Positions 1-64,000 of a stretch of 64,000 nt of DNA are shown here, in pieces. The notes beneath the pieces were generated by a model. The model ran no database searches. It was not told the DNA's origin and saw nothing but the letters and a program-made list of their open reading frames with translations. Position 1 is the first letter of the stretch. The number at the start of each line of letters is the position of its first letter. The position numbers were made by a program, and so were the translations under genes. The stretch is from Sutcliffiella horikoshii DSM 8719 (GTDB lineage: Bacteria > Bacillota > Bacilli > Bacillales > Bacillaceae_I), in contig LQXN01000062.1 of NCBI GenBank assembly GCA_001648575.1, forward strand, positions 1 to 64,000, read 5' to 3'.

Positions 1-1
1 A

Positions 2-349
2 GGACAAGCAATCAAGTACTGTCGTAATCAGTGGGAGAAATTAGAGGCATTCTTAGAAGATGGACGTTTAGAAATTGATAACAATCGGAGCGAGCGTTCA
101 ATTAAACCGTTTGTTATAGGCAGGAAAAATTGGATTTTTGCCAATACGCCGAAAGGCGCAAAATCCAGCGCTATCATATACAGTATAGTCGAAACAGCTA
201 AAGAAAGTGGATTGAACCCATTACAGTATCTAACCTATCTATTTGAGGAACTCCCGAATATGGATATCACAGAAATGAATGCATTAGACCAGCTGCTTCC
301 TTGGTCAAAAGATCTACCAGATCGATGCCGAGTCTTTAAAGATAAATAA
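2..349 (+). CDS. IS66-family transposase (TnpC), C-terminal 115 residues
   Basis: This is the DDE transposase of an IS66 element, entered mid-gene at the window edge. The visible part holds the family-typical block EIDNNRSERSIKPF followed by VIGRKNWIFANTPKGA, which surrounds the last catalytic acidic residue, and a short tail ending in FKDK before TAA. The first complete codon is at base 2. The upstream part is missing only because the window starts here, so nothing can be said about whether the whole transposase is intact. Confidence 0.85.
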   Translation, partial: GQAIKYCRNQWEKLEAFLEDGRLEIDNNRSERSIKPFVIGRKNWIFANTPKGAKSSAIIYSIVETAKESGLNPLQYLTYLFEELPNMDITEMNALDQLLPWSKDLPDRCRVFKDK

Positions 350-360
350 ACTATACATCA

Positions 361-394
361 ATCCCCGCCTAGTTTCATAGGTGGGGATTATTTT
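361..394 (+). terminator. Hairpin after the IS66 transposase
   Basis: ATCCCCGCCTA and TAGGTGGGGAT form a stem around a TTTCA loop, followed by TATTTTA. It lies 12 bases after the transposase stop and directly before the element's right terminus. Confidence 0.7.
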
Positions 395-402
395 ACGCTT
401 AC

Positions 403-918
403 AGAGTATCAAAAGGTAGAACCGTCAGGGAGTTTGTCATAGCAGTATTGTTGGTGCCAACACTTGTTTGTGCTTTCTGGTTCAGTGTATTTGGTGGTAC
501 TGGTATTCATATGGAATTGATGGAAGGCGCGCAGGTTTCCGCGCAGAGCTTCGAAACGGCTCTATTTTATGTCTATAAGCTTTTGCCTTTCGGTACATTC
601 TTATCGATTATCACCATCCTTCTCATTGCAACCTTTTTCATCACAAGTGCTGATTCCGCAACATTTGTGTTAGGCATGCAGACTACCAATGGAAATATTA
701 ACCCTCCATTTTTCGTGAAATTGACTTGGGGTTTAATACTATCTGCTTCTGCTGTGGTGCTAATGTATTCGGGAGGATTGGAAGGGTTGCAGACAGCCAT
801 CATTGTAAGTGCATTCCCCCTTACATTCGTATTGCTACTGATGGCCTTTGCAATCGTTAAAGCCTTTCGTGTTGAGGTTAAAGGGAAGGTCCCTTTGAAG
901 AAAACCAAGGAGAGTTGA
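403..918 (+). pseudogene. BCCT-family osmolyte transporter, C-terminal remnant cut by the IS66 element
   Basis: The frame is open directly from the IS66 edge and encodes RVSKGRTVREFV, then VPTLVCAFWFSVFGGTGIHM. This is the conserved region of BCCT (betaine/choline/carnitine) transporters around TM8-TM9, followed by ITSADSATFVLGM and three further membrane segments. About 171 residues of a protein usually over 500 remain, so the N-terminal two thirds are missing on this side of the insertion. BCCT proteins import glycine betaine and related solutes during osmotic stress; this copy should be inactive. A frame beginning at the ATG of codon 16 exists but has no ribosome binding site and would omit essential helices. 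Confidence 0.85.
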
Positions 919-1019
919 TAGTACCAAATAAATGAGACCACTTAGATGGTAAGACGAATTCTTTCAACGTTATATTAAATTACAAAATATCAACATAATC
1001 TAAGTAAGTAATACAAAAA

Positions 1020-1049
1020 GTACGCACAAAGAATGCGTACTCTTTTTTA
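1020..1049. terminator. Bidirectional terminator between transporter remnant and nitroreductase
   Basis: GTACGCA and TGCGTAC form a 7-bp stem with a 7-nt loop. TCTTTTTT follows on the plus strand and an A-run precedes it, giving a T-run on the minus strand too. It can serve both convergent genes. Confidence 0.8.
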
Positions 1050-1757
1050 TTCAAATCTATTCCAACTTAGCACATCATCAAGCGGGAGGCGTGTTTTCTC
1101 AAAGCCAGCTTTGGAACCCTTGCCTAGAGAGATTAACATGATGGCTTCATAGTTTTCTGGAACGTTGAAAGCTTTTAAGAATTGCGCTTCATCATAGCCT
1201 CCCATCGGAACTGTATCATAGCCCTTGGCCTTGGCAGCCAGCATTAATTGCATAGAGACAAGTCCACCATCAATGTGAGCGATTTTCGCTAAGCGATCCT
1301 TCGGGAATTTCCCGTAACCATCAAGAATGCTGTTTACATACATGTCTTTGACTTCATCGGGCATGTTTCCCTTTTCTGCGATTGCACTATAGATTTGTTC
1401 GGCATTTTTGTAAGCCTCCCGGTCTCCAAGAATAGCGATGACCACGGAAGCATCGACAATTTGTTGTTGATTATTGGCGATTGGCAACAAACGCTCTTTT
1501 TCCTTTTGGTCTTCGATCACTAGAAATCTCCATGGTTGAAGGTTGCTTGAGGACGGTGCTAATGTAGCTGTTTCTAAAATCTCTAGGATTTCACTTTTAT
1601 CCATTTTGAAATCAGGATCATATTGACGCACCGAGCGGCGTTCTTTTGCTACTGTCAGAAAATCTGTGTCTTCTAACTGCTTGGGAGCTCCTTTCGTTGT
1701 ATCTATTTCTTTTACTTTATTTAAATACTCTTCTTTGCTCATCGTTTTTTTAGTCAT
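1047..1757 (-). CDS. Nitroreductase-family FMN oxidoreductase
   Basis: This 236-residue protein is an FMN-dependent NAD(P)H nitroreductase-like flavoprotein, cytoplasmic, probably reducing quinones or nitro compounds. The N-terminal part carries RRSVRQYDPDFKM, the flavin-phosphate binding arginines, then ATLAPSSSNLQPWRFLVIED, and near the C-terminus MGGYDEAQF with LISLGKG, all typical of the family. I chose the second ATG (1757): AAAGGAG lies 7 nt before it but only 1 nt before the upstream ATG at 1763. The gene follows an Rrf2-type regulator on the same strand, from which it is separated by a terminator and a strong promoter with repeated ACTGTA/ACAGTT half-sites. It is therefore probably a target of that regulator. 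The physiological substrate is unknown. Confidence 0.9.
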   Translation of the reverse strand: MTKKTMSKEEYLNKVKEIDTTKGAPKQLEDTDFLTVAKERRSVRQYDPDFKMDKSEILEILETATLAPSSSNLQPWRFLVIEDQKEKERLLPIANNQQQIVDASVVIAILGDREAYKNAEQIYSAIAEKGNMPDEVKDMYVNSILDGYGKFPKDRLAKIAHIDGGLVSMQLMLAAKAKGYDTVPMGGYDEAQFLKAFNVPENYEAIMLISLGKGSKAGFEKTRLPLDDVLSWNRFE

Positions 1758-1770
1758 ATACATTCTCCTT

Positions 1771-1832
1771 TAACTGTACTTTATACAAGAACAGTATAAA
1801 TTTCTAACTGTACTTTTGTCAACTACAGTTTA
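1771..1832 (-). promoter_or_regulatory. Promoter of the nitroreductase gene with probable Rrf2 operators
   Basis: On the minus strand TTGACA (1817-1822) and TATACT (1793-1798) are separated by 18 nt. The half-sites AACTGTA/TACAGTT recur at about 1772, 1790, 1806 and 1825. Repeated dyads over both promoter boxes suggest repression by the adjacent Rrf2-type regulator. Confidence 0.65.
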
Positions 1833-1841
1833 TCGACAAAA

Positions 1842-1872
1842 AATAAAAAAGCGAAACAACTATGTTTCACTT
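1842..1872 (-). terminator. Terminator of the Rrf2 regulator gene
   Basis: On the minus strand GTGAAAC and GTTTCGC pair around ATAGTT, followed by TTTTTTATTTTTT. It separates the regulator from the downstream nitroreductase. Confidence 0.75.
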
Positions 1873-2280
1873 TTTCATTAAATCAGCTATGGTCTTTTGT
1901 TCCAAACCTGCTACAACCCAGCCTTCCATCTCATCACGAAGTGTACAGAGGGATTCTCGCGTAGAGGGAGCGAAACATTCTTTACTATCTACATTGAAGA
2001 ATCCTTTAGGAAATGTTTCTGCTTTCATTGCTTCATATACTTCGGACAATTTGATTTCGCTTGGGTCTTTGACAAGAAAATAGCCACCATCCCGACCTTC
2101 TTTTGCCTGTATTAATTCGGTTTTTACCAGATGCCTTAATATTTTTCTTAAAAAGACAGATTTAGAATTAAGCTTCTCTGCTAATTCTCCGCTCGGACAT
2201 CGGCCTTCATTATTAGCAAGCACCACGAGTGCCTGAATGGCCACACTGAACCACTTTGTACTTGTTACCTTTTCACTCAT
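1867..2280 (-). CDS. Rrf2-family transcriptional regulator
   Basis: This 137-residue protein has a winged helix (residues about 10-75) including SGELAEKLNSKSVFLRKILR and the wing EGRDGGYFL. A C-terminal helical part contains a single cysteine in SKECFAP. Rrf2 proteins are dimeric repressors; some bind an Fe-S cluster through three cysteines, but here only Cys102, Cys112 and an N-terminal Cys28 are seen, with irregular spacing. Thiol or quinone sensing is as likely as cluster binding. Start ATG has GAAGAGGTG upstream. It precedes the nitroreductase gene on the same strand, whose promoter contains repeated dyads, so it probably controls a reductive detoxification gene. Confidence 0.85.
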   Translation of the reverse strand: MSEKVTSTKWFSVAIQALVVLANNEGRCPSGELAEKLNSKSVFLRKILRHLVKTELIQAKEGRDGGYFLVKDPSEIKLSEVYEAMKAETFPKGFFNVDSKECFAPSTRESLCTLRDEMEGWVVAGLEQKTIADLMKK

Positions 2281-2437
2281 TGCTTCACCTCTTCATCTAC
2301 CCTTTATTCTGAAACATCTCCCATAAAAAGTCAAAGTGTTTAAGGAGTGGGTAGGTGACAAGGGATTGTTAAAGAGAGATATGGGCTAGATCATCCCAGA
2401 TAAATAACTCATTTTTTCCTAATAGTGAATTTGCCGT

Positions 2438-2890
2438 CTATACTTTTAATAGTAAAATAACTTCACTTTCCTCTAACAACTCTCCTGTGTTTACGAATCC
2501 AAGTGACTCATAGAATCGAAGTGCCGAATAATTATCTGGCTCTGTTGAGAGGCCAATATAATGACAATCATCATTCTTTTTGAACATATCTACGACTTGT
2601 TGCATCGCCTCTTTCCCGTGTCCCCTACTTTGATAATTGACATCAATCATAAACCTGGGAATCCAATACTTCCTCTCTTCCATCTCATTTGGATCATTTT
2701 CCGTCATCACAAAACCTATAACTTCCTCATCCAAATGTATTGCGTACGGTGTAAGATTGGGATTCACCTTAGACTCTGCAATGGAATAAACATTAGGTGC
2801 TATTCGATCAACTTGATTCTCCGCTAACTTTAGTTCTAGACATTTATACATGTTTTTTGTCGTTAATTCTTGAATTGATATCTGAGCCAT
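2438..2890 (-). CDS. GNAT acetyltransferase, BltD/spermine-acetyltransferase-like
   Basis: This 150-residue GCN5-related N-acetyltransferase carries RFMIDVNYQSRGHGKEAM (residues about 79-96), the acetyl-CoA pyrophosphate loop motif A, and the motif B helix NYSALRFYESLGFVNTGE. The N-terminal pattern resembles Bacillus BltD/PaiA-type polyamine acetyltransferases, so acetylation of a polyamine or similar amine is a reasonable guess and not shown. The second ATG (2890) is chosen because AAAGGAG is 7 nt from it and 1 nt from the first ATG. The gene stands alone on the minus strand at the edge of the accessory array and has no clear T element behind it. Confidence 0.8.
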   Translation of the reverse strand: MAQISIQELTTKNMYKCLELKLAENQVDRIAPNVYSIAESKVNPNLTPYAIHLDEEVIGFVMTENDPNEMEERKYWIPRFMIDVNYQSRGHGKEAMQQVVDMFKKNDDCHYIGLSTEPDNYSALRFYESLGFVNTGELLEESEVILLLKV

Positions 2891-3067
2891 AGTCATTCTC
2901 CTTTAGATAAGATTACTACTGTATTATCCAAATAAATAAACCTGCTAGAATACATTAACGGGTTTACTTCTGTACAGTAGCTGATGATGCTTTTGCCCGA
3001 TCTTTTTTAAAAATGCTTGCTCGATTAAAGCTCTAAGATAATTGAGTAAGATATTCTTTGCTTAATC

Positions 3068-3232
3068 CTAATTGTTTTTTCCTTTATTTTGAATATATAT
3101 TTTATTTAGTGTTGAGTTGATATTATATAAAATTAAAAAAATAAACCATAACATTAAAAATGTAACTATTTCACCAGTAAAAAAAGACACTACTCCAATG
3201 ATTATAAAAGAAATCCTATACCACCAATCCAT
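3068..3232 (-). CDS. Small membrane protein, 54 residues
   Basis: ATG at 3232 follows AAAGGGGTAGG at a suitable distance, and the frame runs to TAG at 3068. The product begins MDWWYRISFIIIGVVSF and contains two hydrophobic segments (about 7-20 and 24-40) with a basic, asparagine-rich tail. Nothing in it identifies a function. It lies immediately downstream of the T-like hairpin that closes the next unit (3311-3345), which fits the pattern of one small gene per unit seen along the array. Confidence 0.6.
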   Translation of the reverse strand: MDWWYRISFIIIGVVSFFTGEIVTFLMLWFIFLILYNINSTLNKIYIQNKGKNN

Positions 3233-3310
3233 TTTCCTACCCCTTTAAAGATATAACATCTTTGTTATTATCCCCTTGATTATATAATTACTTTTCGACC
3301 AATACTTATG

Positions 3311-3345
3311 TAAGGAGCGAAACGCTTTTCTACAATCGCTCCTAT
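3311..3345 (-). terminator. Type-B spacer hairpin after the first copy of the duplicated gene
   Basis: GGAGCGA and TCGCTCC form the stem, preceded by TATGTAA on the plus strand. Minus-strand genes end just before it (3365). Related hairpins occur at 3936, 16042, 16462 and 29084. Confidence 0.65.
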
Positions 3346-3970
3346 TTAGTTGAGTAACTCTTTTTTAAGTATTTTGCTTGATTGCCTCTTCTACGTAACT
3401 AAGAAGATCTCTGTAAGGGGAGTTCCATTTCAAAAATTGCGAAACCACATCTAAAGGCTCTATCACTATATCTTTCTTTTTAGAATAAAGAACACTCTGA
3501 AATGTGCTATTACTCAACTCAACATTAGAATTGGATGAATAATTACGTACAGAATCAGATTCGTACCAGTAAAAATCTTGATTAATGTTATTTTTAATAA
3601 CCTCACCAACATATGCCCCTACACGTTTAGATAAATTATCAAAATGCATACTTAACAGTTTATTACCAAACTCCGTATTCATTAATCTTTTTGCATAGGT
3701 ATCAATATAACGAACGCTTTCAATAGTGAAATTTAAATTTCTTTTATTAAGGTTTTCTTTATCCCAAGAATCGTCTGATACATCTTGGTACATTAATTTT
3801 GCAATGCCTTGTAAATCTTCTTTTATTAATTTTTTCTTATGTAAGAAATTAAACATATAATGAGATTTCTCCTTTATCAATGACTATGTATATGTGTGAT
3901 AATGATGTTTATTATTCAACTCTTTCCCTATTCTTAAGTAAGGAGCGATCCACTATCCACTATGCTGCAA
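3335..3970 (-). repeat. Duplicated gene unit, copy 1
   Basis: These 636 bp match 15438-16073 at a constant offset of 12,103 with two substitutions that I can see (one silent, one Asn/Thr). The identity starts inside one spacer hairpin (ATCGCTCC) and stops inside the next (GCTGCAA), so the copy consists of one gene plus half of each flanking hairpin. Confidence 0.9.
3365..3856 (-). CDS. Unrecognised 163-residue protein (copy 1)
   Basis: I do not recognise the family. The product is polar and mostly helical by composition, with a basic N-terminus (MFNFLHKKKLIKEDL), a tryptophan/tyrosine-rich middle (DFYWYESDS) and no signal peptide or membrane segment, so it is probably cytoplasmic. A longer frame starts with TTG at 3880, but that codon lies on the ribosome binding site AAAGGAG. 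I therefore place the start at the ATG at 3856, 12 nt after it. The gene has an almost identical second copy at 15468-15959, differing at one residue, together with matching flanks. Confidence 0.7.
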   Translation of the reverse strand: MFNFLHKKKLIKEDLQGIAKLMYQDVSDDSWDKENLNKRNLNFTIESVRYIDTYAKRLMNTEFGNKLLSMHFDNLSKRVGAYVGEVIKNNINQDFYWYESDSVRNYSSNSNVELSNSTFQSVLYSKKKDIVIEPLDVVSQFLKWNSPYRDLLSYVEEAIKQNT

Positions 3971-3983
3971 TCGCTCATAGATT
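3936..3983 (-). terminator. Type-B spacer hairpin upstream of copy 1
   Basis: GGAGCGAT, a loop holding CCACTATCCACTATG, and ATCGCTC form the hairpin. In gene direction it precedes the duplicated gene and closes the unit to its right. Confidence 0.6.
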
Positions 3984-4067
3984 GTTGAATAAGATATTTT
4001 AATAAAAACTTCTTGTGAGACATTATTTTACTCAAAATTCTGCAACTGCTCCAAGTTAATGAATAGA

Positions 4068-4376
4068 CTATTTATAAATATATCTTTCAATAGTTAAATC
4101 ATATACAAAAATCTCATAAGAAGTTCCACTTCCCTTTTTCTTACTTTGAATTAGCAAACTATTGTTATTATTTTTTACAAGAAAACTGTTTCCACCTATA
4201 TGTCTTATATCTTTTACTTTGTATTTTTCTTCTCCAATTCCTTCTTCTAAAATACCTCGTATTATTTCTATCTCTTTTTCTGCTTTAAAGCTATAATATA
4301 ATTCTTTTGGATTAATAAAAAAGGCAATTAAAAGTAATAACAAAACAATTCCAATTTGCATAAAATATTTCTTCAA
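4068..4376 (-). CDS. Small membrane-anchored protein, 102 residues
   Basis: TTG at 4376 follows a G-rich ribosome binding site (AGGGGG) with an 8-nt spacer. The product has one N-terminal membrane segment (about residues 5-21, GIVLLLLLIAFFI), then a soluble domain of mixed charge with KDIRHIGGNSFLVKNNNNS. The topology suggests an extracytoplasmic domain tethered by its N-terminus. I see no family motif. A degenerate type-B hairpin lies upstream near 4432-4495. Confidence 0.65.
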   Translation of the reverse strand: MKKYFMQIGIVLLLLLIAFFINPKELYYSFKAEKEIEIIRGILEEGIGEEKYKVKDIRHIGGNSFLVKNNNNSLLIQSKKKGSGTSYEIFVYDLTIERYIYK

Positions 4377-4494
4377 TATCTTATCCCCCTAAATTAGCCC
4401 TTCTTCAATTAACCCGTTACTTAAGTATGAGAGGTCCCACATATGCTGCATTCACTATCTGAATCTCCGAACTGCTACTACACTCAATCGCTTA

Positions 4495-5031
4495 TTAATG
4501 ATTAATTTCTGCATTTCTATTCCATATTTCAATAATCTCACCGTTTGCATCATATCCAACTGCATTTTTTAATTCTTCAAAAAACAGTACTGAGTCTATT
4601 GATAAAAAAGTTGGATACTTGGCTATGAATGTATTATTTTTTGCATCAATCTCTTGTGTTTCACCGTTTTTATAGTGGAGAACAAACTTTTCAACCGTAT
4701 GGTCATCTGTGGTAATTGCACCATGAATAACATTTCCTACCCCTTCAAAATGGTTAGCGGAAATTAAGAATGGTAGACCTATTTCAGATGAAAATGTCAT
4801 ACCAACACTTTGCTCGTTGTCATATTTGTACTTATTTCCCTCTTGTTCATAAACCCCTAATATATGTTGATTTTGGTCTAAATAGTAGACTAATTTGTTC
4901 TCTAGGTCTTCGTTTATTACTTTTATTGGAGTTTTCCAATGACTTTGAACCGCTTCTTCAAGAGTCTGATAGCCATTGGTACAACCGGATAAAATATATA
5001 ATATAATTATAAATATTGATAATATCCTCAT
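4495..5031 (-). CDS. Hypothetical lipoprotein, 178 residues
   Basis: The N-terminus is a lipoprotein signal peptide with lipobox LSGC, the lipidated Cys being residue 17, so the protein should sit on the outer face of the membrane. The mature part contains a pattern seen in Bacillus lipoproteins that respond to cell-surface conditions (YEQEGNKYKYDNEQSVG), but no enzymatic motif. Start ATG has GGGAGTG upstream. The gene is driven by the P element at 5049-5085, whose -10 box ends 26 nt before the start, giving a leader of about 20 nt. It is the clearest promoter-gene unit of the array. Confidence 0.75.
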   Translation of the reverse strand: MRILSIFIIILYILSGCTNGYQTLEEAVQSHWKTPIKVINEDLENKLVYYLDQNQHILGVYEQEGNKYKYDNEQSVGMTFSSEIGLPFLISANHFEGVGNVIHGAITTDDHTVEKFVLHYKNGETQEIDAKNNTFIAKYPTFLSIDSVLFFEELKNAVGYDANGEIIEIWNRNAEINH

Positions 5032-5048
5032 TTTTTCACTCCCTTAAT

Positions 5049-5085
5049 TAATACCAATTATTTCATAATTTAATAATTCCTACAA
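5049..5085 (-). promoter_or_regulatory. P element 1 (shared promoter) for the lipoprotein gene
   Basis: On the minus strand TTGTAG (5080-5085), 17 nt, AATAAT (5057-5062), with TGA just upstream of the -10 box and TGGTATTA after it. The plus-strand signature is TAATACCAATTATTTCA. Confidence 0.75.
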
Positions 5086-5107
5086 TAAATTATTTATCGA
5101 TTTGGCC

Positions 5108-5158
5108 CTAAAAACGAGCGCTGATCCTTGTTCCTGAATCGCACCCGATAATGGAATA
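5108..5158 (-). terminator. T element after the VanZ-like gene
   Basis: In gene direction GGGTGCGAT..GGATCAGCGCTC forms an imperfect stem around an AGGAACAA loop, followed by GTTTTTAGGGCC. P element 1 follows directly. Confidence 0.7.
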
Positions 5159-5249
5159 ACTAACATATTGCCTTGATCCTAAAATTATTCTACTTAAACT
5201 AACGCTCCAGATACTTGAATACAATTAAATAGAAAGAGTTGCTACTCGC

Positions 5250-5783
5250 TTATCTTCTTTTTTTCTTGTGAGAGATAATAATATAAATTTTCTTAATGAG
5301 CTCAAAAATTAGATAACCTAAAACACCACCCATAGTATTTAAGATTAAATCATCTATATTAAAACTTCTGGGAAATATGAGTCCAAAATAACTAAATATA
5401 ATTTGCATTGTTTCTATTACAAAACTAACTGCAAAGATAATAATTGCAGCTCGACTTATGCTATTAATCTTAAAAATGGATAGATAAACTCCCAATGGTA
5501 AAAGCAGTAACAAATTATAAAAAGATAACTTTACAGCATTCCAAAAAAACCAACCTAAACCAGAATCAATATAATGGTTTATTAGGTCACTTATAAAGAA
5601 AAATGGTATGAGTTGAGTATTCCAATCCCAACTCCACTGAGTTTCAGAAAGTGGTGGTAAATGAATATAACCTGTAACTTTATTGAAAACGTTTAGTAAG
5701 TAGAATATAAAACTAATGATAATAAGGGATTGTAAAATTATTTTTCCTTTGTTTTTTCTAATCGTTAATAAATAATTACTCAT
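5250..5783 (-). CDS. VanZ-like membrane protein
   Basis: This 177-residue integral membrane protein has about four to five hydrophobic segments and the VanZ-family signatures LLLLLPLGVYL (about 90-102), VSFVIETMQIIF (about 118-130) and NIDDLILNTMGGVLGY (about 141-156). VanZ of Tn1546 lowers teicoplanin susceptibility; chromosomal homologues are common in Bacillaceae and mostly uncharacterised, so the role here is open. Start ATG has TAGGAG upstream. The unit is closed by the T element at 5108-5158 and no P element is found in front of it, only a degenerate T remnant at 5845-5900. Confidence 0.85.
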   Translation of the reverse strand: MSNYLLTIRKNKGKIILQSLIIISFIFYLLNVFNKVTGYIHLPPLSETQWSWDWNTQLIPFFFISDLINHYIDSGLGWFFWNAVKLSFYNLLLLLPLGVYLSIFKINSISRAAIIIFAVSFVIETMQIIFSYFGLIFPRSFNIDDLILNTMGGVLGYLIFELIKKIYIIISHKKKRR

Positions 5784-5844
5784 AATTGTACTCCTAAAAT
5801 CGAATTAATATCTTTACTACTCTTTGTTACAGATTTCTTCACTC

Positions 5845-5900
5845 CCGCAAAAGAAGACCGCGATTCTTTCTCCGTTTTCAATTTTTGCGCCCGATAATGG
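5845..5900 (-). terminator. Degenerate T element after the broken acetyltransferase
   Basis: The tail GCGCCCGATAATGGAATA matches the T family, but the opposite arm (ACCGCGATTCTTTC) pairs only partly. It sits 12 bases after the 3' end of the frameshifted GNAT gene. Confidence 0.5.
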
Positions 5901-5911
5901 AATATTAAACC

Positions 5912-6356
5912 TTATATTACTTGAACTTTCATTAGGGGTAATTTTCTATCTGGAAAGACTGTTGATAGAGTAAAACCGGTTTTTATTGCTCCCATTTTTA
6001 AATAAAAACCTTCTGCTTTTGGCTCACTATCGAGTGTAAACTCATTCATTCCTAATTCTTTAGCTTTGTTCATTAAATGAGTCCACATTATTTTCCCTAC
6101 CCCTTTCCCTATATAATCTGGATCAATAAACAATGCCTCTAGTTTATAGTTTGTTATAGAGAAGCTATAAAATGCCATAATCCTATTATTTTGCTCTAAT
6201 AAATAGACAGGTTGTTCTTCTATATAATCCTCTGTTGCAGTTAGGTCCTTTTTACATTGTTCCATAAATGATTCTGAATCCCCAATATGCCTTTGACTTA
6301 TAAGCTAATTTACTGAGTGATTCACTATCTTCTTTTACTGCTTTTCTAATTTTCAT
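5912..6356 (-). pseudogene. GNAT acetyltransferase with a frameshift near residue 25
   Basis: Read from ATG at 6356 (AGAGGTG 7 nt upstream), the frame gives MKIRKAVKEDSESLSKLAY, then KSKAYWG, and stops soon after. The frame starting at 6265 continues the same domain as SESFMEQCKKDLTATEDYI. It carries DPDYIGKGVGKIMW, the acetyl-CoA loop, and EGFYLKMGAIKTG. Joining the two at about 6279-6282 (one base extra or two missing) restores a normal-length GNAT with the usual KAYWGYS-EFM block. As written the gene is broken; a sequencing error at this point would make it intact. The flanking T-type spacers show it was one unit of the array. Confidence 0.8.
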
Positions 6357-6405
6357 AAGCAATCACCTCTACTATTTATAACTAAGATATTGAAATGAAA
6401 TATTA

Positions 6406-6446
6406 ACAAGCGCTAATCCTTGTTCCTGGGTCGCGCCCGATTGCTC
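6406..6446 (-). terminator. T element after the class C-like serine hydrolase
   Basis: In gene direction ATCGGGCGCGACCC, loop AGGAACA and GGATTAGCGCTTG pair imperfectly. It matches the family loop and arm sequences. Confidence 0.6.
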
Positions 6447-6547
6447 AAGATCTTCTGTTAATATCTTACTAAACTCTCCATATTACTGATGATTTTAATT
6501 AAGTTAACAGACCCGTTTGCTAAGTGAGATTATTCACAAATTTAATA

Positions 6548-7639
6548 TTAAGGATAAAAAATATCGACTATATTATCTGATAAATTTTGAAGAGGAGCAT
6601 CACCAATATTACATAACATAACAAGTCCAAAGGTTTTGGCTGGTATCATAGATGCAAAACTACTAACTCCTGGATATCCTCCTGCATGTTCAATTGCCTT
6701 TGAATCACGCAACTTTTTAATTTTCCAACCAAGTCCATAGCTTAACCCAGGCTCTCTTTGTGCAATCATAGAAAACATTTTACTTCTACTTGATTGACTA
6801 ATGATTTTCTGTTCACTTCTCATTATTGCAATTAAATATTTTGCCATATCATTTGCAGTTGAATAGATAAAGCCAATAGGTGCCCCTAACTCATTATTAG
6901 GAGTCGGTATTTTTATAAAATCGCTTTTACTATATAAATAGTACTCATTCATATTTTGAGATGAACCCTTTGAGGGATTTATGTATGTATTATTCATGTT
7001 AAAGGGTTTTATAATATTTCCTATTACATATTCTTCCCACGTTAAACCACTTATTTTTTCTAAAACATCAGCCAAAATTACGTATGCATCTGTACAATAC
7101 AGCCATCCTTTACCTGGTTCATATGGTAAGTCAATATTTGAAAAATACTTTGTGATGTCTTCTCTGCTTTTTATTTTAGTAATAGTATCTTCAATGTTTG
7201 GACATTGTTTAAAAATAAATTGGTAATCTGGAAGATTTTTTGCGAATGTATATAAACCATTGTCCAGTAACGTCACAAGCCATATATTATCAGGGAAACC
7301 AGCAGTATGACTCAGTATGTGCTTAGAAGTAATTTTATTATATCTACCGCTCTTTGTTCTAAAATAAGGTAGATATTCAATAATAGGTGTATCTAAATTA
7401 AAATCAGTATTTTCTTCTAAATGTAACATTGCAATGGCAGTGATACTTTTTGAAATACTCATTATTGAACTGACTGTATCTTGTTGCATAGGTTTCTTTA
7501 ATTCTATGTTTGAATAACCATAATCGAAAGTGAAAATACTCTCTCCATCAGAAACTATATGTAAACTTAACCCAGGAATCTTATTCTCATTTATAAAGTT
7601 CTCAATCACCTGGTCCACTTTATGCAATGACTCAAGCAT
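6548..7639 (-). CDS. Serine hydrolase of the beta-lactamase/esterase (class C-like) family
   Basis: This 363-residue protein has the class C-like triad: SISK (SxxK nucleophile motif, about residue 61), a YCT-type tyrosine motif (LYCTDAYVIL, about residue 181) where YxN is usual, and HAGGYPG (HxG motif, about 317). No signal peptide is present, so it is likely cytoplasmic and acts as an esterase or peptidase more than a secreted beta-lactamase. Start ATG follows AGGAGG with a 7-nt spacer. P element 2 lies 80 nt upstream and a T element follows, forming a complete promoter-gene-terminator unit. Confidence 0.85.
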   Translation of the reverse strand: MLESLHKVDQVIENFINENKIPGLSLHIVSDGESIFTFDYGYSNIELKKPMQQDTVSSIMSISKSITAIAMLHLEENTDFNLDTPIIEYLPYFRTKSGRYNKITSKHILSHTAGFPDNIWLVTLLDNGLYTFAKNLPDYQFIFKQCPNIEDTITKIKSREDITKYFSNIDLPYEPGKGWLYCTDAYVILADVLEKISGLTWEEYVIGNIIKPFNMNNTYINPSKGSSQNMNEYYLYSKSDFIKIPTPNNELGAPIGFIYSTANDMAKYLIAIMRSEQKIISQSSRSKMFSMIAQREPGLSYGLGWKIKKLRDSKAIEHAGGYPGVSSFASMIPAKTFGLVMLCNIGDAPLQNLSDNIVDIFYP

Positions 7640-7710
7640 GGTCTAACCTCCTAGATATGTTTCTCAACACAATATGAAATATCCAAAGTAATTTAATATC
7701 CCCGTTTGCT

Positions 7711-7747
7711 TAATTCCAATTATTTCATAATCTAAAAATTCCTTCAA
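7711..7747 (-). promoter_or_regulatory. P element 2 for the serine hydrolase gene
   Basis: On the minus strand TTGAAG (7742-7747), 17 nt, AATAAT (7719-7724), TGA before the -10 box. The variant TGGAATTA replaces TGGTATTA. Confidence 0.75.
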
Positions 7748-7767
7748 TAAGATATTTTCTTGGCCAA

Positions 7768-7815
7768 TAAAAACGGGCGCTGATCCTTGTTACAGGATTG
7801 CACCCGATTGTTGAA
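7768..7815 (-). terminator. T element between the P2 promoter and the small plus-strand gene
   Basis: In gene direction CGGGTGCAATCC, loop TGTAACAA, GGATCAGCGCCCG, then TTTTTATTGGCC. This is the most regular copy, with a clear stem and U-tract, but no minus-strand gene lies directly before it. Confidence 0.75.
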
Positions 7816-7930
7816 AATCCTTTTTATTGAACAGTATGGTTGAACTGCGACAATTCCTTGATTTTTTTTGAATAAAAATAAGTTCCAAGAGCAAAATATT
7901 GTTGCAACATTAAAAAAGGTGGTGGTACCT

Positions 7931-8080
7931 ATGAATGGTAATAATAATTTGTTTGGTGTGGGAATGATTGCAATTCTTTTAACATCTATTTACACTGCAA
8001 TTTTAGCTTCACTACTTATGAAGACTAATGAACGGGTTGATTATATTTATCATCAGGTACGTTCAAATAAAGACGATTAA
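7931..8080 (+). CDS. Small membrane protein, 49 residues, opposite orientation
   Basis: ATG at 7931 follows AAGGTGGTGGT; an upstream in-frame TTG at 7868 lacks a binding site. The product begins MNGNNNLFGVGMIAILLTSI, with one membrane helix of about 22 residues and a charged tail ending RSNKDD. It resembles small single-span Bacillus membrane proteins but has no identifiable function. It is the only plus-strand gene inside the 3-17 kb array and lies between two leftward T elements (7768-7815 and 8193-8238), as if inserted or inverted within a unit. It has its own terminator at 8084-8112. Confidence 0.65.
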   Translation: MNGNNNLFGVGMIAILLTSIYTAILASLLMKTNERVDYIYHQVRSNKDD

Positions 8081-8083
8081 ATT

Positions 8084-8112
8084 TGGGGATGACTTCATCT
8101 CCTTTTTTTATA
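8084..8112 (+). terminator. Terminator of the small plus-strand gene
   Basis: GGGGATGA and TCATCTCC pair (7 of 8), followed by TTTTTTTAT, starting four bases after the stop codon. Confidence 0.7.
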
Positions 8113-8192
8113 ATTTTCAATAATAAATCCTGCTTTATTTACTACGTATTTTGGGTCTACTACTAAATATAAAATTACCCCTCTTCTGGCTT

Positions 8193-8238
8193 AAAATAAA
8201 GAATGAGCGCTGATCCTTGTAGGATAGCGCCCGATTGC
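8193..8238 (-). terminator. T element (short loop) after the nucleotidyltransferase gene
   Basis: GAGCGCTGATCC and GGATAGCGCCCG pair around a TTGTA loop on the plus strand. It is a compact member of the T family, 12 bases from the gene end. Confidence 0.7.
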
Positions 8239-8249
8239 ATAATAATGTT

Positions 8250-8972
8250 TTATGGATTATTTTTTCCTTTTCCTAGAGAAAATCCTTCAAATAAACGACC
8301 ACCGTAGGGTTCCAAAACCTTATCTACTAATTGAACAACCTTATTTTTCTCACCTGTTATATAATAAACATTAAAGGCTTCTACGAACTCTTCAGTAAAT
8401 TTCTCATCATATTGATTTAAAGAACGAATAATCCATTTCGAAGAACCAATCCACTGACGATTAATTCTCAAAACAAATTCGTGAACAAGATCAGCTAATG
8501 TATTAGCTATAAATTTTTCTTCAGCTCGGTTATTACTTCCTAAAAAATCATCAAGTGCATCAGTTATAAAATATCGCTTTGTACTAACAGTTTCTTCAGA
8601 CCATATTTCAGGTCCCTTTTCTAATATATCTTTAGCTTCTTTTTTAATAGATTCTATGATACCTTCATCTCTTAAAATAATCCCTTCAGAGATCATTCTT
8701 GGCATAGAAGGCTTGGCTGCTTTGCAGTCCAATTCGATAAAGTATTTGTATGAAGTTAAATTATGGGCAAAAACCTCTATTGCCCAACCAAAGTCAAACA
8801 TAGACTCTCTATATGATGAAGTAAGCCTATTATCAAAAATGACAATATCAAGATCAGAAGTTTCCGTTGAATCTCCCCTAACTACACTTCCTGCTAATAA
8901 AGCCCCTTGGCAATTTGGAAGGTGCTTATCAATAAATTGTTTCGCTGCTACAAATGGATCAAACCTTTTCAT
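8250..8972 (-). CDS. Nucleotidyltransferase-domain protein
   Basis: This 240-residue protein has the nucleotidyltransferase signature GSVVRGDSTETSDLDIVIF (about residues 27-45), with the GS loop and the DxD metal-binding pair, followed by a helical C-terminal domain. Aminoglycoside adenylyltransferases and many antitoxin-like or housekeeping NTases share this core. The C-terminal part is longer than a minimal MNT antitoxin and has no partner HEPN gene beside it, so a small-molecule nucleotidyltransferase is more likely. Start ATG has AGAGGTG upstream. It forms a single-gene unit closed by a T element. Confidence 0.75.
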   Translation of the reverse strand: MKRFDPFVAAKQFIDKHLPNCQGALLAGSVVRGDSTETSDLDIVIFDNRLTSSYRESMFDFGWAIEVFAHNLTSYKYFIELDCKAAKPSMPRMISEGIILRDEGIIESIKKEAKDILEKGPEIWSEETVSTKRYFITDALDDFLGSNNRAEEKFIANTLADLVHEFVLRINRQWIGSSKWIIRSLNQYDEKFTEEFVEAFNVYYITGEKNKVVQLVDKVLEPYGGRLFEGFSLGKGKNNP

Positions 8973-9095
8973 TCACTTCACCTCTAAAAATCTTTTCATT
9001 GCCAATATAAATTCGTCAATAAAAAGAAATCCCCTATCTCAAGTATAAATTCAAACTAACTTTTTCTTTAAATACATGGCCAACTTGCTACATTA

Positions 9096-9138
9096 AATAG
9101 GCGTTCCTTCTTAATTGAAGAAAGCGCCCGATTGCTGA
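9096..9138 (-). terminator. T element (variant loop) after the kinase gene
   Basis: In gene direction GGGCGCTTTCTTC and GAAGGAACGCCT pair around AATTAA. The outer GGGCGC and flanking AATCG match the T family while the inner stem differs. Confidence 0.65.
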
Positions 9139-9143
9139 AGATA

Positions 9144-9695
9144 TTATAAACCCCTATCTCTTATTTCTTTGATTATCAGTTCAACAATTTTATCTGGAGG
9201 TAGAGTTCCATCAATCACTATATCTGAATTAGGTTTAATACTGTTTTTCATTTCTAGATAGGCCACTCTTCCATATTGCAAATAAAATTTTACTTCATTA
9301 CGAACATCGTTAATGTTGCTTTTTGTGTGATCTCTAAGTATTCGTCTAGCCATTGCAACGTCTAAAGGAGTATCTATATAGATAGATAGATCAATGTATT
9401 TCTTCATATTATCGTTCCTATATGAAAACGGATAGTCTAGTAATATGTATGTAGGTACTTCTCTAGAGGATTTTATCCTCTCAATTTCTGAAACCAATGG
9501 TTCTAAATTCCAAAGGTTATAATCAGCTCCCTGATTCACCCATTGTACAATGTCATCTGGTGCGTTTTTAAAGTCATAATCATCAAAAAACAACTCTTTT
9601 GTATCTTCTAGTACTAAACTCAATTTTTTTGTTATAGTAGTTTTTCCTCCACCAGAGACAGCTGCAATTGAAATTACCTTTGGCTCAACACTCAT
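9144..9695 (-). CDS. P-loop nucleoside/uridine kinase-like protein
   Basis: This 183-residue protein has Walker A AVSGGGKTT near residue 15, a FFDDYDF motif like the substrate-binding region of uridine/phosphoribulokinase-type enzymes, YILLDYPFSYR as the Walker B strand, and RRILRDHTKSN as an arginine-rich lid. It probably phosphorylates a nucleoside or other small molecule. I chose ATG at 9695 because AAGGAG lies 9 nt before it; the upstream ATG at 9719 has no such site. The gene starts 23 bp after the stop of the esterase gene with no spacer between them, so the two form one transcription unit, unlike most genes here. Confidence 0.8.
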   Translation of the reverse strand: MSVEPKVISIAAVSGGGKTTITKKLSLVLEDTKELFFDDYDFKNAPDDIVQWVNQGADYNLWNLEPLVSEIERIKSSREVPTYILLDYPFSYRNDNMKKYIDLSIYIDTPLDVAMARRILRDHTKSNINDVRNEVKFYLQYGRVAYLEMKNSIKPNSDIVIDGTLPPDKIVELIIKEIRDRGL

Positions 9696-9718
9696 TCGTA
9701 TAAGCTCCTTATTTACCA

Positions 9719-10495
9719 CTATATTTGTAAAGAGAGAAACAATTCTCGCTTTCTTCTTTTGAAAAATCTATAAGAATGTTCAGCATCTGGAATAACCACA
9801 AATTTTGTATTTGGAATTTTATCTTTTAACTTCCTGTAAATGATTTGATTAGACTTTATAAATTCATCACTTAATTGGGTGCCTTCACCAGCCTCATTTG
9901 TTCCACAGTCTAAATAAATGGATTTAATAAGAGTAAGATCACTATCATCAATAAGTTTTTCTATTTCCTCCTGATTGGGCCAAAAGGAAGAAGATAAGCA
10001 AATAATAGTACGGAATATTTGGGGATATTTACAGGCAGCGTAAATCGTAATTAATCCACCAAGTGATATCCCTGCCAATAAGCTATTATCGTTAATAGTA
10101 CGGAAATTACTATCAATGGTTGGTTTCAGTTCATGTACTATAAACTCGATATATTGCTTTCCTTTTCCGCCATAAGAATCACTATTACCGGTTAATTCTC
10201 TTACAAATTCTCCACTCACCCATGGACAATACTCATTTTTACGTTCTTCAACGACTTGGTCAATGGCTACTATAATTACATCTATATCATTTTTTTCTAC
10301 ATATTCTTCTAGCCCTAACGAAACACCGCCAATTGCATCCTTATCTCGAAACACATTTTGACCATCATGCATATATAAAACTGGATATCGCTTGCTTTCT
10401 GATTTTGAATAACTCTTTGGAAGATATACCCGAACAAGTCTATTGTTCTTTAATATTGAACTAACCATTTGAAAAGCTTCCAGATCAACCACCAC
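9719..10495 (-). CDS. Alpha/beta-hydrolase esterase, enterochelin-esterase/EstD-like
   Basis: This 258-residue protein contains RYPVLYMHDGQNVF (the oxyanion-hole region), the nucleophile elbow GISLGG (about residue 139) and the C-terminal catalytic His in PDAEHSYRFF. The acid is probably in YLDCGTNEAGEG. This is the Fes/esterase D-like fold, whose members hydrolyse esters of siderophores or other small molecules. The GTG at 10495 is preceded by two overlapping AAGGTG sites; an ATG nine codons further in is an alternative with a weaker GGAAG. No P element precedes it. The kinase gene 23 bp downstream is probably co-transcribed, an unusual two-gene unit in this region. Confidence 0.8.
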   Translation of the reverse strand: MVVDLEAFQMVSSILKNNRLVRVYLPKSYSKSESKRYPVLYMHDGQNVFRDKDAIGGVSLGLEEYVEKNDIDVIIVAIDQVVEERKNEYCPWVSGEFVRELTGNSDSYGGKGKQYIEFIVHELKPTIDSNFRTINDNSLLAGISLGGLITIYAACKYPQIFRTIICLSSSFWPNQEEIEKLIDDSDLTLIKSIYLDCGTNEAGEGTQLSDEFIKSNQIIYRKLKDKIPNTKFVVIPDAEHSYRFFKRRKRELFLSLQI

Positions 10496-10578
10496 CTTTT
10501 CACCTTATTTTCAATCCATAATCCTGTCTGATTCTTGAAAATGTAAAAAGCTTTCTCTCTATAATTAAGTACGGCACT

Positions 10579-11337
10579 TTATTGCTTTAAATATCCCTCA
10601 TAAAGCAAATTCATAGCTTCCATAATTTTGTTGTCAGCAGCCTGATTTGTGAATCTATTAGGTAAATTAATAGCTGCTACTGCAAAAATAAAAGGATCTT
10701 CATTGAAGTCACCGATTATGCCAATATCAATCACAACATTGTCTAAGCCACCTGTCATATGATTTAGATGGTGTGTTGGAATGTGGTTTATATCTCCTTT
10801 TTGTCTAACCAGGCCATTAATGATTGGTGTCCAATGGAGAGGATGTGTTTTGTAGCCTTGAAAGATATGTATCATAACTTCAAGCATGTGGTTTAGTTGA
10901 CCCTTGTTTTCAATATCTCTTGGGTTTTCAGTAATACTTATTGTCGGAAAATAGGATTGGATTAAATTGTTTATCTTTTTCCAGCCACCACAATAATTCA
11001 CAATACATTTAGCAACATTACTATCGTGACAGGCAATCATGACTTCAACCGCCTCCCTTAAAGGAAGTGATTTTCTATTTTGTAAATGGGGATAAAGTTC
11101 CTTGCTATCTTCTTCTGGATTAAATGAAATCTCATTAACTAGGTCTTCCCAATTATATGTATTTTCCACTACCCATTTTGCTACACAAAATGCTATTGCC
11201 ACTTTTGCTGCTGATGCAAGGGGGACTGTGAGTTCACTATTTAAAGCAATATCATACCTATGCTCTTTGCTGGAAAATAATATGAGTCCTATTTCTCCGG
11301 AATCTATCTCTTTAAGTTTATCTATAACTTTAATCAA
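10579..11337 (-). CDS. Class A beta-lactamase-like serine hydrolase
   Basis: This 252-residue protein has the penicillin-recognising fold: SAAK (SxxK, about residues 42-45), SNV in CHDSNVAK in the place of SDN (about 105), and MTGGLDN in the place of the KTG box. There is no signal peptide, unlike secreted beta-lactamases. The proteins of this cytoplasmic Beta-lactamase2 group are of unknown function. TTG at 11337 is the start, with AAGGTG 7 nt upstream. Because the KTG lysine is replaced, activity against beta-lactams should not be assumed. No T or P element separates it clearly from its downstream neighbour. Confidence 0.8.
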   Translation of the reverse strand: MIKVIDKLKEIDSGEIGLILFSSKEHRYDIALNSELTVPLASAAKVAIAFCVAKWVVENTYNWEDLVNEISFNPEEDSKELYPHLQNRKSLPLREAVEVMIACHDSNVAKCIVNYCGGWKKINNLIQSYFPTISITENPRDIENKGQLNHMLEVMIHIFQGYKTHPLHWTPIINGLVRQKGDINHIPTHHLNHMTGGLDNVVIDIGIIGDFNEDPFIFAVAAINLPNRFTNQAADNKIMEAMNLLYEGYLKQ

Positions 11338-11358
11338 GCATATTCACCTTACCTAATT

Positions 11359-11982
11359 TCAAACTTTTGCATATGAATCTATTAGAGCAATCCATTCATG
11401 TCCTTGAGGGTACTGTATATTTAAGGACTCTTTTAACCAATCACGGTTGCTAGCATTTAATTTAGGTAATATATTTCCTAAATCGATAACATCTTTCTCT
11501 CTAATCACAGAACTTCCACCTTTATAAAGAAGTTGTATTTCTGGTTTTAAAAATGGTATACCAGATAAAGTTTCTTACCCAATATCTTCAATAGGCTTTC
11601 TTATTGTGTTGTCTCGTTTGTAAATCCAATCCTTCTCCTCTGTATCCAATAACATTACTTGGAAAGCCCAAGTTGATTCATCTTTTTTCTTTACCCAGAA
11701 ATTATCAAAATGAGAGTCTAGCAATTGATTTTTGTTCCAAGGTATTAACTGACCTTTATAAGCTATAAACATTTCCCAATCCCTACCCAGATGCCTTTGT
11801 AAAATTAAGTGGTCTGGTCTTAACATAACAATGTCAATATCAACGTGAGCCCTAGTGATTTTCTGTAAATAAATATCCAAAGCCCACCCACCAGCAATCC
11901 ACCATTGGACAGGGATTTGGCTGAAGATATTTTGAATTTCAGTAATAGAAAGAGGTTTCCAGACATCTTCATTATCTCCCAA
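11359..11982 (-). pseudogene. Aminoglycoside-adenylyltransferase-like gene with in-frame TAA
   Basis: The first 135 codons encode WWIAGGWALDIYL and HVDIDIVMLRPDHL, the signature of the AadB/LinB-like nucleotidyltransferases that modify aminoglycosides or lincosamides. A TAA at 11575-11577 interrupts the frame after RKPIEDIG. The same frame continues as ETLSGIPFLKPEIQLLYKGG and SSVIREKDVIDLGNILPKLN, then NASNRDWLK, to TGA at 11359, exactly the C-terminal half this family has (LL-K and the D..L..P.L..). So a 207-codon gene carries one nonsense codon. Start is TTG at 11982 with GGGGTG upstream. P element 3 lies 53 nt upstream. Substrate is not predictable. Confidence 0.85.
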
Positions 11983-12030
11983 CTTTTCACCCCATTTTTA
12001 TTTTCGATCATCCATCACTTTTATTTTTAT

Positions 12031-12063
12031 ACCAATTATTTCATAATCTACAATTTCCTACAA
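12031..12063 (-). promoter_or_regulatory. P element 3 for the adenylyltransferase-like gene
   Basis: On the minus strand TTGTAG (12058-12063), 17 nt, AATAAT (12035-12040), with TGA before the -10 box and TGGTATAA after it. Confidence 0.75.
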
Positions 12064-12089
12064 TAAGTAATTCCCCTCCTGTCCCCATA

Positions 12090-12138
12090 AAAATGAGCGC
12101 TAATCCTGTGTTCCTGGATAGCGTCCGATTGCTGAACA
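12090..12138 (-). terminator. T element upstream of P3
   Basis: In gene direction CGGACGCTATCC, a loop AGGAACAC, AGGATTAGCGCTC, then ATTTTTATGGGG. It lies 160 bp after the DUF218 gene. Confidence 0.65.
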
Positions 12139-12299
12139 ACTTATTATAAGCAACAGCTGAAATTAACCTTAAATATCAATTAATATCCTGTTTAATTTCT
12201 GCCTGAAGCTTTATCTACAAAATTAAGAACGTTGTGGAAGGAAGATTAAAGTTGGGAATCCTGCCTTTAATTAGTTTCATTTAGAATAACGAGACAAGA

Positions 12300-12980
12300 T
12301 TAATCAAATGATTTATAGTGATGTAATACAATGTCTTCCAGTCCTGCAACGTGTTTTCTAGGAGCATTTATCATCCCTTCCATTCCATAAATAATATTCC
12401 TTAAATACTCGCCAAACACTAGGGACTTATTTCTCTCATCTAGCATCCAGTTATCTCTCGTTATAGTCGTTTGGCCATCAAAACTTGTATCAAAAGGATA
12501 CGATATAAATCTAATATTTGGCGGGAGATATTTTAATAAAGTACGGTACTGCCTACCTGTAGCAATACTTTTACAAACAAATAACAAGCTATTTATTGAT
12601 GTAAAATCAAATATTTTCTTGGCTTCCGTTACATTTGCAATTGAGTGCATAGATGTGGTTTCATAACTAATAACTTCTTTAGGAACACCATTTTCAAGTA
12701 AGTTCTTAACAATGACCTCAGCTTCTGAGAAACCTATATTTCCCCATTCAGGATGTCGCAGATTTGATGAACTACTTCCACCAGTTGCAATAATACAGTC
12801 ACCTAAACCATTTTTATAAGCTTCTAAAGGTTTCTTCCAATTACCAGGGTGTGAACCTCCAAACACAAATATTGCATCGCATTTTATAGGCTCAACCTCT
12901 TTCCAAAAAACTATTTCTGTTATTTCGTCAATTTGTTTATCTGTAAGCTTAGGAACTTCAGGATATTTAGGTATTCCCAC
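12300..12980 (-). CDS. YdcF/ElyC-like DUF218 protein
   Basis: This protein has the DUF218 pattern: CDAIFVFGGS (strand and glycine loop), LGDCIIATGGSSSS (second loop), EAEVIVKNLLENGVPKEVI and ETTSMHSIANVTEAKKI, the typical E-x-x-S-x-x-T-x-x-N helix. Family members are putative ATP-binding or S-adenosylmethionine-binding proteins linked to envelope synthesis in some bacteria; most Bacillus copies are membrane anchored, this one is not. I prefer GTG at 12980 (226 residues), preceded by AAAAAGGGGG; an in-frame TTG at 13016 lacks a site. It forms a single-gene unit between T elements. Confidence 0.8.
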   Translation of the reverse strand: MGIPKYPEVPKLTDKQIDEITEIVFWKEVEPIKCDAIFVFGGSHPGNWKKPLEAYKNGLGDCIIATGGSSSSNLRHPEWGNIGFSEAEVIVKNLLENGVPKEVISYETTSMHSIANVTEAKKIFDFTSINSLLFVCKSIATGRQYRTLLKYLPPNIRFISYPFDTSFDGQTTITRDNWMLDERNKSLVFGEYLRNIIYGMEGMINAPRKHVAGLEDIVLHHYKSFD

Positions 12981-13087
12981 AACGTACCCCCTTTTTACAT
13001 AATGAACTCCAAACAATCTTTACTACATCATCACAAATTTCCATTATTTCCACAATAAGTTAGTTTAGGTAAACTATCGTCAAAATT

Positions 13088-13132
13088 AAAAACGAGCGTT
13101 GATCCTTGTTAAAGGTTGCGCCCGATTGTGTA
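13088..13132 (-). terminator. T element after the helical-repeat gene
   Basis: On the plus strand AACGAGCGTTGATCCTTG and GGTTGCGCCCGATTGTG mark the arms of a T element, with an A-run that gives the minus-strand U-tract. Confidence 0.65.
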
Positions 13133-13175
13133 ATATTTAAATAGAGTATTCAGGTTACACTCCGGGTTAGAGATG

Positions 13176-14274
13176 CTATCTTTCAAAAATTAATAAAAAT
13201 TCATTATCTTCATGAATATCCTTAAATTCAGGTTGCTCTAAGAACATATGGATGTATCTCGACCTTAACCCACTATTTCCTTTGACCTTTAATTCAGCCA
13301 TTTTTAAATTGGTGTATAGTTTTTTCTCTGTTTTTTTGTGTTGCCCAAATACAAATAGCATAGAAGAAATGAGTTATGCCAGTTCCCTGATACTTAATAG
13401 CATATTCAAACAACTCCATAGCTTTGGGATACCGTTGATGCCACATTAAGCTTGTTCCAATTTCATGAGCCATGTCACATATTTCTTCAATATCAATATG
13501 GCTTCCTTGATTGTATTGTCTTAGGTATATTTCAATGTTTGAGATAGCTTCGTTAACTACGTTCTCATATTTCCCCATTTCATAGGTCCGATTATATATT
13601 TCTAATAAATATGAAATGCGACGGATGGAGAACTTAGTGTATTCCGACCATAATTTATCTTCAAGTAATATGTCTTTATATCGCTCTACTTCTATCAAGG
13701 CTTTATTGTACTTTTTAAGATTATAGGCAAAAAGACCAGCAGCTGTTTCTACATATAACACACGACTAAAACGATTTTGTTTAGTAGGTTTAATAATACT
13801 TATTAAATCGTTGTAGATTTGAAACCATAAGTCATCTTGATTTTCATTTACCCAACCAACTGCTTGTGTGCTGTCATACATGACATTCAGCAAATTTTCA
13901 GGCTCCATATTCAACTTTGTCCATTCTAAAAAAAGCAGCTGTTCTTTAATCATTTCTTTATACCGTTTCAAAATGGCGAGGTTATCAACTAGTTCCCAAT
14001 TTGCCCAAAATTTATCTTCTTTAGAATAAGGAGTAACTTCTTGTTTAAGGGATTTTTTCATTAATTCTACTCTTTCGTTTAATCCCTTGTCCCCTAAATA
14101 TCCATATATTTCATGTGCAAGACGCACACTTTTTATAGAATAGTTGGATTTAACAACTTCTTCTTTTACTAACTGATAAGCAGTTAGTAATAATGTTTCG
14201 TTTTCTACTGTTGGGTTATTTTCAGTCCTATTCATGAATTCATAAAGTACTGAAGTAGCATCCATAAATTTCAC
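13176..14274 (-). pseudogene. Helical-repeat (TPR-like) protein, frameshifted at an A7 tract
   Basis: Starting at ATG 14274, the frame encodes an all-helical, TPR/RRNPP-like protein (LFAYNLKKYNKALIEVERYK, TSLMWHQRYPKAMELFEYAI) and ends early after WATQKNREKTIHQF. The other frame, 13361-13176, continues the same kind of sequence (TEKKLYTNLKMAELKVKG, then YIHMFLEQPEFKDI). The two meet at a run of seven A on the coding strand (13331-13337), so one inserted or deleted A would explain the break. Joined, the protein is about 365 residues. Helical-repeat proteins of this size in Bacillus often are peptide-binding regulators, but no HTH is seen here. Phase variation or a sequencing error at the tract are both possible. 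Confidence 0.75.
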
Positions 14275-14646
14275 CTCATTTTTAGTAGAAATAATTCATA
14301 ACATATAGCTCGATTAAATGATTTCCCTATAATTCTTCTTTTATATTAAAGAATTCCATATATATAAAACCTCACTTACTCCTTACAAAGTAAGAGCGCC
14401 CGATTGCTTATTTTTCATTATTTCAAAATTACTCAACCCTTTTTTCCAAATAAATGACGCTTTTCATATTTCTGAAAAAGCGTCCAATCAAATAACTGGG
14501 TAATTTTAGCTCAACTTATTACGAAATAGAATGGATAGACAGGATTTAATAAGTATATATGTATTTCAAAACAACAGGAATCCTTTCTGTCCCTTCCCTT
14601 TTACGAAGCTAGAAGTATTGATACACCCTTGTAAATTTACACCTTG
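14275..14646. other. Intergenic spacer with two hairpins of the T family
   Basis: A hairpin CTTACTCC..AGTAAG is followed by GAGCGCCCGATTG (14366-14409), the T-family tail. A second hairpin GACGCTTTTCA/TGAAAAAGCGTC lies at 14456-14484 and resembles those at 24766 and 39653. Two adjacent terminators suggest that a gene between them was lost. The rest has no visible coding signal. Confidence 0.55.
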
Positions 14647-15114
14647 CTATTTTCTTAGTAACCTAAGCAGTTGCAGTCCGTCCGAAGGATGACCAGAATA
14701 GGCTCCCATCCAGCGTGGATAGGTTATCGGGATTATGGTGACAAGAAACAAAACCATATTGAATTGGGAAACTAACCAAAAGAACCTACTTATATCGCTG
14801 AATGGTACTGAAACTGCTATTGCCGCAGTCAACATCACAAGTAATAAAGACATTAGCGGTCCACCAGCTAAAGCTGCAATACTCTGTCTTTTGCTTAAAT
14901 CCCCTTTCCATTCAGCGAATCCTATGTAAGACCAATGAATATGAAAGTGGAGCCTACCTATTCGAAAATTTTCTTTGTTATCTTTGTTCCTTCTTCCTAA
15001 ATATATGTGCGGATTATATTTCGAAAAAGAAACAACCCCTAAACCATGGCCAATTTCATGCATGAGGATACAGATCGGAACAACAAAAACATAACAAAAA
15101 AGAAATAACAGCAT
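14647..15114 (-). CDS. M50-type membrane metalloprotease-like protein
   Basis: This 155-residue protein carries HEIGHGLG (HExxH zinc site) in its first membrane segment, the ALAGGP loop about 65 residues later, and further hydrophobic segments to the end. HPSDGLQL near the C-terminus may provide the third zinc ligand. These are the hallmarks of site-2 (M50) intramembrane proteases, though the protein is short and lacks a PDZ domain. Its substrate is unknown. ATG at 15114 follows AAAGGAG with a 6-nt gap; the longer frame from TTG 15183 has no site. P element 4 (weak) lies about 98 nt upstream. Confidence 0.75.
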   Translation of the reverse strand: MLLFLFCYVFVVPICILMHEIGHGLGVVSFSKYNPHIYLGRRNKDNKENFRIGRLHFHIHWSYIGFAEWKGDLSKRQSIAALAGGPLMSLLLVMLTAAIAVSVPFSDISRFFWLVSQFNMVLFLVTIIPITYPRWMGAYSGHPSDGLQLLRLLRK

Positions 15115-15467
15115 ATAATGCTCCTTTGCTCGAATTTTTTTAGACAACTGGCTGAATATGGAACAATCAATTAGCACCATCAACTAATAAAAGTTTCGTT
15201 TCCTCATACCAATTATTTCAAATTTTCAACAATCACACTATATATATTTCAGAACAAAATCGCTAACGTTTCAATGATTGTAGCTTTAAAATAAAGATTG
15301 ATTAAAAATACATTATAAACCCATAATTTACGATAAATAAAAAGAATCTATTTTGAAAAAAGATATATCAAAGTGGGTTCTTCTCTAGCAGATATAAGTT
15401 TGGTTTTATAAAAAATTTAATCATTTTCTACTCCACTATCGCTCCTATTTAGTTGAGTAACTCTTTT
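15115..15467. other. AT-rich intergenic stretch with weak P element
   Basis: It holds P element 4 (15207-15240) and, at 15436-15452, half of a type-B hairpin (CGCTCC arm only) where the duplicated unit begins. I see no coding signal in the remaining 200 bp. Confidence 0.5.
15207..15240 (-). promoter_or_regulatory. P element 4 (degenerate)
   Basis: TGAAATAATTGGTATG is conserved, but the position 17 nt upstream reads TAGTGT, not TTGNNN. It is the only P copy aligned here without a proper -35 box. Confidence 0.5.
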
Positions 15468-16073
15468 TTAAGTATTTTGCTTGATTGCCTCTTCTACGTA
15501 ACTAAGAAGATCTCTGTAAGGGGAGTTCCATTTCAAAAATTGCGATACCACATCTAAAGGCTCTATCACTATATCTTTCTTTTTAGAATAAAGAACACTC
15601 TGAAATGTGCTATTACTCAACTCAACATTAGAATTGGATGAATAATTACGTACAGAATCAGATTCGTACCAGTAAAAATCTTGATTAATGTTATTTTTAA
15701 TAACCTCACCAACATATGCCCCTACACGTTTAGATAAATTATCAAAATGCATACTTAACAGTTTATTACCAAACTCCGTATTCATTAATCTTTTTGCATA
15801 GGTATCAATATAACGAACGCTTTCAATAGTGAAATTTAAATTTCTTTTAGTAAGGTTTTCTTTATCCCAAGAATCGTCTGATACATCTTGGTACATTAAT
15901 TTTGCAATGCCTTGTAAATCTTCTTTTATTAATTTTTTCTTATGTAAGAAATTAAACATATAATGAGATTTCTCCTTTATCAATGACTATGTATATGTGT
16001 GATAATGATGTTTATTATTCAACTCTTTCCCTATTCTTAAGTAAGGAGCGATCCACTATCCACTATGCTGCAA
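15438..16073 (-). repeat. Duplicated gene unit, copy 2
   Basis: Copy of 3335-3970. Identity begins at ATCGCTCCTATTTAG and ends at CTATGCTGCAA; the flanks beyond both points are unrelated. At its left edge the GGAGCGA partner arm is missing, so the hairpin is halved. Confidence 0.9.
15468..15959 (-). CDS. Unrecognised 163-residue protein (copy 2)
   Basis: This gene is identical to the one at 3365-3856 except for one residue (Thr for Asn in ENLTKRN) and one silent change. The same start reasoning applies: AAAGGAG lies 12 nt before ATG 15959. The very low divergence, including third positions and the 5' flank, shows a recent duplication and not two old paralogues. Its product is polar and probably cytoplasmic, without a recognised domain. 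Confidence 0.7.
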   Translation of the reverse strand: MFNFLHKKKLIKEDLQGIAKLMYQDVSDDSWDKENLTKRNLNFTIESVRYIDTYAKRLMNTEFGNKLLSMHFDNLSKRVGAYVGEVIKNNINQDFYWYESDSVRNYSSNSNVELSNSTFQSVLYSKKKDIVIEPLDVVSQFLKWNSPYRDLLSYVEEAIKQNT

Positions 16074-16087
16074 TTGCTCCTAGATAG
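16042..16087 (-). terminator. Type-B spacer hairpin upstream of copy 2
   Basis: GGAGCGAT and ATTGCTCC form the stem (one G-T pair), loop containing CCACTATCCACTATG. It closes the lipoprotein gene unit to the right. Confidence 0.6.
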
Positions 16088-16125
16088 TTGAACAATTTTC
16101 ATCATTTAATTTTATTCATATTGAG

Positions 16126-16362
16126 TTATGTACAGCACGCTACAGCTTTATTCAAACTCTTCTTTTCGATTAATACACTACCATTTTCATCAATGATAAA
16201 ATCAATCTTTGCCTTTGATAGTCTCTCTATAGCCGAATCAATTGACTCCTGAGACTGCGTTGACTTATCTGCCCATAAAAGGTCGAAGGATTTTGGTTCA
16301 GAACTACAACCAGTCATTATTATCGAAAGAATCATGAAAGTATTTAACAATTTAAACTTCAT
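16126..16362 (-). CDS. Small lipoprotein, 78 residues
   Basis: The signal peptide ends in lipobox MTGC with lipidated Cys19, so the mature 60-residue protein is membrane anchored outside the cell. It contains SQESIDSAIERLSKAKIDF and FIIDENGSVLIEKKSLNKA, a short alpha-beta pattern as in other Bacillus lipoproteins whose C-terminal part covers one half of a repeat domain. The tail ends in CCT. GAGGAG lies 8 nt before the ATG. It is enclosed by two type-B hairpins. Confidence 0.75.
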   Translation of the reverse strand: MKFKLLNTFMILSIIMTGCSSEPKSFDLLWADKSTQSQESIDSAIERLSKAKIDFIIDENGSVLIEKKSLNKAVACCT

Positions 16363-16461
16363 GTTTTATCTCCTCGTATTTTACTTAAATAACAAATAAT
16401 TCTTTAATCTAATCTAACTTTACCTATTTTTCGGTTTTCTTCTTCAACTATCCTGCCCAAT

Positions 16462-16507
16462 TCTTAAGTAAGGAGCGACCCACTATGCTGCAATCGCTCC
16501 CAGATTG
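16462..16507 (-). terminator. Type-B spacer hairpin after the four-helix membrane protein
   Basis: GGAGCGAC and ATCGCTCC form the stem around CCACTATGCTGCA, flanked by CTTAAGTAA and the common AGATTGTTGAA. Confidence 0.65.
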
Positions 16508-16517
16508 TTGAATAAGT

Positions 16518-17018
16518 TCAAAAATCATTTGTTGCCTGGTTTCTAAATTTTATAAATTTGTCAATACGCAGATAAATCAAACTAACTAAAAAACCAACAA
16601 TCAAACCAAATACTACTGCAAAGCCACTCCATTGAAAAATACCGCCCATTATAATATCATTCCAAAATACATTTTTCCAATTTTCCCAGAAAAATGGCTC
16701 ATTTTTATTAGAAATATGAAGTTCTGGTCTAGTTGAAATCCCTATAATCCCTAACTGAATGGCATTGTAAAAATAATAAAAAATAATTGATACGAGCCAA
16801 GTTGATGAACTCGCAAAAGCTGCTCTCACTTTCGATTTAGAAAATCGGGCTTCATAAATAGCTATTGGAACTATAGGCACTAACCAAACACCATAAGTGA
16901 GTATAGTCCATAAAGTCTCTCCTTGTGTTAGCATACGGGATATGAAACTATGGAAGTAAAAATCAAAAACACCAAATATAAGTCCAATTGCAATATAAAT
17001 GAACCAACGTATTTTCAA
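16518..17018 (-). CDS. Integral membrane protein with four helices, 166 residues
   Basis: Hydrophobic segments lie at about residues 5-22, 38-55, 70-90 and 122-150. The loop between the third and last contains IGISTRPELHISN and FFWENWKNVFW, rich in aromatic residues. No family is recognised. TTG at 17018 is chosen because GAGAGGTG lies 8 nt upstream; GTG at 17027 overlaps that site. P element 5 lies 116 nt upstream. Confidence 0.7.
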   Translation of the reverse strand: MKIRWFIYIAIGLIFGVFDFYFHSFISRMLTQGETLWTILTYGVWLVPIVPIAIYEARFSKSKVRAAFASSSTWLVSIIFYYFYNAIQLGIIGISTRPELHISNKNEPFFWENWKNVFWNDIIMGGIFQWSGFAVVFGLIVGFLVSLIYLRIDKFIKFRNQATNDF

Positions 17019-17125
17019 TAAATTCACACCTCTCTTTGGATTTACTCACATACCATTTTTTTCATTATCAGCCAACAATCATTGAAAGAAAACCATTTCT
17101 TATTCCACTATTCAGCCCTATTGCT

Positions 17126-17162
17126 TAATACCAATTATTTCAAAAACAAGTGATAAACTCAA
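17126..17162 (-). promoter_or_regulatory. P element 5 for the four-helix membrane protein
   Basis: On the minus strand TTGAGT (17157-17162), 17 nt, AATAAT (17134-17139), TGA before the -10 box, TGGTATTA after it. Confidence 0.7.
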
Positions 17163-17189
17163 TCATTTATTTTCATTCAAAATAAAAAG

Positions 17190-17218
17190 TCACGCTCAAA
17201 TTTGAACGTGATTTTTTA
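17190..17218. terminator. Palindromic bidirectional hairpin
   Basis: TCACGCTCAAA and TTTGAACGTGA pair almost fully and are followed by TTTTTTAAA; the opposite strand also has a T-run. Confidence 0.65.
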
Positions 17219-17329
17219 AACGTGTTTGCTATAGAGATACTCTTCTTATGAGATAACTCTAGGGTAATGTCAGCCTATTCCTAAACTTCTCCCTCTAACC
17301 TATTCTTTTGCAATTTATCCAATTAAATA

Positions 17330-17376
17330 AAATTAGCCCTTGTTCATGGATCGCGCCCGATTCTTGAATAACAGTA
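17330..17376 (-). terminator. Orphan T element
   Basis: ATTAGCCCTTGTTCATGGAT and CGCGCCCGATTCTTGAATA match the T family, but no leftward gene ends near it. It may mark a lost unit. Confidence 0.5.
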
Positions 17377-17499
17377 AATCGTTCATTATCTGGACTAAAT
17401 TCACAATAATGATTTCATAAGATTACTCATCTACCGTTCGAAAAGTCCAATGTATAACCACTTAAATCGGGGATAACCTATTCGATGGGGGTGTTAGAC

Positions 17500-17988
17500 A
17501 TGGGACGAAAATTTGAAAAAAACCTAATAAAATCGCTATATTTTTTTGGTATTGGTTCATTTATTTATTCCATTAAAAAACCACTTGCAAAGGACTGGCT
17601 CCTTGTTTTCTTTATAAAAAGTTATTATGCATCATTGGTCGATCAATTGGTTGTAAATAAAGGGTATGTTGAATATCCCACCCGAATTCCAAGTAAAGTG
17701 AAAACAAGCTTGTTGTTTGATTACATCCTTTTCCCACTTGCATGTGTCTTTTATAATCAACTCACTAAGGATTCTCGCATCCTTCAGTGCCTTTTAAAAG
17801 TTTTGTATTTCAGTGTACCAATGACTATTACGGAGCTGTGGCTAGAAAAAAATACACAGCTAGTGAAATATAAAAAGGGGTGGAATTGGATAACCACTTT
17901 TAATTCCCTTTCTTTTTCCTTTTTATTAGTCAGATTTTCAATGTCTGTTATAAGACGACTCTTCAATAATAAATACGATTTATCTTAG
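17500..17988 (+). CDS. CBO0543-like membrane protein
   Basis: This 162-residue membrane protein has four to five helices and the signature AKDWLLVFFIKSYYASLVD (about 28-46), FDYILFPLACVFYNQ and FSVPMTITELWLEK. It matches the CBO0543 family common in Bacillus, of unknown function. ATG at 17500 is chosen because GGGGGTG precedes it by 6 nt; the ATG at 17485 overlaps that site. A paralogue of similar length lies at 34909-35400. The gene is the first of the rightward block. Confidence 0.8.
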   Translation: MGRKFEKNLIKSLYFFGIGSFIYSIKKPLAKDWLLVFFIKSYYASLVDQLVVNKGYVEYPTRIPSKVKTSLLFDYILFPLACVFYNQLTKDSRILQCLLKVLYFSVPMTITELWLEKNTQLVKYKKGWNWITTFNSLSFSFLLVRFSMSVIRRLFNNKYDLS

Positions 17989-18210
17989 ACGTAGTTTCTT
18001 AATCAACAATAAGCGTAAAAATGTACTTCTACTTCCTTTCGGATAATAAGTTCAACAAGCGTTTCTGGTTGAACCTTTCTTTAGCTTCTTAATAAAAACC
18101 CCTCCTCCATTATAATATACAAATTCTATATAAAATTATTAAAGAATGTTTCCCACCTTTTTTGGAACAATACAATTGATTGTTATTAAGGATAAGGAGG
18201 TTAATTAGAA

Positions 18211-18456
18211 ATGGATAATCAAAAATTAGCCGATCATGAATCATTGGATTTACATGAAATTGTTAACTTTAAAACCCTTTGTTTAGCGAAATCAAAGCTA
18301 ATGCAGGGACTAGTATTTGATGATGATTTGAGAGCATTAATGAAAAAAGATGTGGAACAATCCATACAAGCGCTTGAAGAATTACAGGCAGTTTATCAAC
18401 GGGCACCTTTTGAAGCCCCTGTTCCTCAAAACCGTCCAACTCCAATAGTAAATTAA
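18211..18456 (+). CDS. yraG: CotF-related spore protein, YraG-like
   Basis: This 81-residue protein ([20 protein letters not shown] then [15 protein letters not shown]) is the short half of a CotF-type domain. Gene order with the next four genes equals the Bacillus subtilis yraG-yraF-adhB-yraE-yraD cluster, which is expressed in sporulation. The product probably joins the spore coat or the forespore compartment. AAGGAGG lies 10 nt before the ATG. A possible sporulation-type promoter lies in the AT-rich 60 bp before it, but I cannot assign its boxes with confidence. Confidence 0.85.
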
Positions 18457-18473
18457 AAAAGGAGGCAAATTCG

Positions 18474-18842
18474 TTGAACAATGACTATTTAGATCCAATA
18501 AACTCGCTACACATGCCCGAGCTGGCAGATACCACACTTGCGATGGACTTACTTATTCGTGCCAAAGAAGGTGTGCGCAATATTGCTGTTGCCTTAACAG
18601 AGGCTGCATCACCTGATGTTCGAACCCTCTTACGTAAACAATTGATGCAAGGTATTGCCATGCACCAAGAAATCACAGAACTAATGATTAATAAAAAATG
18701 GTTCCATCCATACGAACTAAGTGAACAGTATAAACTAGATCAACTCTCTGCCAACAACACAATAAAGATTAGCAAAATGAACTTATTTCCTGTTGAGAGC
18801 AATAGAAAAGGTATGTTTGATCGGACACCTGATGATCACTAA
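18474..18842 (+). CDS. yraF: CotF-domain spore coat protein, YraF-like
   Basis: This 122-residue protein has the CotF four-helix pattern [37 protein letters not shown] and [19 protein letters not shown]. CotF-type proteins bind iron-free helical bundles in the coat; the function is structural as far as known. TTG at 18474 follows AAAGGAGG by 8 nt. It lies 17 bp after yraG and 18 bp before adhB, so one transcript is likely. Confidence 0.85.
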
Positions 18843-18860
18843 CACTGGAGGCTGTAACCA

Positions 18861-19997
18861 ATGAAGGCAGTAACGTATCAAGGTATTAAAAATGTTGTAG
18901 TTAAAGAAGTTCCAGACCCAAAGATTGAAAAAGCAGATGATATGATTATTAAAGTAACAAGTACAGCTATATGTGGATCTGATTTACATTTAATCCATGG
19001 AATGATTCCAAATATGCAGGAAGACTATATTATCGGTCATGAACCGATGGGGATTGTGGAAGAGGTTGGACCAAATGTTACGAAAGTAAAAAAAGGGGAT
19101 CGTGTTATTATTCCTTTTAACATTGCCTGCGGGGAATGCCTTTATTGTAAAAACCATCTGGAAAGCCAATGTGATAATTCTAATGATAATGGTGATATGG
19201 GTGCATATTTTGGATACTCGGGAACGACTGGTGGTTATCCAGGGGGACAGGCTGAATATTTACGTGTTCCGTTTGCCAATTTCACTCATTTTAAGATTCC
19301 AGAAACGTGTGAAGAACCAGATGAAAAATTATCTGTTATCGCTGACGCTATGACCACAGGTTTTTGGAGTGTTGACAATGCTGGCGTTAAGGCTGGAGAT
19401 ACAGTCATTGTATTTGGTTGCGGTCCAGTTGGTCTTTTTGCTCAAAAATTTTGTTGGTTAAAAGGAGCAAAGCGTGTGATTGCAGTTGATTATGTCGACT
19501 ATCGTTTGCAACACGCCAAACGTACCAACAAAGTTGAAATTGTTAATTTCGAACATTTTGAAAATGTGGGAATGCATTTGAAAGAAATAACGAAGGGCGG
19601 CGCGGATGTTGTCATTGATGCAGTTGGTATGGACGGTAAAATGACTGATATGGAGTTCCTTGCTAGCGGAATGAAGCTTCAAGGAGGAGCGTTAAGTCCG
19701 TTCATAATGGCATCACAATCAGTGCGTAAAGGCGGGACAATTCAAGTTACAGGCGTTTACGGCGGCAGATATAATGGTTTCCCTTTTGGAGATATTATGC
19801 AGCGAAATATCAATATTCGCTCCGGTCAAGCTCCTGTCATCCACTATATGCCATACATGTTTGAATTGGTAACAACCGGTAAGATTGACCCGGGTGATGT
19901 CGTAAGTCATGTACTTCCTCTTAGTGAAGCGAAACATGGCTATGAAATTTTTGACACAAAAATGGATGAATGTATTAAAGTCGTGTTGAAACCTTAA
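18861..19997 (+). CDS. adhB: Zinc-dependent alcohol dehydrogenase AdhB
   Basis: This 378-residue medium-chain dehydrogenase has the catalytic-zinc ligands Cys in TAICGSDLHLIHG and GHEPMG, the structural-zinc cysteines in ACGECLYCKNHLESQCD, and the Rossmann motif VFGCGPVGLFAQ. The N-terminal two thirds match the glutathione-independent formaldehyde dehydrogenase-like branch of the family, with insertion loop YFGYSGTTGGYPGGQ. It should oxidise an alcohol or aldehyde with NAD. Its place between coat-protein genes copies the B. subtilis arrangement and suggests a spore-related role. GGAGG lies upstream of the ATG. Confidence 0.9.
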   Translation: MKAVTYQGIKNVVVKEVPDPKIEKADDMIIKVTSTAICGSDLHLIHGMIPNMQEDYIIGHEPMGIVEEVGPNVTKVKKGDRVIIPFNIACGECLYCKNHLESQCDNSNDNGDMGAYFGYSGTTGGYPGGQAEYLRVPFANFTHFKIPETCEEPDEKLSVIADAMTTGFWSVDNAGVKAGDTVIVFGCGPVGLFAQKFCWLKGAKRVIAVDYVDYRLQHAKRTNKVEIVNFEHFENVGMHLKEITKGGADVVIDAVGMDGKMTDMEFLASGMKLQGGALSPFIMASQSVRKGGTIQVTGVYGGRYNGFPFGDIMQRNINIRSGQAPVIHYMPYMFELVTTGKIDPGDVVSHVLPLSEAKHGYEIFDTKMDECIKVVLKP

Positions 19998-20015
19998 GAA
20001 AGGAGGTATGAAAAA

Positions 20016-20210
20016 ATGAACTATGCCTTGCATGAAGTTCTTGAGGTCCATGAGATGGCTGCATTCAAGACCAATTGTCTGACTAAGTCCAAAACAATGA
20101 GAGCCTTAGTGTCAGATCCGGTATTAAAAGATATTATGCAGCAAGACATTGATGTATCTACCATACAATTACAAGAATATGCTTCTATCCTTTCCAACGC
20201 TAAGCAGTAA
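20016..20210 (+). CDS. yraE: CotF-related spore protein, YraE-like
   Basis: This 64-residue protein is the second YraG-type short domain (LHEVLEVHEMAAFKTNCLT, then KSKTMRALVSDPVLKDIM), with the same KTxCLxKSK core as the product of the first gene. AAAGGAGG lies 11 nt before the ATG. It belongs to the same presumed operon, 18 bp after adhB and 12 bp before yraD. Confidence 0.85.
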   Translation: MNYALHEVLEVHEMAAFKTNCLTKSKTMRALVSDPVLKDIMQQDIDVSTIQLQEYASILSNAKQ

Positions 20211-20222
20211 ATTAGGAGATGA

Positions 20223-20528
20223 ATGAACATGAATCCAATCATTGAAAATATAACTGGCATGAACGCACTATCGGATCAAGTGGTTGCAATGGATTTATTG
20301 ATTTCAGCAAAGAGTGGAGTTAGAAACTACGCTATGGCCGTTACAGAATCAGGAACGCCAGAAATCAAAGAAATGCTTACTAACCATTTAACGGCAGCTA
20401 TTGATTTGCATGAACAACTTTCCTTATATATGCAAGAAAAAGGCTGGTACCACGCTTTTGATACAAACGAACAAATCCATTTAGATTTAAAGAATATCGA
20501 TACAGCATTGAACTTACCCACTCTATAA
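20223..20528 (+). CDS. yraD: CotF-domain spore coat protein, YraD-like
   Basis: This 101-residue CotF-type helical protein (VVAMDLLISAKSGVRNYAM; TNHLTAAIDLHEQLSLYM; EKGWYHAFDTNEQI) parallels the second gene of the cluster. AGGAG lies upstream; the second ATG at 20229 is an equally good start. It is the last gene before a strong hairpin at 20535-20585. Confidence 0.85.
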   Translation: MNMNPIIENITGMNALSDQVVAMDLLISAKSGVRNYAMAVTESGTPEIKEMLTNHLTAAIDLHEQLSLYMQEKGWYHAFDTNEQIHLDLKNIDTALNLPTL

Positions 20529-20534
20529 AAATAA

Positions 20535-20585
20535 AATAGGAGCAGTTTATGATTGGATTAACAACCTAAACTGCTCCTAACAAAA
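20535..20585. terminator. Strong hairpin ending the coat/adhB operon
   Basis: TAGGAGCAGTTTA and TAAACTGCTCCTA form a perfect 13-bp stem with an 18-nt loop. Only on the minus strand does a good T-run follow, so it also ends the leftward MRJP-like gene. Confidence 0.75.
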
Positions 20586-20647
20586 TAAAAATTTACTTAT
20601 GACCGCAATTTTTTTACAATTAAAAACTCGAAATTTATTTTGTATTA

Positions 20648-21742
20648 TTAAATGGTAGGAGCAGGAAATTCACCTATTTTCATTCGAAGTAAACTATACG
20701 GTTTTTCTCGCAGGTCTTCTCCATAATGAAATCTTGCCTGCCGATGTAATTGGTTCACAATGACATATAAGTATTCATCCGGACCAATCGAAAAAGTATC
20801 CGGCCATAAAATTCTCGGGTCATGTGCGATGGTTTCCATTGTCCCATTCGGCCATATTTTTCGAATACTATTATTCTCATAATCTCCAGCATAAACGGTA
20901 CCCTTTATATCTGTAATCATTCCATCAGATGCACCTTTTTCTCCCCAATACTCCACATGATAAGGTAAATCCTTGTCCGGAATACTTCTGTCTCTCAGGG
21001 CTTCTGTCTGGATCGAGAATAGATGACGACTTGTTAGTGGACAAAAAAACAATACCTTTCCATCAGGAGAAATCGCTATACCATCAGACGCCAATCTAAA
21101 TGGAGATGTTGAACCATCTTTGTTTCGGTTCATCAAAATTTCACCTTCTACTTTCGGTATAAAATATGGATCAGGTGAAGTTGAATTTGCTCCATTTAAT
21201 CGTCTAAACGCGTTTCCATTTTCTAAATCTACAACGATTATAGCTCCTGGTCCTTTGGAAGATGAATCCGTTATATAGGCATAACCCGCTTTTCCAACAC
21301 GAAAATCAAATCGGACATCATTCAGATAAGTTGTTGGCAGGACAACATCTTCTGTAAAGGTATACACTCTTTTAATTGTATTGGTTTTCAGATCAACTGC
21401 TACTAATCTTGCCCCACCAATAATGGGTTCAGAAAAATTGGGTGCCGCTGTATCTAATACCCAAAGCATTCCCCTTCCATCCGCAACTACACTTTGGACA
21501 CTGATGAAACTCTTTGTGGTATTCTCAGGGTTAACCAAATTGGTTTGTAAGTTAGGATAAGGCTGCAATTTATCCTCAACAATTTCCGCAACCGTAAATT
21601 TAACATCATCTCCCCATTTTGGAAAACAAATGAAAATACGACCAGTTTCCGAAACACTAACACCTGTAGGCATAGCCCCATAAAATATATGAACTAGTTC
21701 AAATTCACCGAAATATTTTTCACTGGGTAAGATAGGTTTCAT
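20648..21742 (-). CDS. Major royal jelly/yellow-related beta-propeller protein
   Basis: This 364-residue protein has a six-bladed propeller pattern with MPTGVSVSETGRIFICFPKW at the start, DGRGMLWVLDTAAPN, YLNDVRFDF, AYITDSSSKGPGAIIVVDL and SDGIAISPDGKVLFFCPL, matching bacterial members of the MRJP/yellow family. No signal peptide is seen. Related bacterial proteins are gluconolactonase-like sugar-binding or lactone-hydrolysing proteins, but activity is unknown. ATG at 21742 follows AGGAGG by 5 nt; a longer frame from 21760 starts upstream of that site. A hairpin lies downstream. Confidence 0.8.
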   Translation of the reverse strand: MKPILPSEKYFGEFELVHIFYGAMPTGVSVSETGRIFICFPKWGDDVKFTVAEIVEDKLQPYPNLQTNLVNPENTTKSFISVQSVVADGRGMLWVLDTAAPNFSEPIIGGARLVAVDLKTNTIKRVYTFTEDVVLPTTYLNDVRFDFRVGKAGYAYITDSSSKGPGAIIVVDLENGNAFRRLNGANSTSPDPYFIPKVEGEILMNRNKDGSTSPFRLASDGIAISPDGKVLFFCPLTSRHLFSIQTEALRDRSIPDKDLPYHVEYWGEKGASDGMITDIKGTVYAGDYENNSIRKIWPNGTMETIAHDPRILWPDTFSIGPDEYLYVIVNQLHRQARFHYGEDLREKPYSLLRMKIGEFPAPTI

Positions 21743-22173
21743 AATATCCTCCTCAAGCAACCCGGATATCTCCTATATATGATGTAAGTTTTTTCTAGTG
21801 CATGTATTTTAATAAGTTTTCTATACAAATAATGGTTGAATTGATGGTTTTGATATTTAATTTAAATTGAATTTTGTAAAGAAATTTACTTTTACTAATA
21901 TTAGGTAAACCTACTCCTTTCATGATGATTATTGTATATTATTCATCACTTACTTGGTTGTAGAGGTACTTCTTTACCCAATACCATACCAAAAGCAGAT
22001 GCCTATTCTTCTGAAGTTAAAAACATTTGGTACTTGTGCGAAGTATAAGCAGCTTTGTATAACGAGTTGTTTCATTAAATGGCCCTAAAATGAAAAGTGA
22101 GCGCCACTTCTTGTTGCAGAATGGCGCTCGATTGTGGAAGACTCGATTTCAATATAATAATACATTTCTTCAA
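21743..22173. other. Intergenic spacer with a strong T element
   Basis: The only structure I see is the T element at 22098-22131 at the right end, belonging to the MBL-fold gene. The remaining 350 bp are AT-rich without a gene or P element. Confidence 0.5.
22098..22131 (-). terminator. T element with perfect stem after the MBL-fold gene
   Basis: GAGCGCCA and TGGCGCTC form a perfect stem with TTCT/AGAA inside and loop GCAACA. AATCG before the stem and an A/T tract after it match the T family. Confidence 0.75.
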
Positions 22174-22881
22174 CTATACAAACTGACCCTGGATGAGGTC
22201 TGATAAGAAAGAATCCACATCATCCTTAATCACAACCCCATGCCCTGTACAAAGGATACTTGGCCTAATCTCCCTAAGTTTCTTAAGCCCTTGCATAAAC
22301 AACTCAAAATGGTGCTTACTTCTCATCTCTTCGTTTTTTGCCCACTCCGAGATGAACTTTACATATTTATCCTTCATTTCTTTCCCATTGCCCGCAACTT
22401 TTTCATTTGGCAAAGGCTCACCAAAGAAACAAAGGTGGTCCCCACAAAACAGCACACCACTTTCTTGATGAAAAAGAGCAACAGAGCCTGGAGTATGATG
22501 ACCTAGGAAGATACACTCCAACCCGTTGATAGCCTCACCATTATCAGGGAGCGTTCCTGTAAGATTGGTTTTAAGATTTTCCGGCACCAGACTGAGATCT
22601 TCACTATGAATATAACTTTTTATGTTTTCTAAGAAGGAAAGTCCGCCGATGTGGTCTTTGTGACCGTGAGTAGCTATGAATGCGAAAATCTCTTCTTTTT
22701 TTAGATTGATTTCTGCCAAGGAGGTTTCTAGGTAATCAAAGTGCTCCTCTTTACCAGAATCAATAAGTGTGTATCCATTATCTCCCATCACTAAATAACA
22801 GTTATTATAGGAATTCCACGATTCATCCCATAAGAGAAAGCCATACACATGATCCGTTATTTTTTCAAAGTAGTATTTCAA
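22174..22881 (-). CDS. Metallo-beta-lactamase-fold hydrolase
   Basis: This 235-residue protein has THGHKDHIGG (HxHxDH zinc ligands, about residues 71-77), the later ligands in GHHTPGSVALFH, GVLFCGDHLCF and ILCTGHG. It is a single-domain MBL-fold hydrolase of the glyoxalase II-like type, cytoplasmic, substrate unknown. TTG at 22881 follows GGGAGGGG with 6 nt. It ends before a strong T element. Confidence 0.85.
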   Translation of the reverse strand: MKYYFEKITDHVYGFLLWDESWNSYNNCYLVMGDNGYTLIDSGKEEHFDYLETSLAEINLKKEEIFAFIATHGHKDHIGGLSFLENIKSYIHSEDLSLVPENLKTNLTGTLPDNGEAINGLECIFLGHHTPGSVALFHQESGVLFCGDHLCFFGEPLPNEKVAGNGKEMKDKYVKFISEWAKNEEMRSKHHFELFMQGLKKLREIRPSILCTGHGVVIKDDVDSFLSDLIQGQFV

Positions 22882-22965
22882 AAAAACCCCTCCCTGTTTA
22901 CACTCCGGAAAACTCCTCTTTCAACAAAGAATACATTTATCACTCCAGTTACCTAAAGATGAATT

Positions 22966-23202
22966 TCAAGGATTAATACTTTCACTAACATATAACCTAT
23001 CTATAAGTCGGTCTATTTTCTTTGAAATTCTTATTTGTAATACGATTATATGAATTAAAAAACCCACTACAATTCCAACTAAAGGTGCGAAAAATCCAAT
23101 AAAAAATGCTACTATTAATGTTGGTACTATGTACCCCAAAAGTACTATCATTTTGTTTATCCCCATTTTATTTACTGCATTCTTTATATTGATTGCTGCC
23201 AT
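22966..23202 (-). CDS. Small membrane protein, up to 78 residues
   Basis: Two hydrophobic segments (about 18-35 and 38-56 of the long form) and a charged tail (RISKKIDRLIDRLYVSE) are visible. The ATG at 23202 has no ribosome binding site and lies only 15 nt past the -10 box of P element 6, so it would be almost leaderless. The ATG 17 codons in (23151) follows GGGG by 9 nt and would give a 61-residue protein beginning MIVLLGYIV. The choice between them is open. No function is assigned. Confidence 0.6.
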   Translation of the reverse strand: MAAINIKNAVNKMGINKMIVLLGYIVPTLIVAFFIGFFAPLVGIVVGFLIHIIVLQIRISKKIDRLIDRLYVSESINP

Positions 23203-23210
23203 ATTGTTTT

Positions 23211-23246
23211 AATACCAATTATTTCATATTCTAAAAATTCCTACAA
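23211..23246 (-). promoter_or_regulatory. P element 6
   Basis: On the minus strand TTGTAG (23241-23246), 17 nt, AATAAT (23218-23223), TGA before it, TGGTATTA after it. Confidence 0.75.
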
Positions 23247-23271
23247 TAAATTATTTTTCATCCACGCAAAA

Positions 23272-23318
23272 AAAGAGCTCTAATCCTTGTTATAGGATTG
23301 CGCCCTTTTATGGAATAG
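23272..23318 (-). terminator. T element after the PdxH-like gene
   Basis: On the plus strand AGAGCTCTAATCC, loop TTGTTATA, GGATTGCGCCCT pair, with an A7 run upstream that becomes the minus-strand U-tract. P element 6 follows directly in gene direction. Confidence 0.7.
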
Positions 23319-23365
23319 ACTTTCGGAAGAGTTGTCTCCGATATTACTTTTTAAGTTGTTGTAAA

Positions 23366-24019
23366 CTATGGCCACAGAAGTTCTTTGATCCATGCGTTAT
23401 TTTCCATTCGATACAATAAGCGTATATGCTTCCTTTCTCTATCTCCCTGCCAAAATTCCACCTCACTTGCTGTTACTTTATATAAACACCAATTAGGGTC
23501 TACTGAATTAGGTTCACTTTTCATTCGCTCAATTTGCTGTATAAATGATTCCTCTAAGACTTTACTATCGGTCAATACTTTACTTTGTTTTCCTAGAAGA
23601 GCAATTGCTCGTGCAACTTCCCCTCTTTCTAAAAAATCCTTTGCACTTTGCTCTTCTCCTACCCTCAATGAGGTTCCTCGTATTCGAACCTGCCTACCAA
23701 TCAAAGACCAATAAAAAGTTAAAGAAACATTTGGATTCATCTTCAATTGTTGTCCCTTCTTACTGTTTGAGCTAGAAGCAAAGTACCATCCGTCTTCATC
23801 CATATTCTTTAAAATAAGTACTCTTGCATCAGGTTGCCCAAAACTATTGATGGTAGAAAGTGTCATGGAGTGAGGTTCATGAACTTCATTCTTTATAGCA
23901 ATATGAAACCATTCTTGAAAGAGATCATTTGGACTTGAAGGAACATTTGTAGGGTCAAATCTTGGAAATGGTCCTTCCAAAGATTTGAGGTTTCTTAGTA
24001 GCTTATGGGTATTCTTCAT
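23366..24019 (-). CDS. pdxH: Pyridoxamine 5'-phosphate oxidase-like flavoprotein
   Basis: This 217-residue protein matches PdxH along its length: RVLILKNMDEDGWYFASSSN, SKKGQQLKMNPNVSLTFYW (FMN phosphate binding), QVRIRGTSLRV and the C-terminal EFWQGDRERKHIRLLYR. PdxH oxidises pyridoxine or pyridoxamine 5'-phosphate to pyridoxal 5'-phosphate. Most Bacillus make the cofactor by PdxS/PdxT and lack PdxH, so a salvage enzyme here, or a PhzG-type relative, would be an acquired function. AAAAAGGAG lies 8 nt before the ATG. It is framed by T elements. Confidence 0.8.
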   Translation of the reverse strand: MKNTHKLLRNLKSLEGPFPRFDPTNVPSSPNDLFQEWFHIAIKNEVHEPHSMTLSTINSFGQPDARVLILKNMDEDGWYFASSSNSKKGQQLKMNPNVSLTFYWSLIGRQVRIRGTSLRVGEEQSAKDFLERGEVARAIALLGKQSKVLTDSKVLEESFIQQIERMKSEPNSVDPNWCLYKVTASEVEFWQGDRERKHIRLLYRMENNAWIKELLWP

Positions 24020-24070
24020 ATGTATACTCCTTTTTACTAATTTCTGCGTTCAAGAGAAAGGTAATTTATT

Positions 24071-24583
24071 TTATTTAATTTTTTTGGGTATTGTTAGACT
24101 CTTCCAATCAACGGACTTAATTTGTTTACCAATATAAACGATTTGTCCTATATGATAAGAATAATGGTACATGCTTTTTTCAATCGCTTCAATTACAGTA
24201 AGGGGATTATTACTATTGTATATTTCTTGAAGGAGATGTTCCTCATTAAGAGAATCTAATTCATTGATGAGAACATCCCATCCCTTATTCCATATCTCGT
24301 ATAACTCTTCACTAGTAAATATTGAATTTTCAAATTCTTCATCTCTATCTCTAAAAGGTTTTTCACCATCTGAAAATAAGAAAACTGTCCAACGTGAAAC
24401 CATATGCCCACTCATATGCTTCACGATTACGGCTATGCTATTAGAATTTTCGTTTGGTACCCAATAAAAAGATTCTTTATTAAGCTGTTCAAGTGTCTTT
24501 TCACCAATACTTTTCATTTCTTCGAATCGTGCTCTAATGACCTTCAAATATACAAAAGGAATTTCTTTATGGCTATATGACAT
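24071..24583 (-). CDS. DinB/DUF1572-like protein
   Basis: This 170-residue four-helix protein has the DinB-superfamily histidines: IVKHMSGHMVSRW (first two His) and MYHYSYHIGQIVYIGKQI (third His in the last helix). Such proteins bind a divalent metal; some are thiol transferases, most have unknown roles. ATG at 24583 is chosen, with AAAGGGG 9 nt before it. It lies 51 bp before the PdxH-like gene's upstream side and may be an independent unit. Confidence 0.8.
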   Translation of the reverse strand: MSYSHKEIPFVYLKVIRARFEEMKSIGEKTLEQLNKESFYWVPNENSNSIAVIVKHMSGHMVSRWTVFLFSDGEKPFRDRDEEFENSIFTSEELYEIWNKGWDVLINELDSLNEEHLLQEIYNSNNPLTVIEAIEKSMYHYSYHIGQIVYIGKQIKSVDWKSLTIPKKIK

Positions 24584-24908
24584 AATCAACAACCCCTTTA
24601 CGGTTTTAAATTTACGTACTCAATAACTATTCTCTAAACAAATCACTAATCCTTCTTGATCAAAACTAACTCGTTAGTTCAAAGAACTTCACAATCTCTA
24701 TAATATATTTTGAAATAATTATCTCATTGTTTTTAAAGCGTTCCTCAACAATCTGGCCCTTTCATGAAGAAAGACGCTTTCTTATTTCAGAAAAGCGCCC
24801 TTTAATGGTATAAGCCTTATTTATATCTATTAACTGAATTGCTTTATATTCCTTTGCAGAGATATCATAAACTTCGTTAAATATTTCCCTGTTCCCAATT
24901 ATCTGCAT
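24584..24908. other. Intergenic spacer with T-family hairpin
   Basis: It holds the GACGCTTTC/GAAAAGCGCC hairpin at 24766-24805 preceded by CAATCTGGCCC, which ends the sigma/anti-sigma operon. Nothing else is visible. Confidence 0.5.
24766..24805 (-). terminator. T-family hairpin after the anti-sigma gene
   Basis: In gene direction GGGCGCTTTTCTGAAAT and AAGAAAGCGTC pair around a short loop. It resembles the hairpins at 14456 and 39653. Confidence 0.6.
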
Positions 24909-25781
24909 TCAGAAATCCAAATCGGAAGTTTCTCCGGTTATTACATTTTTATAAATCTTTGCTCCTTGATCCGTCTGTATTATTTCAAAGATCCCGTATC
25001 CTCGCGTCATTACTGTATAAATTTCATCTTCAGCCTGTTGTTTCGCTAAAATTACCGCATATTCTTTGCCTGGCTGCATCTTGTAATCGTATTCAGATGT
25101 GTATGAAATAAACTTGGTTTCTTGTTCTTCTCTGGAGAGTTTGGTTAAGCCCATTTTTTCCAATCCTTCATATTCACTTCCAACCCACGAATCCAACAGG
25201 TTCGAAATCCTAATATCTCCCCCTCCGTTATAAATGGTCTTTTTACCAAATAAATCTTTTCCATAAATAGTATCCAGGATTTCAACTTCCAAAGGTGTAT
25301 AGGGCATATAGGTATAAAACTTTTCATATTTAGGAAGTATTTCAGCCTCTTTAATGTTAAGAACTTTCAAGTGAACAATAGATGTCCCCTTAGAAATTAA
25401 ATTCCTAGGTTCTCTAGGATCTACAGCCCAGCTATTTTGGCTTTGAGAAACTGAATAAATATCCTCAGGGCTAATTTCTTCCTGAATGCTTACACTCTGT
25501 TTGTTCTCTATGATTAGTACCTTATCACTATGAATTCCAGCAAGGTTTTGAATGTCATTATGTTGTCCACCAATGCTCCAAAACAGGATTGCTGCCGTTG
25601 ACAAGAATAGCATTGTGGTTACGACTACCTTTCTATTTATAGGTAGTGCTTTTTGATTTTTAGTCTGACTAATTGCGAGTTCCTTGTTAATACGGTTAGA
25701 GATACTGTTTAGACTTTGTTCTTTTAACCTATGATTCTTAGGAAAAGATTGAAGTTCATCGAGTAGTCTAGAATTCTTCAT
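24909..25781 (-). CDS. Putative anti-sigma factor (membrane)
   Basis: This 290-residue protein has an N-terminal cytoplasmic part of about 48 residues, a membrane segment (KVVVTTMLFLSTAAILFWSI, about 50-69) and a long extracytoplasmic domain. Its start overlaps the ECF sigma gene by four bases (ATGA type), the usual arrangement of a sigma factor and its membrane anti-sigma. The extracellular part has GKEYAVILAKQQ and YGIFEIIQTDQGAKIYKN, with no recognised sensor domain. The signal is unknown. Confidence 0.75.
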   Translation of the reverse strand: MKNSRLLDELQSFPKNHRLKEQSLNSISNRINKELAISQTKNQKALPINRKVVVTTMLFLSTAAILFWSIGGQHNDIQNLAGIHSDKVLIIENKQSVSIQEEISPEDIYSVSQSQNSWAVDPREPRNLISKGTSIVHLKVLNIKEAEILPKYEKFYTYMPYTPLEVEILDTIYGKDLFGKKTIYNGGGDIRISNLLDSWVGSEYEGLEKMGLTKLSREEQETKFISYTSEYDYKMQPGKEYAVILAKQQAEDEIYTVMTRGYGIFEIIQTDQGAKIYKNVITGETSDLDF

Positions 25782-26287
25782 ATTTCTTTCCCTCCCATCT
25801 TTTTTCCTAGCGTTTTCAAAGCCCTATGGTAGTTGAGATTCACTTTACTCTCGCTCCAATTCAGAGCTTGGGCAGTGTCTAGAACAGACAGCTCGTTAAT
25901 TCCCCTTAACATGAGTACGTCATAATAGCTTTGCTTAAGCGTTCTTATTGCCGTATAAAGCTCAAGTTTCGTTTCACTTAAACCCACAATTTCCTCTGGA
26001 GAATCCGAACCCTTTACTGTCAAACTGAATTGTAAATAACGTTTTCTTTTTATCTCTTCTCTCCTTTTCTCTCTGCTTTCATCAATCGCCACATTCCTGG
26101 CAATACTTATCAGCCAAGTTCTAGGTTTTGATTTACCCTTAAATTTATGTATGTTTTTTACTGCCTTCACAAAAGTCTCTTGTACCAAATCCTCCACATC
26201 CATACAGCCCGTGTAATAGATTAGGAAATTGAAAATGTCATTATGATATTCTTTGAACCAATCAGTTATCTCGTTTTCTTCTCTCAT
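25778..26287 (-). CDS. ECF-type RNA polymerase sigma factor
   Basis: This 169-residue protein has region 2 (NFLIYYTGCMDVEDLVQETF then VKAVKNIHKFKGKSKPRTWL) and region 4 (LDTAQALNWSESKVNLNYHR). It is a small extracytoplasmic-function sigma factor. The overlapping downstream gene encodes its likely membrane anti-sigma factor. Its own promoter (26320-26345) has the ECF form TGAAAG-N16-CGTC, which suggests that it activates itself. The unit has a T-family hairpin behind the anti-sigma gene, so an entire regulatory pair occupies one unit of the array. Confidence 0.9.
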   Translation of the reverse strand: MREENEITDWFKEYHNDIFNFLIYYTGCMDVEDLVQETFVKAVKNIHKFKGKSKPRTWLISIARNVAIDESREKRREEIKRKRYLQFSLTVKGSDSPEEIVGLSETKLELYTAIRTLKQSYYDVLMLRGINELSVLDTAQALNWSESKVNLNYHRALKTLGKKMGGKEI

Positions 26288-26319
26288 TCCTTCTCCCCCG
26301 TGAAACCATATACTTATTA

Positions 26320-26345
26320 GACGATAGTTATCAATAATACTTTCA
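26320..26345 (-). promoter_or_regulatory. ECF-type autoregulatory promoter
   Basis: On the minus strand TGAAAG (26340-26345), 16 nt, CGTC (26320-26323), close to the TGAAAC-N16-CGTA/C form used by Bacillus ECF sigma factors. It lies about 33 nt before the start codon of the sigma gene. Confidence 0.6.
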
Positions 26346-26407
26346 CATAAATATAAATTTTTTATGTGTAATTAGTTATGTTTAATCCTAAAAAGGTTTT
26401 AATTGAA

Positions 26408-26435
26408 AAAGACACGTTGTATTTACAACGCGCCA
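26408..26435 (-). terminator. Degenerate T element downstream of the Nudix gene
   Basis: ACACGTTGTA and TACAACGCGCC pair around TT on the plus strand. It is about 170 bp from the gene end, so the link is weak. Confidence 0.4.
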
Positions 26436-26601
26436 AGTAGTGGAGATTATATGGTGGCTAAACTTTTACTCCTCAAATGCACCCTATAATGGAATAACTA
26501 AGTAGCTTCTTTTAGCAGTATAATAAAATAATAAAAGTTGTCTTTCCAGGCAAACTAATAGTGTGTGTTCTCGTTTACATTAATCATTCAGCAGTAATAT
26601 G

Positions 26602-27048
26602 TTAAATAAATTCAAATATCCGTATATCCACCGAATCTAAGTAGCCTAATTCTTCTTTTAAGTCCCAAAGCCTTATTTCCGAGGTTTCTTCATTTTTTAT
26701 AAAAGGTTGTAGTTTTTTCACTTCTGTAAAATAAACTGGATTGTATCTAACTTCGCCACTTATTGCTTTTTTTGACTTTAATAATCCCTTAAATTCTAAA
26801 TTAGTCACTATTTGTCCTGTTTCCTCAAACAACTCTCTAATCGCACATTCTTTTGGAGTTTCATCACCTTCTCTACGTCCAGCTGGCAATTCCCATTGTT
26901 CACGCCATACGTTGTAACACATAAGATATTTTCCTTCACATTTAATTATCGCAAAGGAACCAGCTAAGGTTTGATATTTAAGCATATCTTCTTCACATAA
27001 ATTAATGAAATCAAGAAATTCAATTCCGTTGTCCTTGGTTAAGTTCAA
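26602..27048 (-). CDS. Nudix hydrolase
   Basis: This 148-residue protein contains the full Nudix box GRREGDETPKECAIRELFEE followed by TG (about residues 57-79). The substrate is likely a nucleoside diphosphate linked to another group, but the box alone does not tell which. TTG at 27048 follows AGAGGAGG with 7 nt. It stands alone between spacers. In integron-like and accessory arrays Nudix genes are a common cargo, as here. Confidence 0.9.
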   Translation of the reverse strand: MNLTKDNGIEFLDFINLCEEDMLKYQTLAGSFAIIKCEGKYLMCYNVWREQWELPAGRREGDETPKECAIRELFEETGQIVTNLEFKGLLKSKKAISGEVRYNPVYFTEVKKLQPFIKNEETSEIRLWDLKEELGYLDSVDIRIFEFI

Positions 27049-27210
27049 ATAGATTCCTCCTCTAAAAGAACGCTAAATCAATATTCTTTAATCGATCTAA
27101 ATCTCATTATCCGAAACCTTATACGGCAATCCCGCCTTATTTCTTAAAACCATTTGTTATAAATTAAATATACAAAAAATGTTTATCTCCTAACAAATTA
27201 GAAGCTACAA

Positions 27211-28014
27211 CTATTTTTTGGCCAAAATCGTAAAGAGTCCAGGAATATTATCTTCAATGTGGTCAGGAGAATTTTCCGGAAAAGCCCATCTAATTCCTGC
27301 TTCTTCTTCTAAGCTTTCCATTGTTAAACCAGCAGTAATAATTTCAGTAACGATTTCACCTAATCCCCATCTTCTAATACTATTTTTCTTTAATTTTTCA
27401 CGTTCTTTTTTTGATAATAACAAACTATATGCTACCTCGACTTGTTTTACTTCCTCATCGAAATAATTACCATTGGCAACTACTTTATTATCATCAATAT
27501 TGATTAGCTTTGATACAACAGGATGATAGTCTCTTAATACAAATTTACCACCAGGTCTTAACAGCTTAAACACTACTTCAAAAAGAGGATTTAAATCTAC
27601 GAAATAATGCAATACCCCCAATTCTAACAGTACATAATCAAAATCCCCTAGTTGTACTTGATCTTGAGATGGTAAGTTCAATACATCTGAAACTACATAA
27701 TTAAGATTGACTCCCGATGCTTCAGCTAATTCAGTTGCATATTGTCTATTTCCTTCAGAAATATCTACCACGGTTACACTAGCACCTAATAAAGCTAATG
27801 AAACTGCTTTATTCCCTTTTGATCCTAAAAGGTTGATTACCTTCTTCCCCTTAACATCACCCATGTAGTCTAGATAATGGGACACAGTCTTCTTAGGGTT
27901 TTCTTTTAATAATTTAGAATAACTACTTGGTGATCCATGGCGATTAACCCAGGCTTGATATGCTGCCTGATTCCAACCTATTTCATTTATTTTACTAAGT
28001 TCTTCTTGTCTCAT
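27211..28014 (-). CDS. Class I SAM-dependent methyltransferase
   Basis: This 267-residue protein has VINLLGSKGNKAVSLALLGA (motif I variant), VTVVDISEGNRQYA (acidic residue at the end of strand 2), FDYVLLELGVLHYF (motif IV region) and LLRPGGKFVLRDYHPV (motif VI). It is a soluble methyltransferase with unknown acceptor. AAAGGTGG lies upstream of the ATG. P element 7 lies 62 nt before the start, so the gene is a promoter-carrying unit. Confidence 0.85.
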   Translation of the reverse strand: MRQEELSKINEIGWNQAAYQAWVNRHGSPSSYSKLLKENPKKTVSHYLDYMGDVKGKKVINLLGSKGNKAVSLALLGASVTVVDISEGNRQYATELAEASGVNLNYVVSDVLNLPSQDQVQLGDFDYVLLELGVLHYFVDLNPLFEVVFKLLRPGGKFVLRDYHPVVSKLINIDDNKVVANGNYFDEEVKQVEVAYSLLLSKKEREKLKKNSIRRWGLGEIVTEIITAGLTMESLEEEAGIRWAFPENSPDHIEDNIPGLFTILAKK

Positions 28015-28067
28015 TTACTTTCCACCTTTAGATTAATTCTATAGTAATAAACATATCACCCCATATT

Positions 28068-28104
28068 TAATACCAATTATTTCATAATCTAAAAATTCCT
28101 ACAA
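28068..28104 (-). promoter_or_regulatory. P element 7 for the methyltransferase gene
   Basis: On the minus strand TTGTAG (28099-28104), 17 nt, AATAAT (28076-28081), TGA before the -10 box, TGGTATTA after it. Confidence 0.75.
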
Positions 28105-28130
28105 TATGTTAGTTTTCGCCCCGATGAAAT

Positions 28131-28178
28131 AAAAAAAGCACAAATCCCTATTACAAGATCGCGCCGTTAGTGGAAAAT
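28131..28178 (-). terminator. T element preceding P7
   Basis: GCACAAATCCC and AGATCGCGCCGTTAGTGGAA on the plus strand align with T elements, though pairing is partly lost. An A7 run gives the minus-strand U-tract. Confidence 0.55.
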
Positions 28179-28245
28179 CATTTATATTAATTGAAATGAG
28201 ATAAACTCATTAGTAGATTTGTTTAATGAATTTAGTATGTACAAT

Positions 28246-28716
28246 TCAGCTTATTTCTTTGGCATCATCTTCTCTTGTATTTCTAATGATATCCTCTAGT
28301 TCATTTTTTGTATCAGGGTGTAAAACAATCTTATTGGTAAGATCTAAGCTAGAATTTTTGACCTTCCTTCCCCAGTTCCTTGAAAACGAACGCCAATCAC
28401 ATATCATTTCAATGAGATATTTTCTGGGGATAGGCAAAGCCTGTTTATTATTCGGATCAACAATCCAATATTCCCAATGATGCTTATTTTTATGTTGATG
28501 GTGCAGCCAGGCAGATCTCCATTTCAATTCATCATCAGCACTTTTTTCTCCATCGTAAAAAAACTTCTTTGCATACGGAAAAAACTCTTTTGGTGAAAAT
28601 TTTGACAAATCATGAATAATGCCCTGGATGTATAATCCTTCTTTCCAGCATTCTATAAGCACGTTTAGTTTATGGTTCAGTATATAAAGGAAATACTTCC
28701 AACAAGCCTTTAACAT
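28246..28716 (-). CDS. DUF5662-like protein
   Basis: This 156-residue protein has IIHDLSKFSPKEFFPYAKKF (an HD-like pair), WLHHQHKNKHHWEYW (His-rich helix) and EMICDWRSFSRNWG, the pattern of the DUF5662 family found in phages and Firmicutes. The spaced His and Asp residues suggest a metal-binding helical hydrolase, not shown. ATG at 28716 follows GGAGG by 5 nt; the TTG at 28728 overlaps that site. No P element precedes it; a type-B hairpin lies further upstream. Confidence 0.75.
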   Translation of the reverse strand: MLKACWKYFLYILNHKLNVLIECWKEGLYIQGIIHDLSKFSPKEFFPYAKKFFYDGEKSADDELKWRSAWLHHQHKNKHHWEYWIVDPNNKQALPIPRKYLIEMICDWRSFSRNWGRKVKNSSLDLTNKIVLHPDTKNELEDIIRNTREDDAKEIS

Positions 28717-28841
28717 AAAAGCCTCCAATCTAACCGGTAATTGTTAGATTTATATTCTATATGGAAATTTCAATTCCTTCTGGTTTTAGTTCAATATAAG
28801 AAAAGCACCTAAAATTGCAGATTAATCTTCCATTCTTGCTC

Positions 28842-29027
28842 CTAGTTTGTTGAAGGTGATTGTTTGCTTTTTTCGTTCTTAGTCCTAACTATAAAACCAG
28901 CTATAATAAAACATCCAAATCCTTTAATTTTCATAAATAAATGACCTATATTTCCCATTTCATCAATAGTCAGTGAGAGCAAAAAAGCTCCAAATAAAAT
29001 AATGGGAATAGCAAAAAACCACCTCAA
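28842..29027 (-). CDS. Small two-helix membrane protein, 61 residues
   Basis: TTG at 29027 follows AAGGGGG with 8 nt. The product has two hydrophobic segments (about 3-19 and 34-47) with the linker TIDEMGNIGHLFMKIKG, and a basic tail. It resembles small YhfC/YqhV-type membrane proteins only in topology. No function can be given. A type-B hairpin lies upstream (29084-29128). Confidence 0.65.
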   Translation of the reverse strand: MRWFFAIPIILFGAFLLSLTIDEMGNIGHLFMKIKGFGCFIIAGFIVRTKNEKSKQSPSTN

Positions 29028-29083
29028 TTTATGTATCCCCCTTTATATTAATCAAACATTCTTATTGAACAATCCTACCCAAT

Positions 29084-29128
29084 TCTTAAGTAAGGAGCGA
29101 TCCGCTATGCTACAATCGCTCCTAGATT
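29084..29128 (-). terminator. Type-B spacer hairpin after the membrane-anchored protein gene
   Basis: GGAGCGAT and ATCGCTCC pair perfectly around CCGCTATGCTACA, with CTTAAGTAA and AGATTGTTGAA outside, as at 16462. Confidence 0.7.
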
Positions 29129-29159
29129 GTTGAAGAGCAATCTTTTAACGTAAATTTGA

Positions 29160-29549
29160 TTATCTTCCTTCTCCCCTTAACTGTGTTCCATTTGGAGGAG
29201 AAATTACGTCTAAATAATATCTCTCATTACCTTCATCACTAAATGATGAAATGGATAACATATAGCTTTGGTCTTTATCAATAAGATTATAAACATTTGC
29301 ATCTTTAATATAGACTTTATAATTTTCTTTTTTCTCTTCTTTTTCTGCTCCATTATAACCAACAACCCACATTTCCATATATTCTCCTGGTTCAATATGA
29401 TGTTCCTTTTTCATCACATAAAAATCTCCAAATGAATGAGTAGTATTTATTAGCTGATTATTATCTTGTCGATTTCCAAAATAAATAAAAAAACTTGTAA
29501 CAACAATAAAACCGATTAAGATAAAAATCACTTTCTTTTTCTTACTCAT
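29160..29549 (-). CDS. Membrane-anchored hypothetical protein, 129 residues
   Basis: An N-terminal anchor (KKVIFILIGFIVVTSFFIYF, about 5-24) precedes a soluble domain with HHIEPGEYMEMWVVGYNG and NYKVYIKDANVYNLIDKDQS. The domain looks like a beta-rich extracytoplasmic fold as in other Bacillus membrane-anchored proteins. AAGGGG precedes the ATG. It is bounded by a type-B hairpin downstream and a degenerate one upstream (29562-29600). Confidence 0.65.
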   Translation of the reverse strand: MSKKKKVIFILIGFIVVTSFFIYFGNRQDNNQLINTTHSFGDFYVMKKEHHIEPGEYMEMWVVGYNGAEKEEKKENYKVYIKDANVYNLIDKDQSYMLSISSFSDEGNERYYLDVISPPNGTQLRGEGR

Positions 29550-29640
29550 TTTATAATCCCCTTCCTCAATAATCCTGCGCCCTATTATTAAGTTAATGGC
29601 GTACCTTTTAGGTTATTTCTCAATGTTCTAAAATAAAAAA

Positions 29641-29883
29641 CTAATCCGTATTCGTAGGATTAATTTTCCTTGCTTTATAGAAAAACCAAACGGAAATGAA
29701 TAAAAATAAAAATACATAAGCATTTTCAAAAAGAAATGGCGGACTGGGGCTGCTTATATATGAGTTCTCACTAACATTTACGCCTACATAAACGATCGCA
29801 CTCCTTAGTCGCTCTAATGTGTAAACAAATCCACTTGCCAAAACAAACACCCAACCTAATAACCTATATGTATGATGCTTCAT
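29641..29883 (-). CDS. Small membrane protein, 80 residues
   Basis: Two hydrophobic segments (about 8-24 and 52-68) flank an extracytoplasmic loop with NVSENSYISSPSPPFLF. AAGGGGG precedes the ATG. P element 8 lies 44 nt upstream and a degenerate hairpin downstream, so it forms a small promoter-carrying unit. Function unknown. Confidence 0.65.
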   Translation of the reverse strand: MKHHTYRLLGWVFVLASGFVYTLERLRSAIVYVGVNVSENSYISSPSPPFLFENAYVFLFLFISVWFFYKARKINPTNTD

Positions 29884-29918
29884 GTGTATCCCCCTTCATC
29901 AAAAACCTGCGGCTAAGA

Positions 29919-29955
29919 TAATACCAATTATTTCATAATCTAAAAATTCCTACAA
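29919..29955 (-). promoter_or_regulatory. P element 8
   Basis: On the minus strand TTGTAG (29950-29955), 17 nt, AATAAT (29927-29932), TGA before the -10 box, TGGTATTA after it. Confidence 0.75.
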
Positions 29956-29994
29956 TAATTATTTCAATAATTTTTTCCACACCGGATAAATTAA

Positions 29995-30038
29995 AATAAG
30001 CGCTAACCCTTGTTATGGATAGCGCCCGTTTTGTTGAA
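29995..30038 (-). terminator. T element after the SEC-C protein gene
   Basis: On the plus strand AAGCGCTAACCC, loop TTGTTAT, GGATAGCGCCCG pair. P element 8 follows directly in gene direction. Confidence 0.7.
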
Positions 30039-30080
30039 GATCTATACCACTATAAAATACTTAACAAGTGTTTTACTCTT

Positions 30081-31208
30081 CTATTCAATGGTCAGATTAA
30101 ATAAATTTAATTGAAATCCCTTAATTAATGATTCAAATCTTTTTTCAGGATCAACATTTAAAGAAGAGCCAAATGCAGAAATTATGATATCTTTCTCTGA
30201 ACTGCTCAAGTTGTCTATTATTGTTGGGGAAAAATATACATTCTCGCTATATTCACCTAAACAAAAAGATATATATTTGAAAAGGAGCTCATCATCCGTT
30301 GTTTGTTTTAGTTTCTCAATTAGACGTTCATAACATTTATCATCTATATGCCTAGTTACGATAATTAATGATGTGCTTTCTCTAGGTATAACAGAAATAT
30401 AAAGAGAGGGTATGAAGAGGTTCTCATCATAGTTATATATGTTTATAGTCTCTTCACCAGTTATATCTACATTTACAGCTACTGCTGTTGTGCCAGTGAA
30501 CCCTACTCTAAATGGTAATTCTCTTTGAAATGTTTCAAGTTTATCATAAGAGTCGGTTTCATAAATTTCTTTGAATCTTCCATATTCATATTTTTTATCT
30601 TTTAAATCTAGCTTGCAGGATGTATAATTTATTAGAATTTTTGTTTCTTTAGTTGCGTGAGGATGCTTTCTAAAAACTTTCGGAAAGTGCCTACTTAGCC
30701 GTTCTTTTCTATGTAATTCAAAACAAAAAGCACGAAAGGCAAACCAGAAATGTTGTTCCTTTGATCCCACATACGCTATGTCTTCTATACTTGAAAAATA
30801 AGCTTTATCATGATGTTTACAAAAACCATTAAATCTACTAGCTTGATTTTTCCCAACCTTATCAAACTTTAGGGTAGGTAGGTTTTTATTTATTTCAAAT
30901 GCAAGATTATAGACATGATTGTCTGTTGCAATTTTATCAAGTACCCCATTATTTTGAAGTGAATGAGCTCCAATAATATTGTGTGAACACTCTTTATTAT
31001 CAAAACTATAGCATGTGTTAAAATCAGTCTCTCTGAATATTTTTTGTGCTTCAAATATTATTCTACCCGGGGTATAATTGAGATCTTTTTTACTAACAGA
31101 TTTGCTTTTCTTATAACAGCAAAATTTATATTTTTCCCCACTTTCACATGGACAAACCTCATATGGCTGAAATAAAAACCTTTTAGCTTCACTTTTAGAT
31201 ATAAGCAA
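30081..31208 (-). CDS. SEC-C zinc-motif protein with HNH-like region
   Basis: This 375-residue protein opens with CPCESGEKYKFCC (about residues 19-31), a SEC-C zinc-binding motif of the kind found at the end of SecA and in many accessory proteins. A second Cys/His-rich region (SFDNKECSHNIIGAHSLQNN and FCKHHDKAYFSSIE) resembles HNH-like or other zinc-bound folds. The rest is alpha-beta without a clear enzyme motif. TTG at 31208 follows GAGGGG. P element 9 lies 65 nt upstream and a T element follows. A role in nucleic-acid handling is possible but unproven. Confidence 0.75.
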   Translation of the reverse strand: MLISKSEAKRFLFQPYEVCPCESGEKYKFCCYKKSKSVSKKDLNYTPGRIIFEAQKIFRETDFNTCYSFDNKECSHNIIGAHSLQNNGVLDKIATDNHVYNLAFEINKNLPTLKFDKVGKNQASRFNGFCKHHDKAYFSSIEDIAYVGSKEQHFWFAFRAFCFELHRKERLSRHFPKVFRKHPHATKETKILINYTSCKLDLKDKKYEYGRFKEIYETDSYDKLETFQRELPFRVGFTGTTAVAVNVDITGEETINIYNYDENLFIPSLYISVIPRESTSLIIVTRHIDDKCYERLIEKLKQTTDDELLFKYISFCLGEYSENVYFSPTIIDNLSSSEKDIIISAFGSSLNVDPEKRFESLIKGFQLNLFNLTIE

Positions 31209-31262
31209 ATTTTACCCCTCACTTTTATTAATAGATAATTCATAACCTTATTGTAGGTTTTC

Positions 31263-31301
31263 TGTAATTCCAATTATTTCAAACATACGTCATTTGTTCA
31301 A
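31263..31301 (-). promoter_or_regulatory. P element 9 for the SEC-C protein gene
   Basis: On the minus strand TTGAAC (31296-31301), 17 nt, AATAAT (31273-31278), TGA before the -10 box, variant TGGAATTA after it. Confidence 0.7.
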
Positions 31302-31352
31302 TCCCTTCTTCAATTAAATGGCCCTTTAATGGAATACTCTGTTTCATTTAAT

Positions 31353-31434
31353 ACTGACACAAAAGTCCATATTGGCTGCTATAAACATTTCTAAAATCCA
31401 CAACTTCAATATTAGGTCTTTTGTGTCGGTCAGT
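31353..31434. repeat. Imperfect inverted repeat around a 32-nt loop
   Basis: ACTGACACAAAAG with ATATT on the left, and AATATTAGG with CTTTTGTGTCGGTCAGT on the right, pair with a small bulge. It could be a hairpin or the remnant ends of a small element. Confidence 0.5.
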
Positions 31435-31516
31435 AGAAAAAGAGATCCATAACAATAGATCAATATATTTTATAAAGCTTCTTTAGCCAAAATAATTGAA
31501 TATTTTTCATGCCTTT

Positions 31517-32014
31517 TTATGTGGCAGGATTAGAAGAAGCTGCTGCATGATCTGCTTTTACACAATCGATGGCAACCACGATAGCAATAACAATGGTTTC
31601 CATCTCTTCATCTTGTATTTGTACATGGTAGCTATCACCCCAAGTAAACCACTTTTTAGACACTTCTCCCACAATCTTCCCATATTGGAGCACTTGAAAG
31701 TCCATATCCCACCAGTTGCCACGAACTTCAATTCCTGCAGCATCAATGCTATATCTTGCTTTCAGAAAAGAAAATTCTTTTTGTATTGTAAGTATTTCTT
31801 GCCCGTTCACCTCAACCATAAATTTTGGCAAGAAGCTGAACATTTTTTTCGTAATGAGTGCCACTTCTTCTCGTTTAGGGTTCAAGATGGAGAAAGTTTT
31901 AGGCAGCCGCATAAAGCTTCCCTCTACAAAATAGATGTCATTCTCCTGTTGATCCTTTACCGTGAATTTCTCACTAATGCTAAATACCTTTTGTTTGATA
32001 AATAGCTGGCTCAT
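31517..32014 (-). CDS. LURP-one-related (YxjI-like) protein
   Basis: This 165-residue beta-rich protein has FIKQKVFSISEKFTVKDQQE (strand start), PKREEVALITKKMFSFLPKF and IEVRGNWWDMDFQVLQYGK, the LURP-one (Tubby-like) pattern of YxjI in Bacillus subtilis. Tubby-like folds bind membranes or phosphoinositides in eukaryotes; the bacterial role is unknown. GGGG lies upstream of the ATG. It is leftward but lacks the T/P flanks of the array, which suggests that the array ends near 31300. Confidence 0.8.
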   Translation of the reverse strand: MSQLFIKQKVFSISEKFTVKDQQENDIYFVEGSFMRLPKTFSILNPKREEVALITKKMFSFLPKFMVEVNGQEILTIQKEFSFLKARYSIDAAGIEVRGNWWDMDFQVLQYGKIVGEVSKKWFTWGDSYHVQIQDEEMETIVIAIVVAIDCVKADHAAASSNPAT

Positions 32015-32044
32015 CTTACATCCCCCTATTCGGCTTTTATTAAT

Positions 32045-32152
32045 TTACGTTTTAATAGAAGAAATGGTTTCAACATTCATTTTTTTATCAATACCTCTTA
32101 GACTTTCCGATACTTTTTCTCCTCGTTTCCACACCATTACTGATGTAAACAT
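32045..32152 (-). CDS. Possible small gene, 35 residues
   Basis: ATG at 32152 follows AGAAGGG with 7 nt and gives MFTSVMVWKRGEKVSESLRG with a short basic tail to TAA at 32045. Only the ribosome binding site and the composition support it, and no relative is known to me. Confidence 0.3.
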   Translation of the reverse strand: MFTSVMVWKRGEKVSESLRGIDKKMNVETISSIKT

Positions 32153-32286
32153 ACTATTTCCCTTCTAAAATATGTATACTTTTATACATCGGAAATATCA
32201 TTTTCTTTTTCAAAGATTTCTAGATATGGGTAATAAGTTCTTATCTTTGACTTTAACTTGAAAAATATATCATAAGGAGATTACAC

Positions 32287-32775
32287 ATGATTATTCGAGA
32301 AATGAAAAAAGAAGACAATGCATTAATTAAAGAAATTATCCAAAATTCTTTAGAATCCCTTGGGCTAGCTATACCCGGGACTGCTTATTATGACCCTCAA
32401 CTTAACGACCTGCATCAATATTATACTAATTTGGATGATGCTAAATATTGGGTAGTCGAAGTGGGAGAAGAAGTTGTTGGCGGAATTGGTATTGCGCCAT
32501 TTAACAAGGACGATAAAGTTTGCGAATTACAAAAGCTTTATGTACGTACTAATGTGCAAAGGTTGGGAATTGGAAAACAGCTAATGGAAACCGCTCTGTC
32601 CTTTGCCTCAGAACATTATAAAAAGTGTTACTTAGAAACAACAAAAGAGTTGAAAACCGCTTGTTTATTATATGAAAAATTTGGATTCACATTATTACAA
32701 GAGCCACTACCAGGATCTGAACATTCGGCAATGGATGCATGGTACCTAAAGCAGCTGACACCTAGAGGAACTTAA
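32287..32775 (+). CDS. GNAT acetyltransferase
   Basis: This 162-residue acetyltransferase has LYVRTNVQRLGIGKQLMETA (acetyl-CoA loop, about 77-96) and LLYEKFGFTLLQEPL (motif B). The N-terminal part (TAYYDPQLNDLHQYY) resembles a family of small GNATs from Bacillus. Substrate unknown. AAGGAG lies 8 nt before the ATG. It is a rightward gene between two leftward ones and ends before a hairpin at 32855-32895. Confidence 0.85.
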   Translation: MIIREMKKEDNALIKEIIQNSLESLGLAIPGTAYYDPQLNDLHQYYTNLDDAKYWVVEVGEEVVGGIGIAPFNKDDKVCELQKLYVRTNVQRLGIGKQLMETALSFASEHYKKCYLETTKELKTACLLYEKFGFTLLQEPLPGSEHSAMDAWYLKQLTPRGT

Positions 32776-32854
32776 AATCTTTCAAGTGGATTTCAGCTAT
32801 TATTCTTACCATTTATGCCTTCTGAAAAATACTTCATCACTAAGGAAGTTAATA

Positions 32855-32895
32855 CAAAAACAGCACCTTTGAGGTACTGTTCCTTTACTACCTGA
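32855..32895. terminator. Hairpin between GNAT and RNase J genes
   Basis: AACAGCACCT and AGGTACTGTT pair around TTG, with A-run on one side and TTCCTTTA on the other. It separates the convergent genes. Confidence 0.65.
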
Positions 32896-32900
32896 TTAAA

Positions 32901-34574
32901 TTAAACCTCAATAATTATCGGTAAGATCATTGGCTTTCTCTTAATTTGAGTAAACAAATATTGGCCAACCGATTTTTTAATGCTCTGTTTGATAATGTTC
33001 CATTGGTGTTTGTCTTCTTTTTTCAAATCGTTAACCGTTTTTATTATAAGGCTATTAACGTCTCTAAGAAGTTTTTCTGAATCTCGGTGATACACGAAAC
33101 CTCGGGAAATGATGTCTGGATCATGAACTAGCTTTACTTCCCTTTTACTTATCATTAGAACAATCACGAGCATACCGTCTTCGGAAAGTTGTTTGCGGTC
33201 GCGCAGAACAATATCTCCAACATCCCCGACCCCCAGGCCGTCGATAAATGTATTACCAGTTGGGATTTTTCTAGTTTGGCGGGCAATGGAATCGGTGATA
33301 TCTACAACATCTCCATTATTCATAATGAAGGTGTTCTCTTGTGCTATTCCCACTGATTCAGCTAATGATCGGTGATGGTATAACATTCTATATTCGCCGT
33401 GAATAGGTATAAGATATTTTGGTTTCATCAGTGTAAGCATCAGTTTTAGATCTTCTTGGTAGCCGTGACCGGACACATGCATTCCAGAAGAACTCCCAGT
33501 TCCGTAAATCACTTTTGCCCCGAGTGTAAGTAAATTGTCTACGACTCTTGTGACATTCCGTTCATTTCCAGGTATTGGCCCTGCTGCAATGATAACTGTA
33601 TCTTCTGGTAGTATTTCAACACCCCGGAAGTTCCCGGTTGATAATCTGGAAAGGGCTGCTAATGGTTCTCCTTGACTGCCAGTACATAGGATGGCCACCT
33701 TTTCAGAAGCCATTTCATGGATTTCATGTTGTTGTATCAACATCCCATCAGGAACTGTTAGATAACCTCTCTCCATGGCCACATCCACAACATTCACCAT
33801 GCTTCTTCCAAGCAACGCAACTTTTCGGTGCGTTTTTTCAGCAGCGTCGATCACTTGCTGAATCCTATTTATATTAGATGCAAATGTAGAAAGAATAACC
33901 TTTCGTTCTGCTTTCTTGAAGGCATCTTCAACATGTTTACCTACCATTTGTTCCGATGGGGTAGAACCAGGACGCTCTGCATTGGTACTTTCAGACATTA
34001 GGAGAAGAACGCCTTCTTTGCCGATTTCAGCCATTTTATGAATATCTGAATGCTCATTATTCGCCGGGGTCAAATCAAACTTGAAATCCCCGGTATGTAC
34101 AATTTTGCCTTCTGGTGTATGAAAAACAACCCCAAGGCAATCGGGAATGCTATGATTCACCTTAAAGAAACTTACACTAATTTCATCAAAGTTTAATTTT
34201 GAATTCGAATCTATTTCAATTAGTTCCGTTTCCCTTAATAGTTTATGCTCACTTAATTTTAATTCAATCAATCCTAATGTGAAACGTGTGGAATAGACGG
34301 GTACATTAAGTTTTTTTAAGAAGAATGGAATTCCTCCGATATGATCTTCATGACCATGGGTAACAATTAATGCCTTTATTTTATCTTTATGTTCAATTAA
34401 GTAGGTGATATCTGGAATGATTAGATCTATTCCTAATAAACTTTCATCCGGAAACTTATTCCCACAGTCGATAATCAAGATATTGTTTGAATACTCAATG
34501 GCATACATATTTTTTCCGATTTCATTCAGACCACCCAAAGCGAAGATAGATAATACACTCTCGTTTGTCCTCAA
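32901..34574 (-). CDS. RNase J-family ribonuclease (paralogue)
   Basis: This 557-residue protein has the RNase J pattern: VFALGG-type start (SIFALGGLNEIGKNMYAIEY), THGHEDHIGG (zinc site, about residues 73-78), HTGDFKFDLTP, beta-CASP elements (LMSESTNAERPGS, LLGRSMVN, CTGSQGEPLAALSRL) and HGEYRML. It is a 5' exo/endoribonuclease type enzyme of RNA decay. Bacillus normally has J1 and J2 elsewhere; whether this is one of them or a third copy cannot be told here. I place the start at TTG 34574, 6 nt after GGAGGGG; the ATG at 34616 has no site and would add 14 residues not typical of the family. Confidence 0.9.
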   Translation of the reverse strand: MRTNESVLSIFALGGLNEIGKNMYAIEYSNNILIIDCGNKFPDESLLGIDLIIPDITYLIEHKDKIKALIVTHGHEDHIGGIPFFLKKLNVPVYSTRFTLGLIELKLSEHKLLRETELIEIDSNSKLNFDEISVSFFKVNHSIPDCLGVVFHTPEGKIVHTGDFKFDLTPANNEHSDIHKMAEIGKEGVLLLMSESTNAERPGSTPSEQMVGKHVEDAFKKAERKVILSTFASNINRIQQVIDAAEKTHRKVALLGRSMVNVVDVAMERGYLTVPDGMLIQQHEIHEMASEKVAILCTGSQGEPLAALSRLSTGNFRGVEILPEDTVIIAAGPIPGNERNVTRVVDNLLTLGAKVIYGTGSSSGMHVSGHGYQEDLKLMLTLMKPKYLIPIHGEYRMLYHHRSLAESVGIAQENTFIMNNGDVVDITDSIARQTRKIPTGNTFIDGLGVGDVGDIVLRDRKQLSEDGMLVIVLMISKREVKLVHDPDIISRGFVYHRDSEKLLRDVNSLIIKTVNDLKKEDKHQWNIIKQSIKKSVGQYLFTQIKRKPMILPIIIEV

Positions 34575-34908
34575 GAATTTCCCCTCCAGATCGATATTTA
34601 TTTTTACTATCTCCATTGGGGAATCTATTTATTAGACTGTTTTCGTACTTAGAGCTTTTTCGTATTTTCCTATCAACCCGTCCTTTACTTCTTGTATAAA
34701 GGATACTACTTGCGATTTCAAGTCTATGTAAAGAATGAAGTCCAATTGCCGACTTTTCAAGTTATGAATAGCAGCAATCTTTCGGAAAAGAGTCATTATC
34801 GATTAAACGAATCATGTAAGTTACATAAATAAATGTATTAAGGAAAAACTCTAAGGTAGTCGCTATTCCAAACCAACCTTAAAACGTTAAAAAAAGGGGG
34901 CATGACTA
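34575..34908. other. Intergenic region between RNase J paralogue and CBO0543-like gene
   Basis: It must hold divergent promoters for the two genes. No repeat of the T, P or GC-rich type and no coding signal is seen. Confidence 0.4.
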
Positions 34909-35400
34909 ATGACACAACGTTTTGAAAAGTACACGCTAAGGTTTCTATTGGTATTTGGATTAATAATGTTTGCAAATTTAATGAGGAAGCCTCCTACTAA
35001 AGACTGGTTATTGATTTTCTTGTTTAAAGGATATATTTCATCGATACTTGATAAAACAATAGTCACTAAAAAAAAAATAATTTACCCTGTTAAATTAGTA
35101 AAATGGTTTGATATTAGCTTTGTTTTTGATTATATACTCTTTCCCGTTGTATGTGTTTACTATAATCAAATTACTAAGTCATCAAGTCTAATCTGGATAA
35201 TAATAAAAATATTTTACTTTAGTATTCCAATGACGTTACTCGAATACTTTTTTGAAACGCGCACTAGTCTTATAAAATTTAGGAATGGGTGGAATATATA
35301 CCATAGTTTTTTGACTATGAGCCTGAGTTTTCTTGTTTCCCGTGCTTTTATTGCTTTAATCAGGAATGCTGATAATACCAATGTACCTGAAAACAAGTAG
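34909..35400 (+). CDS. CBO0543-like membrane protein, paralogue
   Basis: This 163-residue protein aligns over its length with the one at 17500-17988: KDWLLIFLFKGYISSILD, FDYILFPVVCVYYNQITK, FYFSIPMTLLEYFFE and KFRNGWN. It has four to five membrane helices. AGGGGG lies upstream of the ATG. Two copies in one window suggest that the family is multi-copy in this genome. Function is unknown. Confidence 0.8.
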   Translation: MTQRFEKYTLRFLLVFGLIMFANLMRKPPTKDWLLIFLFKGYISSILDKTIVTKKKIIYPVKLVKWFDISFVFDYILFPVVCVYYNQITKSSSLIWIIIKIFYFSIPMTLLEYFFETRTSLIKFRNGWNIYHSFLTMSLSFLVSRAFIALIRNADNTNVPENK

Positions 35401-35730
35401 GAGCAATAATTCCCTTGACGTGCAATATCCATATTTTTAGTTAAATAAAAGAAGCTTACCATTTAACGGATAAGCTTTGGTTAAACCTATTGCAGTAAAC
35501 TGAGATAACCATTTCATAAGATACTCCCCTACTCCACCCTCACGAATAATAAAATCAATACCAGGTTGTAAGTTGTATATGTAATTGGTTCTGATGTAAC
35601 ATTTATGGGTATAAATTTTCAAGGAGGACTCGAACCTCTTGGGGTCACCCCGAAACCCGTACCGTAAATGGCAACTTTAACCTGTTGCAAGGTTCGGTAT
35701 TCGCCTTTTCATATTCGCTACCAGCTTATC
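35401..35730. other. Region without confident gene; terminator and tRNA-like T-arm
   Basis: A hairpin AAGCTTACC/GGATAAGCTT at 35452-35477 ends the CBO0543-like gene. In minus direction a 61-codon frame (35437-35622) lacks a ribosome binding site. At 35620-35650 GAGGTTCGAGTCCTC resembles a tRNA T-arm, but acceptor and anticodon arms could not be built. Confidence 0.4.
35452..35477. terminator. Hairpin after the second CBO0543-like gene
   Basis: AAGCTTACC and GGATAAGCTT pair around ATTTAAC; T-rich flanks lie on both sides. Confidence 0.55.
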
Positions 35731-36192
35731 TTATGAAGTAATTAAATCGGTTTTCCAATTGAGCTCTTGAATCCTCACATCATATAATCGATATTTTTGT
35801 GACAGCTCATCTACATGCTTTTGAATCTCTTTAACGCTGATGGTTGTAATATATTTTATTTCAGCTCTTGAGTAGCGCTCGAGTTTCATGGTTGCTTGTT
35901 CAAGGATATCACTATGAATTTTGCGTTCCTGGCCAATCAAATCTCTTGCTGCTAACGCATCTGACAGTGACTCATTATCATCAAATTTTGTGTTTAAATT
36001 AGTTTTATTTATTTGCTGTATCAGTATTCTTAGCTTTTTCAAAAGTTCCGTTAGTTCCTTTAACAACAACTTCGGATCTTCGTTTGGGTCGTCCCCTTCC
36101 TGAACTCTCACATTTTGCAGCAATCTATTTTTTAACTGCTCCACCCGCTTTTGATAATCTGCCCGTAAAATTAATGCCTCTGCTAATTTCAA
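35731..36192 (-). CDS. DIP1984 family protein
   Basis: This 153-residue helical protein (MKLAEALILRADYQKRVEQL then KNRLLQNVRVQEGDDPNEDP) and the later LAARDLIGQERKIHSDILEQ match the DIP1984/DUF6847 family, of unknown function and frequent in genomic islands. It is coiled-coil-rich and cytoplasmic. TTG at 36192 follows AGGGGG with 8 nt. P element 10 lies 80 nt upstream, though this gene is 4 kb beyond the main array. Confidence 0.85.
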   Translation of the reverse strand: MKLAEALILRADYQKRVEQLKNRLLQNVRVQEGDDPNEDPKLLLKELTELLKKLRILIQQINKTNLNTKFDDNESLSDALAARDLIGQERKIHSDILEQATMKLERYSRAEIKYITTISVKEIQKHVDELSQKYRLYDVRIQELNWKTDLITS

Positions 36193-36265
36193 TTAGATTT
36201 CCCCCTGCCCTTTCAGCATTCCTATATTCTTTATACAAACCCTTCTTGCATTAAGTCGTTTAATA

Positions 36266-36300
36266 TTTCCAATTATTCCAAACATCCATAATTTATTCAA
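36266..36300 (-). promoter_or_regulatory. P element 10 for the DIP1984 gene
   Basis: On the minus strand TTGAAT (36295-36300), 17 nt, AATAAT (36272-36277), with TGG in place of TGA before the -10 box. Confidence 0.65.
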
Positions 36301-36317
36301 GATATAATTTTCAGACT

Positions 36318-36470
36318 GTTGACCAACTATAAATTAGCTAGGTTATTTGTTGGAATAGTTGATCTCCGTTGCAGGAGCTTCCCTTTCCAGCGGGCGGTCC
36401 TTAAGCCTCCCTCACTCCGCCTGAGGGGGCTTAACTGTCCCCCTTCCTCCCACAGGAGTCATGTTAGAAT
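36318..36470. repeat. GC-rich Bacillaceae intergenic repeat, copy R1
   Basis: CAGACTGTTGACCAACTA starts the copy, and the core TTTCCAGCGGGCGGTCCTTA and TCCCACAGGAGTC follow. It is the inverse-complement orientation of the copies at 41900 and 58730. Confidence 0.75.
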
Positions 36471-36495
36471 AATGGATAGCCAACTTCCCATCAAA

Positions 36496-37647
36496 TCACC
36501 TATGATATGGAACATATCCCGCCATTTCCACAAGCAATTGCCCTTCTTCCGATTGGATCCATTCTAAAAATGTTTCAAGATTGGGATTTGTTGCCGTCGA
36601 GAGATGCACGGCGTAAAAAGGACTGACAAACGGATAGTTATCATTTTGAATAGATTCAATGGAAGGTGAGACTCCATTAATGTCTAAGTGTTTAATCTTT
36701 TTATTTTCCACCATCGTTTCAGAGAAGAAGCGGAACGAGAAGCCGATGGCATTTTTCCTGTTTTCATAATCTAAGGTTTCTTCAATGATTCCACCCATAC
36801 CTGATACTCGCTGGTCAGTGGGCGGATCCATCAATCGTTTGTTTCCCATGACTTTACGAAGCATCTGCTGACTCCCACTGTCTTCTGGTCGTTGGAACGC
36901 TAGGATTGGTTCATCGTTACCGCCTAGCTCTTTCCAACTAGTAATCTCACCTGAATAGATTTTTTGAATATCCTCGACTGTAAGATTGTTTACTGGGTTG
37001 TCTTTATTAACAAAGAATACGAATGCTTCTTTTCCAACAGGTGTTAACATTAGCTCCGCTTCTTTATTTTTTGCTTGAGCTTGGATTGAGCTTGGAGGTT
37101 CTGGAACAAAAATAAGATCTCTTTCTTCTTTGAGGAGACTTGCCCAAGCTCCTGAGGTCTGGGTGGATTGAACTTGACTATTAGTAGAATCGTAGGACCC
37201 CTCTGGATAAACCGCCTGGGCGAAAGCGGCATAAACAGGATATAGGGCTGTTGATCCATCCAGCTTTAATAAAGGTTTCTCTAGTTGCATTGCTGCCTCT
37301 TTTCCCAAAACAGCAACACGATCATTATTTTGAAATGGCTCGTATTGGGTTAAATCGACATCCTGGGTACTCATTATTTTCAATGATTCCTGATACCAAG
37401 CTTTCCCGCCTTCCACGATTACAAAAAGAACAAAAAAACTCATCAAGCATATGAAAGAAAACTTCACTGCCTTTTTGGCAAACTGCCCCCACACCCATAA
37501 ATTTACAAAAATGAGTAAGGTCAGCACAAACGCAGCCGATACAAGACCGTATGTATCTTTACTGGTAGAAAAGATTAACACGATTGTTCCATAAAACCCA
37601 AAAAATAATACAGCTACTGAAATGATAAACGATGCAATTACTCTCAT
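36496..37647 (-). CDS. PstS-like substrate-binding protein with N-terminal membrane helices
   Basis: This 383-residue protein has three N-terminal membrane segments (about 4-26, 36-55, 63-80), then a periplasmic-binding-type domain with LLKLDGSTALYPVYAAFAQA (the PstS-type phosphate loop), KEAFVFFVNKDNPVNNLT and RPEDSGSQQMLRKVMG. It resembles PstS-like phosphate-binding proteins attached to a membrane domain. No transporter genes (pstC/A/B) are beside it. It may be a sensor or scavenging protein. The terminus VEMAGYVPYHR is close to the usual PstS C-terminal pattern. Confidence 0.8.
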   Translation of the reverse strand: MRVIASFIISVAVLFFGFYGTIVLIFSTSKDTYGLVSAAFVLTLLIFVNLWVWGQFAKKAVKFSFICLMSFFVLFVIVEGGKAWYQESLKIMSTQDVDLTQYEPFQNNDRVAVLGKEAAMQLEKPLLKLDGSTALYPVYAAFAQAVYPEGSYDSTNSQVQSTQTSGAWASLLKEERDLIFVPEPPSSIQAQAKNKEAELMLTPVGKEAFVFFVNKDNPVNNLTVEDIQKIYSGEITSWKELGGNDEPILAFQRPEDSGSQQMLRKVMGNKRLMDPPTDQRVSGMGGIIEETLDYENRKNAIGFSFRFFSETMVENKKIKHLDINGVSPSIESIQNDNYPFVSPFYAVHLSTATNPNLETFLEWIQSEEGQLLVEMAGYVPYHR

Positions 37648-37722
37648 GATTTCCCCTTTTCAAAACGTTTTCTTTTTTCTTATAAATGTTCCAATTGTCA
37701 CTGTTTCTATTGAATCAGATAT

Positions 37723-39546
37723 CTAAAAATAAAACTCCCAATACAAAATGTTAACACATAAAATGATTGTAAAAACAATGCTCACAGCCCAGTTTCGTTT
37801 TTCAAGTTTGCTTAAATGTAGTTTTTTCATCCTAGCACTTAACACTACACTGTTAATAAAGGTGATGACTAGATAAAGTAGATTCAAAGTTAAATATGGT
37901 TTAAGAAAGGAATAACTGACTAAAGAGAAAGTCTTATAACCTATCCATATGACATTCATACACAAGAGGAGGTTTAACACATGTTGGCCAACTAATAATA
38001 GATGCAGCTGGTCCCTTTTCCAAATCATCCTTGTAAAAGTGACAATACAATAGAAGAAAGAAAACAGGAAAGCGAAGAGCCCTAGAAATATCGCCCCCCA
38101 TTCCAAAACATGTTTATAAGTAGAGACGTAAAGTAAATCGGAATATGTATTTGATATTATCTTTTTCATTTGTGGGTGTTTGGAATAAACATCTAGACTG
38201 TATAAACTCGGCCCAGCCTCTGTTTTGTAAATGCCTGGTCGCACTTGTGAATAATGGAAGCCATTCATGATTAAATTTGTATTGCCGTCTTGTATCGTTT
38301 TACCTCTTAATGTTAATCCATACACCTTACTAAATCCGTGGTTTGGCAACCTTGCAGGTTCATAAATGCCCTCCCAATCTGATGAGTCTTCCAAGTTTTC
38401 ATCATGTACAGCTGGAACATATTTACCAAAAACGATTTCAGGTATTCCTGATGTGAATGTAGTTTCATCTTTCACGTTTGTCAAAACAATAACACCTATA
38501 CCTTCTTTCCTATCTACATAAAAAGAGGAACTGAACGCCTTAGAGTTCCCACCGTGACCATATACATGGTGACTTTTTGATGGAAGATAAAAAAAACCAT
38601 TCGCAACTCTTGGGATAGTTGTTTCTGGATAATATAAGGTCGGTTCAAACATCATATCCAGTGTGCTTTTATCATCAAATAAAGCACTGCCATCTTCACT
38701 TAATAATTCCTGCAATAGCTTTTGTAAATCTGTAGCGGTTCCCATAACGCTCCCTATCGGATAGATGGGAAATGAGTATATATTTGGTTCTATTATTTCC
38801 AGTGTAGTCGAATATCCCTGTATCTGACTTCTTTGTTCTCCCACCCATTTATTATCTTCCTGATAGGGGTCGATGGAAGTCTTTGTCATTTGAAGCGGTT
38901 CAAATATATTCTTCCTTACGTATTCACCATAATCTAGTCCACTTACTTCTTCCACAATGTAAGCGGCAAGACCACTTCCATAATTGGAATAAGCCACAAT
39001 ATCTCCAGGGGGAAATACATGCTTTATATCCGCTTCTTCGAGTGCTTCTTTTAATGAGGGCTTCAGTGTCGGACGAGGTAGCATCAAGTCGGTATAGCTG
39101 TCATCAAATCCAGCTGTATGTTGCATTAAATGCTGCATCGTTATCGGATCCCCTATTTTTGATTTAGAACGGAAATCACTTGGCAAATAATTATGGATAT
39201 CTATTTCTAAATCAAGCTTTCCTTTCTCTACTAGTTGCATTACACTAATCCAAATAAGGATTTTCGACACGGATGCCCATTCAAAAACTGTATCTTCATT
39301 AACCAAGATTTGTTTCTCTATATCTGCATAGCCTCTCATTTTGTAAGTCATTTGATCCCTGTCCATCACAATTGCTGCTAAACCGGCAATGTCTTCATGA
39401 TGTTCATTTAAATAATCGTCTAATCTATGTTCTCTTTTGTTATCTATATTTGCAGATACTGTGGATGGAGAATAGTATCCTATTAAAATACTTATGATTA
39501 ATAAATTTAAGAACCTCTTGTAATTCTTACTATGGTTTACATTCAC
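37723..39546 (-). CDS. Serine hydrolase (PBP4*/CubicO-like) with membrane-embedded C-terminus
   Basis: This 607-residue protein has an N-terminal signal/anchor (LLIISILIGYYSPSTVSA), then a class C-like catalytic domain: SVSK (SxxK, about 89-95), YSN in VAYSNYGSG (about 190) and HGG in GHGGNSKAF (about 336). After residue 460 come about five membrane helices (WGAIFLGLFAFLFSFFYCIV and others). The domain order resembles Bacillus PbpE/FmtA-like proteins attached to a membrane tail, as in some secreted-peptide tailoring proteins. GTG at 39546 has GGGG 11 nt upstream. P element 11 lies 63 nt upstream. Confidence 0.85.
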   Translation of the reverse strand: MNVNHSKNYKRFLNLLIISILIGYYSPSTVSANIDNKREHRLDDYLNEHHEDIAGLAAIVMDRDQMTYKMRGYADIEKQILVNEDTVFEWASVSKILIWISVMQLVEKGKLDLEIDIHNYLPSDFRSKSKIGDPITMQHLMQHTAGFDDSYTDLMLPRPTLKPSLKEALEEADIKHVFPPGDIVAYSNYGSGLAAYIVEEVSGLDYGEYVRKNIFEPLQMTKTSIDPYQEDNKWVGEQRSQIQGYSTTLEIIEPNIYSFPIYPIGSVMGTATDLQKLLQELLSEDGSALFDDKSTLDMMFEPTLYYPETTIPRVANGFFYLPSKSHHVYGHGGNSKAFSSSFYVDRKEGIGVIVLTNVKDETTFTSGIPEIVFGKYVPAVHDENLEDSSDWEGIYEPARLPNHGFSKVYGLTLRGKTIQDGNTNLIMNGFHYSQVRPGIYKTEAGPSLYSLDVYSKHPQMKKIISNTYSDLLYVSTYKHVLEWGAIFLGLFAFLFSFFYCIVTFTRMIWKRDQLHLLLVGQHVLNLLLCMNVIWIGYKTFSLVSYSFLKPYLTLNLLYLVITFINSVVLSARMKKLHLSKLEKRNWAVSIVFTIILCVNILYWEFYF

Positions 39547-39600
39547 TTTATTGAAGACCCCTTTTACTCAAATATAACTTAAGCATTCTAGCCACTCACC

Positions 39601-39637
39601 TAATACCAATTATTTCAAAAATATTCCTGTAACTCAA
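39601..39637 (-). promoter_or_regulatory. P element 11 for the large serine hydrolase gene
   Basis: On the minus strand TTGAGT (39632-39637), 17 nt, AATAAT (39609-39614), TGA before the -10 box, TGGTATTA after it. Confidence 0.7.
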
Positions 39638-39652
39638 TCTTTTTCTGCAAAA

Positions 39653-39688
39653 AAAGACGCTTTTCAGATTTCTGAAATACGTCTAGTT
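39653..39688 (-). terminator. T-family hairpin after the HhH gene
   Basis: On the plus strand AGACGCTTTTCAGA and TCTGAAATACGTCT form the hairpin. It is closest to the hairpins at 14456 and 24766. Confidence 0.65.
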
Positions 39689-39734
39689 GCTGGGCCTATT
39701 TTTGAACGTCCTTTTTTTTAGTAAGGTAGGTTAA

Positions 39735-39947
39735 TCACACTTTGAATGATAACCCTTCTTCTCCTAAAGCTTTTCTCAATATAGGTAAGGAAGATGGTCC
39801 TATACCATGAAGTTTAAGTATTTCTTTTTCGGTGTGCGTTGATAGTTTCTGCAAAGTGTCAATTTCTTCGTGAATCAATGCATTTCTTGCTGGTGAACTA
39901 AGTTTTGAAAGGAAACTATTTGTTGGCTTATCCTTCTCAACTGTCAA
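39735..39947 (-). CDS. Helix-hairpin-helix, RNA polymerase alpha-CTD-like small protein
   Basis: This 70-residue protein has LSSPARNALIHEEIDTLQKL then SKHTEKEILKLHGIGPSSLP-like sequence, the alpha-CTD/HhH pattern (R-AL-x-EGI-T-xx-L). Such small proteins occur in Bacillus near DNA-related genes and may bind DNA. TTG at 39947 follows GGGAGGG by 7 nt; the ATG at 39965 overlaps that site. It lies upstream of P element 11 and the serine hydrolase. Confidence 0.75.
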   Translation of the reverse strand: MTVEKDKPTNSFLSKLSSPARNALIHEEIDTLQKLSTHTEKEILKLHGIGPSSLPILRKALGEEGLSFKV

Positions 39948-40212
39948 AATTATCCCTCCCATCAAATTACAGTATTAAATATATCACAGTCCCTGCAAAG
40001 ACTATACTAGCCTCGAATATTGTACCCATAAAATCCAGATTGAATAATATTGGTCAAAAAAGAATGGGTACTATTGTCTAGTGCATTGATAGTAAGATTG
40101 ATAAGTTGTAAAATAAGCATATACATATATTTTTATGAAAAAGTGGAAGGACCTGCCAAAGGTTCTTTTTATTGTGCAAATCAATGCAACATGAATTTCG
40201 GAGGAAAGAAAA

Positions 40213-41865
40213 ATGACAACAATCATGCATGATATTCAAAAATTATTCCCTAGTGCTGACGGAAATCAGCCTCAAAGGGAGGAATTGCTTGGATATATGA
40301 AACAGCTATTGACGAAGATGGATGAATTAAAAGATCCAAATAAATTGACTTTGGGAGATATGCCGAATTATACGGAAGATTACTATAATCGTATTATTCA
40401 AGAAAATGCTGTCCCGGAGCAAGGGGTTTCTATGGAAGAAACCATTGAAAAGCTGATGGAGCTTGTAAAAGGGCATCGCTATTTAAATAGCAATTATTTA
40501 GCTAATGCCACGCCCCTTCCTAATATCGCAAGTATCCTGGGTAATCTGGTAATGGTGCTTCTAAATGGAAACAACCTATGGGATGTAGATGGCTCAGCCG
40601 CTGCAAACGCGGAAGTGCGCATAACGAGTATGCTATCTAAAATTGTCGGGTATGACCCGGTGGAAAGTGGCGGTTACACAACTTGGGGTGGACAAGGTGC
40701 AGTTTTCACTTCTCTTCGACTGGCGATTGCTCGTCAGTTCCCCCAATAGAATAAAGTAGGCATACCCAATAACTTATATTGTTTCTGTTCAGAGCTTTCT
40801 CACTTCAGCCTTTATAAATCAATGGAAGCAACCGGCATAGGTATCAATAACATGGTTCGCGTAAAAGTGAATAATGATCATTCCATGGATTTGCATGACC
40901 TGAAATCAAAGATGGAAGATGTTATTGCGCATGGTGGCATCCCTATATACGTATTAGCAACGATGGGTACTACCGACACTTTCGGGATAGATGATATTTA
41001 TGAAATGAAAGAAATATTAAAGGAAATGGAGCACAGGTATCAATTGGCTCCAATATATATTCATGCCGACACCGCTATGGGTGGGATGTATACATTCTTT
41101 AATGATTATGATTTCCAAATGAATCCCCTTGGATTTGATGTGGAAGTTAATGCTGTGCTAAAAGATTACCAAGACAAATTTAGATATACTCACTTAGCAG
41201 ATAGTATGGTTTATGACTTTCATAAACTAGGACAAACTCCATATATTACAAGCTTGCTGTTAATAAAAGAAAAGAAAGATTTGGTTTACCTGGATTTAGA
41301 TGCTTCGGAAACACCGTATGTAGGAAACAGGGGGTACGGTAGTTATCATACCAGCTACACGCTTGAGTGCTCGCGGATGGGAAGCTCCATCGCCATTTAT
41401 GCGTCCTTACTCGCTTTTGGTTTTGAAGGATACCAACAGATGCTTGCAAACTACCTTAAGGTGAATATAGCATTCAGAACTGCATTAAAAGCCGAATTCA
41501 CAAATGTAGAAGTAACCAATGAGGTTTCACCGGTCACAACCTTTAGGTTTTATCCAGAAAACACTCGTTGGCGAGAGGAACTTAGAGGGGAATTAACGAG
41601 CAAGGAAATAACCGAAATTAACCTTTACAACGAAGAATATGCAGAATTAATCGGGTTGGACCGCGACATCATTTTCTTCGGGAATACAAAAAAACAACGC
41701 CTGATTTTTGCATGTGACAGTCCGACCCGAATACCGGTTTATGTTCATAAATTTTATACGACCAACCCCTACACAACAGTGGAAGAAGTCGATCGTTATA
41801 TCACATTTTTAAAAGAACACATGGCCATTCACTTTAAAGCCACTTTAATGGCAGAGCCCGTATAA
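40213..41865 (+). pseudogene. PLP-dependent (glutamate/tyrosine-type) decarboxylase with in-frame TAG
   Basis: The first 178 codons (to TAG at 40747-40749) and the downstream frame to 41865 are in the same reading frame. Between them NKVGIPNNLYCFCSELSHFS, LYKSMEATGIG continues the family pattern, including the stacking His (SELSHFS). The second part carries MVYDFHKLGQTPY, with the PLP lysine in HK, and IYIHADTAMGGMY with the DxA motif. So a 550-codon group II decarboxylase gene has one amber codon after RQFPQ. The N-terminal part has SNYLANATPLPNIASILGNL as in this family. GGAGG lies upstream of the ATG. The gene is either broken or miscalled at one base. Confidence 0.85.
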
Positions 41866-42209
41866 AAAGAACGCAGGACTTACATAAAGTCCTGCGTTCC
41901 AGTGTGTAGACAAAATTATTTTATTCTGTGAGATGTGCAAAAACCAAGTTGATCGTAGTGGAAGGTGCGCAGACTTCTGCGGGAGGAAGGGACAAGGAAG
42001 ACCCCGCATGGCGTAAGCCCGAGGAGGCTTCCGGACCGCCCGCGAAAAGCGAAGCGCCTGGAACGAAGATCAACAGCAGGATGCAAATTTAAAAATATTT
42101 AGGGCTTTGTCAACTGTCGAAACGCCGGACTCATATTAAGTCCCGCGTTCTTTTTTTATGGCTCGATATCTTTTTCTTAGACCCCATTGTCTCATTCTTC
42201 TTTCGCCAA
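41866..42209. other. Duplicated terminator hairpins around GC-rich repeat R2
   Basis: GAACGCAGGACTT/AAGTCCTGCGTTC (41869-41897) and CGCCGGACT/AAGTCCCGCGTTC plus T7 (42120-42156) are near copies of one hairpin. Repeat R2 (41898-42120) lies between them. Confidence 0.75.
41898..42120 (+). repeat. GC-rich Bacillaceae intergenic repeat, copy R2
   Basis: Starts CAGTGTGTAGACAAA, core GGAAGGTGCGCAGACTTCTG, GGAGGCTTCCGGACCGCCCG, ends with TTTGTCAACTG. The ends are inverted relative to one another (GTAGACAAA, TTTGTCAAC). Confidence 0.8.
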
Positions 42210-43955
42210 TTAAGCTTTAAACTTCGTCGTCATTGATTGAAGCTCTTGGGCTAATTCGTTTAGTTCTTTGGAGGCATCAGAAAGTTGGTTCATTGAACTT
42301 AGCTGTTTGTATGTACTTGCTTCAATTTCATTAGTGAAATTGGAGTTGTTATGAGCGATTGCTGTTAAGTCTTTTACAGCAGCTGTCACTTCCTCGGTTC
42401 CTGCAGAAATTTCCTGGGACGCAGCTGAAACGCCTTCTATCTGATTAGAGATTTGATCGGTCACCTTTTTGATATTAAAGAATAATTCTCCAGTTGCTTC
42501 TGCCACCTTGGTTCCTTTTGCAGCTTCTATTCTCCCAATGTCCATGGATGACACGGCGTTGTTTGTTTCTTGTTGTATTTCTTCTATGATTTTAGAAATC
42601 TTATCCGTTGATTTACTTGATTCCTCTGCAAGTTTCCGGACTTCCTGGGCTACAACAGCGAACCCTTTCCCGTTTTCCCCTGCCCGTGCTGCTTCGATTG
42701 CTGCATTTAATGCCAATAAATTGGTTTGATTTGAAATACCGGTGATCACTTCAAGAATACTCGTAATTTCATCAGAGCGCTCTTTGAGTAATTGGATAAT
42801 ACCACTAGATTCCTGAACGGCGTCATTAATGATACCCATTTGTTTTACAACACCACTAATGGAATCGAGGCCTTCAAGCGAGTATTCTTCCATGCTTTTG
42901 GCTACCATTGTGACATCTTGTGAAGATATTGAAATAGAATTTATCTCTGAAGCTATTTGCTCTATTGCACTTGCAGACTCCGATACAGATAATTCTTGAG
43001 TTTGAATTCCTATTGTCATTTTCTTAATGCTTTCATTGATTTTTTCAGAATGATCCTTTGATTGTCCCGTTACATTGCTGACCAGCTCTGATGATTGTAA
43101 AACAGTATCAGAAGTTGCCTTGATTTTTATAATCATCGATTTTAATTCAGCAGCCATCTCATTAAAAGCCTCATTGATTTTACCTAGTTCATCTTCACGT
43201 GTTGGTAATTCTATGTCTAGATTACCATCCCGCATTTCATTGATTCCCTCAGATAATTGTTTCAACGGTTTAAATGTTCTGCGTGTCAATACTATTTGAA
43301 TGACAACAATTATTAAAATAGCTGGAAGTAAAATCAGCAAGGAACTAAATAAGAATTTCTCTGTTCCGTTTTTAACCATGCTTGCATCAACATCTACGCC
43401 AAAAAACGCAAATACATTTCCCGTTGAATCTTTTATAGGGAATACAACCGAAATCCATGTTCCGAATTGATCATGATATACGTCTGAAACGGCCATTTCC
43501 TTCGTTCCATTCATTTTTCTTATCGCTTCCGCACTTGCTGGAGGGTGCTCATAAATGTCACCGATATTCATATCATATTCTCTTAATAATTCCACAATAT
43601 GTGTAGGATTAGCTATAATAGCTGATTTGTCCCCCTCTTCTAACTTCGATGTGAAAAGGTATCCCTGGGCTACATTTGGATTGGTATCAGATATTTCATC
43701 AAATAACGCCGTCAACTCTGTTTGGGCATCATCTTCAAAATCACTTTCCCCCATCGCAACTTCTACTAGCGTTGGATCTATCTCTGTACTCCATCGTAAT
43801 GCAATGTCTGATGCCTGCTTTTCCATTTCTGTTGTCAAAACACCATTTTGAATAGTAAGGCTGGATGATATCAATACAATTCCTAATAATAAAATTAAAA
43901 TGGTGGTTGTAAGTATTGACTTTGTTGTCAACGAAAGTCCTTTCAATATCTTCAT
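42210..43955 (-). CDS. Methyl-accepting chemotaxis protein
   Basis: This 581-residue chemoreceptor has TM1 (about 12-34), an extracellular single-Cache-like domain with AFFGVDVDASMVKNGTEKF near its end, TM2 (about 207-228), HAMP (about 230-282) and the signalling domain with the hairpin tip EVVAQEVRKLAEESSKSTDK. It should direct chemotaxis to an unknown ligand. GGAAAGCGG lies upstream of the ATG. The gene stands alone. Confidence 0.95.
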   Translation of the reverse strand: MKILKGLSLTTKSILTTTILILLLGIVLISSSLTIQNGVLTTEMEKQASDIALRWSTEIDPTLVEVAMGESDFEDDAQTELTALFDEISDTNPNVAQGYLFTSKLEEGDKSAIIANPTHIVELLREYDMNIGDIYEHPPASAEAIRKMNGTKEMAVSDVYHDQFGTWISVVFPIKDSTGNVFAFFGVDVDASMVKNGTEKFLFSSLLILLPAILIIVVIQIVLTRRTFKPLKQLSEGINEMRDGNLDIELPTREDELGKINEAFNEMAAELKSMIIKIKATSDTVLQSSELVSNVTGQSKDHSEKINESIKKMTIGIQTQELSVSESASAIEQIASEINSISISSQDVTMVAKSMEEYSLEGLDSISGVVKQMGIINDAVQESSGIIQLLKERSDEITSILEVITGISNQTNLLALNAAIEAARAGENGKGFAVVAQEVRKLAEESSKSTDKISKIIEEIQQETNNAVSSMDIGRIEAAKGTKVAEATGELFFNIKKVTDQISNQIEGVSAASQEISAGTEEVTAAVKDLTAIAHNNSNFTNEIEASTYKQLSSMNQLSDASKELNELAQELQSMTTKFKA

Positions 43956-44176
43956 ATCCGCTTTCCTCTCTCTCTCTTCTAAGACACAATACCTCTAACC
44001 TTGTAAAATGTCTCCAACATCTTGTATCGGAAGAAATAAGAGATTATGAAGGTTTGTTTTACTCGTAAAACATGTTTTTCCCCGAAAAAAGGGAATGTAC
44101 AGGAAAAAATCTTTGCTGACTCACCATGATTGTTCAATACGTATTACCACTGATGAAAATCAACTCTATAGTTGAT

Positions 44177-44294
44177 GCAGTGTGTAGACAAAACTATTTT
44201 ATCTTTGAGATATGCAAAAACCAAGTTGATCGTAGTGGAAGGCGCGCAGACTTCTGCGGGAGGAAGGGACAGGGAAGACCCACTAGCTTTGCAT
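44177..44294 (+). repeat. GC-rich repeat R3, left arm of a long inverted repeat
   Basis: CAGTGTGTAGACAAA starts the repeat, and the core runs into CACTAGCTTTGCAT. Bases 44202-44294 are the near-perfect inverse complement of 45753-45845 on the other side of the IS4 element. Confidence 0.75.
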
Positions 44295-44346
44295 GAGTTC
44301 CTATATATGTAAAATTATCCATATTATTTCTAGACAAATACAAAAA

Positions 44347-44410
44347 AAGCTCCTATTGTAGGTATGTTGGATGTTTGTTCCCATAAACAATCCACCTACA
44401 AAGGAGCACA
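44347..44410 (+). promoter_or_regulatory. IS leader hairpin masking the transposase RBS
   Basis: GCTCCTATTGTAGGT and ACCTACAAAGGAGC pair, with a second inner stem ATTGTTT-like. The right arm includes GGAG before the transposase start. Such hairpins limit expression from outside promoters in several IS families. Confidence 0.55.
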
Positions 44411-44421
44411 AAAGCAATATT

Positions 44422-45636
44422 ATGATAGCTCATAAATCAGTTATAAGTCAATGTTTATCTTTATTACCTACAGAAGATTTAGCTTGTCCCCTCCTAAATT
44501 ATGAGATGAAAAAGCTATCTGTAGAACAATTGGTAAAGCTTTTTATCACAGCTCAATTAGATCATTGGGAATCATATCCGGAATTTGATATCAAAATGCG
44601 TGCGTATTCCGATCTCATGAAAGATATTGGAATTGAGAGTATCAGTAGCTCTCAATTAAGCCGAAGAATCAATGATTTAGACACATCCATCTTACAAAAC
44701 TTATTCTTTAAAGTCTTACACGAACTATATTTACACACTCACCAACTCACTGGTCTTCCTAATATCGGAAGACTTCGGATTGTGGATGCCACTCATATCA
44801 AACTTCCAGCTGTTTTATCTGACTGGGCATACGTGACAAAAGGTTGGAACGTAGTCAAAATGCATACCCGCTTAGTTGTGGCATCACCGGACGTTCATTA
44901 TCCTGATAAGATCGTGCCTTCCAACGGAAAGGCTTCGGACCACGAAGGTGGCGATTTATTAATTGAAAGCTCCGATGCAACCTATGTGATGGATCGTGGG
45001 TATATGGATAAAATCAGAATGAATCAATGGATTAAAGACGGGATTGAATTTGTTATTCGATTGAAAAGTGATATCACGATTCATGTCGTAGAAGATTTCA
45101 ACGTACCCGAAGGGGAAAATATCCTAAGAGATGCGAAAGTGATATTGGGTAATGAGAGGAAAATGGAACCTGTAAGATTAGTGGAATATCAAGATTCTGA
45201 AGGAAAAGTCTATAAAGTAGGGACGACTAGATGGGATTTATCATCGCCTGAAATTGCAGAGATTTATAAAAATCGTTGGATAATTGAACTATTCTTCAAG
45301 TGGATCAAACAAACCCTAAGGTTTGTTAAGGTATGGAGTACAAAACCTCAAGGTATTTGGAACCAAATGTTCATTGCGATGATTGCGTATGTTCTTACCT
45401 TAATTATCAAGTTAAAAACGAAATCAGAAAAAAGTCTGCTGTCCATTATAAAACATATTCAGGCTTACCTCCATAGAACTTGGGAAGAGTTCATCGCTGC
45501 CTTGGCATACAAACCTAAAAAAACATCTAAAGGTAGGCAGAAGATACGTGAGAAACCTAAAGAGAAAGTACAATATGGTCGTGTAGCGCTAATCATTGAG
45601 AAAAGAAAAAAACAAGTGAAAAGAACAATCAAGTAA
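44422..45636 (+). CDS. IS4-family transposase
   Basis: This 404-residue DDE transposase has the acid blocks RIVDATHIKLP and YVMDRGYMD, and the YREK signature IYKNRWIIELFFKWIKQ. It matches the IS4Bsu1-like group of Bacillus. The ATG at 44422 is the best start; the ORF extends upstream to an ATG at 44371, which lies inside the leader hairpin. The frame is intact, so the element may still be active. Confidence 0.9.
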   Translation: MIAHKSVISQCLSLLPTEDLACPLLNYEMKKLSVEQLVKLFITAQLDHWESYPEFDIKMRAYSDLMKDIGIESISSSQLSRRINDLDTSILQNLFFKVLHELYLHTHQLTGLPNIGRLRIVDATHIKLPAVLSDWAYVTKGWNVVKMHTRLVVASPDVHYPDKIVPSNGKASDHEGGDLLIESSDATYVMDRGYMDKIRMNQWIKDGIEFVIRLKSDITIHVVEDFNVPEGENILRDAKVILGNERKMEPVRLVEYQDSEGKVYKVGTTRWDLSSPEIAEIYKNRWIIELFFKWIKQTLRFVKVWSTKPQGIWNQMFIAMIAYVLTLIIKLKTKSEKSLLSIIKHIQAYLHRTWEEFIAALAYKPKKTSKGRQKIREKPKEKVQYGRVALIIEKRKKQVKRTIK

Positions 45637-45752
45637 ATGAATATACAAAAAATGGGAACAAATAACAATCTTATATACAGATTGTCGTTTTTGCTCCCTG
45701 AAGTAAAATATTGATGTAATTTTTTTACTTAAATTCAAATTTATTTACAACT

Positions 45753-45845
45753 ATGCAAAGCTAGTGGGTCTTCCCTGTCCCTTCCTCCCGCAGAAGTCTG
45801 CGCGCCTTCCACTACGATCAACACAGGTTTTGCATATCTCAAAGA
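45753..45845 (-). repeat. Right arm of the long inverted repeat around the IS4 element
   Basis: Inverse complement of 44202-44294, identical over about 70 bp (ATGCAAAGCTAGTGGGTC start) and near-identical further out. Confidence 0.8.
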
Positions 45846-45965
45846 CAAACTAGACCTTAGTTAGGTTATTGATGGTAAAGTTGATCTTCGTGGCAGGAGC
45901 TTCGCTTTCCAGCGAGCGGTCCGTAAGTTTCCTCTCGCTTCGTCAAGTCTACTGAAAAAATATAT
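45846..45965. repeat. GC-rich repeat, copy R4 (partial)
   Basis: GACAAACTAGACCTTAG, then GTTGATCTTCGTGGCAGGAG and TTTCCAGCGAGCGGTCCGTA, are the right half of the repeat in inverse orientation; the other half is lost. Confidence 0.7.
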
Positions 45966-46062
45966 GTTTGTAGTTATCTGTTTTAAAACCACCATTGATT
46001 TCCGCAAACAGCTTCGCTTATCCAAAGCAAATCTTAATATAAATTAGGGTTGGTCAAACAAT

Positions 46063-46092
46063 TTCAAGCCACCTACTTGAGGTGGCTTCAGA
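46063..46092 (-). terminator. Terminator of speD
   Basis: AAGCCACCT and AGGTGGCTT form a 9-bp stem with loop ACTTG. Confidence 0.7.
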
Positions 46093-46114
46093 GTGTTGAT
46101 TATCACTTGTCAAT

Positions 46115-46936
46115 TTAGTCTTCTTCCTTTTGACCGAAATTAATATTTTTTCCGTAGAAGATCTCATCCATTTCATTTGTGAGTCTTGTGGTAATTTCAT
46201 ATCTTTCTTCGTCAGATAAGCTGTTTTTGGAATAACCGAATAGATAATTGTTTAAATCAAATTCTTTCAAGCGGCATTTGGTGTGAAAGATGTTTTCCTG
46301 ATAAATATTTACATCAATCATATCATAGAGACTTTTTACATCGTTTGGTATGTAATTTTGAATGGAATTGATATCATGGTCAATGAAAAGCTTATTACCA
46401 TCAATATCTCGAGTAAAACCCCGGACCCGGTAATCCATTGTCATTATGTCTGTTTCAAAGGAATGAATCAGATAGTTCAAAGCTTTCAACGGAGAGATTT
46501 CACCACAAGTTGAAACATCTATATCCGCCCGAAAAGTACTTATTCCTTCTACTGGATGATATTCCGGATAGGTATGGACGGTTATATGAGACTTGTCCAG
46601 CTGGCAGACGACTGAATCTGGTAATGGTCCTGGAGACTCCTCATATGACTCGTTCGGAACTTCTACCACCGGTCCCTCTGATACAAGCACGGTTACACTT
46701 GCACCCTGTGGGACATAGTCCTGTTTAGCTACATTCAAGACATGCGCCCCAATGAGGTCTGCGACATTTTTCAATATTTTTGTAAGGCGATCGGCATTGT
46801 ATTGTTCATCAATATAATCTATATAAGATTCTCTCTCTTCTCTTGTTTTTGTATAACAAATATCATACATGTTGAAGCTGAGGGACTTCGTTAAATTATT
46901 GAATTCATGGAGAGTGATCCTTTTTTCTGGATTCAA
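46115..46936 (-). CDS. speD: S-adenosylmethionine decarboxylase proenzyme
   Basis: This 273-residue proenzyme is of the longer bacterial type. It contains [13 protein letters not shown], where cleavage before Ser creates the pyruvoyl cofactor, [19 protein letters not shown] with the catalytic Cys, and [11 protein letters not shown]. It makes decarboxylated S-adenosylmethionine for spermidine synthesis. TTG at 46936 follows AAGGAGG with 9 nt. A terminator ends the gene. Confidence 0.95.
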
Positions 46937-47002
46937 TTTAACATTCCTCCTTCATTATTATTTATTTTTAATACTACCCTTTCTGTTATAGAAAAAAACA
47001 AA

Positions 47003-47914
47003 TCAAGATTTTAGAAAGCTTCTTATCTCTTCTTTTTGCTCTTGGTATACCATTTGTCCTAATTTAATCAGTTCTTCCATATATGTAACATCATCAAACG
47101 GGACTTCTTCCCCTAGCTCTTTGTTTAGCCTGATGTATCTGTCACCCAATAAGTGCCTGCATTGATAACTCACGGATTCTGAAGACAACTGTAGAGCAAG
47201 GTCCAATAATTTAGGAGTGACCTTCATTGACGGAAATTGAAATGGGAGCCATTGTTTTACTCCCCAATATTTATTCTTTTGAATTGAAAAATCAATTTTT
47301 TGAAGGCCAGTACCTATAGAGAGTATTTCTATTTCCTCAAGCTTTAGTTTAAAGTACTCCAGCCCTTCTGTTATACAGACCAATGATGGATTATTTGCCC
47401 ATAATCCGCCATCTATAGAAAGATATTCGTTTCCGATGTTATTAGGTGGAAAATATACTGGAGCTGAACAGGAAGAAAGTACCGCGTCCCATAATTGTAT
47501 TGATAATTGCTTGGAAGCTTTGTTCCCGTAATTTGAACGATGAACAAACGGTCTACCATGTGTCAGGTCGACAGCGGGAATCAGCAAGGGGCTTGTAATA
47601 TCTCTTAATTCCCGGTTCCCAAACGCTTGTATGATAAAACGTCTTAGCTGACGGTCACTATAGATGCTTTTAAAGAGGCCAACTTTAGCTTGACGAGTGA
47701 AAATCTTTTTACCGAATTTCTTATATCCGGCTAGTACATCCTTCATTGGTTTACTTATGGAAATGGAAGAGGCAATAATGGACCCTGTACTTGTTCCTGC
47801 TACAAGATCTACTAAGTCGGCAATCGGTTGGTTGTATTCTTTCTCTATCTCCTGAAGGATTGAAACGGCAAATACTCCCCGTATTCCACCCCCATCAAGG
47901 CATAACATTTTCAT
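47003..47914 (-). CDS. Patatin-like phospholipase
   Basis: This 303-residue protein has MLCLDGGGIRGVF (oxyanion loop), GTSTGS (nucleophile Ser, about 43-48) and SIDGGLWANNPS (catalytic Asp), the patatin dyad. It hydrolyses acyl esters of lipids. ATG at 47914 follows GGGAG with 8 nt; the ATG at 47935 lacks a site. It is 64 bp after the ArsA-like gene of the module cstA, cory-CC-star, ArsA, patatin, probably co-transcribed. Confidence 0.9.
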   Translation of the reverse strand: MKMLCLDGGGIRGVFAVSILQEIEKEYNQPIADLVDLVAGTSTGSIIASSISISKPMKDVLAGYKKFGKKIFTRQAKVGLFKSIYSDRQLRRFIIQAFGNRELRDITSPLLIPAVDLTHGRPFVHRSNYGNKASKQLSIQLWDAVLSSCSAPVYFPPNNIGNEYLSIDGGLWANNPSLVCITEGLEYFKLKLEEIEILSIGTGLQKIDFSIQKNKYWGVKQWLPFQFPSMKVTPKLLDLALQLSSESVSYQCRHLLGDRYIRLNKELGEEVPFDDVTYMEELIKLGQMVYQEQKEEIRSFLKS

Positions 47915-47999
47915 GAACCTATCTCCCATATTCATTTACTATTAGGCTATCCAACTAAAATGAAAAAACTCCTAAGAAAAGGAGGAATTTGTCTCTTTC

Positions 48000-48953
48000 C
48001 TAGAAGTTTGACAATGAAGAACTCGATAGAATAGAAGCAGCGTATTTCCTTAGATGTTCTTCTGAATTAATATCATGCTCAAACAAAGGTGTTTTAATTA
48101 TCTCTTGTTTGCTGAAAATTTCATGAATTTGTTGGAGATATGGTCTTTCATTTTCTCTCCGATTCTTCATAAAAGTCCCGTCTGCATAATCAGGGATAAC
48201 TTTATTTACAAATACGGTGGAAACGTCCATGTTATGTGTATCAAGCATATCAATCGCTTTTTTTGTTTCTAGAATGGGGAGTCGTTCGGCATTGAGCACG
48301 AATGCAAAACCTGTTTTCTTCCGATCAAGGAGAATGTCCCTTACCTTTACAAATTTCTGCTTTCTTAATTGCAGTTTATCAAATATCGGATCATCAACTG
48401 GTTGTCCATCATTTAATAACTGGGTATAGTTTTGTTGCACTTTTCTTCTTTTTTCCAATAAACCGCTGATCCAGACATTCATAAGTTCAGGTAATGTCAA
48501 TAGCCGAATGGTGTGCCCGGTTGGTGCAGTATCAAAAATGATATGGTCAAATAAATCATATTCTTCTAATATTAATGAAGTGATTTTATCAAATAATGCG
48601 GCCTCATCAGCACCGGGTGAAGAGCTGGCAAGATCAATTTGCCGGTGGACTTCTTCTATCATCGTCGCCTTTACTAATCCCTTTATATTAGTTTTTACCT
48701 CTTCAATATATCTTTTTGATTCAGAGTGAGGATTGATTTCCAAAATATGCAGGTATTTGTTGATCGGGTATATGTTATCTTTAGGTTTGACATGGAAGAT
48801 GTCCCCAATATTATGGGCTGGATCTGTTGATACCAATAAAACCTTTTTGCTTGTCTCCGATAATAATTGTGCAATAGCAGAGGCTGTAGTCGATTTCCCA
48901 ACACCTCCTTTACCTCCAATAAACATGATTTTATGCTTGAAAATCCGACTCAT
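48000..48953 (-). CDS. ArsA/Get3-family ATPase
   Basis: This 317-residue protein starts with KIMFIGGKGGVGKSTTASAI (deviant Walker A), then DPAHNIGDIFHVKP (switch I), IIFDTAPTGHTIRLLTLPEL (switch II region) and VFVNKVIPDYADG. ArsA/Get3 ATPases couple ATP hydrolysis to arsenite export or tail-anchored membrane protein insertion; no arsB is adjacent, so a role with the neighbouring CstA is more plausible. The gene lies 11 bp after the cory-CC-star gene. Confidence 0.9.
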   Translation of the reverse strand: MSRIFKHKIMFIGGKGGVGKSTTASAIAQLLSETSKKVLLVSTDPAHNIGDIFHVKPKDNIYPINKYLHILEINPHSESKRYIEEVKTNIKGLVKATMIEEVHRQIDLASSSPGADEAALFDKITSLILEEYDLFDHIIFDTAPTGHTIRLLTLPELMNVWISGLLEKRRKVQQNYTQLLNDGQPVDDPIFDKLQLRKQKFVKVRDILLDRKKTGFAFVLNAERLPILETKKAIDMLDTHNMDVSTVFVNKVIPDYADGTFMKNRRENERPYLQQIHEIFSKQEIIKTPLFEHDINSEEHLRKYAASILSSSSLSNF

Positions 48954-48964
48954 CCTTTACCCCC

Positions 48965-49228
48965 TTAACAACAACGAATTCCATTTAATGGTGATTTCTC
49001 CATGCCCATACGAAGGTGCCAATCATGAAATCGTTCTATGACAAATGGATATAACTCCAATGTATAGTAAAATGCTGGATTTGGAAGACCAAGCATTTCA
49101 GAGAAACATAATAATGTGAACAAGTCCTCTTCTTCCCTCAATTCCCTCGCTATTTCGTTTCTGTGTGGCTGTTGTAGTATTTCATCGTAGATATCTATTA
49201 CCTTCTTGAACTTTTGCAGGATATCCAT
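48965..49228 (-). CDS. cory-CC-star protein
   Basis: This 87-residue protein begins MDILQKFKKVIDIYDEIL, contains LCFSEMLGLPNPAFYYTLEL and ends in RCC before the stop, the feature that gives this family its name. It typically sits with cstA and ArsA-like genes in Actinobacteria and Firmicutes, as here. Function unknown. ATG at 49228 follows AAAGGAGG with 7 nt; an ATG 17 codons upstream lacks a site. Confidence 0.85.
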   Translation of the reverse strand: MDILQKFKKVIDIYDEILQQPHRNEIARELREEEDLFTLLCFSEMLGLPNPAFYYTLELYPFVIERFHDWHLRMGMEKSPLNGIRCC

Positions 49229-49293
49229 TGTGGTACCTCCTTTCTGATGTATGAGCGAAGAGGATAAGCAATGCTTCATCCTCTTGCCTTATG

Positions 49294-51036
49294 TTACATG
49301 GACGGATCTATTGGTGGAGATTCATCTTTTTTAATAAATACTCTGAATGCCTCCAGAATGATCCAAAACGCAAAAACGAAGATAATTCCGCCTAGAATGA
49401 AAAGTAACATATTTGCATCTGTATCACCCAGTCCTGACCATTGGAAAACAACCTGTATAAACATGGCATATAGGGTCATGGAGAAAATGAAAACCATCGG
49501 GACAAACGTGTAGAAGAAGTTCCTTCCCTGCTTCTTTAACCAAACGGATATTAAAAGTAGACTGACTCCTGCCAGCAGTTGATTACTTGTACCAAATAGA
49601 GGCCATAGCAAGTACCCTCCAGAACCGAAACCGTTAGGTCCTTTAGGTATCAATACCAATGCTGCACTAGATACAACTGCTATAGAGGTTGCAACATGCA
49701 TTCTTGTTAATGGTTTAAAGTTATATTCACTTCCAATCTCAGAAATGATGTATCTCATGAGACGTAAGGATGTGTCCAAGCTTGTTGCGGCAAAGCTTAC
49801 AACAATTACCGTAACGATGGTTCTGGCAATATCAGCTGGTATGGCGATCCCTGTAGCAAGTTGGGCAGCACCATTAATAAAGTTAGACATACCACCCAAG
49901 CTTGCTGCACCGAAATCAGAGTATGCAGCCCTAAAATCACCGGCATTGGCAAATAGAGTAGCAACAGCGATAATCGAAATTAAAGCAAGTACTCCTTCTC
50001 CTACCGAACCCAAGTAGCCAACAAAGCGAGCATCCGTTTCTTTATCCAACTGTTTCGAGGTTGTACCGGACGCAACCAGTCCGTGGAACCCAGAAATGGC
50101 CCCACAAGCAATGGTGATGAATAACAAAGGAAACCATGAAACATCACTTACTTCATTTGTCATTGGTGCAGTAAGTTCAGGTCTCAGTACTACCAATCCT
50201 GCATATAGCATTATTAACCCTACGACTAACTGATGCGAGTTGATATAATCCCGCGGTTGCAAAAGCTTCCATACAGGTAAGGTGGAAGCAAAATAACAAT
50301 AAATCAGTAGGATTACAATCCAGACAAAGAATGACATCGAGACTGCATCCAATCCAAACATCAGAGTATTATCCGCACCTCCGAAATAACGGACCAAGTC
50401 TATTTGTAAGAACTGTACCTTACTTGTCAAAACCGCAGTACCATACATCACTGCAAGAGCAATTAAAGATGGTAGCAACATTTTTGCTTTTCTTTTATAG
50501 ACCGCATAGCCAATCCAGATGGCTATAGGTATTTCAATGAAAATTGGTAAAACAGCTGCCGGGAACTGTATGAACAAATTTGAAATAACCCATGCGAACA
50601 CTGCGTTGACCATGAGAACCAAAATAAGGATGATAAATAAAAAGAGCATCTTTGCCCGTTTACCGATTAATCGGTCAGTCAACGTACCGATAGATTGTCC
50701 TTTGTTTCGCACTGACAGTACCAAAGTTCCAAAATCATGGACTCCCGCTGCAAAAACCGTTCCAAGGATGACCCATAAGAATGCAGGTCCCCATCCCCAA
50801 TAAAGCGCAATGGCTGGCCCTAATATAGGTGATGCTCCCGCAACGGAGGAGAAATGATGCCCCCAAAGAACAACTTTTTTAGTTGGTACAAAATCCACTC
50901 CATCGTTGTATTTGTGAGCTGGTGTTACATAATCAGGATCAAGGCGGTAAATTTTTTCTGCGATGAATTTTGAATAGTATCGATAACCAAGTGCAAAAAC
51001 AATAAATCCGACAATAGCCAACCAAATGGAATTCAA
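49294..51036 (-). CDS. cstA: Carbon starvation protein CstA
   Basis: This 580-residue membrane protein has CstA motifs: GHHFSSVAGASPILGPAIAL, GWGPAFLWVILGTVFAAGVH, LFITIACGAISGFHGLVASG and AATSLDTSLRLMRYI, with about 15 helices. CstA takes up pyruvate and peptides on carbon limitation. TTG at 51036 follows GGGAGGAG with 8 nt. The promoter has a CcpA cre box. It is the first gene of a run with the cory-CC-star, ArsA and patatin genes. Confidence 0.95.
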   Translation of the reverse strand: MNSIWLAIVGFIVFALGYRYYSKFIAEKIYRLDPDYVTPAHKYNDGVDFVPTKKVVLWGHHFSSVAGASPILGPAIALYWGWGPAFLWVILGTVFAAGVHDFGTLVLSVRNKGQSIGTLTDRLIGKRAKMLFLFIILILVLMVNAVFAWVISNLFIQFPAAVLPIFIEIPIAIWIGYAVYKRKAKMLLPSLIALAVMYGTAVLTSKVQFLQIDLVRYFGGADNTLMFGLDAVSMSFFVWIVILLIYCYFASTLPVWKLLQPRDYINSHQLVVGLIMLYAGLVVLRPELTAPMTNEVSDVSWFPLLFITIACGAISGFHGLVASGTTSKQLDKETDARFVGYLGSVGEGVLALISIIAVATLFANAGDFRAAYSDFGAASLGGMSNFINGAAQLATGIAIPADIARTIVTVIVVSFAATSLDTSLRLMRYIISEIGSEYNFKPLTRMHVATSIAVVSSAALVLIPKGPNGFGSGGYLLWPLFGTSNQLLAGVSLLLISVWLKKQGRNFFYTFVPMVFIFSMTLYAMFIQVVFQWSGLGDTDANMLLFILGGIIFVFAFWIILEAFRVFIKKDESPPIDPSM

Positions 51037-51077
51037 CCTAACAACTCCTCCCTCTTTCTGTATATGTATACAAGAAA

Positions 51078-51106
51078 AGAGTACTAATCAGTGTAAGCGT
51101 TGTCAA
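51078..51106 (-). promoter_or_regulatory. cstA promoter with CcpA cre box
   Basis: On the plus strand TGTAAGCGTTGTCA (51092-51105) fits the cre consensus TGWAANCGNTNWCA at every position. It overlaps the minus-strand -35 box TTGACA (51101-51106); TACTCT lies 17 nt on. Catabolite repression by CcpA fits a carbon-starvation gene. Confidence 0.75.
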
Positions 51107-51304
51107 TATAGAAGTCAGAAAATTCGTACTAAATACACTCTAGTTTTAATAGCAGGTAATAAAACAGGAAGAAAGTAGGGTGAGTTATTCTTTTTAATTA
51201 GAATCCAAAGCACTATTTTTTATTGAAAATTCCGAAAAATAGAATTATAATGTGGAAGATTCATGTAAATTTATATGAATACATAACCAATCAAGGGGGA
51301 TTTT

Positions 51305-52672
51305 TTGTTGAAGTTAAAGCACTTTTCATTCTTGTTTACTGTGTTGCTCGTTTTTAACCTTTTTGCCTCCAACATTGTTTTTGCAGAAGAAGCTAACGAA
51401 ATTAAACCTACAATAGTTGCTTTGGGAGATTCCATTCCATATGGAACAAGTTTACCAGACCGGAGCCTAGCATTTCCTAATCTAATATTGGGTGGACAGG
51501 CACATGTCATAAATAAAGCGGTACCTGGTCAAACTTCATCTGGACTATTGAGCTTAATCGATAGTGACCCCACTGTTGGTGAAGCTATTCAATCAGCAAA
51601 TATTATTACTATTAATACAGGTAATAATGACCTTTTGCAGGCAGCTGACATACAAGGTATTGTTATGGCATTACAAGCTGGGAAAGAAATAGATCATCAA
51701 AAATTAAATGAAGAGATTGCTTTAGCTGTTACTGCAGCTGGAGGAAACTTGGTAGGGATTTTAAACAAAATTCGAGCGGTAAATGCAGATGCTCCAATCC
51801 TTTTATACAATATTTATAATCCTTTTCCCAATATTGAAACAGAGCCAGAAAAAACATTATATCCAATTGGAGAGGCTATCTTAACTGATGTAAATAAAAT
51901 ACTCCCAAGTATTGCGACACTATTCCCTAAAACATTTATCCTTGATGCAAATAAAGCTTATGAAAATAATCAAGTCGAATATGTGTACTCTTTTCCAGAT
52001 GTACATCCTACTCCCGCCGGACACCAAGCGCTGGCTTCTATAGCTAATGAGCTTCTTTTAGAAATTCTCGCTCCTAAAGAACCTGATCCGAAATATGAAA
52101 TGGATCTTTCTCTATCATTTGAGGATGAAACAGAAGGTCCTGTCTCTATTCAGGTTGACTTAAAAGGTCAGGAACCACTCCATCTATTTTGGATGGCAGG
52201 TGAGAAACAGCCCTTAGATTTTTATAATAACGATAAAGAAATAGTAAATCCTATTGTAGGTTCTAAATTTGAAGTAAGTGAAAATGGAATCTACACTGTT
52301 CTTGCAGTTTTCAGTGATGATTTTACTCAAATAGCAATAAGTACAATTAATGTTACTAACATTGTTCCTCCTGTTGAAGAACCTCCAACCGAAGAGGACC
52401 CACCTGCTGAAGAGGAGCCACCTGCAGAAGAAGAACCCCCAACCGATGAGGAGCCACCTGCAAAAGATGAGGAAAAAACGCCTCCTCCGCCAATAAAGAA
52501 AGTTGAAACGAAGAAACCTATTGTGAAAGAACAAGAATCGAAGAAAGGAAACAAACTGCCAAATACCGCGACCAATGCTTATAATTTTTTGGTATGGGGA
52601 GCAGGGTTATTGTTTATCGGTCTTGTAGGTGTGACAAGTCTGTACGTTTACCGCAGAAAGACTGCAGTATAA
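51305..52672 (+). CDS. Cell-wall-anchored SGNH/GDSL-type esterase
   Basis: This 455-residue protein has a signal peptide to about residue 27, GDSIPYG (catalytic Ser of the GDS motif, about 41-43), NTGNNDLL (block III) and DVHPTPAGH with the catalytic Asp/His. A Pro-Glu-rich spacer of repeated EEPP units follows, and the C-terminus is a sortase signal LPNTA, membrane segment and RRKTAV. So it is a lipase/esterase tethered to the cell wall. TTG at 51305 or 51308 follows AAGGGGG. It ends before a terminator. Confidence 0.9.
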   Translation: MLKLKHFSFLFTVLLVFNLFASNIVFAEEANEIKPTIVALGDSIPYGTSLPDRSLAFPNLILGGQAHVINKAVPGQTSSGLLSLIDSDPTVGEAIQSANIITINTGNNDLLQAADIQGIVMALQAGKEIDHQKLNEEIALAVTAAGGNLVGILNKIRAVNADAPILLYNIYNPFPNIETEPEKTLYPIGEAILTDVNKILPSIATLFPKTFILDANKAYENNQVEYVYSFPDVHPTPAGHQALASIANELLLEILAPKEPDPKYEMDLSLSFEDETEGPVSIQVDLKGQEPLHLFWMAGEKQPLDFYNNDKEIVNPIVGSKFEVSENGIYTVLAVFSDDFTQIAISTINVTNIVPPVEEPPTEEDPPAEEEPPAEEEPPTDEEPPAKDEEKTPPPPIKKVETKKPIVKEQESKKGNKLPNTATNAYNFLVWGAGLLFIGLVGVTSLYVYRRKTAV

Positions 52673-52678
52673 TTATTA

Positions 52679-52715
52679 AAAGCCCATCACTTTATATGAG
52701 TGGTGGGCTTTCCCT
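52679..52715 (+). terminator. Terminator of the wall esterase gene
   Basis: AAAGCCCATCACTT and GAGTGGTGGGCTTT form the stem around TATAT, followed by CCCTTTCTCG. Confidence 0.75.
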
Positions 52716-52818
52716 TTCTCGTTGCTGAAATAAAGGGATTTAGACCTGCTCTTATTTATCAAACTGCATAAACCGTTGTTCATATTTACAATTCTCTAAT
52801 TGTCCATCTACGGAAGAA

Positions 52819-54297
52819 TCAATTTTGTTCGGAAATAAGTTCTAGAAGATATGTCAGGGTGCTTTCAAATTTTGTAATATTAATTAATCGGTTTCTATAA
52901 TATAGTCGACCATCAATTAACCACTTTCCAATTTTAAGCCATTGAACTTTACGATAAGATGGTGCGTATGGGATTTGGGGAAACAGATAATCTGAAGTAA
53001 ATTGTCCAAAAGCTATAATCTGGTTTTCTTTTAGTCTAATAAACACATAATCCCCTTTCTTTATCTCATGGCAAAATTGGAAAAGTGCGGAGGTCTTAAG
53101 ATATGGAACTTTAGAAGTTTTATCAAGCTGCCGGTGTCGCTTCCATACTTCCTGTTTAGTTTTATATTGTCTAATATCACCTAAATTTCCTTGATGGAAG
53201 GTTAATAGTTCTTCTTGAAGAAAATTAACAGGATTAACTGATTTCGGGAGAGTGTACATCCAATATTGTACACTCTCCCCTTCGTCATGATAGAAATTAA
53301 AAGATTCTTTCTTATATTTATTTTCGTATACGAAAAGTAGAAAGCGACTTATCTCATAGTAAATGGATAGCTCTGTTCTTCTACCCACAATGGATAAATA
53401 TTTATCGATCAAATAACTTTGGTTGATTAACTTCTGATAATGATAGATCCTGGCCCCAATCGAATGTTTCTTTTTCAGAATTTTTGCATCTTCATACAAA
53501 TATTCTATAGCACGGAGCTCTTGGTTAGTATACCTGCAGAAAAAATTAGGTAATAAATAGTGTAGAAGCTCCCCTTTAGAATTATATCCAAAACCAGGTA
53601 ATCTTTGATCTGTGTTCAAGAAAAAGCTATCCAATCTCATCTCCATACTTCCCTCTCCGAACAAAAGGTCGTGGAAACTCTGACGGTATTGTTTCATTGG
53701 AACCTTTTGTTTACCGAAAGCCCGATCTTTAAGCAAAGGCATCTGAAAGGCAGGCAACTGTTCACCGATTGCTTGCATTTGCTCCCAGTTCATTGTTGCA
53801 AGGTTTTCCTCTTTAGCGAAGGTTTTGAAGAATTGATATCTTGATTTCTGTAGTTCATTATCTTTTATCCACTCTTTTGCAACCGATTTGAATTGAAACA
53901 AATGATTATCGAGATGTTCAAATTTTGCCATTCCCTCTAGGTTTCCTGGTACTTCCCATAGTGAGTCCAATAGTCGCTCTTCTTCTTCATTTAGTAGCAG
54001 GATTTTAATATCTTCCATTTTAAAAATATCTAAATTCTTCAGACCCCAGAATTTACATAAGTGCTTATAAGCAAGGGATCGATGATCTTCCATTATCTCG
54101 AGAGTGAGGGTTATCTTATCAACGATTGTAATCGATTTTACTTTACATATCGATGAAATATGAGTTGAGTCGCTATAAAAGACTTTATCTCCTACTTTTA
54201 CATTCTGAATTTGGAACTGTTCAAACATATCTAATTGAGAGGTTATCGTTTTTGATTGTGTATGGTCGCTCTTCCCACGCATAATCCATGTAGACAT
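52819..54297 (-). CDS. Large protein with EVE-like (PUA-type) domains at both ends
   Basis: This 492-residue protein starts with STWIMRGKSDHTQSKTITSQ, then VKVGDKVFYSDSTHISSICK, resembling an EVE/PUA-type domain. The C-terminus has KKGDYVFIRLKENQIIAFGQ, SDYLFPQIPYAP and WLKIGKWLIDG, again of that type. The middle is helical and unfamiliar (RAFGKQKVPMKQYRQSFHDL). EVE-like domains read modified bases in restriction systems; no nuclease or ATPase is adjacent, so this is conjecture. ATG at 54297 follows GAGAGGAG with 8 nt. Confidence 0.65.
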   Translation of the reverse strand: MSTWIMRGKSDHTQSKTITSQLDMFEQFQIQNVKVGDKVFYSDSTHISSICKVKSITIVDKITLTLEIMEDHRSLAYKHLCKFWGLKNLDIFKMEDIKILLLNEEEERLLDSLWEVPGNLEGMAKFEHLDNHLFQFKSVAKEWIKDNELQKSRYQFFKTFAKEENLATMNWEQMQAIGEQLPAFQMPLLKDRAFGKQKVPMKQYRQSFHDLLFGEGSMEMRLDSFFLNTDQRLPGFGYNSKGELLHYLLPNFFCRYTNQELRAIEYLYEDAKILKKKHSIGARIYHYQKLINQSYLIDKYLSIVGRRTELSIYYEISRFLLFVYENKYKKESFNFYHDEGESVQYWMYTLPKSVNPVNFLQEELLTFHQGNLGDIRQYKTKQEVWKRHRQLDKTSKVPYLKTSALFQFCHEIKKGDYVFIRLKENQIIAFGQFTSDYLFPQIPYAPSYRKVQWLKIGKWLIDGRLYYRNRLINITKFESTLTYLLELISEQN

Positions 54298-54365
54298 GCT
54301 GAACACTCCTCTCCCAATTATTATCCTTTCTATACTATATTTTTGTTTTGCTAAAACATTCAAAT

Positions 54366-54510
54366 AAAAGAGGTGCTTTTAATAGCACCTCTCAGACTGT
54401 TGACAAACTAAAAAATAGTTAAGTTATCTGTTGGAACAGTTGATTTCGTTCCAGGCGCTTCGCTTTCCAGCGGGCGGTGCGGAAGCCTCCTCGGCTTCGC
54501 CTTGTGTAAC
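54366..54510. repeat. Helicase-gene terminator followed by GC-rich repeat R5
   Basis: AGAGGTGCTTTTAATAGCACCTCT (54370-54393 as hairpin) is the terminator of the helicase gene. Directly after it repeat R5 begins with CAGACTGTTGACAAAC and runs to about 54510, missing its far end. Confidence 0.7.
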
Positions 54511-54539
54511 ACATTCCATACAATGAATACATTTAAATG

Positions 54540-57128
54540 CTAAAATGGTCGTTTAATATTAAAGTGCTTGTGCTTTTTTCGCAATTTGGAAAAATGACAC
54601 GTATCACAAACTGCGTACTTATAGTCAGAATCCAATCGCTTTCCACATTTATTGCACTGTTTTGTACGCATTTTTACGTCAGTTTTCAAACGTTCGTGTA
54701 CTTCATCACTGAATGATTCTCTTATTCTTTCCCAATATGTTGCTTCCGTCCTCCTGTCCAATCTATATAAGAAGAGCAGGTGAAGTCCAATCGATTTGTA
54801 TGATAATTCTACATTCTCCAAGCTATCTTTATTCATGAATGGTTCCGGCAATTCACCCCTTGTTACAACAGCTTCCATCGTATGCTTCCATTGGTTAACA
54901 AGAGTTTGTTCTTTTGTAGAAAACGGAAGATGTAAAAAGCCATACAGATCATTTACTGTAAGTCTTGCTTCAATCATGGTATCCTCAATCGTTTCATACA
55001 GGATCTTTTCCTCAGAGAGAGATGCCTTTTCTGTTCCGGCAGGACTTTCAAACTTATCCCACAGGTCAAAAAATACGCCTAATTTGTTTGAATATTTCTG
55101 AAAGCGCTCCAATATAGAGCTTGTAGGGGCAATTGCGAAAGTATGTACCTGACGATCTTTCCCACCTAATAGCTTCTCCATCGCTTTTATGTCTCCCGTA
55201 AATGCTACTTTCCCTATATCGTACATACCTTTTCGCCCTGATCGACCGGCAATTTGCTTCACTTCCTGTGAAGTCAAGCGTCTTCTACGAGTCCCATCGA
55301 ACTTTTCATTTTGTAAGAAGACCACTCTTCTAATAGGTAAATTCAGGCCCATTCCGATTGCATCTGTAGCAACGATCACGCTTGTTTCCCCATCGATAAA
55401 ACGCTGCATCTGTTTTTTACGTGTTTCAGGAGGCATGCTGCCATATATCATGCTGACTTGATGGCCATTGTTTTGAAGAACGGATGCCGTTTCAAGTACC
55501 CTCTTACGGGAGAAACAAACAAGGGCATCTCCCTTTTTAGTATCTCTTAGGGTGAACGGTCGGTCCTCCACTTGTAGCGGTGTGTCCCTTTTATATTCAT
55601 TTATCTCTATATCAGCACCTTCTAGAAGCTGCAGTACCATTTCCTTCATACTGAAGCTTCCGACGATGTGTACTTCATCCGCATTGGCTTTTGTGATGGC
55701 TTTATACCATGAGAAGCCCCTGTCCTTGTCTGCTATCATCTGTGCTTCATCAATGACAATGACTTCATGGAATTCTTTATCATAAAACATTTCCACCGTA
55801 CTGGAAAAATGGGAGGCTCCCGGCGACAGCTTTTCTTCTTCCCCTGTTTTAAGGGAGCAAGGGACTCCATCAGAATTTAATGTATCGTAAACCTCCAAGG
55901 CCAACAGCCTCAATGGAGCAAGATATAAGCCGCTTTTTGCTTCTTTCATTCTCTGCAAAGCCTGAAATGTCTTCCCTGTGTTTGTTTCACCTATATGTAT
56001 AATGTAACGTGTACTTCTACCTTTGGAAGGAATATACTCCCTCCCAAAAATATCTTCTAACATCCTCTCCTCTTCTTCTTTTTTCCTTTTGATTTCGGCC
56101 TGTATCTCTTCTTCTTTTCGTTTACGATCATTTGCATCCCTTTGCAGATATTGCTCATGTTCTTCTAAGTCGAAGGGTTGCTCCGCAAGTTCAAGGAGGT
56201 CTGAAACAAATTCTTCTTCTAGTTGTTCCATATAAACGTTTACCAATAAGTAGAAAGAGTTTGCAAGTAACTTTCTAAGTTTTGAGACCGTAAATTCTTC
56301 AGAAGTAACGGTTGAGTAGTCTGTTAGTATTCCGGCAGGGAGCTCCTTCATTATTAAGCCGGGGAGAAAACCGAACAGATAATCCGTAATCCTTTTTTCA
56401 TAAAAGAAAAAATACGTTTCATATTCAAGGTATTCCTCATAATAATCATAACTCTGATGAACTGCACCTGTCAGTTCACTAAAGAAATCATTCATTGTGT
56501 GATACTCAGATGCATCCATCGGCCCAGCTTCTATTAACACATCCTCTCTCCTGTGGGAGTCCGTTTCCTCGAATTTTGAATTATGCAGTAGGTCTTCTTT
56601 TACTTTCTTGGCAACAAAATGTCTGACATATAAGAAGTAGTTCGCTTGATTTTCTTCTACTACCTTATGTGCAGTCTGATCAACACTATCAACAACAGCA
56701 TCCATTCGAAGCTGCAAACGTTTATCTTCCATCCTTTTATGAAATCTTTCACGTGCGGCTATATATTTCTGTTCCCAAATAGATGGATTGGTATTAGTGG
56801 AATTGTGCAACCACCCAACTGCATCAAATGGGTCATATTGCCTCATTTCATTCTTAAATAATTGGTTGATTATTTTCTTGTCTACCCCTTCTACTTCAAA
56901 ACCCCGGTCACTCAATATTTGTTTTTTTTCTTTCCTTGCAACATCATTGGTTACTTTATTTAGCCAAACATTGTACCAAATCTGTTCGATATAATGATTT
57001 CGATCCTCCACATATTCTCCAAAGGTTGGCAAGTCTTCTTTAGTTTCAAAGTATTGTTGTATATCTTCTTCAATTAAAAATTTTGTCCGATCCAAGGATA
57101 TTGAGTGAGTTATAGTCAATTTGTCCAT
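54540..57128 (-). CDS. Suv3-like DEAD/DEAH-box helicase
   Basis: This 862-residue protein has Walker A GETNTGKT (about residue 385), the DEAQ box in VIVIDEAQMIADKDRGF, SFSMKEM, ATDAIGMGLNLP (motif V) and QIAGRSGRKG (motif VI). It resembles mitochondrial SUV3-type RNA helicases. A zinc-binding tail CNKCGKRLDSDYKYAVCDTC ends it. An N-terminal helical domain of about 370 residues with KEEEIQAEIKRKKEEEERML is family-specific. Role: probably RNA unwinding or decay. ATG follows TAAAGGAG. Confidence 0.9.
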   Translation of the reverse strand: MDKLTITHSISLDRTKFLIEEDIQQYFETKEDLPTFGEYVEDRNHYIEQIWYNVWLNKVTNDVARKEKKQILSDRGFEVEGVDKKIINQLFKNEMRQYDPFDAVGWLHNSTNTNPSIWEQKYIAARERFHKRMEDKRLQLRMDAVVDSVDQTAHKVVEENQANYFLYVRHFVAKKVKEDLLHNSKFEETDSHRREDVLIEAGPMDASEYHTMNDFFSELTGAVHQSYDYYEEYLEYETYFFFYEKRITDYLFGFLPGLIMKELPAGILTDYSTVTSEEFTVSKLRKLLANSFYLLVNVYMEQLEEEFVSDLLELAEQPFDLEEHEQYLQRDANDRKRKEEEIQAEIKRKKEEEERMLEDIFGREYIPSKGRSTRYIIHIGETNTGKTFQALQRMKEAKSGLYLAPLRLLALEVYDTLNSDGVPCSLKTGEEEKLSPGASHFSSTVEMFYDKEFHEVIVIDEAQMIADKDRGFSWYKAITKANADEVHIVGSFSMKEMVLQLLEGADIEINEYKRDTPLQVEDRPFTLRDTKKGDALVCFSRKRVLETASVLQNNGHQVSMIYGSMPPETRKKQMQRFIDGETSVIVATDAIGMGLNLPIRRVVFLQNEKFDGTRRRRLTSQEVKQIAGRSGRKGMYDIGKVAFTGDIKAMEKLLGGKDRQVHTFAIAPTSSILERFQKYSNKLGVFFDLWDKFESPAGTEKASLSEEKILYETIEDTMIEARLTVNDLYGFLHLPFSTKEQTLVNQWKHTMEAVVTRGELPEPFMNKDSLENVELSYKSIGLHLLFLYRLDRRTEATYWERIRESFSDEVHERLKTDVKMRTKQCNKCGKRLDSDYKYAVCDTCHFSKLRKKHKHFNIKRPF

Positions 57129-57175
57129 AGTAAGTCTCCTTTAAGAATGTATGTATAGAGACTTTAGATGATGTT

Positions 57176-57949
57176 TCAATCTGTGTCTAAAAGCTCTAAG
57201 ATTTGTCTTGATGGAATTGCTAGTCCCTTGTTTTCCTCTGTTGTTGCATATACTACCCCTACCACCACACCATCCTCCGTAATGACAGGACTCCCGCTAT
57301 TGCCAGAATGAATAGGTACATCAATGATAAGAACTTCCGACTGGAGAGAAGAACGAACCATTTCTCCAGATGTGCCTTCATCTACAATAAAAGTGTGTGC
57401 AAGTGGATTTCCAATGACAAAGATAGAACGGTTTTCTTCAACCTTTTGATCACTTAACGGGAGCGAGGAGAAATTCCCTTTTTGTCCAATAACCTCTAAC
57501 AATGCGATATCATTATCAGGATTTTCTTTTAACAATTCTGCTGAGTATATTTCTCCATTAGAAAAGGAAACCTGTATTTGTTTCATATTATCAATAACAT
57601 GGAAGTTAGTAACAATAATTCCAGCAGGATCAATGACAAATCCTGTCCCTTTTCTCCCATTTCCGTTAATAGTTACTACAGCTTCCTTCCATGATTGAAT
57701 ATCACTATCTTTTGATAATTCATTGGATTTTAACAAAAATTGTATAGAGGGGATATTTACTATGCGTGGGAAGATACCCCAAATATTAACCAATAGTGCC
57801 AAGATAATCAGAAATGTTATGTACTTCATTCTTTTTCGGTGTTTATGTTTTTTCCTTGCTTTTGCCGCTATTTCTTCTTCCGTTACTTGAAAGTCTTCCA
57901 AAGAAGGTTCATCCAAATCCTCTAATTCACCATCTTCTCCCTTTCTCAC
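57176..57949 (-). CDS. HtrA-like trypsin-type serine protease with one membrane helix
   Basis: This 257-residue protein has a cytoplasmic N-terminus (ARKKHKHRKRMKYITFLII begins the membrane segment, about 43-60) and an extracytoplasmic protease domain with GTGFVIDPAGIIVTNFHVID (His), NPDNDIALLEV (Asp) and PIHSGNSGSPVI (Ser). No PDZ domain follows, unlike full HtrA. It may cleave misfolded surface proteins. GTG at 57949 follows GAGGTGG by 4 nt. Confidence 0.85.
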   Translation of the reverse strand: MRKGEDGELEDLDEPSLEDFQVTEEEIAAKARKKHKHRKRMKYITFLIILALLVNIWGIFPRIVNIPSIQFLLKSNELSKDSDIQSWKEAVVTINGNGRKGTGFVIDPAGIIVTNFHVIDNMKQIQVSFSNGEIYSAELLKENPDNDIALLEVIGQKGNFSSLPLSDQKVEENRSIFVIGNPLAHTFIVDEGTSGEMVRSSLQSEVLIIDVPIHSGNSGSPVITEDGVVVGVVYATTEENKGLAIPSRQILELLDTD

Positions 57950-58063
57950 AAAACCACCTCTTTCTCAAATTGGTGTTTCCTGCAACATATCATAAGAATA
58001 TTCCCTTGTCACGAGTTGCATCTCATATTTTTTAAACAGAGTAAATATAAGGAAAAAAAGTTG

Positions 58064-58092
58064 TTGACATTTTTAAACACCGAGCATATAAT
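58064..58092 (+). promoter_or_regulatory. Sigma-A promoter of the YceI-like gene
   Basis: TTGACA (58064-58069), 17 nt, TATAAT (58087-58092): both boxes and the spacing match consensus fully. It lies 68 nt before the start codon. Confidence 0.85.
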
Positions 58093-58159
58093 TTATCTTG
58101 AAGTTATAAATCTTGAATTAAAGATATTTTACCAAAAGGGATATAGGAGGAATGTTTAA

Positions 58160-58690
58160 ATGGCTAAAACAGTATGGAACGTAGACAAATCTCACAGCAC
58201 AGTGGACTTTTCAGTGAAGCACATGATGTTTGCAACAGTGAAAGGTGGATTTCAAGAGTATGATGCAACAATCGTTGCAGACCCAACAGATTTAACAACA
58301 GCTGATATCGAGTTTACTGTGGACGTGGCAAGCATTGATACTCGTAGCAGTGACCGTGATGCTCACCTTCGCTCTGCCGATTTCTTTGATGTGGATAATC
58401 ATCCAAAAATGACTTTTAAAGCTACAACCATTGAAAAAACAGACGATAACGAATATAACGTAACAGGAGATCTTACTCTTCGTGGTACGACAAAATCAGA
58501 AACTTTCTCAGTAGTATTCGAAGGTACTGGTCAAGATCCTTGGGGAAATGAAAAAGCAGGCTTTGCAGTAGAAGGAAAACTTAAGCGCAGTGACTATGGT
58601 TTGACGTGGAATGCTCCACTGGAAGCCGGCGGTGTACTTGTTGGCGATCAGATTAAAATAGCATTACAATTACAAGCTGCTAAAGGATAA
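58160..58690 (+). CDS. YceI-family lipid-binding protein
   Basis: This 176-residue beta-barrel protein starts KTVWNVDKSHSTVDFSVKHM and carries RSADFFDVDNHPKMTFKATT and DLTLRGTTKSETF, all typical of YceI. YceI proteins bind polyisoprenoids in a lipocalin-like pocket. No signal peptide is present, so it is cytoplasmic here. AGGAGG lies 8 nt before the ATG. The promoter is consensus. Confidence 0.9.
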   Translation: MAKTVWNVDKSHSTVDFSVKHMMFATVKGGFQEYDATIVADPTDLTTADIEFTVDVASIDTRSSDRDAHLRSADFFDVDNHPKMTFKATTIEKTDDNEYNVTGDLTLRGTTKSETFSVVFEGTGQDPWGNEKAGFAVEGKLKRSDYGLTWNAPLEAGGVLVGDQIKIALQLQAAKG

Positions 58691-58693
58691 AAT

Positions 58694-58975
58694 AAAAAAG
58701 GGAATTGCTATTTTATAGCAATTCCCTTTCAGTGTGTAGACAAAGTTATTTTCGAGATAGAAATTCCCTGTTGATTGTAGTGGAAGGAGTGTAGACTCCT
58801 GCGGGAGGAAGGGACTGGTAAGACCCCGCAACGAAGTGAGGAGGCTTACGGACCGCCCGCTGGAAAGCGAAACTCCTGCAATGGAAATCAACTTGTTCCA
58901 ACAGATAACCTTACTATTTTATGGTTTGTCAACAATCTGAGGGAATTGCTATTTTGTAGCAATTCCCTTATTTTT
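58694..58975. repeat. GC-rich repeat R6 between two near-identical terminator hairpins
   Basis: GGGAATTGCTA/TAGCAATTCCC hairpins (58699-58728 and 58943-58972) lie on both sides of R6. R6 starts CAGTGTGTAGACAAA and ends TTTGTCAACAATCTGA. Confidence 0.8.
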
Positions 58976-59253
58976 TAATCTTTTATTTCTTCCCAAATCA
59001 AAACCGCTACTTGCAAGCATGTAATAGAGGGGAAATCGGTTGAAAAAGAAGCGTCCATATAATGTTTAATATAACTTGCTAGTTCATCTACCGAGTGGAC
59101 TTGATCTAGCGCATCTACAATTTTATCAATTTCTAACCGGTACCTATCTTCCCCTGCTCCCATTGCAAGTAGGCCAATCGGATCCCATTCATTGATAATT
59201 TTGATGACGACTTCTTGTTTTTTCCTCTTCGATACACCAAGGAACCTTCCCAT
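58975..59253 (-). CDS. DUF1871 family protein
   Basis: This 92-residue protein has VVIKIINEWDPIGLLAMGAG and VDALDQVHSVDELASYIKHY, typical of DUF1871 from Bacillus, a small helical protein of unknown function. Start ATG at 59253 with AGGTG upstream; a GTG three codons earlier is possible. It ends at a terminator hairpin of the type duplicated around R6. Confidence 0.8.
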   Translation of the reverse strand: MGRFLGVSKRKKQEVVIKIINEWDPIGLLAMGAGEDRYRLEIDKIVDALDQVHSVDELASYIKHYMDASFSTDFPSITCLQVAVLIWEEIKD

Positions 59254-59271
59254 CTCGAACACCTGCCCTAT

Positions 59272-61251
59272 TTAGTTTGAAAGAGCCTCATAAAATTTGT
59301 TCGTCAATTCTATTGTGTATCTGCTTCCACCTCTGTCGATGACATCCTCAATCAACATTGCGGTCAATAATGTCGGGTCCTTCTGATCGTATGAGACCCA
59401 AAGGCCATTTTCCAACCTTTCATCCTTCTTAATTTCAGCAGTACCAGTCTTCCCGGCAATTTCACGTCCTGGGAGGTTTGCCACACTTGATTTCCCTTCT
59501 GTTACAGTTTTTCTTAGATTGTCTTGAAGGAGTTTTGCATTTTCTGGGGAAACAATATCCTTCCAGACTTCAGTGGTTTCTTCTTCTAGCAATAATGGCT
59601 TCATCATTGATCCATTATTAACCACACCACCATAAATACTTGCAAGATGTACAATATTCATCAAAACCTCGCCTTGGCCATAAGCGGTATGGGCCAATAG
59701 AACCTCATCATCGAAGGATCCTGTGTTGGACATTTGAGAGTTGCTTACTGGCGGATAGGCAAAAGGAAGTTCTTCTCCAATACCTAATTTCGTCAATCCC
59801 GTTTCAAATTCCTCTATTCCAATATCAAGTGCTGCTTTAGCAAAATAAATGTTATCTGAATTGTTCAGTCCACTTTCTAAATCTACTTTCTTATCGTCCA
59901 CATACACCCTGGTTACTTTACTTCCCCCGATATCCCATTGCTTCTCAGGAATATCATATTGATGGTTCGGATCAAGCTTTCCGCTTTCAAGACCGATTAT
60001 TGTGGTAAGAAGTTTCATTGTGGAGCCAGGAGAATAGGTACCACGAAAGCGGTTTTCACTCGCATTTATCCCTGCATCCTTTAATTCATCCAACCTCTTT
60101 TTCTTGCTGAGTGAAGTTCCCATGGTAACAGTGTTAGGATCATATGCGGGTGTGCTTACAAGACTTAATACCTTACCTGTACTAGGGTCTATAGTAGCTG
60201 CATGCCCTGCATCATCTTTCATGACGTCATACAATTTCTGTTGCATGTTAGCGTCAATTGTCAAAGTAATGTCTTTACCACGCTCTGGCTCAGTTCTTGC
60301 TATTGTCTTTTCAGTGCCGTCTTCTTTTATTTGGGTAACTTCCAAGCCTTTCTGTCCTTTTAATTCCTTTTCATACAAGCCTTCAATACCGGTGACCCCT
60401 AATCTATCACCTTGTTCATACCCTTCAAAGTCTTCTAAATCCTGGGCGGTAGCATCAGATATATAACCTACTAAATGAGCAGTTGCTTCTGCAAATGGAT
60501 AAACACGTTCCATCGACCTTCCATTTGTTACTCCCTCAAATTCTATCAATTCTAAAACCAGGTCCCTCTTGTCTTCTCGGAAGTCTTTGATAGGCATTGC
60601 ATAGTGAGGCTGCGCCCAACTTAATGTATAAAGACTTGTAATTTCTTCTTCTGACATATCAATCATTTCAGCAAGTTTAGATAAATCTCTTTCAGCATTA
60701 AATTCACCTGGTACAATTTGCAGATTCATCACTTCCTCATTCGCCGCAAGCTTGTTCCCCTGACTGTCTAAGATTTCACCTCGCGTTGCTTTTGTGAACT
60801 CTATTACAAATTCGTCTGTCAAATCATATTCCGGAAAAATGAAACTTGGCTCCCACTGAATATACCAATGTTCGTTTTCTTCTTCATCTACCACCTTATC
60901 CATGACAAAATTCACTTCGTAATCAATGTTTCTAGCAAATGTGTCATAAGTGATTTTTCCTGGAATGGTAACGGTTTCTTGTTCTTCCCAGACAACTTCT
61001 TGATCCAAAACTTCTATATTTAAATTTTCCATATCAAATAGGTCATAAACCTCTTTATGCTTCTCTTCAAAAAGATGCAGAGGTACATTTTCTTTGGAAT
61101 CTGATTGGAGATAGTCCTCATACATATTTGAGAAATCTTGTTCCTCCCATGTTGTTATGTAGTCGTTTAATACATCATAAGGATTGACGGGTTCTTTTTG
61201 ACACCCGGCTAGTATAAACAACGTTATTAACATTAATAATATTTTATTCAT
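59272..61251 (-). CDS. pbpC: Penicillin-binding protein 3-like transpeptidase (lipoprotein)
   Basis: This 659-residue class B PBP has a lipoprotein signal with lipobox LAGC (Cys17), an NTF2/MecA-like N-terminal domain (about 20-140), a PBP dimer domain and a transpeptidase domain with SPGSTMKLL (SxxK), NNSDNIYF (SDN) and AGKTGTAE (KTG). It resembles PBP3 (PbpC) of Bacillus subtilis and PBP2a/MecA in layout. ATG at 61251 follows GGATGGGGG with 5 nt. Confidence 0.9.
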   Translation of the reverse strand: MNKILLMLITLFILAGCQKEPVNPYDVLNDYITTWEEQDFSNMYEDYLQSDSKENVPLHLFEEKHKEVYDLFDMENLNIEVLDQEVVWEEQETVTIPGKITYDTFARNIDYEVNFVMDKVVDEEENEHWYIQWEPSFIFPEYDLTDEFVIEFTKATRGEILDSQGNKLAANEEVMNLQIVPGEFNAERDLSKLAEMIDMSEEEITSLYTLSWAQPHYAMPIKDFREDKRDLVLELIEFEGVTNGRSMERVYPFAEATAHLVGYISDATAQDLEDFEGYEQGDRLGVTGIEGLYEKELKGQKGLEVTQIKEDGTEKTIARTEPERGKDITLTIDANMQQKLYDVMKDDAGHAATIDPSTGKVLSLVSTPAYDPNTVTMGTSLSKKKRLDELKDAGINASENRFRGTYSPGSTMKLLTTIIGLESGKLDPNHQYDIPEKQWDIGGSKVTRVYVDDKKVDLESGLNNSDNIYFAKAALDIGIEEFETGLTKLGIGEELPFAYPPVSNSQMSNTGSFDDEVLLAHTAYGQGEVLMNIVHLASIYGGVVNNGSMMKPLLLEEETTEVWKDIVSPENAKLLQDNLRKTVTEGKSSVANLPGREIAGKTGTAEIKKDERLENGLWVSYDQKDPTLLTAMLIEDVIDRGGSRYTIELTNKFYEALSN

Positions 61252-61379
61252 TGAAGCCCCCATCCTCTCATGTCTCTTAGTTTTAGGATACATGAATTTC
61301 CAAACTGGTTAAAGGAAAAAGATTGAATGTTTTCCTAAAAAAGACCATCCACCCTTCGGTTATGCCCGAGGTTAACAAA

Positions 61380-61408
61380 AAACCCCTACTCAAAAAAGTA
61401 GAGGTCTA
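61380..61408 (-). terminator. Terminator of the luciferase-like oxidoreductase gene
   Basis: On the minus strand CCTCTACTTTTTTGAGTAGG with a T6 run behind it. Confidence 0.75.
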
Positions 61409-61431
61409 AGTATTTCTAAATATATCGGCCA

Positions 61432-62436
61432 TTATTGCTCAAACCATGTATCTGCAAGTATCTGATAGGATTTTAACCTTGCTTGTTGGTCATAAACATG
61501 AGTGTTGACAATTATTTCATCAGCTTGTGTCTCTTCCACTATTGCTTCAAGCTTTCTCTTAACTGTTTCTGCATTTCCTGTAACTGTATATTTCAACTGT
61601 TGAGCAACCACATGTTTCTCATACTCACTCCAAAGTGAGTCCATATCTTCCACTGGCGGTTTCAACTGACCTGGGTTACCCCGGATCAAATTAAGGAATT
61701 GTTGCTGAATAGACGTTGCCAAATATTTTGCTTCCTCATCACTATCAGCAGCAATAACGTTAACGCCAATCATGGCATAAGGCTTCTCCAAATGCTCCGA
61801 TGGTTTAAAAGAACTGCGATAAATTTGAAGTGCAGGCAGTGTATAATCTGGCGAAAAATGACTGGCAAAGGCAAAAGGCAGACCTTGTTCTGCAGAAAGC
61901 TTTGCACTAAAGCCACTGGAACCAAGCAGCCAGATAGGTACATCCAAGCCTTCACCGGGTACGGCTTTTACTCTAGTTGTCCCATCGGGGTGAAAGTAGG
62001 AACGTAACTCAGCTAACTGATTAGGAAAATCCTCTCCACCTGTTCTGCGTTCACGTCTAAGTGCCGCCGCAGTCAGTTGGTCACTTCCTGGTGCCCGGCC
62101 GAGACCAAGGTCGATTCTCCCTGGATACAAGGATTCCAACGTACCAAACTGTTCTGCAATGACAAGCGGGGCATGGTTTGGTAGCATTATGCCGCCGGAC
62201 CCGACTCTTATAGATTTTGTTGCACCAGCTATATGTCCGATCACAACAGAAGTGGCAGAGCTTGCGATTCCTCTCATATTATGGTGTTCAGCCAGCCAAT
62301 AGCGCGTAAAGCCCAGGCTTTCCACATGCCTTGCAAGCTCCACACTATTTTTAAAAGATGTTTGAGCATTACTGCCCTCAACGATTGGTGCCAAATCCAA
62401 CACGGATAATGGTGTCTGATTATTTCGAACGGTCAT
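61432..62436 (-). CDS. LLM-class flavin-dependent oxidoreductase
   Basis: This 334-residue luciferase-like monooxygenase has [40 protein letters not shown] and the [13 protein letters not shown] motif, typical of MsnO8/YtmO-like enzymes. It uses reduced FMN and oxygen on an unknown substrate. ATG at 62436 follows GAGAGGAG with 8 nt. It lies 17 bp after the M20 gene, so both are likely one operon. Confidence 0.9.
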
Positions 62437-62452
62437 TATATATTCTCCTCTC

Positions 62453-63622
62453 TTACTTTGGAGCTTTATCAAACTCTGCTTTTATTTTCATAATAAGTTC
62501 ATTATTTGTTAAAAGTTCATATGCAGTTGTGGCCATCGCGTTTGCCCCAAGGATCATTGCTTCTTTTCCTTGCTCACTCAGCGCTGCATCACGAAATTCA
62601 ACAGTATGGCAACTATATAACTCATTGCAGATTTTTATATATGGATGTATGGATGGTACTACCAGACTTACATTCCCCATATCTAGTGAACCGGATCCAT
62701 CTCTATTTTCAACAATCTCTCCTGATTCCACACCAAGTTCTATCAACTGTTTTGTAAAAACATCTGATAGTGTTTCATTGGTAACCATGTTATCGTAGGA
62801 TAATTCATAGTTGGACATTTTCATCGATGCTCCAGTCATCATGGCAGCACCTTCTGCTATAGATTTCACTTTTTCTACTAATTCATTCACATAACTGCGT
62901 GTTTTTGCACGAACATAAAATTGAGCTACAGCATAATCTGGCACAACGTTTGCAGCTTTTCCACCCTCAGGTATGATTCCATGAATTCGGGTATCACTTG
63001 TAACATGTTGTCTCAGTGCATTGATACCATTGAAAGTCTGAATAACAGCATCCAATGCATTAATCCCTTTTTCAGGGTTTGCCGCTGCATGCGCAGGTTT
63101 CCCAAAGAATTCAAATTGGATAGCATCCATTGCAAGTGAAGAACCACTCTTCACATAGGAATGTAATGGATGGACCATCATGGCTACGTCTAATTTATCA
63201 AAGATCCCCTGCTCCGCCATTGTCACCTTGCCGCCTTTGGTCTCTTCGGCAGGAGTGCCATAAACGATAACTTTGCCTCCGGTTTCTTGTAATACTTTAC
63301 TTGTGGCAATACCAGCAGCAATCCCCATTGTGCCAATTAAGTTGTGGCCACATGCATGCCCTATTGCAGGGAGCGCATCATACTCACACATGAATCCAAT
63401 GGTAGGGCCGGGTTTTTTGCTATCAAACACGGCCTCAAAAGCAGTTGGCAATTCACAAATCCCCTTTTCCACATTAAAGCCGTGCTCAGAAAGTTTATCT
63501 GACAGGACTTTGGCAGATTTGAATTCTTCATGTCCTAGCTCAGGATTTTCTCCTATATATGTACTGATCTCAAAGAAATCATTTTTATGTGAATCAAGGA
63601 AATCTGTTATGATTTGTTTCAT
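62453..63622 (-). CDS. M20 family amidohydrolase/peptidase
   Basis: This 389-residue protein has [18 protein letters not shown] and [12 protein letters not shown] (metal ligands of M20), with [19 protein letters not shown]. It resembles p-aminobenzoyl-glutamate hydrolase/AmhX-like amidohydrolases that cleave N-acyl amino acids. GGGG lies upstream of the ATG. It is co-directional with the luciferase-like gene. Confidence 0.9.
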
Positions 63623-63708
63623 TTACTAATCCCCTTTGGACAATTTATTTAGTGAATGGAAATATAGTAACATGAAGTTTCTTCAAATAATAATATTTTG
63701 CCTGAAAA

Positions 63709-63745
63709 TAGAAAAGGGGGTTCCCTATTAAGGAAACTCCCGCGC
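63709..63745 (-). terminator. Terminator of the last gene in the window
   Basis: On the minus strand GGGAGTTTCC and GGGAACCCCC pair imperfectly around TTAATA, followed by TTTTCTATTTTC. Confidence 0.65.
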
Positions 63746-63746
63746 T

Positions 63747-63995
63747 TTACACTCTTCTCATTTGAAATACATCTAATCCATTTTTCCACAATGACCGCAA
63801 TAGGGCTACTTTAGGGGATAGTCTTGGATTTGTTCCCTGACCATTCCCGATCCGCTCCAGTTGATTACTATACCATGTCAATTCTAACATTGCAGTTTGA
63901 TCCACCAGTTTTATCCCTGTTTTTCTTGGTTCCAGTTCGATAACTTCCCTTTTTCCTTGAAGTAGTTCTTTGGGGAGATATGGATAGACAGCCAT
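63747..63995 (-). CDS. Hypothetical protein, 82 residues visible
   Basis: The frame starts with ATG at 63995, only five bases from the window edge, so an earlier start cannot be excluded and no ribosome binding site can be checked. The product (MAVYPYLPKELLQGKREVIE; MLELTWYSNQLERIGNGQGT) is basic and without membrane segment. It has no recognised domain. Confidence 0.5.
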   Translation of the reverse strand: MAVYPYLPKELLQGKREVIELEPRKTGIKLVDQTAMLELTWYSNQLERIGNGQGTNPRLSPKVALLRSLWKNGLDVFQMRRV

Positions 63996-64000
63996 TGGAC

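Follow-up and report, generated by a model that had tools for sequence, protein, structure and literature searches.

A putative integron-like array of gene units in Sutcliffiella, ending at inverted-arm sites, and its candidate Xer-like integrase in Bacillales

We know of no settled account of how Firmicutes collect lone accessory genes. True integrons are reported to be nearly missing from this phylum, the IntegronFinder 2.0 paper (PMC9024848) giving one complete case and a few CALIN. The question is posed by a ~28-kb array in Sutcliffiella horikoshii DSM 8719, contained in the window analysed here (the whole 64,000-nucleotide stretch of contig LQXN01000062.1): are its genes units that move, and which enzyme would move them? 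The array is flanked by conserved genes on both sides:

1047–1763, minus strand: left anchor, nitroreductase (Pfam PF00881)
1867–2280, minus strand: left anchor, Rrf2 regulator (Pfam PF02082)
32901–34616, minus strand: right anchor, RNase J gene (Pfam RNase_J domains; conserved near the array in relatives)

The left anchor (1012–2367) is syntenic, beside an array, in the relatives G008 (87.6% identity) and G012 (86.6%), and it is also found within an array region of G003 (87.4%). Leftward genes make up 32 of the 39 open reading frames between 2.4 and 31.2 kb that we selected as genes from the list of open reading frames, and 13 copies of a terminator hairpin (T) lie on the minus strand, in agreement with the initial annotation, which had described mainly leftward genes separated by related spacers. 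Among the Sutcliffiella relatives compared, the cargo at the syntenic locus is mostly different, and the T hairpins are clustered, so that neither identical unit order and content nor an even spread over core intergenic regions was found, the two outcomes that had been named as speaking against gene acquisition.

The T hairpins were mapped with a covariance model (R1) built from 12 window copies, which match it by construction; at E ≤ 0.001 all 13 copies fall between 5.1 and 30.0 kb. Genome-wide there are 26 matches at this threshold among 150 first-look candidates scored, 12 of them within this 25-kb stretch and 25 loosely clustered on five contigs. Seven spacer hairpins, five T and two of a second type (CTAGGAGCGATTGCAGCATAGTGGATCGCTCC, five copies), have fold z values of −3.1 to −5.8, and no Rfam family matches the window at gathering scores. 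The promoter box (P), aligned from 11 copies of which one is partial, is by its sequence of sigma-A type, TTGnnn-17-AATAAT-TGGTATTA. As read from alignments, it immediately follows 6 of the 13 window T copies, so not every unit brings its own promoter, as each had seemed to do in the initial annotation. Identity between spacers is roughly 72–91% across about 100 bp, and the mapped examples are:

5049–5146, minus strand: T-P spacer with S1 core GGGTGC (5141–5146), terminator hairpin and promoter
7711–7805, minus strand: T-P spacer, S1 core GGGTGC (7800–7805), best R1 match (60.9 bits), fold z −4.3
23210–23305, minus strand: T-P spacer (promoter alignment and T-hairpin model)
28068–28168, minus strand: T-P spacer (promoter alignment and T-hairpin model)
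29919–30027, minus strand: T-P spacer, S1 core GGGCGC (30022–30027)
16448–16513, minus strand: second-type hairpin spacer, S2-like core GGGCAG (16453–16458)
29070–29135, minus strand: second-type hairpin spacer, S2-like core GGGTAG (29075–29080)
31265–31324, minus strand: promoter box, core-like GGGCCA (31319–31324)

The repeat unit is not simply T followed by P, as recombination cores lie within or beside the spacers. Each core has inverted arms of 13–14 bp, CTTATTCAACAATC and GATTGTTGAATAAG, around a 6-bp centre (GGGCGC or GGGCAG), and the whole site measures ~34 bp. Type S1 folds and type S2 consists of the two arms only; the S2 right-arm consensus, reverse-complemented to NTTATTCAACAATC, gives the S1 left arm. 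We mapped 19 cores in the window, all intergenic, including:

17353–17358, minus strand: S1 core GGGCGC (PWM score 45.9)
24795–24800, minus strand: S1 core GGGCGC with a left arm of the CCATTAAA type (PWM)

The initial annotation had seen no attC-like site; S1 and S2 replace that statement. Of 46 regions bearing a site, 41 have their sites confined to a single strand, some of these regions having just 1–2.

Comparison with other array regions delimits the following units, all percentages being nucleotide identities:

3329–3992, minus strand: first copy of a duplicated cassette with a 171-aa gene, ending in second-type hairpins
15432–16095, minus strand: cassette, copy 2 (171-aa gene), matching 3329–3992 at 98.8%, identity stopping at the hairpin CGCTC on both sides
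5887–6404, minus strand: unit, short GNAT-family gene (117 aa), S1 core 5887–5892; 92.7% to a G010 array; in the window one end falls 3 bp from the centre of a core, but in G010 the distances from the ends to a scored core are 634 and 115 bp
6405–7790, minus strand: unit, beta-lactamase-family PF00144 hydrolase, S1 core 6433–6438; 90.8% to G003, with core distances at the two ends of 31 and 13 bp in the window and 31 and 92 bp in G003; 6405–7686 is 94.6% to G004
9124–12138, minus strand: four-gene cassette (kinase-like, esterase, beta-lactamase2-family and nucleotidyltransferase-like fragment), S1 cores 9124–9129 and 12121–12126; 91.3–91.6% to G007 and two G014 loci, all four ends ≤14 bp from a core
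12121–13136, minus strand: cassette, DUF218 gene, S1 cores 12121–12126 and 13118–13123; 93.8% to G004:C1, all ends ≤16 bp from a core
22105–23315, minus strand: cassette, metallo-beta-lactamase-fold gene and 78-aa ORF, S1 cores 22124–22129 and 23300–23305; 93.7% to G005 (all ends ≤22 bp from a core), 94.5% to G007, 90.2% to G010
26476–28179, minus strand: cassette, NUDIX and methyltransferase genes; 96.1% over 1717 bp to a G003 array, three of four ends ≤15 bp from a PWM core
28131–28839, minus strand: unit, DUF5662 gene, window ends not at PWM cores; 87.5% to this genome's contig C53 and 87.4% to G014

Whole units are found again in other arrays and in other species, their breakpoints lying within spacers as the initial annotation had predicted, which favours the cassette-like gene acquisition proposed there. 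The spacers might instead be regulatory sequences kept alike by selection, or a MITE-like repeat, around immobile units, and their good sigma-A promoter and terminator structure would fit; however, other species carry whole genes together with the spacers, at identities of up to 99%, the inverted arms lie partly outside promoter and terminator, and the sites are confined to clusters. The shared units already contradict immobility, to which we give hardly any credence.

Judged by sequence comparison, units common to arrays and species often stop at cores. Shared segments (≥85% identity, 250–6000 bp, 48 regions) gave 1158 unique endpoints, 122 of which fall within 10 bp of a core against a mean of 7.15 for shifted cores (maximum 15 in 200 shifts), and 297 within 50 bp against 34.2 (maximum 54); the core matrices used exclude the window contig, and their motif was chosen after junctions had been seen. 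All four ends lie ≤30 bp from a core in 17 of 431 segments and in none during 50 shifts. With hairpin-model sites alone, 7.3% of 2220 ends are within 15 bp, compared with 0.5% of random places. The 861 endpoints more than 50 bp from any scored core likely reflect transposons, divergence and other site types. In most of 39 listed junction pairs, aligned and read by eye, identity switches at AATCGGGCGC, and in eight similarity continues through the hairpin; a 1440-bp unit that is 99.4% identical between G004 and G014 has both ends at AATCGGGCGC.

The array could also be an ordinary hot spot for integration whose genes are exchanged through homologous recombination, with the repeated terminator-promoter spacers as substrate and no dedicated enzyme. 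The spacer similarity over about 100 bp and the conserved genes flanking the array would suit this reading. It fits poorly with the junctions, where the switch occurs at the 6-bp core with unrelated sequence beyond it, and with the one good pair of empty and filled sites, resolved by reading (an automatic scan passed none of 32 candidates). The empty allele, G004:C8, reads CTAACGGGAGC joined directly to ATTTGTTG and has no T-P spacer, whereas G004:C1 reads CTAACGGGCGC, 1.5 kb, GAATCGGGCGC and ATTTGTTG; with flanks 88.5% and 93.4% identical, the difference is exactly one 1.5-kb unit, inserted at a core. There is, moreover, an integrase element with ends of the core kind (below), and we regard the hot spot as very unlikely. 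Two other scan candidates, with 9–10-bp overlaps, resemble transposon insertions, and many lie far from any core.

The candidate enzyme, Int280, is a 280-aa Xer-like tyrosine recombinase that is intact in 4 of 16 genus genomes, four species in which it is 96–99% identical at different genomic places; a further genus genome has a 64% homolog, and 11 of the 16, this one included, have neither an intact Int280 nor a close homolog. The protein matches PF00589 and holds TGCRIGE, GKGDKER, HPHQLRHS, LGH and TRIYAQ, which we take to be the catalytic set R-K-HxxR-H-Y. It passes the NCBIfam XerA-type model NF040815 (222.8, cut-off 220), scores far below the XerC and XerD cut-offs, and matches XerC-like, XerD and XerA structures in the PDB, best the XerC-like protein 4a8e. 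An IntI identity was rejected (TIGR02249, 100.4 bits against a cut-off of 265; NF011946, 61 against 435).

The shared element of ~1.1 kb starts at GGGCGC in three of five copies; the other two have GGGCGA and AAGCGC. Its right end carries a terminator, a predicted outward promoter directed at the next unit and an S2 core, which reads AGCAATCGGGC in three of the five copies and AGCAATAGGG in the others. The Sutcliffiella integrase gene has the same orientation as the cassettes and itself resembles a unit. Pieces of the element occur in arrays of G000, G003, G010, G011 and G014, the last having the most sites (71) yet only the terminator-promoter end; no parts of the integrase gene were seen in the examined regions of seven genomes, and the suggested tracking of spacer number by recombinase presence showed no clear correlation. 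The window itself holds one remnant, so that the earlier remark that no integrase is visible must be amended in view of it and of the intact copies in relatives:

17099–17248, minus strand: Int280 element remnant, matching the 3′ end of the intact G003 element at 90.7% identity across 150 bp, with the last integrase codons (EEYLYSKHV-stop), terminator, outward promoter and S2 core GGGCTG (17113–17118)

The locus is probably an integron-like array whose units end at inverted-arm sites, where Int280 would excise and insert whole units. Across species, closely similar units stop at one kind of site, likely because an integron-like enzyme cuts and joins there, and Int280 is likely that enzyme. It would bind the core arms, cross over in the 6-bp centre, produce circular cassettes and insert them beside the promoter of its own element, which may itself be mobile; T hairpin and P box would serve as spacer modules that insulate and express each captured gene. 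The present genome would be a decayed array retaining only the 3′ end of the integrase.

In a sample of 299 Bacillales genomes, 57 have an Int280 homolog. Of the 28 homolog loci examined outside the genus, 16 have a core within 3.8 kb, compared with 4 among 378 control pieces and none among 28 reversed sequences; 12 have no scored core, and the P-box motif is present at only 4. One genus of another family (G266, G091, G223) has an ~80%-identical Int280 surrounded by arrays with as many as 18 cores in 20 kb; the cores of a region share one strand, with one exception, and duplicated units end at cores. Among the 299 genomes, the 57 with Int280 and the 62 with R1 sites have 18 in common (hand count; 11.8 expected), an overlap only slightly above chance, perhaps because R1 is tuned to Sutcliffiella, and one that does not count among the main evidence here. 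A tblastn search of plasmids with Int280 gave nine records, and 50,697 phage records gave none at E ≤ 1e-60.

The cassette sites could be real and another recombinase act on them, either host XerC/XerD or four tandem Xer-like recombinases, with Int280 a passenger. Most array-bearing genus genomes have no intact Int280, and the four-recombinase operon does stand within the arrays of G007, G012 and G014; these are only 3 of the 16 genus genomes, and the operon was rejected as the main enzyme. Host Xer acting at dif was likewise rejected as the site system, as stretches of 40 bp around 475 cores resemble a Bacillus dif sequence, by their best match, no more than 475 random places do. A passenger role, moreover, sits poorly with cores that bound the Int280 element at both ends and with homologs that adjoin cores in other families, and we consider another acting recombinase rather improbable.

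Among known systems, integrons, including superintegrons and CALIN, share with the preferred Int280-based system mostly single-gene, unrelated cassettes in the same orientation, a tyrosine recombinase, a predicted promoter beside the integrase-side site and arrays that have lost their integrase. Here, too, units in one-orientation arrays are bounded by sites, and a predicted attachment site and outward promoter lie beside the Int280 gene. The recombinase, however, is Xer-like and not IntI, the sites are plain cores with inverted arms, some accompanied by a terminator hairpin and some not, many units have a predicted promoter and a terminator, and the Sutcliffiella integrase gene is unit-like and reads in the cassette direction. 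The pdif modules of Acinetobacter, described in PMC12907356 as genes flanked by Xer-type sites and moved as modules, are alike in their short flanking sites and modular movement; here, by contrast, the array has its own recombinase gene instead of host XerCD alone, arrays are long and same-stranded, and the core arms are not dif-like, no 28-bp dif-like XerC/XerD sites being found at the 475 cores. Int280 resembles the XerA, XerC and XerD recombinases in passing the XerA-type model and in its structure matches, but it scores far below the XerC and XerD cut-offs and is an accessory gene, 96–99% identical across species and bounded by cassette cores.

We read the system as integron-like and of separate origin in Bacillales. 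We also think it reasonably probable that an independently evolved Bacillales integron, comprising a self-mobile Int280 cassette, simple cores and exchangeable terminator and promoter modules, captures genes in dozens of genera, on both chromosomes and plasmids, and accounts for their large stocks of lone acetyltransferase, NUDIX, hydrolase and small membrane protein genes. The enzyme is apparently undescribed: full-text searches of open-access papers yielded no description of this system. If true, a platform of this sort in Bacillales, equipped with an integrase, would be a solution to gene collection that evolved separately. It would offer a handle on how resistance-like and stress genes move among soil bacteria and might serve for cloning in Bacillus, and one 280-aa protein and one ~34-bp site make it directly and cheaply testable. 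Across five genomes, 144 of 150 cores share the leading-strand orientation, 80 cores near the replication mid-point having been left out.

The window is the first part of contig C65 of a Sutcliffiella genome (4.68 Mb, 67 contigs), and its row of mostly leftward single genes lies between nitroreductase/Rrf2 genes and an RNase J gene; the encoded RNase J and its S. horikoshii biET1 counterpart share 95% identity. We chose 39 ORFs from 2.4 to 31.2 kb as genes, and 32 of them are leftward. The terminator hairpin of the spacers (T hairpin) gave 13 covariance-model matches at E ≤ 0.001, all on the minus strand and six of them followed directly by the promoter box; a second hairpin type is present in five copies. 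Genome-wide, five contigs account for 25 of 26 T-hairpin matches at the same threshold, loosely clustered rather than spread throughout the genome. Pfam was run on 30 proteins, two of them encoded at the right edge of the array (31520–32014 and 32287–32772) and 28 within it or at its left edge. The families found comprise VanZ-like, beta-lactamase, esterase, nucleotidyltransferase-like, DUF218, metallo-beta-lactamase fold, pyridoxamine oxidase, DinB-like, ECF sigma factor, NUDIX, methyltransferase, DUF5662 and GNAT proteins, among others, and 11 of the 30 had no match at E ≤ 1e-4. A later scan added a short GNAT gene and found no Pfam family for three further small ORFs of the window. The rightward block at 17485–20528, opposed to the array direction, may be a non-cassette insertion.

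Features of the window's array
5912–6265, short GNAT gene (Pfam, later scan)
17,099–17,248, 150-bp remnant of the right end of the element carrying the Xer-like recombinase gene Int280, 90.7% identity, with the last integrase codons
17485–20528 (rightward), alcohol dehydrogenase gene (PF08240) together with small genes

The corresponding locus in relatives shares as neighbours a BCCT-transporter fragment, the nitroreductase/Rrf2 block and RNase J, the last also kept in G013 and G014, where the fetched stretches did not include the left anchors. The distance between the Rrf2 side and RNase J is about 30 kb in the window and 23, 24 and 26 kb in G008, G012 and G004, respectively, with few genes common among relatives at the DNA level. 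T hairpins occur in all 16 genomes of the genus, at 5 to 71 per genome (E ≤ 0.001, scoring limited to the best 150 first-look candidates each).

Two types of putative recombination core could be distinguished in the spacers, and all 19 cores mapped in the window are intergenic. The first, S1, stands at gene ends and reads CTTATTCAACAATC-GGGCGC-NATCCTGGAACAAGG, its right part and centre folding together as the terminator; the second, S2, follows the promoter box or lies at gene starts and reads TTAAGCAA(A/T)(A/C)-GGGCAG-GATTGTTGAATAAG. The left arm of S1 is the reverse complement of the right arm of S2, and a gene unit therefore starts and finishes with inverted arms flanking a 6-bp centre, as is usual for tyrosine-recombinase cores. 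The promoter-box tail directly precedes 39 of 213 core-like matches with a centre other than GGGCGC, one of the 39 probably by chance. Within the window, a clear S2 core is kept at only one promoter box (17,126), and the remaining boxes are worn. In fetched regions of five genomes, 144 of 150 cores follow the leading strand (80 near the mid-point were set aside), a bias as compatible with transcription direction as with any single-strand mechanism.

Whether units have moved with their boundaries at these cores was addressed by an all-versus-all comparison of 48 joined regions around site matches (1.64 Mb including the window), which came from every genus genome but G001 (15 of 16). With hairpin-model sites only, 7.3% of 2220 segment ends lay within 15 bp of a site versus 0.5% of random places. 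With matrices for the two core types, trained on other regions with the window contig excluded and on a motif picked after the junctions had been seen, 122 of 1158 unique endpoints lay within 10 bp of a core versus a mean of 7.15 and a maximum of 15 in 200 random shifts; for 861 endpoints the nearest scored core was over 50 bp away. All four ends were within 30 bp of a core in 17 of 431 shared segments, versus none in 50 shifts. Three units of the window (9124–12138, 12121–13136 and 22105–23315) have copies in arrays of other species with all four ends near cores, and three more (26476–28179, 6405–7790 and 5887–6404) have copies elsewhere with some ends near cores, the six being 91–96% identical to their copies. 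A 664-bp unit is also present twice in the window itself (98.8% identity), both ends lying within second-type hairpins.

For most of the 39 junction pairs read base by base, identity switched directly after ...AATCGGGCGC; some alignments are displaced by small indels, and in eight pairs the similarity continues through the hairpin. The plainest example comes from two G004 arrays, one with an empty and one with a filled site, where CTAACGGGAGC / ATTTGTTG (spaced slash, junction) corresponds to CTAACGGGCGC / unit of 1.5 kb / GAATCGGGCGC / ATTTGTTG. An automatic scan for such pairs passed none of 32 candidates, the G004 pair among them, which was missed because the score of the empty core is below the threshold.

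A search for tyrosine recombinases across the whole genus yielded a candidate enzyme, the 280-aa Xer-like Int280, intact in G001, G003, G005 and G009 (96–99% identical); a second copy in G009 is interrupted by an internal stop, and G012 carries a 64% homolog. By NCBIfam, Int280 scores slightly above the XerA-type cut-off and far below that for integron integrases, and its closest PDB matches are XerC-like, XerD and XerA proteins. Its gene, oriented along the array in Sutcliffiella, forms an element of about 1.1 kb that starts directly after GGGCGC in three of five copies and after GGGCGA and AAGCGC in the other two; the right end consists of a terminator, an outward promoter-like sequence (TTGAGT-17-AATAAT) and then a core, with the boundary after AGCAATCGGGC in three of five copies and after AGCAATAGGG in the two of G009. 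The sequence upstream differs in each copy, and that downstream differs between copies. Recombinase and homolog searches found no intact Int280 in the window's genome, which holds, besides the remnant in the window, a further piece of the element's right end on contig C44. Other arrays contain its terminator-promoter part (G003 and G014), its first 199 bp (G010) or an internal scrap (G011). From site anatomy and this association we infer that Int280 is the recombining enzyme; on the same grounds, it would make circles, and the promoter beside it would drive newly captured genes. Most arrays here are now without an intact Int280 and in this resemble integrase-less integron arrays. For Firmicutes, the IntegronFinder 2.0 paper gives one complete integron and a few CALIN (PMC9024848), and no description of the present system was found in full-text literature, as judged mainly by listings and abstract openings.

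At the level of the order, 57 of the 299 genomes sampled have Int280 homologs at E ≤ 1e-70, and these represent 34 of 116 genera. Of the best-scoring 28 loci from the 54 such genomes outside the genus, 16 have a scored core within 3.8 kb of the homolog versus none of 28 reversed sequences; in a control set of 378 pieces of equal length, drawn from 79 RNase J loci of other species, 4 contained one, uncorrected for genome kinship. Just 4 of these 28 loci showed the promoter-box motif. In G266, G091 and G223, which belong to a genus of another family, a homolog of about 80% identity is surrounded by arrays that reach 18 cores per 20 kb, and cores again mark the ends of several duplicated units. 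Nine plasmid records hold Int280-homolog sequence, some of them in broken pieces. Plasmid CP053689.1 has seven scored cores between annotated genes (e.g., NUDIX and hypothetical), several reading CTTATTCAACAAAA-TGGCAG-ATTAGTTGAACAAGG, and a 266-kb plasmid of Sporosarcina psychrophila (locus L249, NZ_CP146247.1) has a homolog with merA/merR, NUDIX, GNAT and three scored cores nearby. The integrase is opposed to the array direction in some more distant homologs (G035, G106 and CP053689.1).

Four tandem Xer-like tyrosine recombinases form an operon within arrays and next to a T site in G007 (L163:2989–6449), G014 (L135) and G012 (L174); those of G007 have 276–293 aa and a 1248-aa ORF with a P-loop-like motif upstream. 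G014 also carries a presumably Tn554-like transposon, with 402- and 661-aa tyrosine recombinases, in six copies, of which five lie within the array regions fetched (L114, L116, L133, L135 and L141). To the right of the window's array, and near other arrays of its genome, lies a family of 100–220-bp repeats with inverted copies and the core GCTTTCCAGCGGGCGGTCC, which looks unrelated to the cassette cores.

Copies of the 100–220-bp repeat in the window
36311–36460
41897–42118
44178–44317
45730–45942
54391–54497
58726–58976

Positions 1–402 of the window are another repeat, which we take to be an IS66-type transposase end and which recurs at 99.8–100% identity on contigs C44 and C67. Since the contig thus starts inside a repeat found also on these two, C44, which has T sites as well, may hold the array's continuation.
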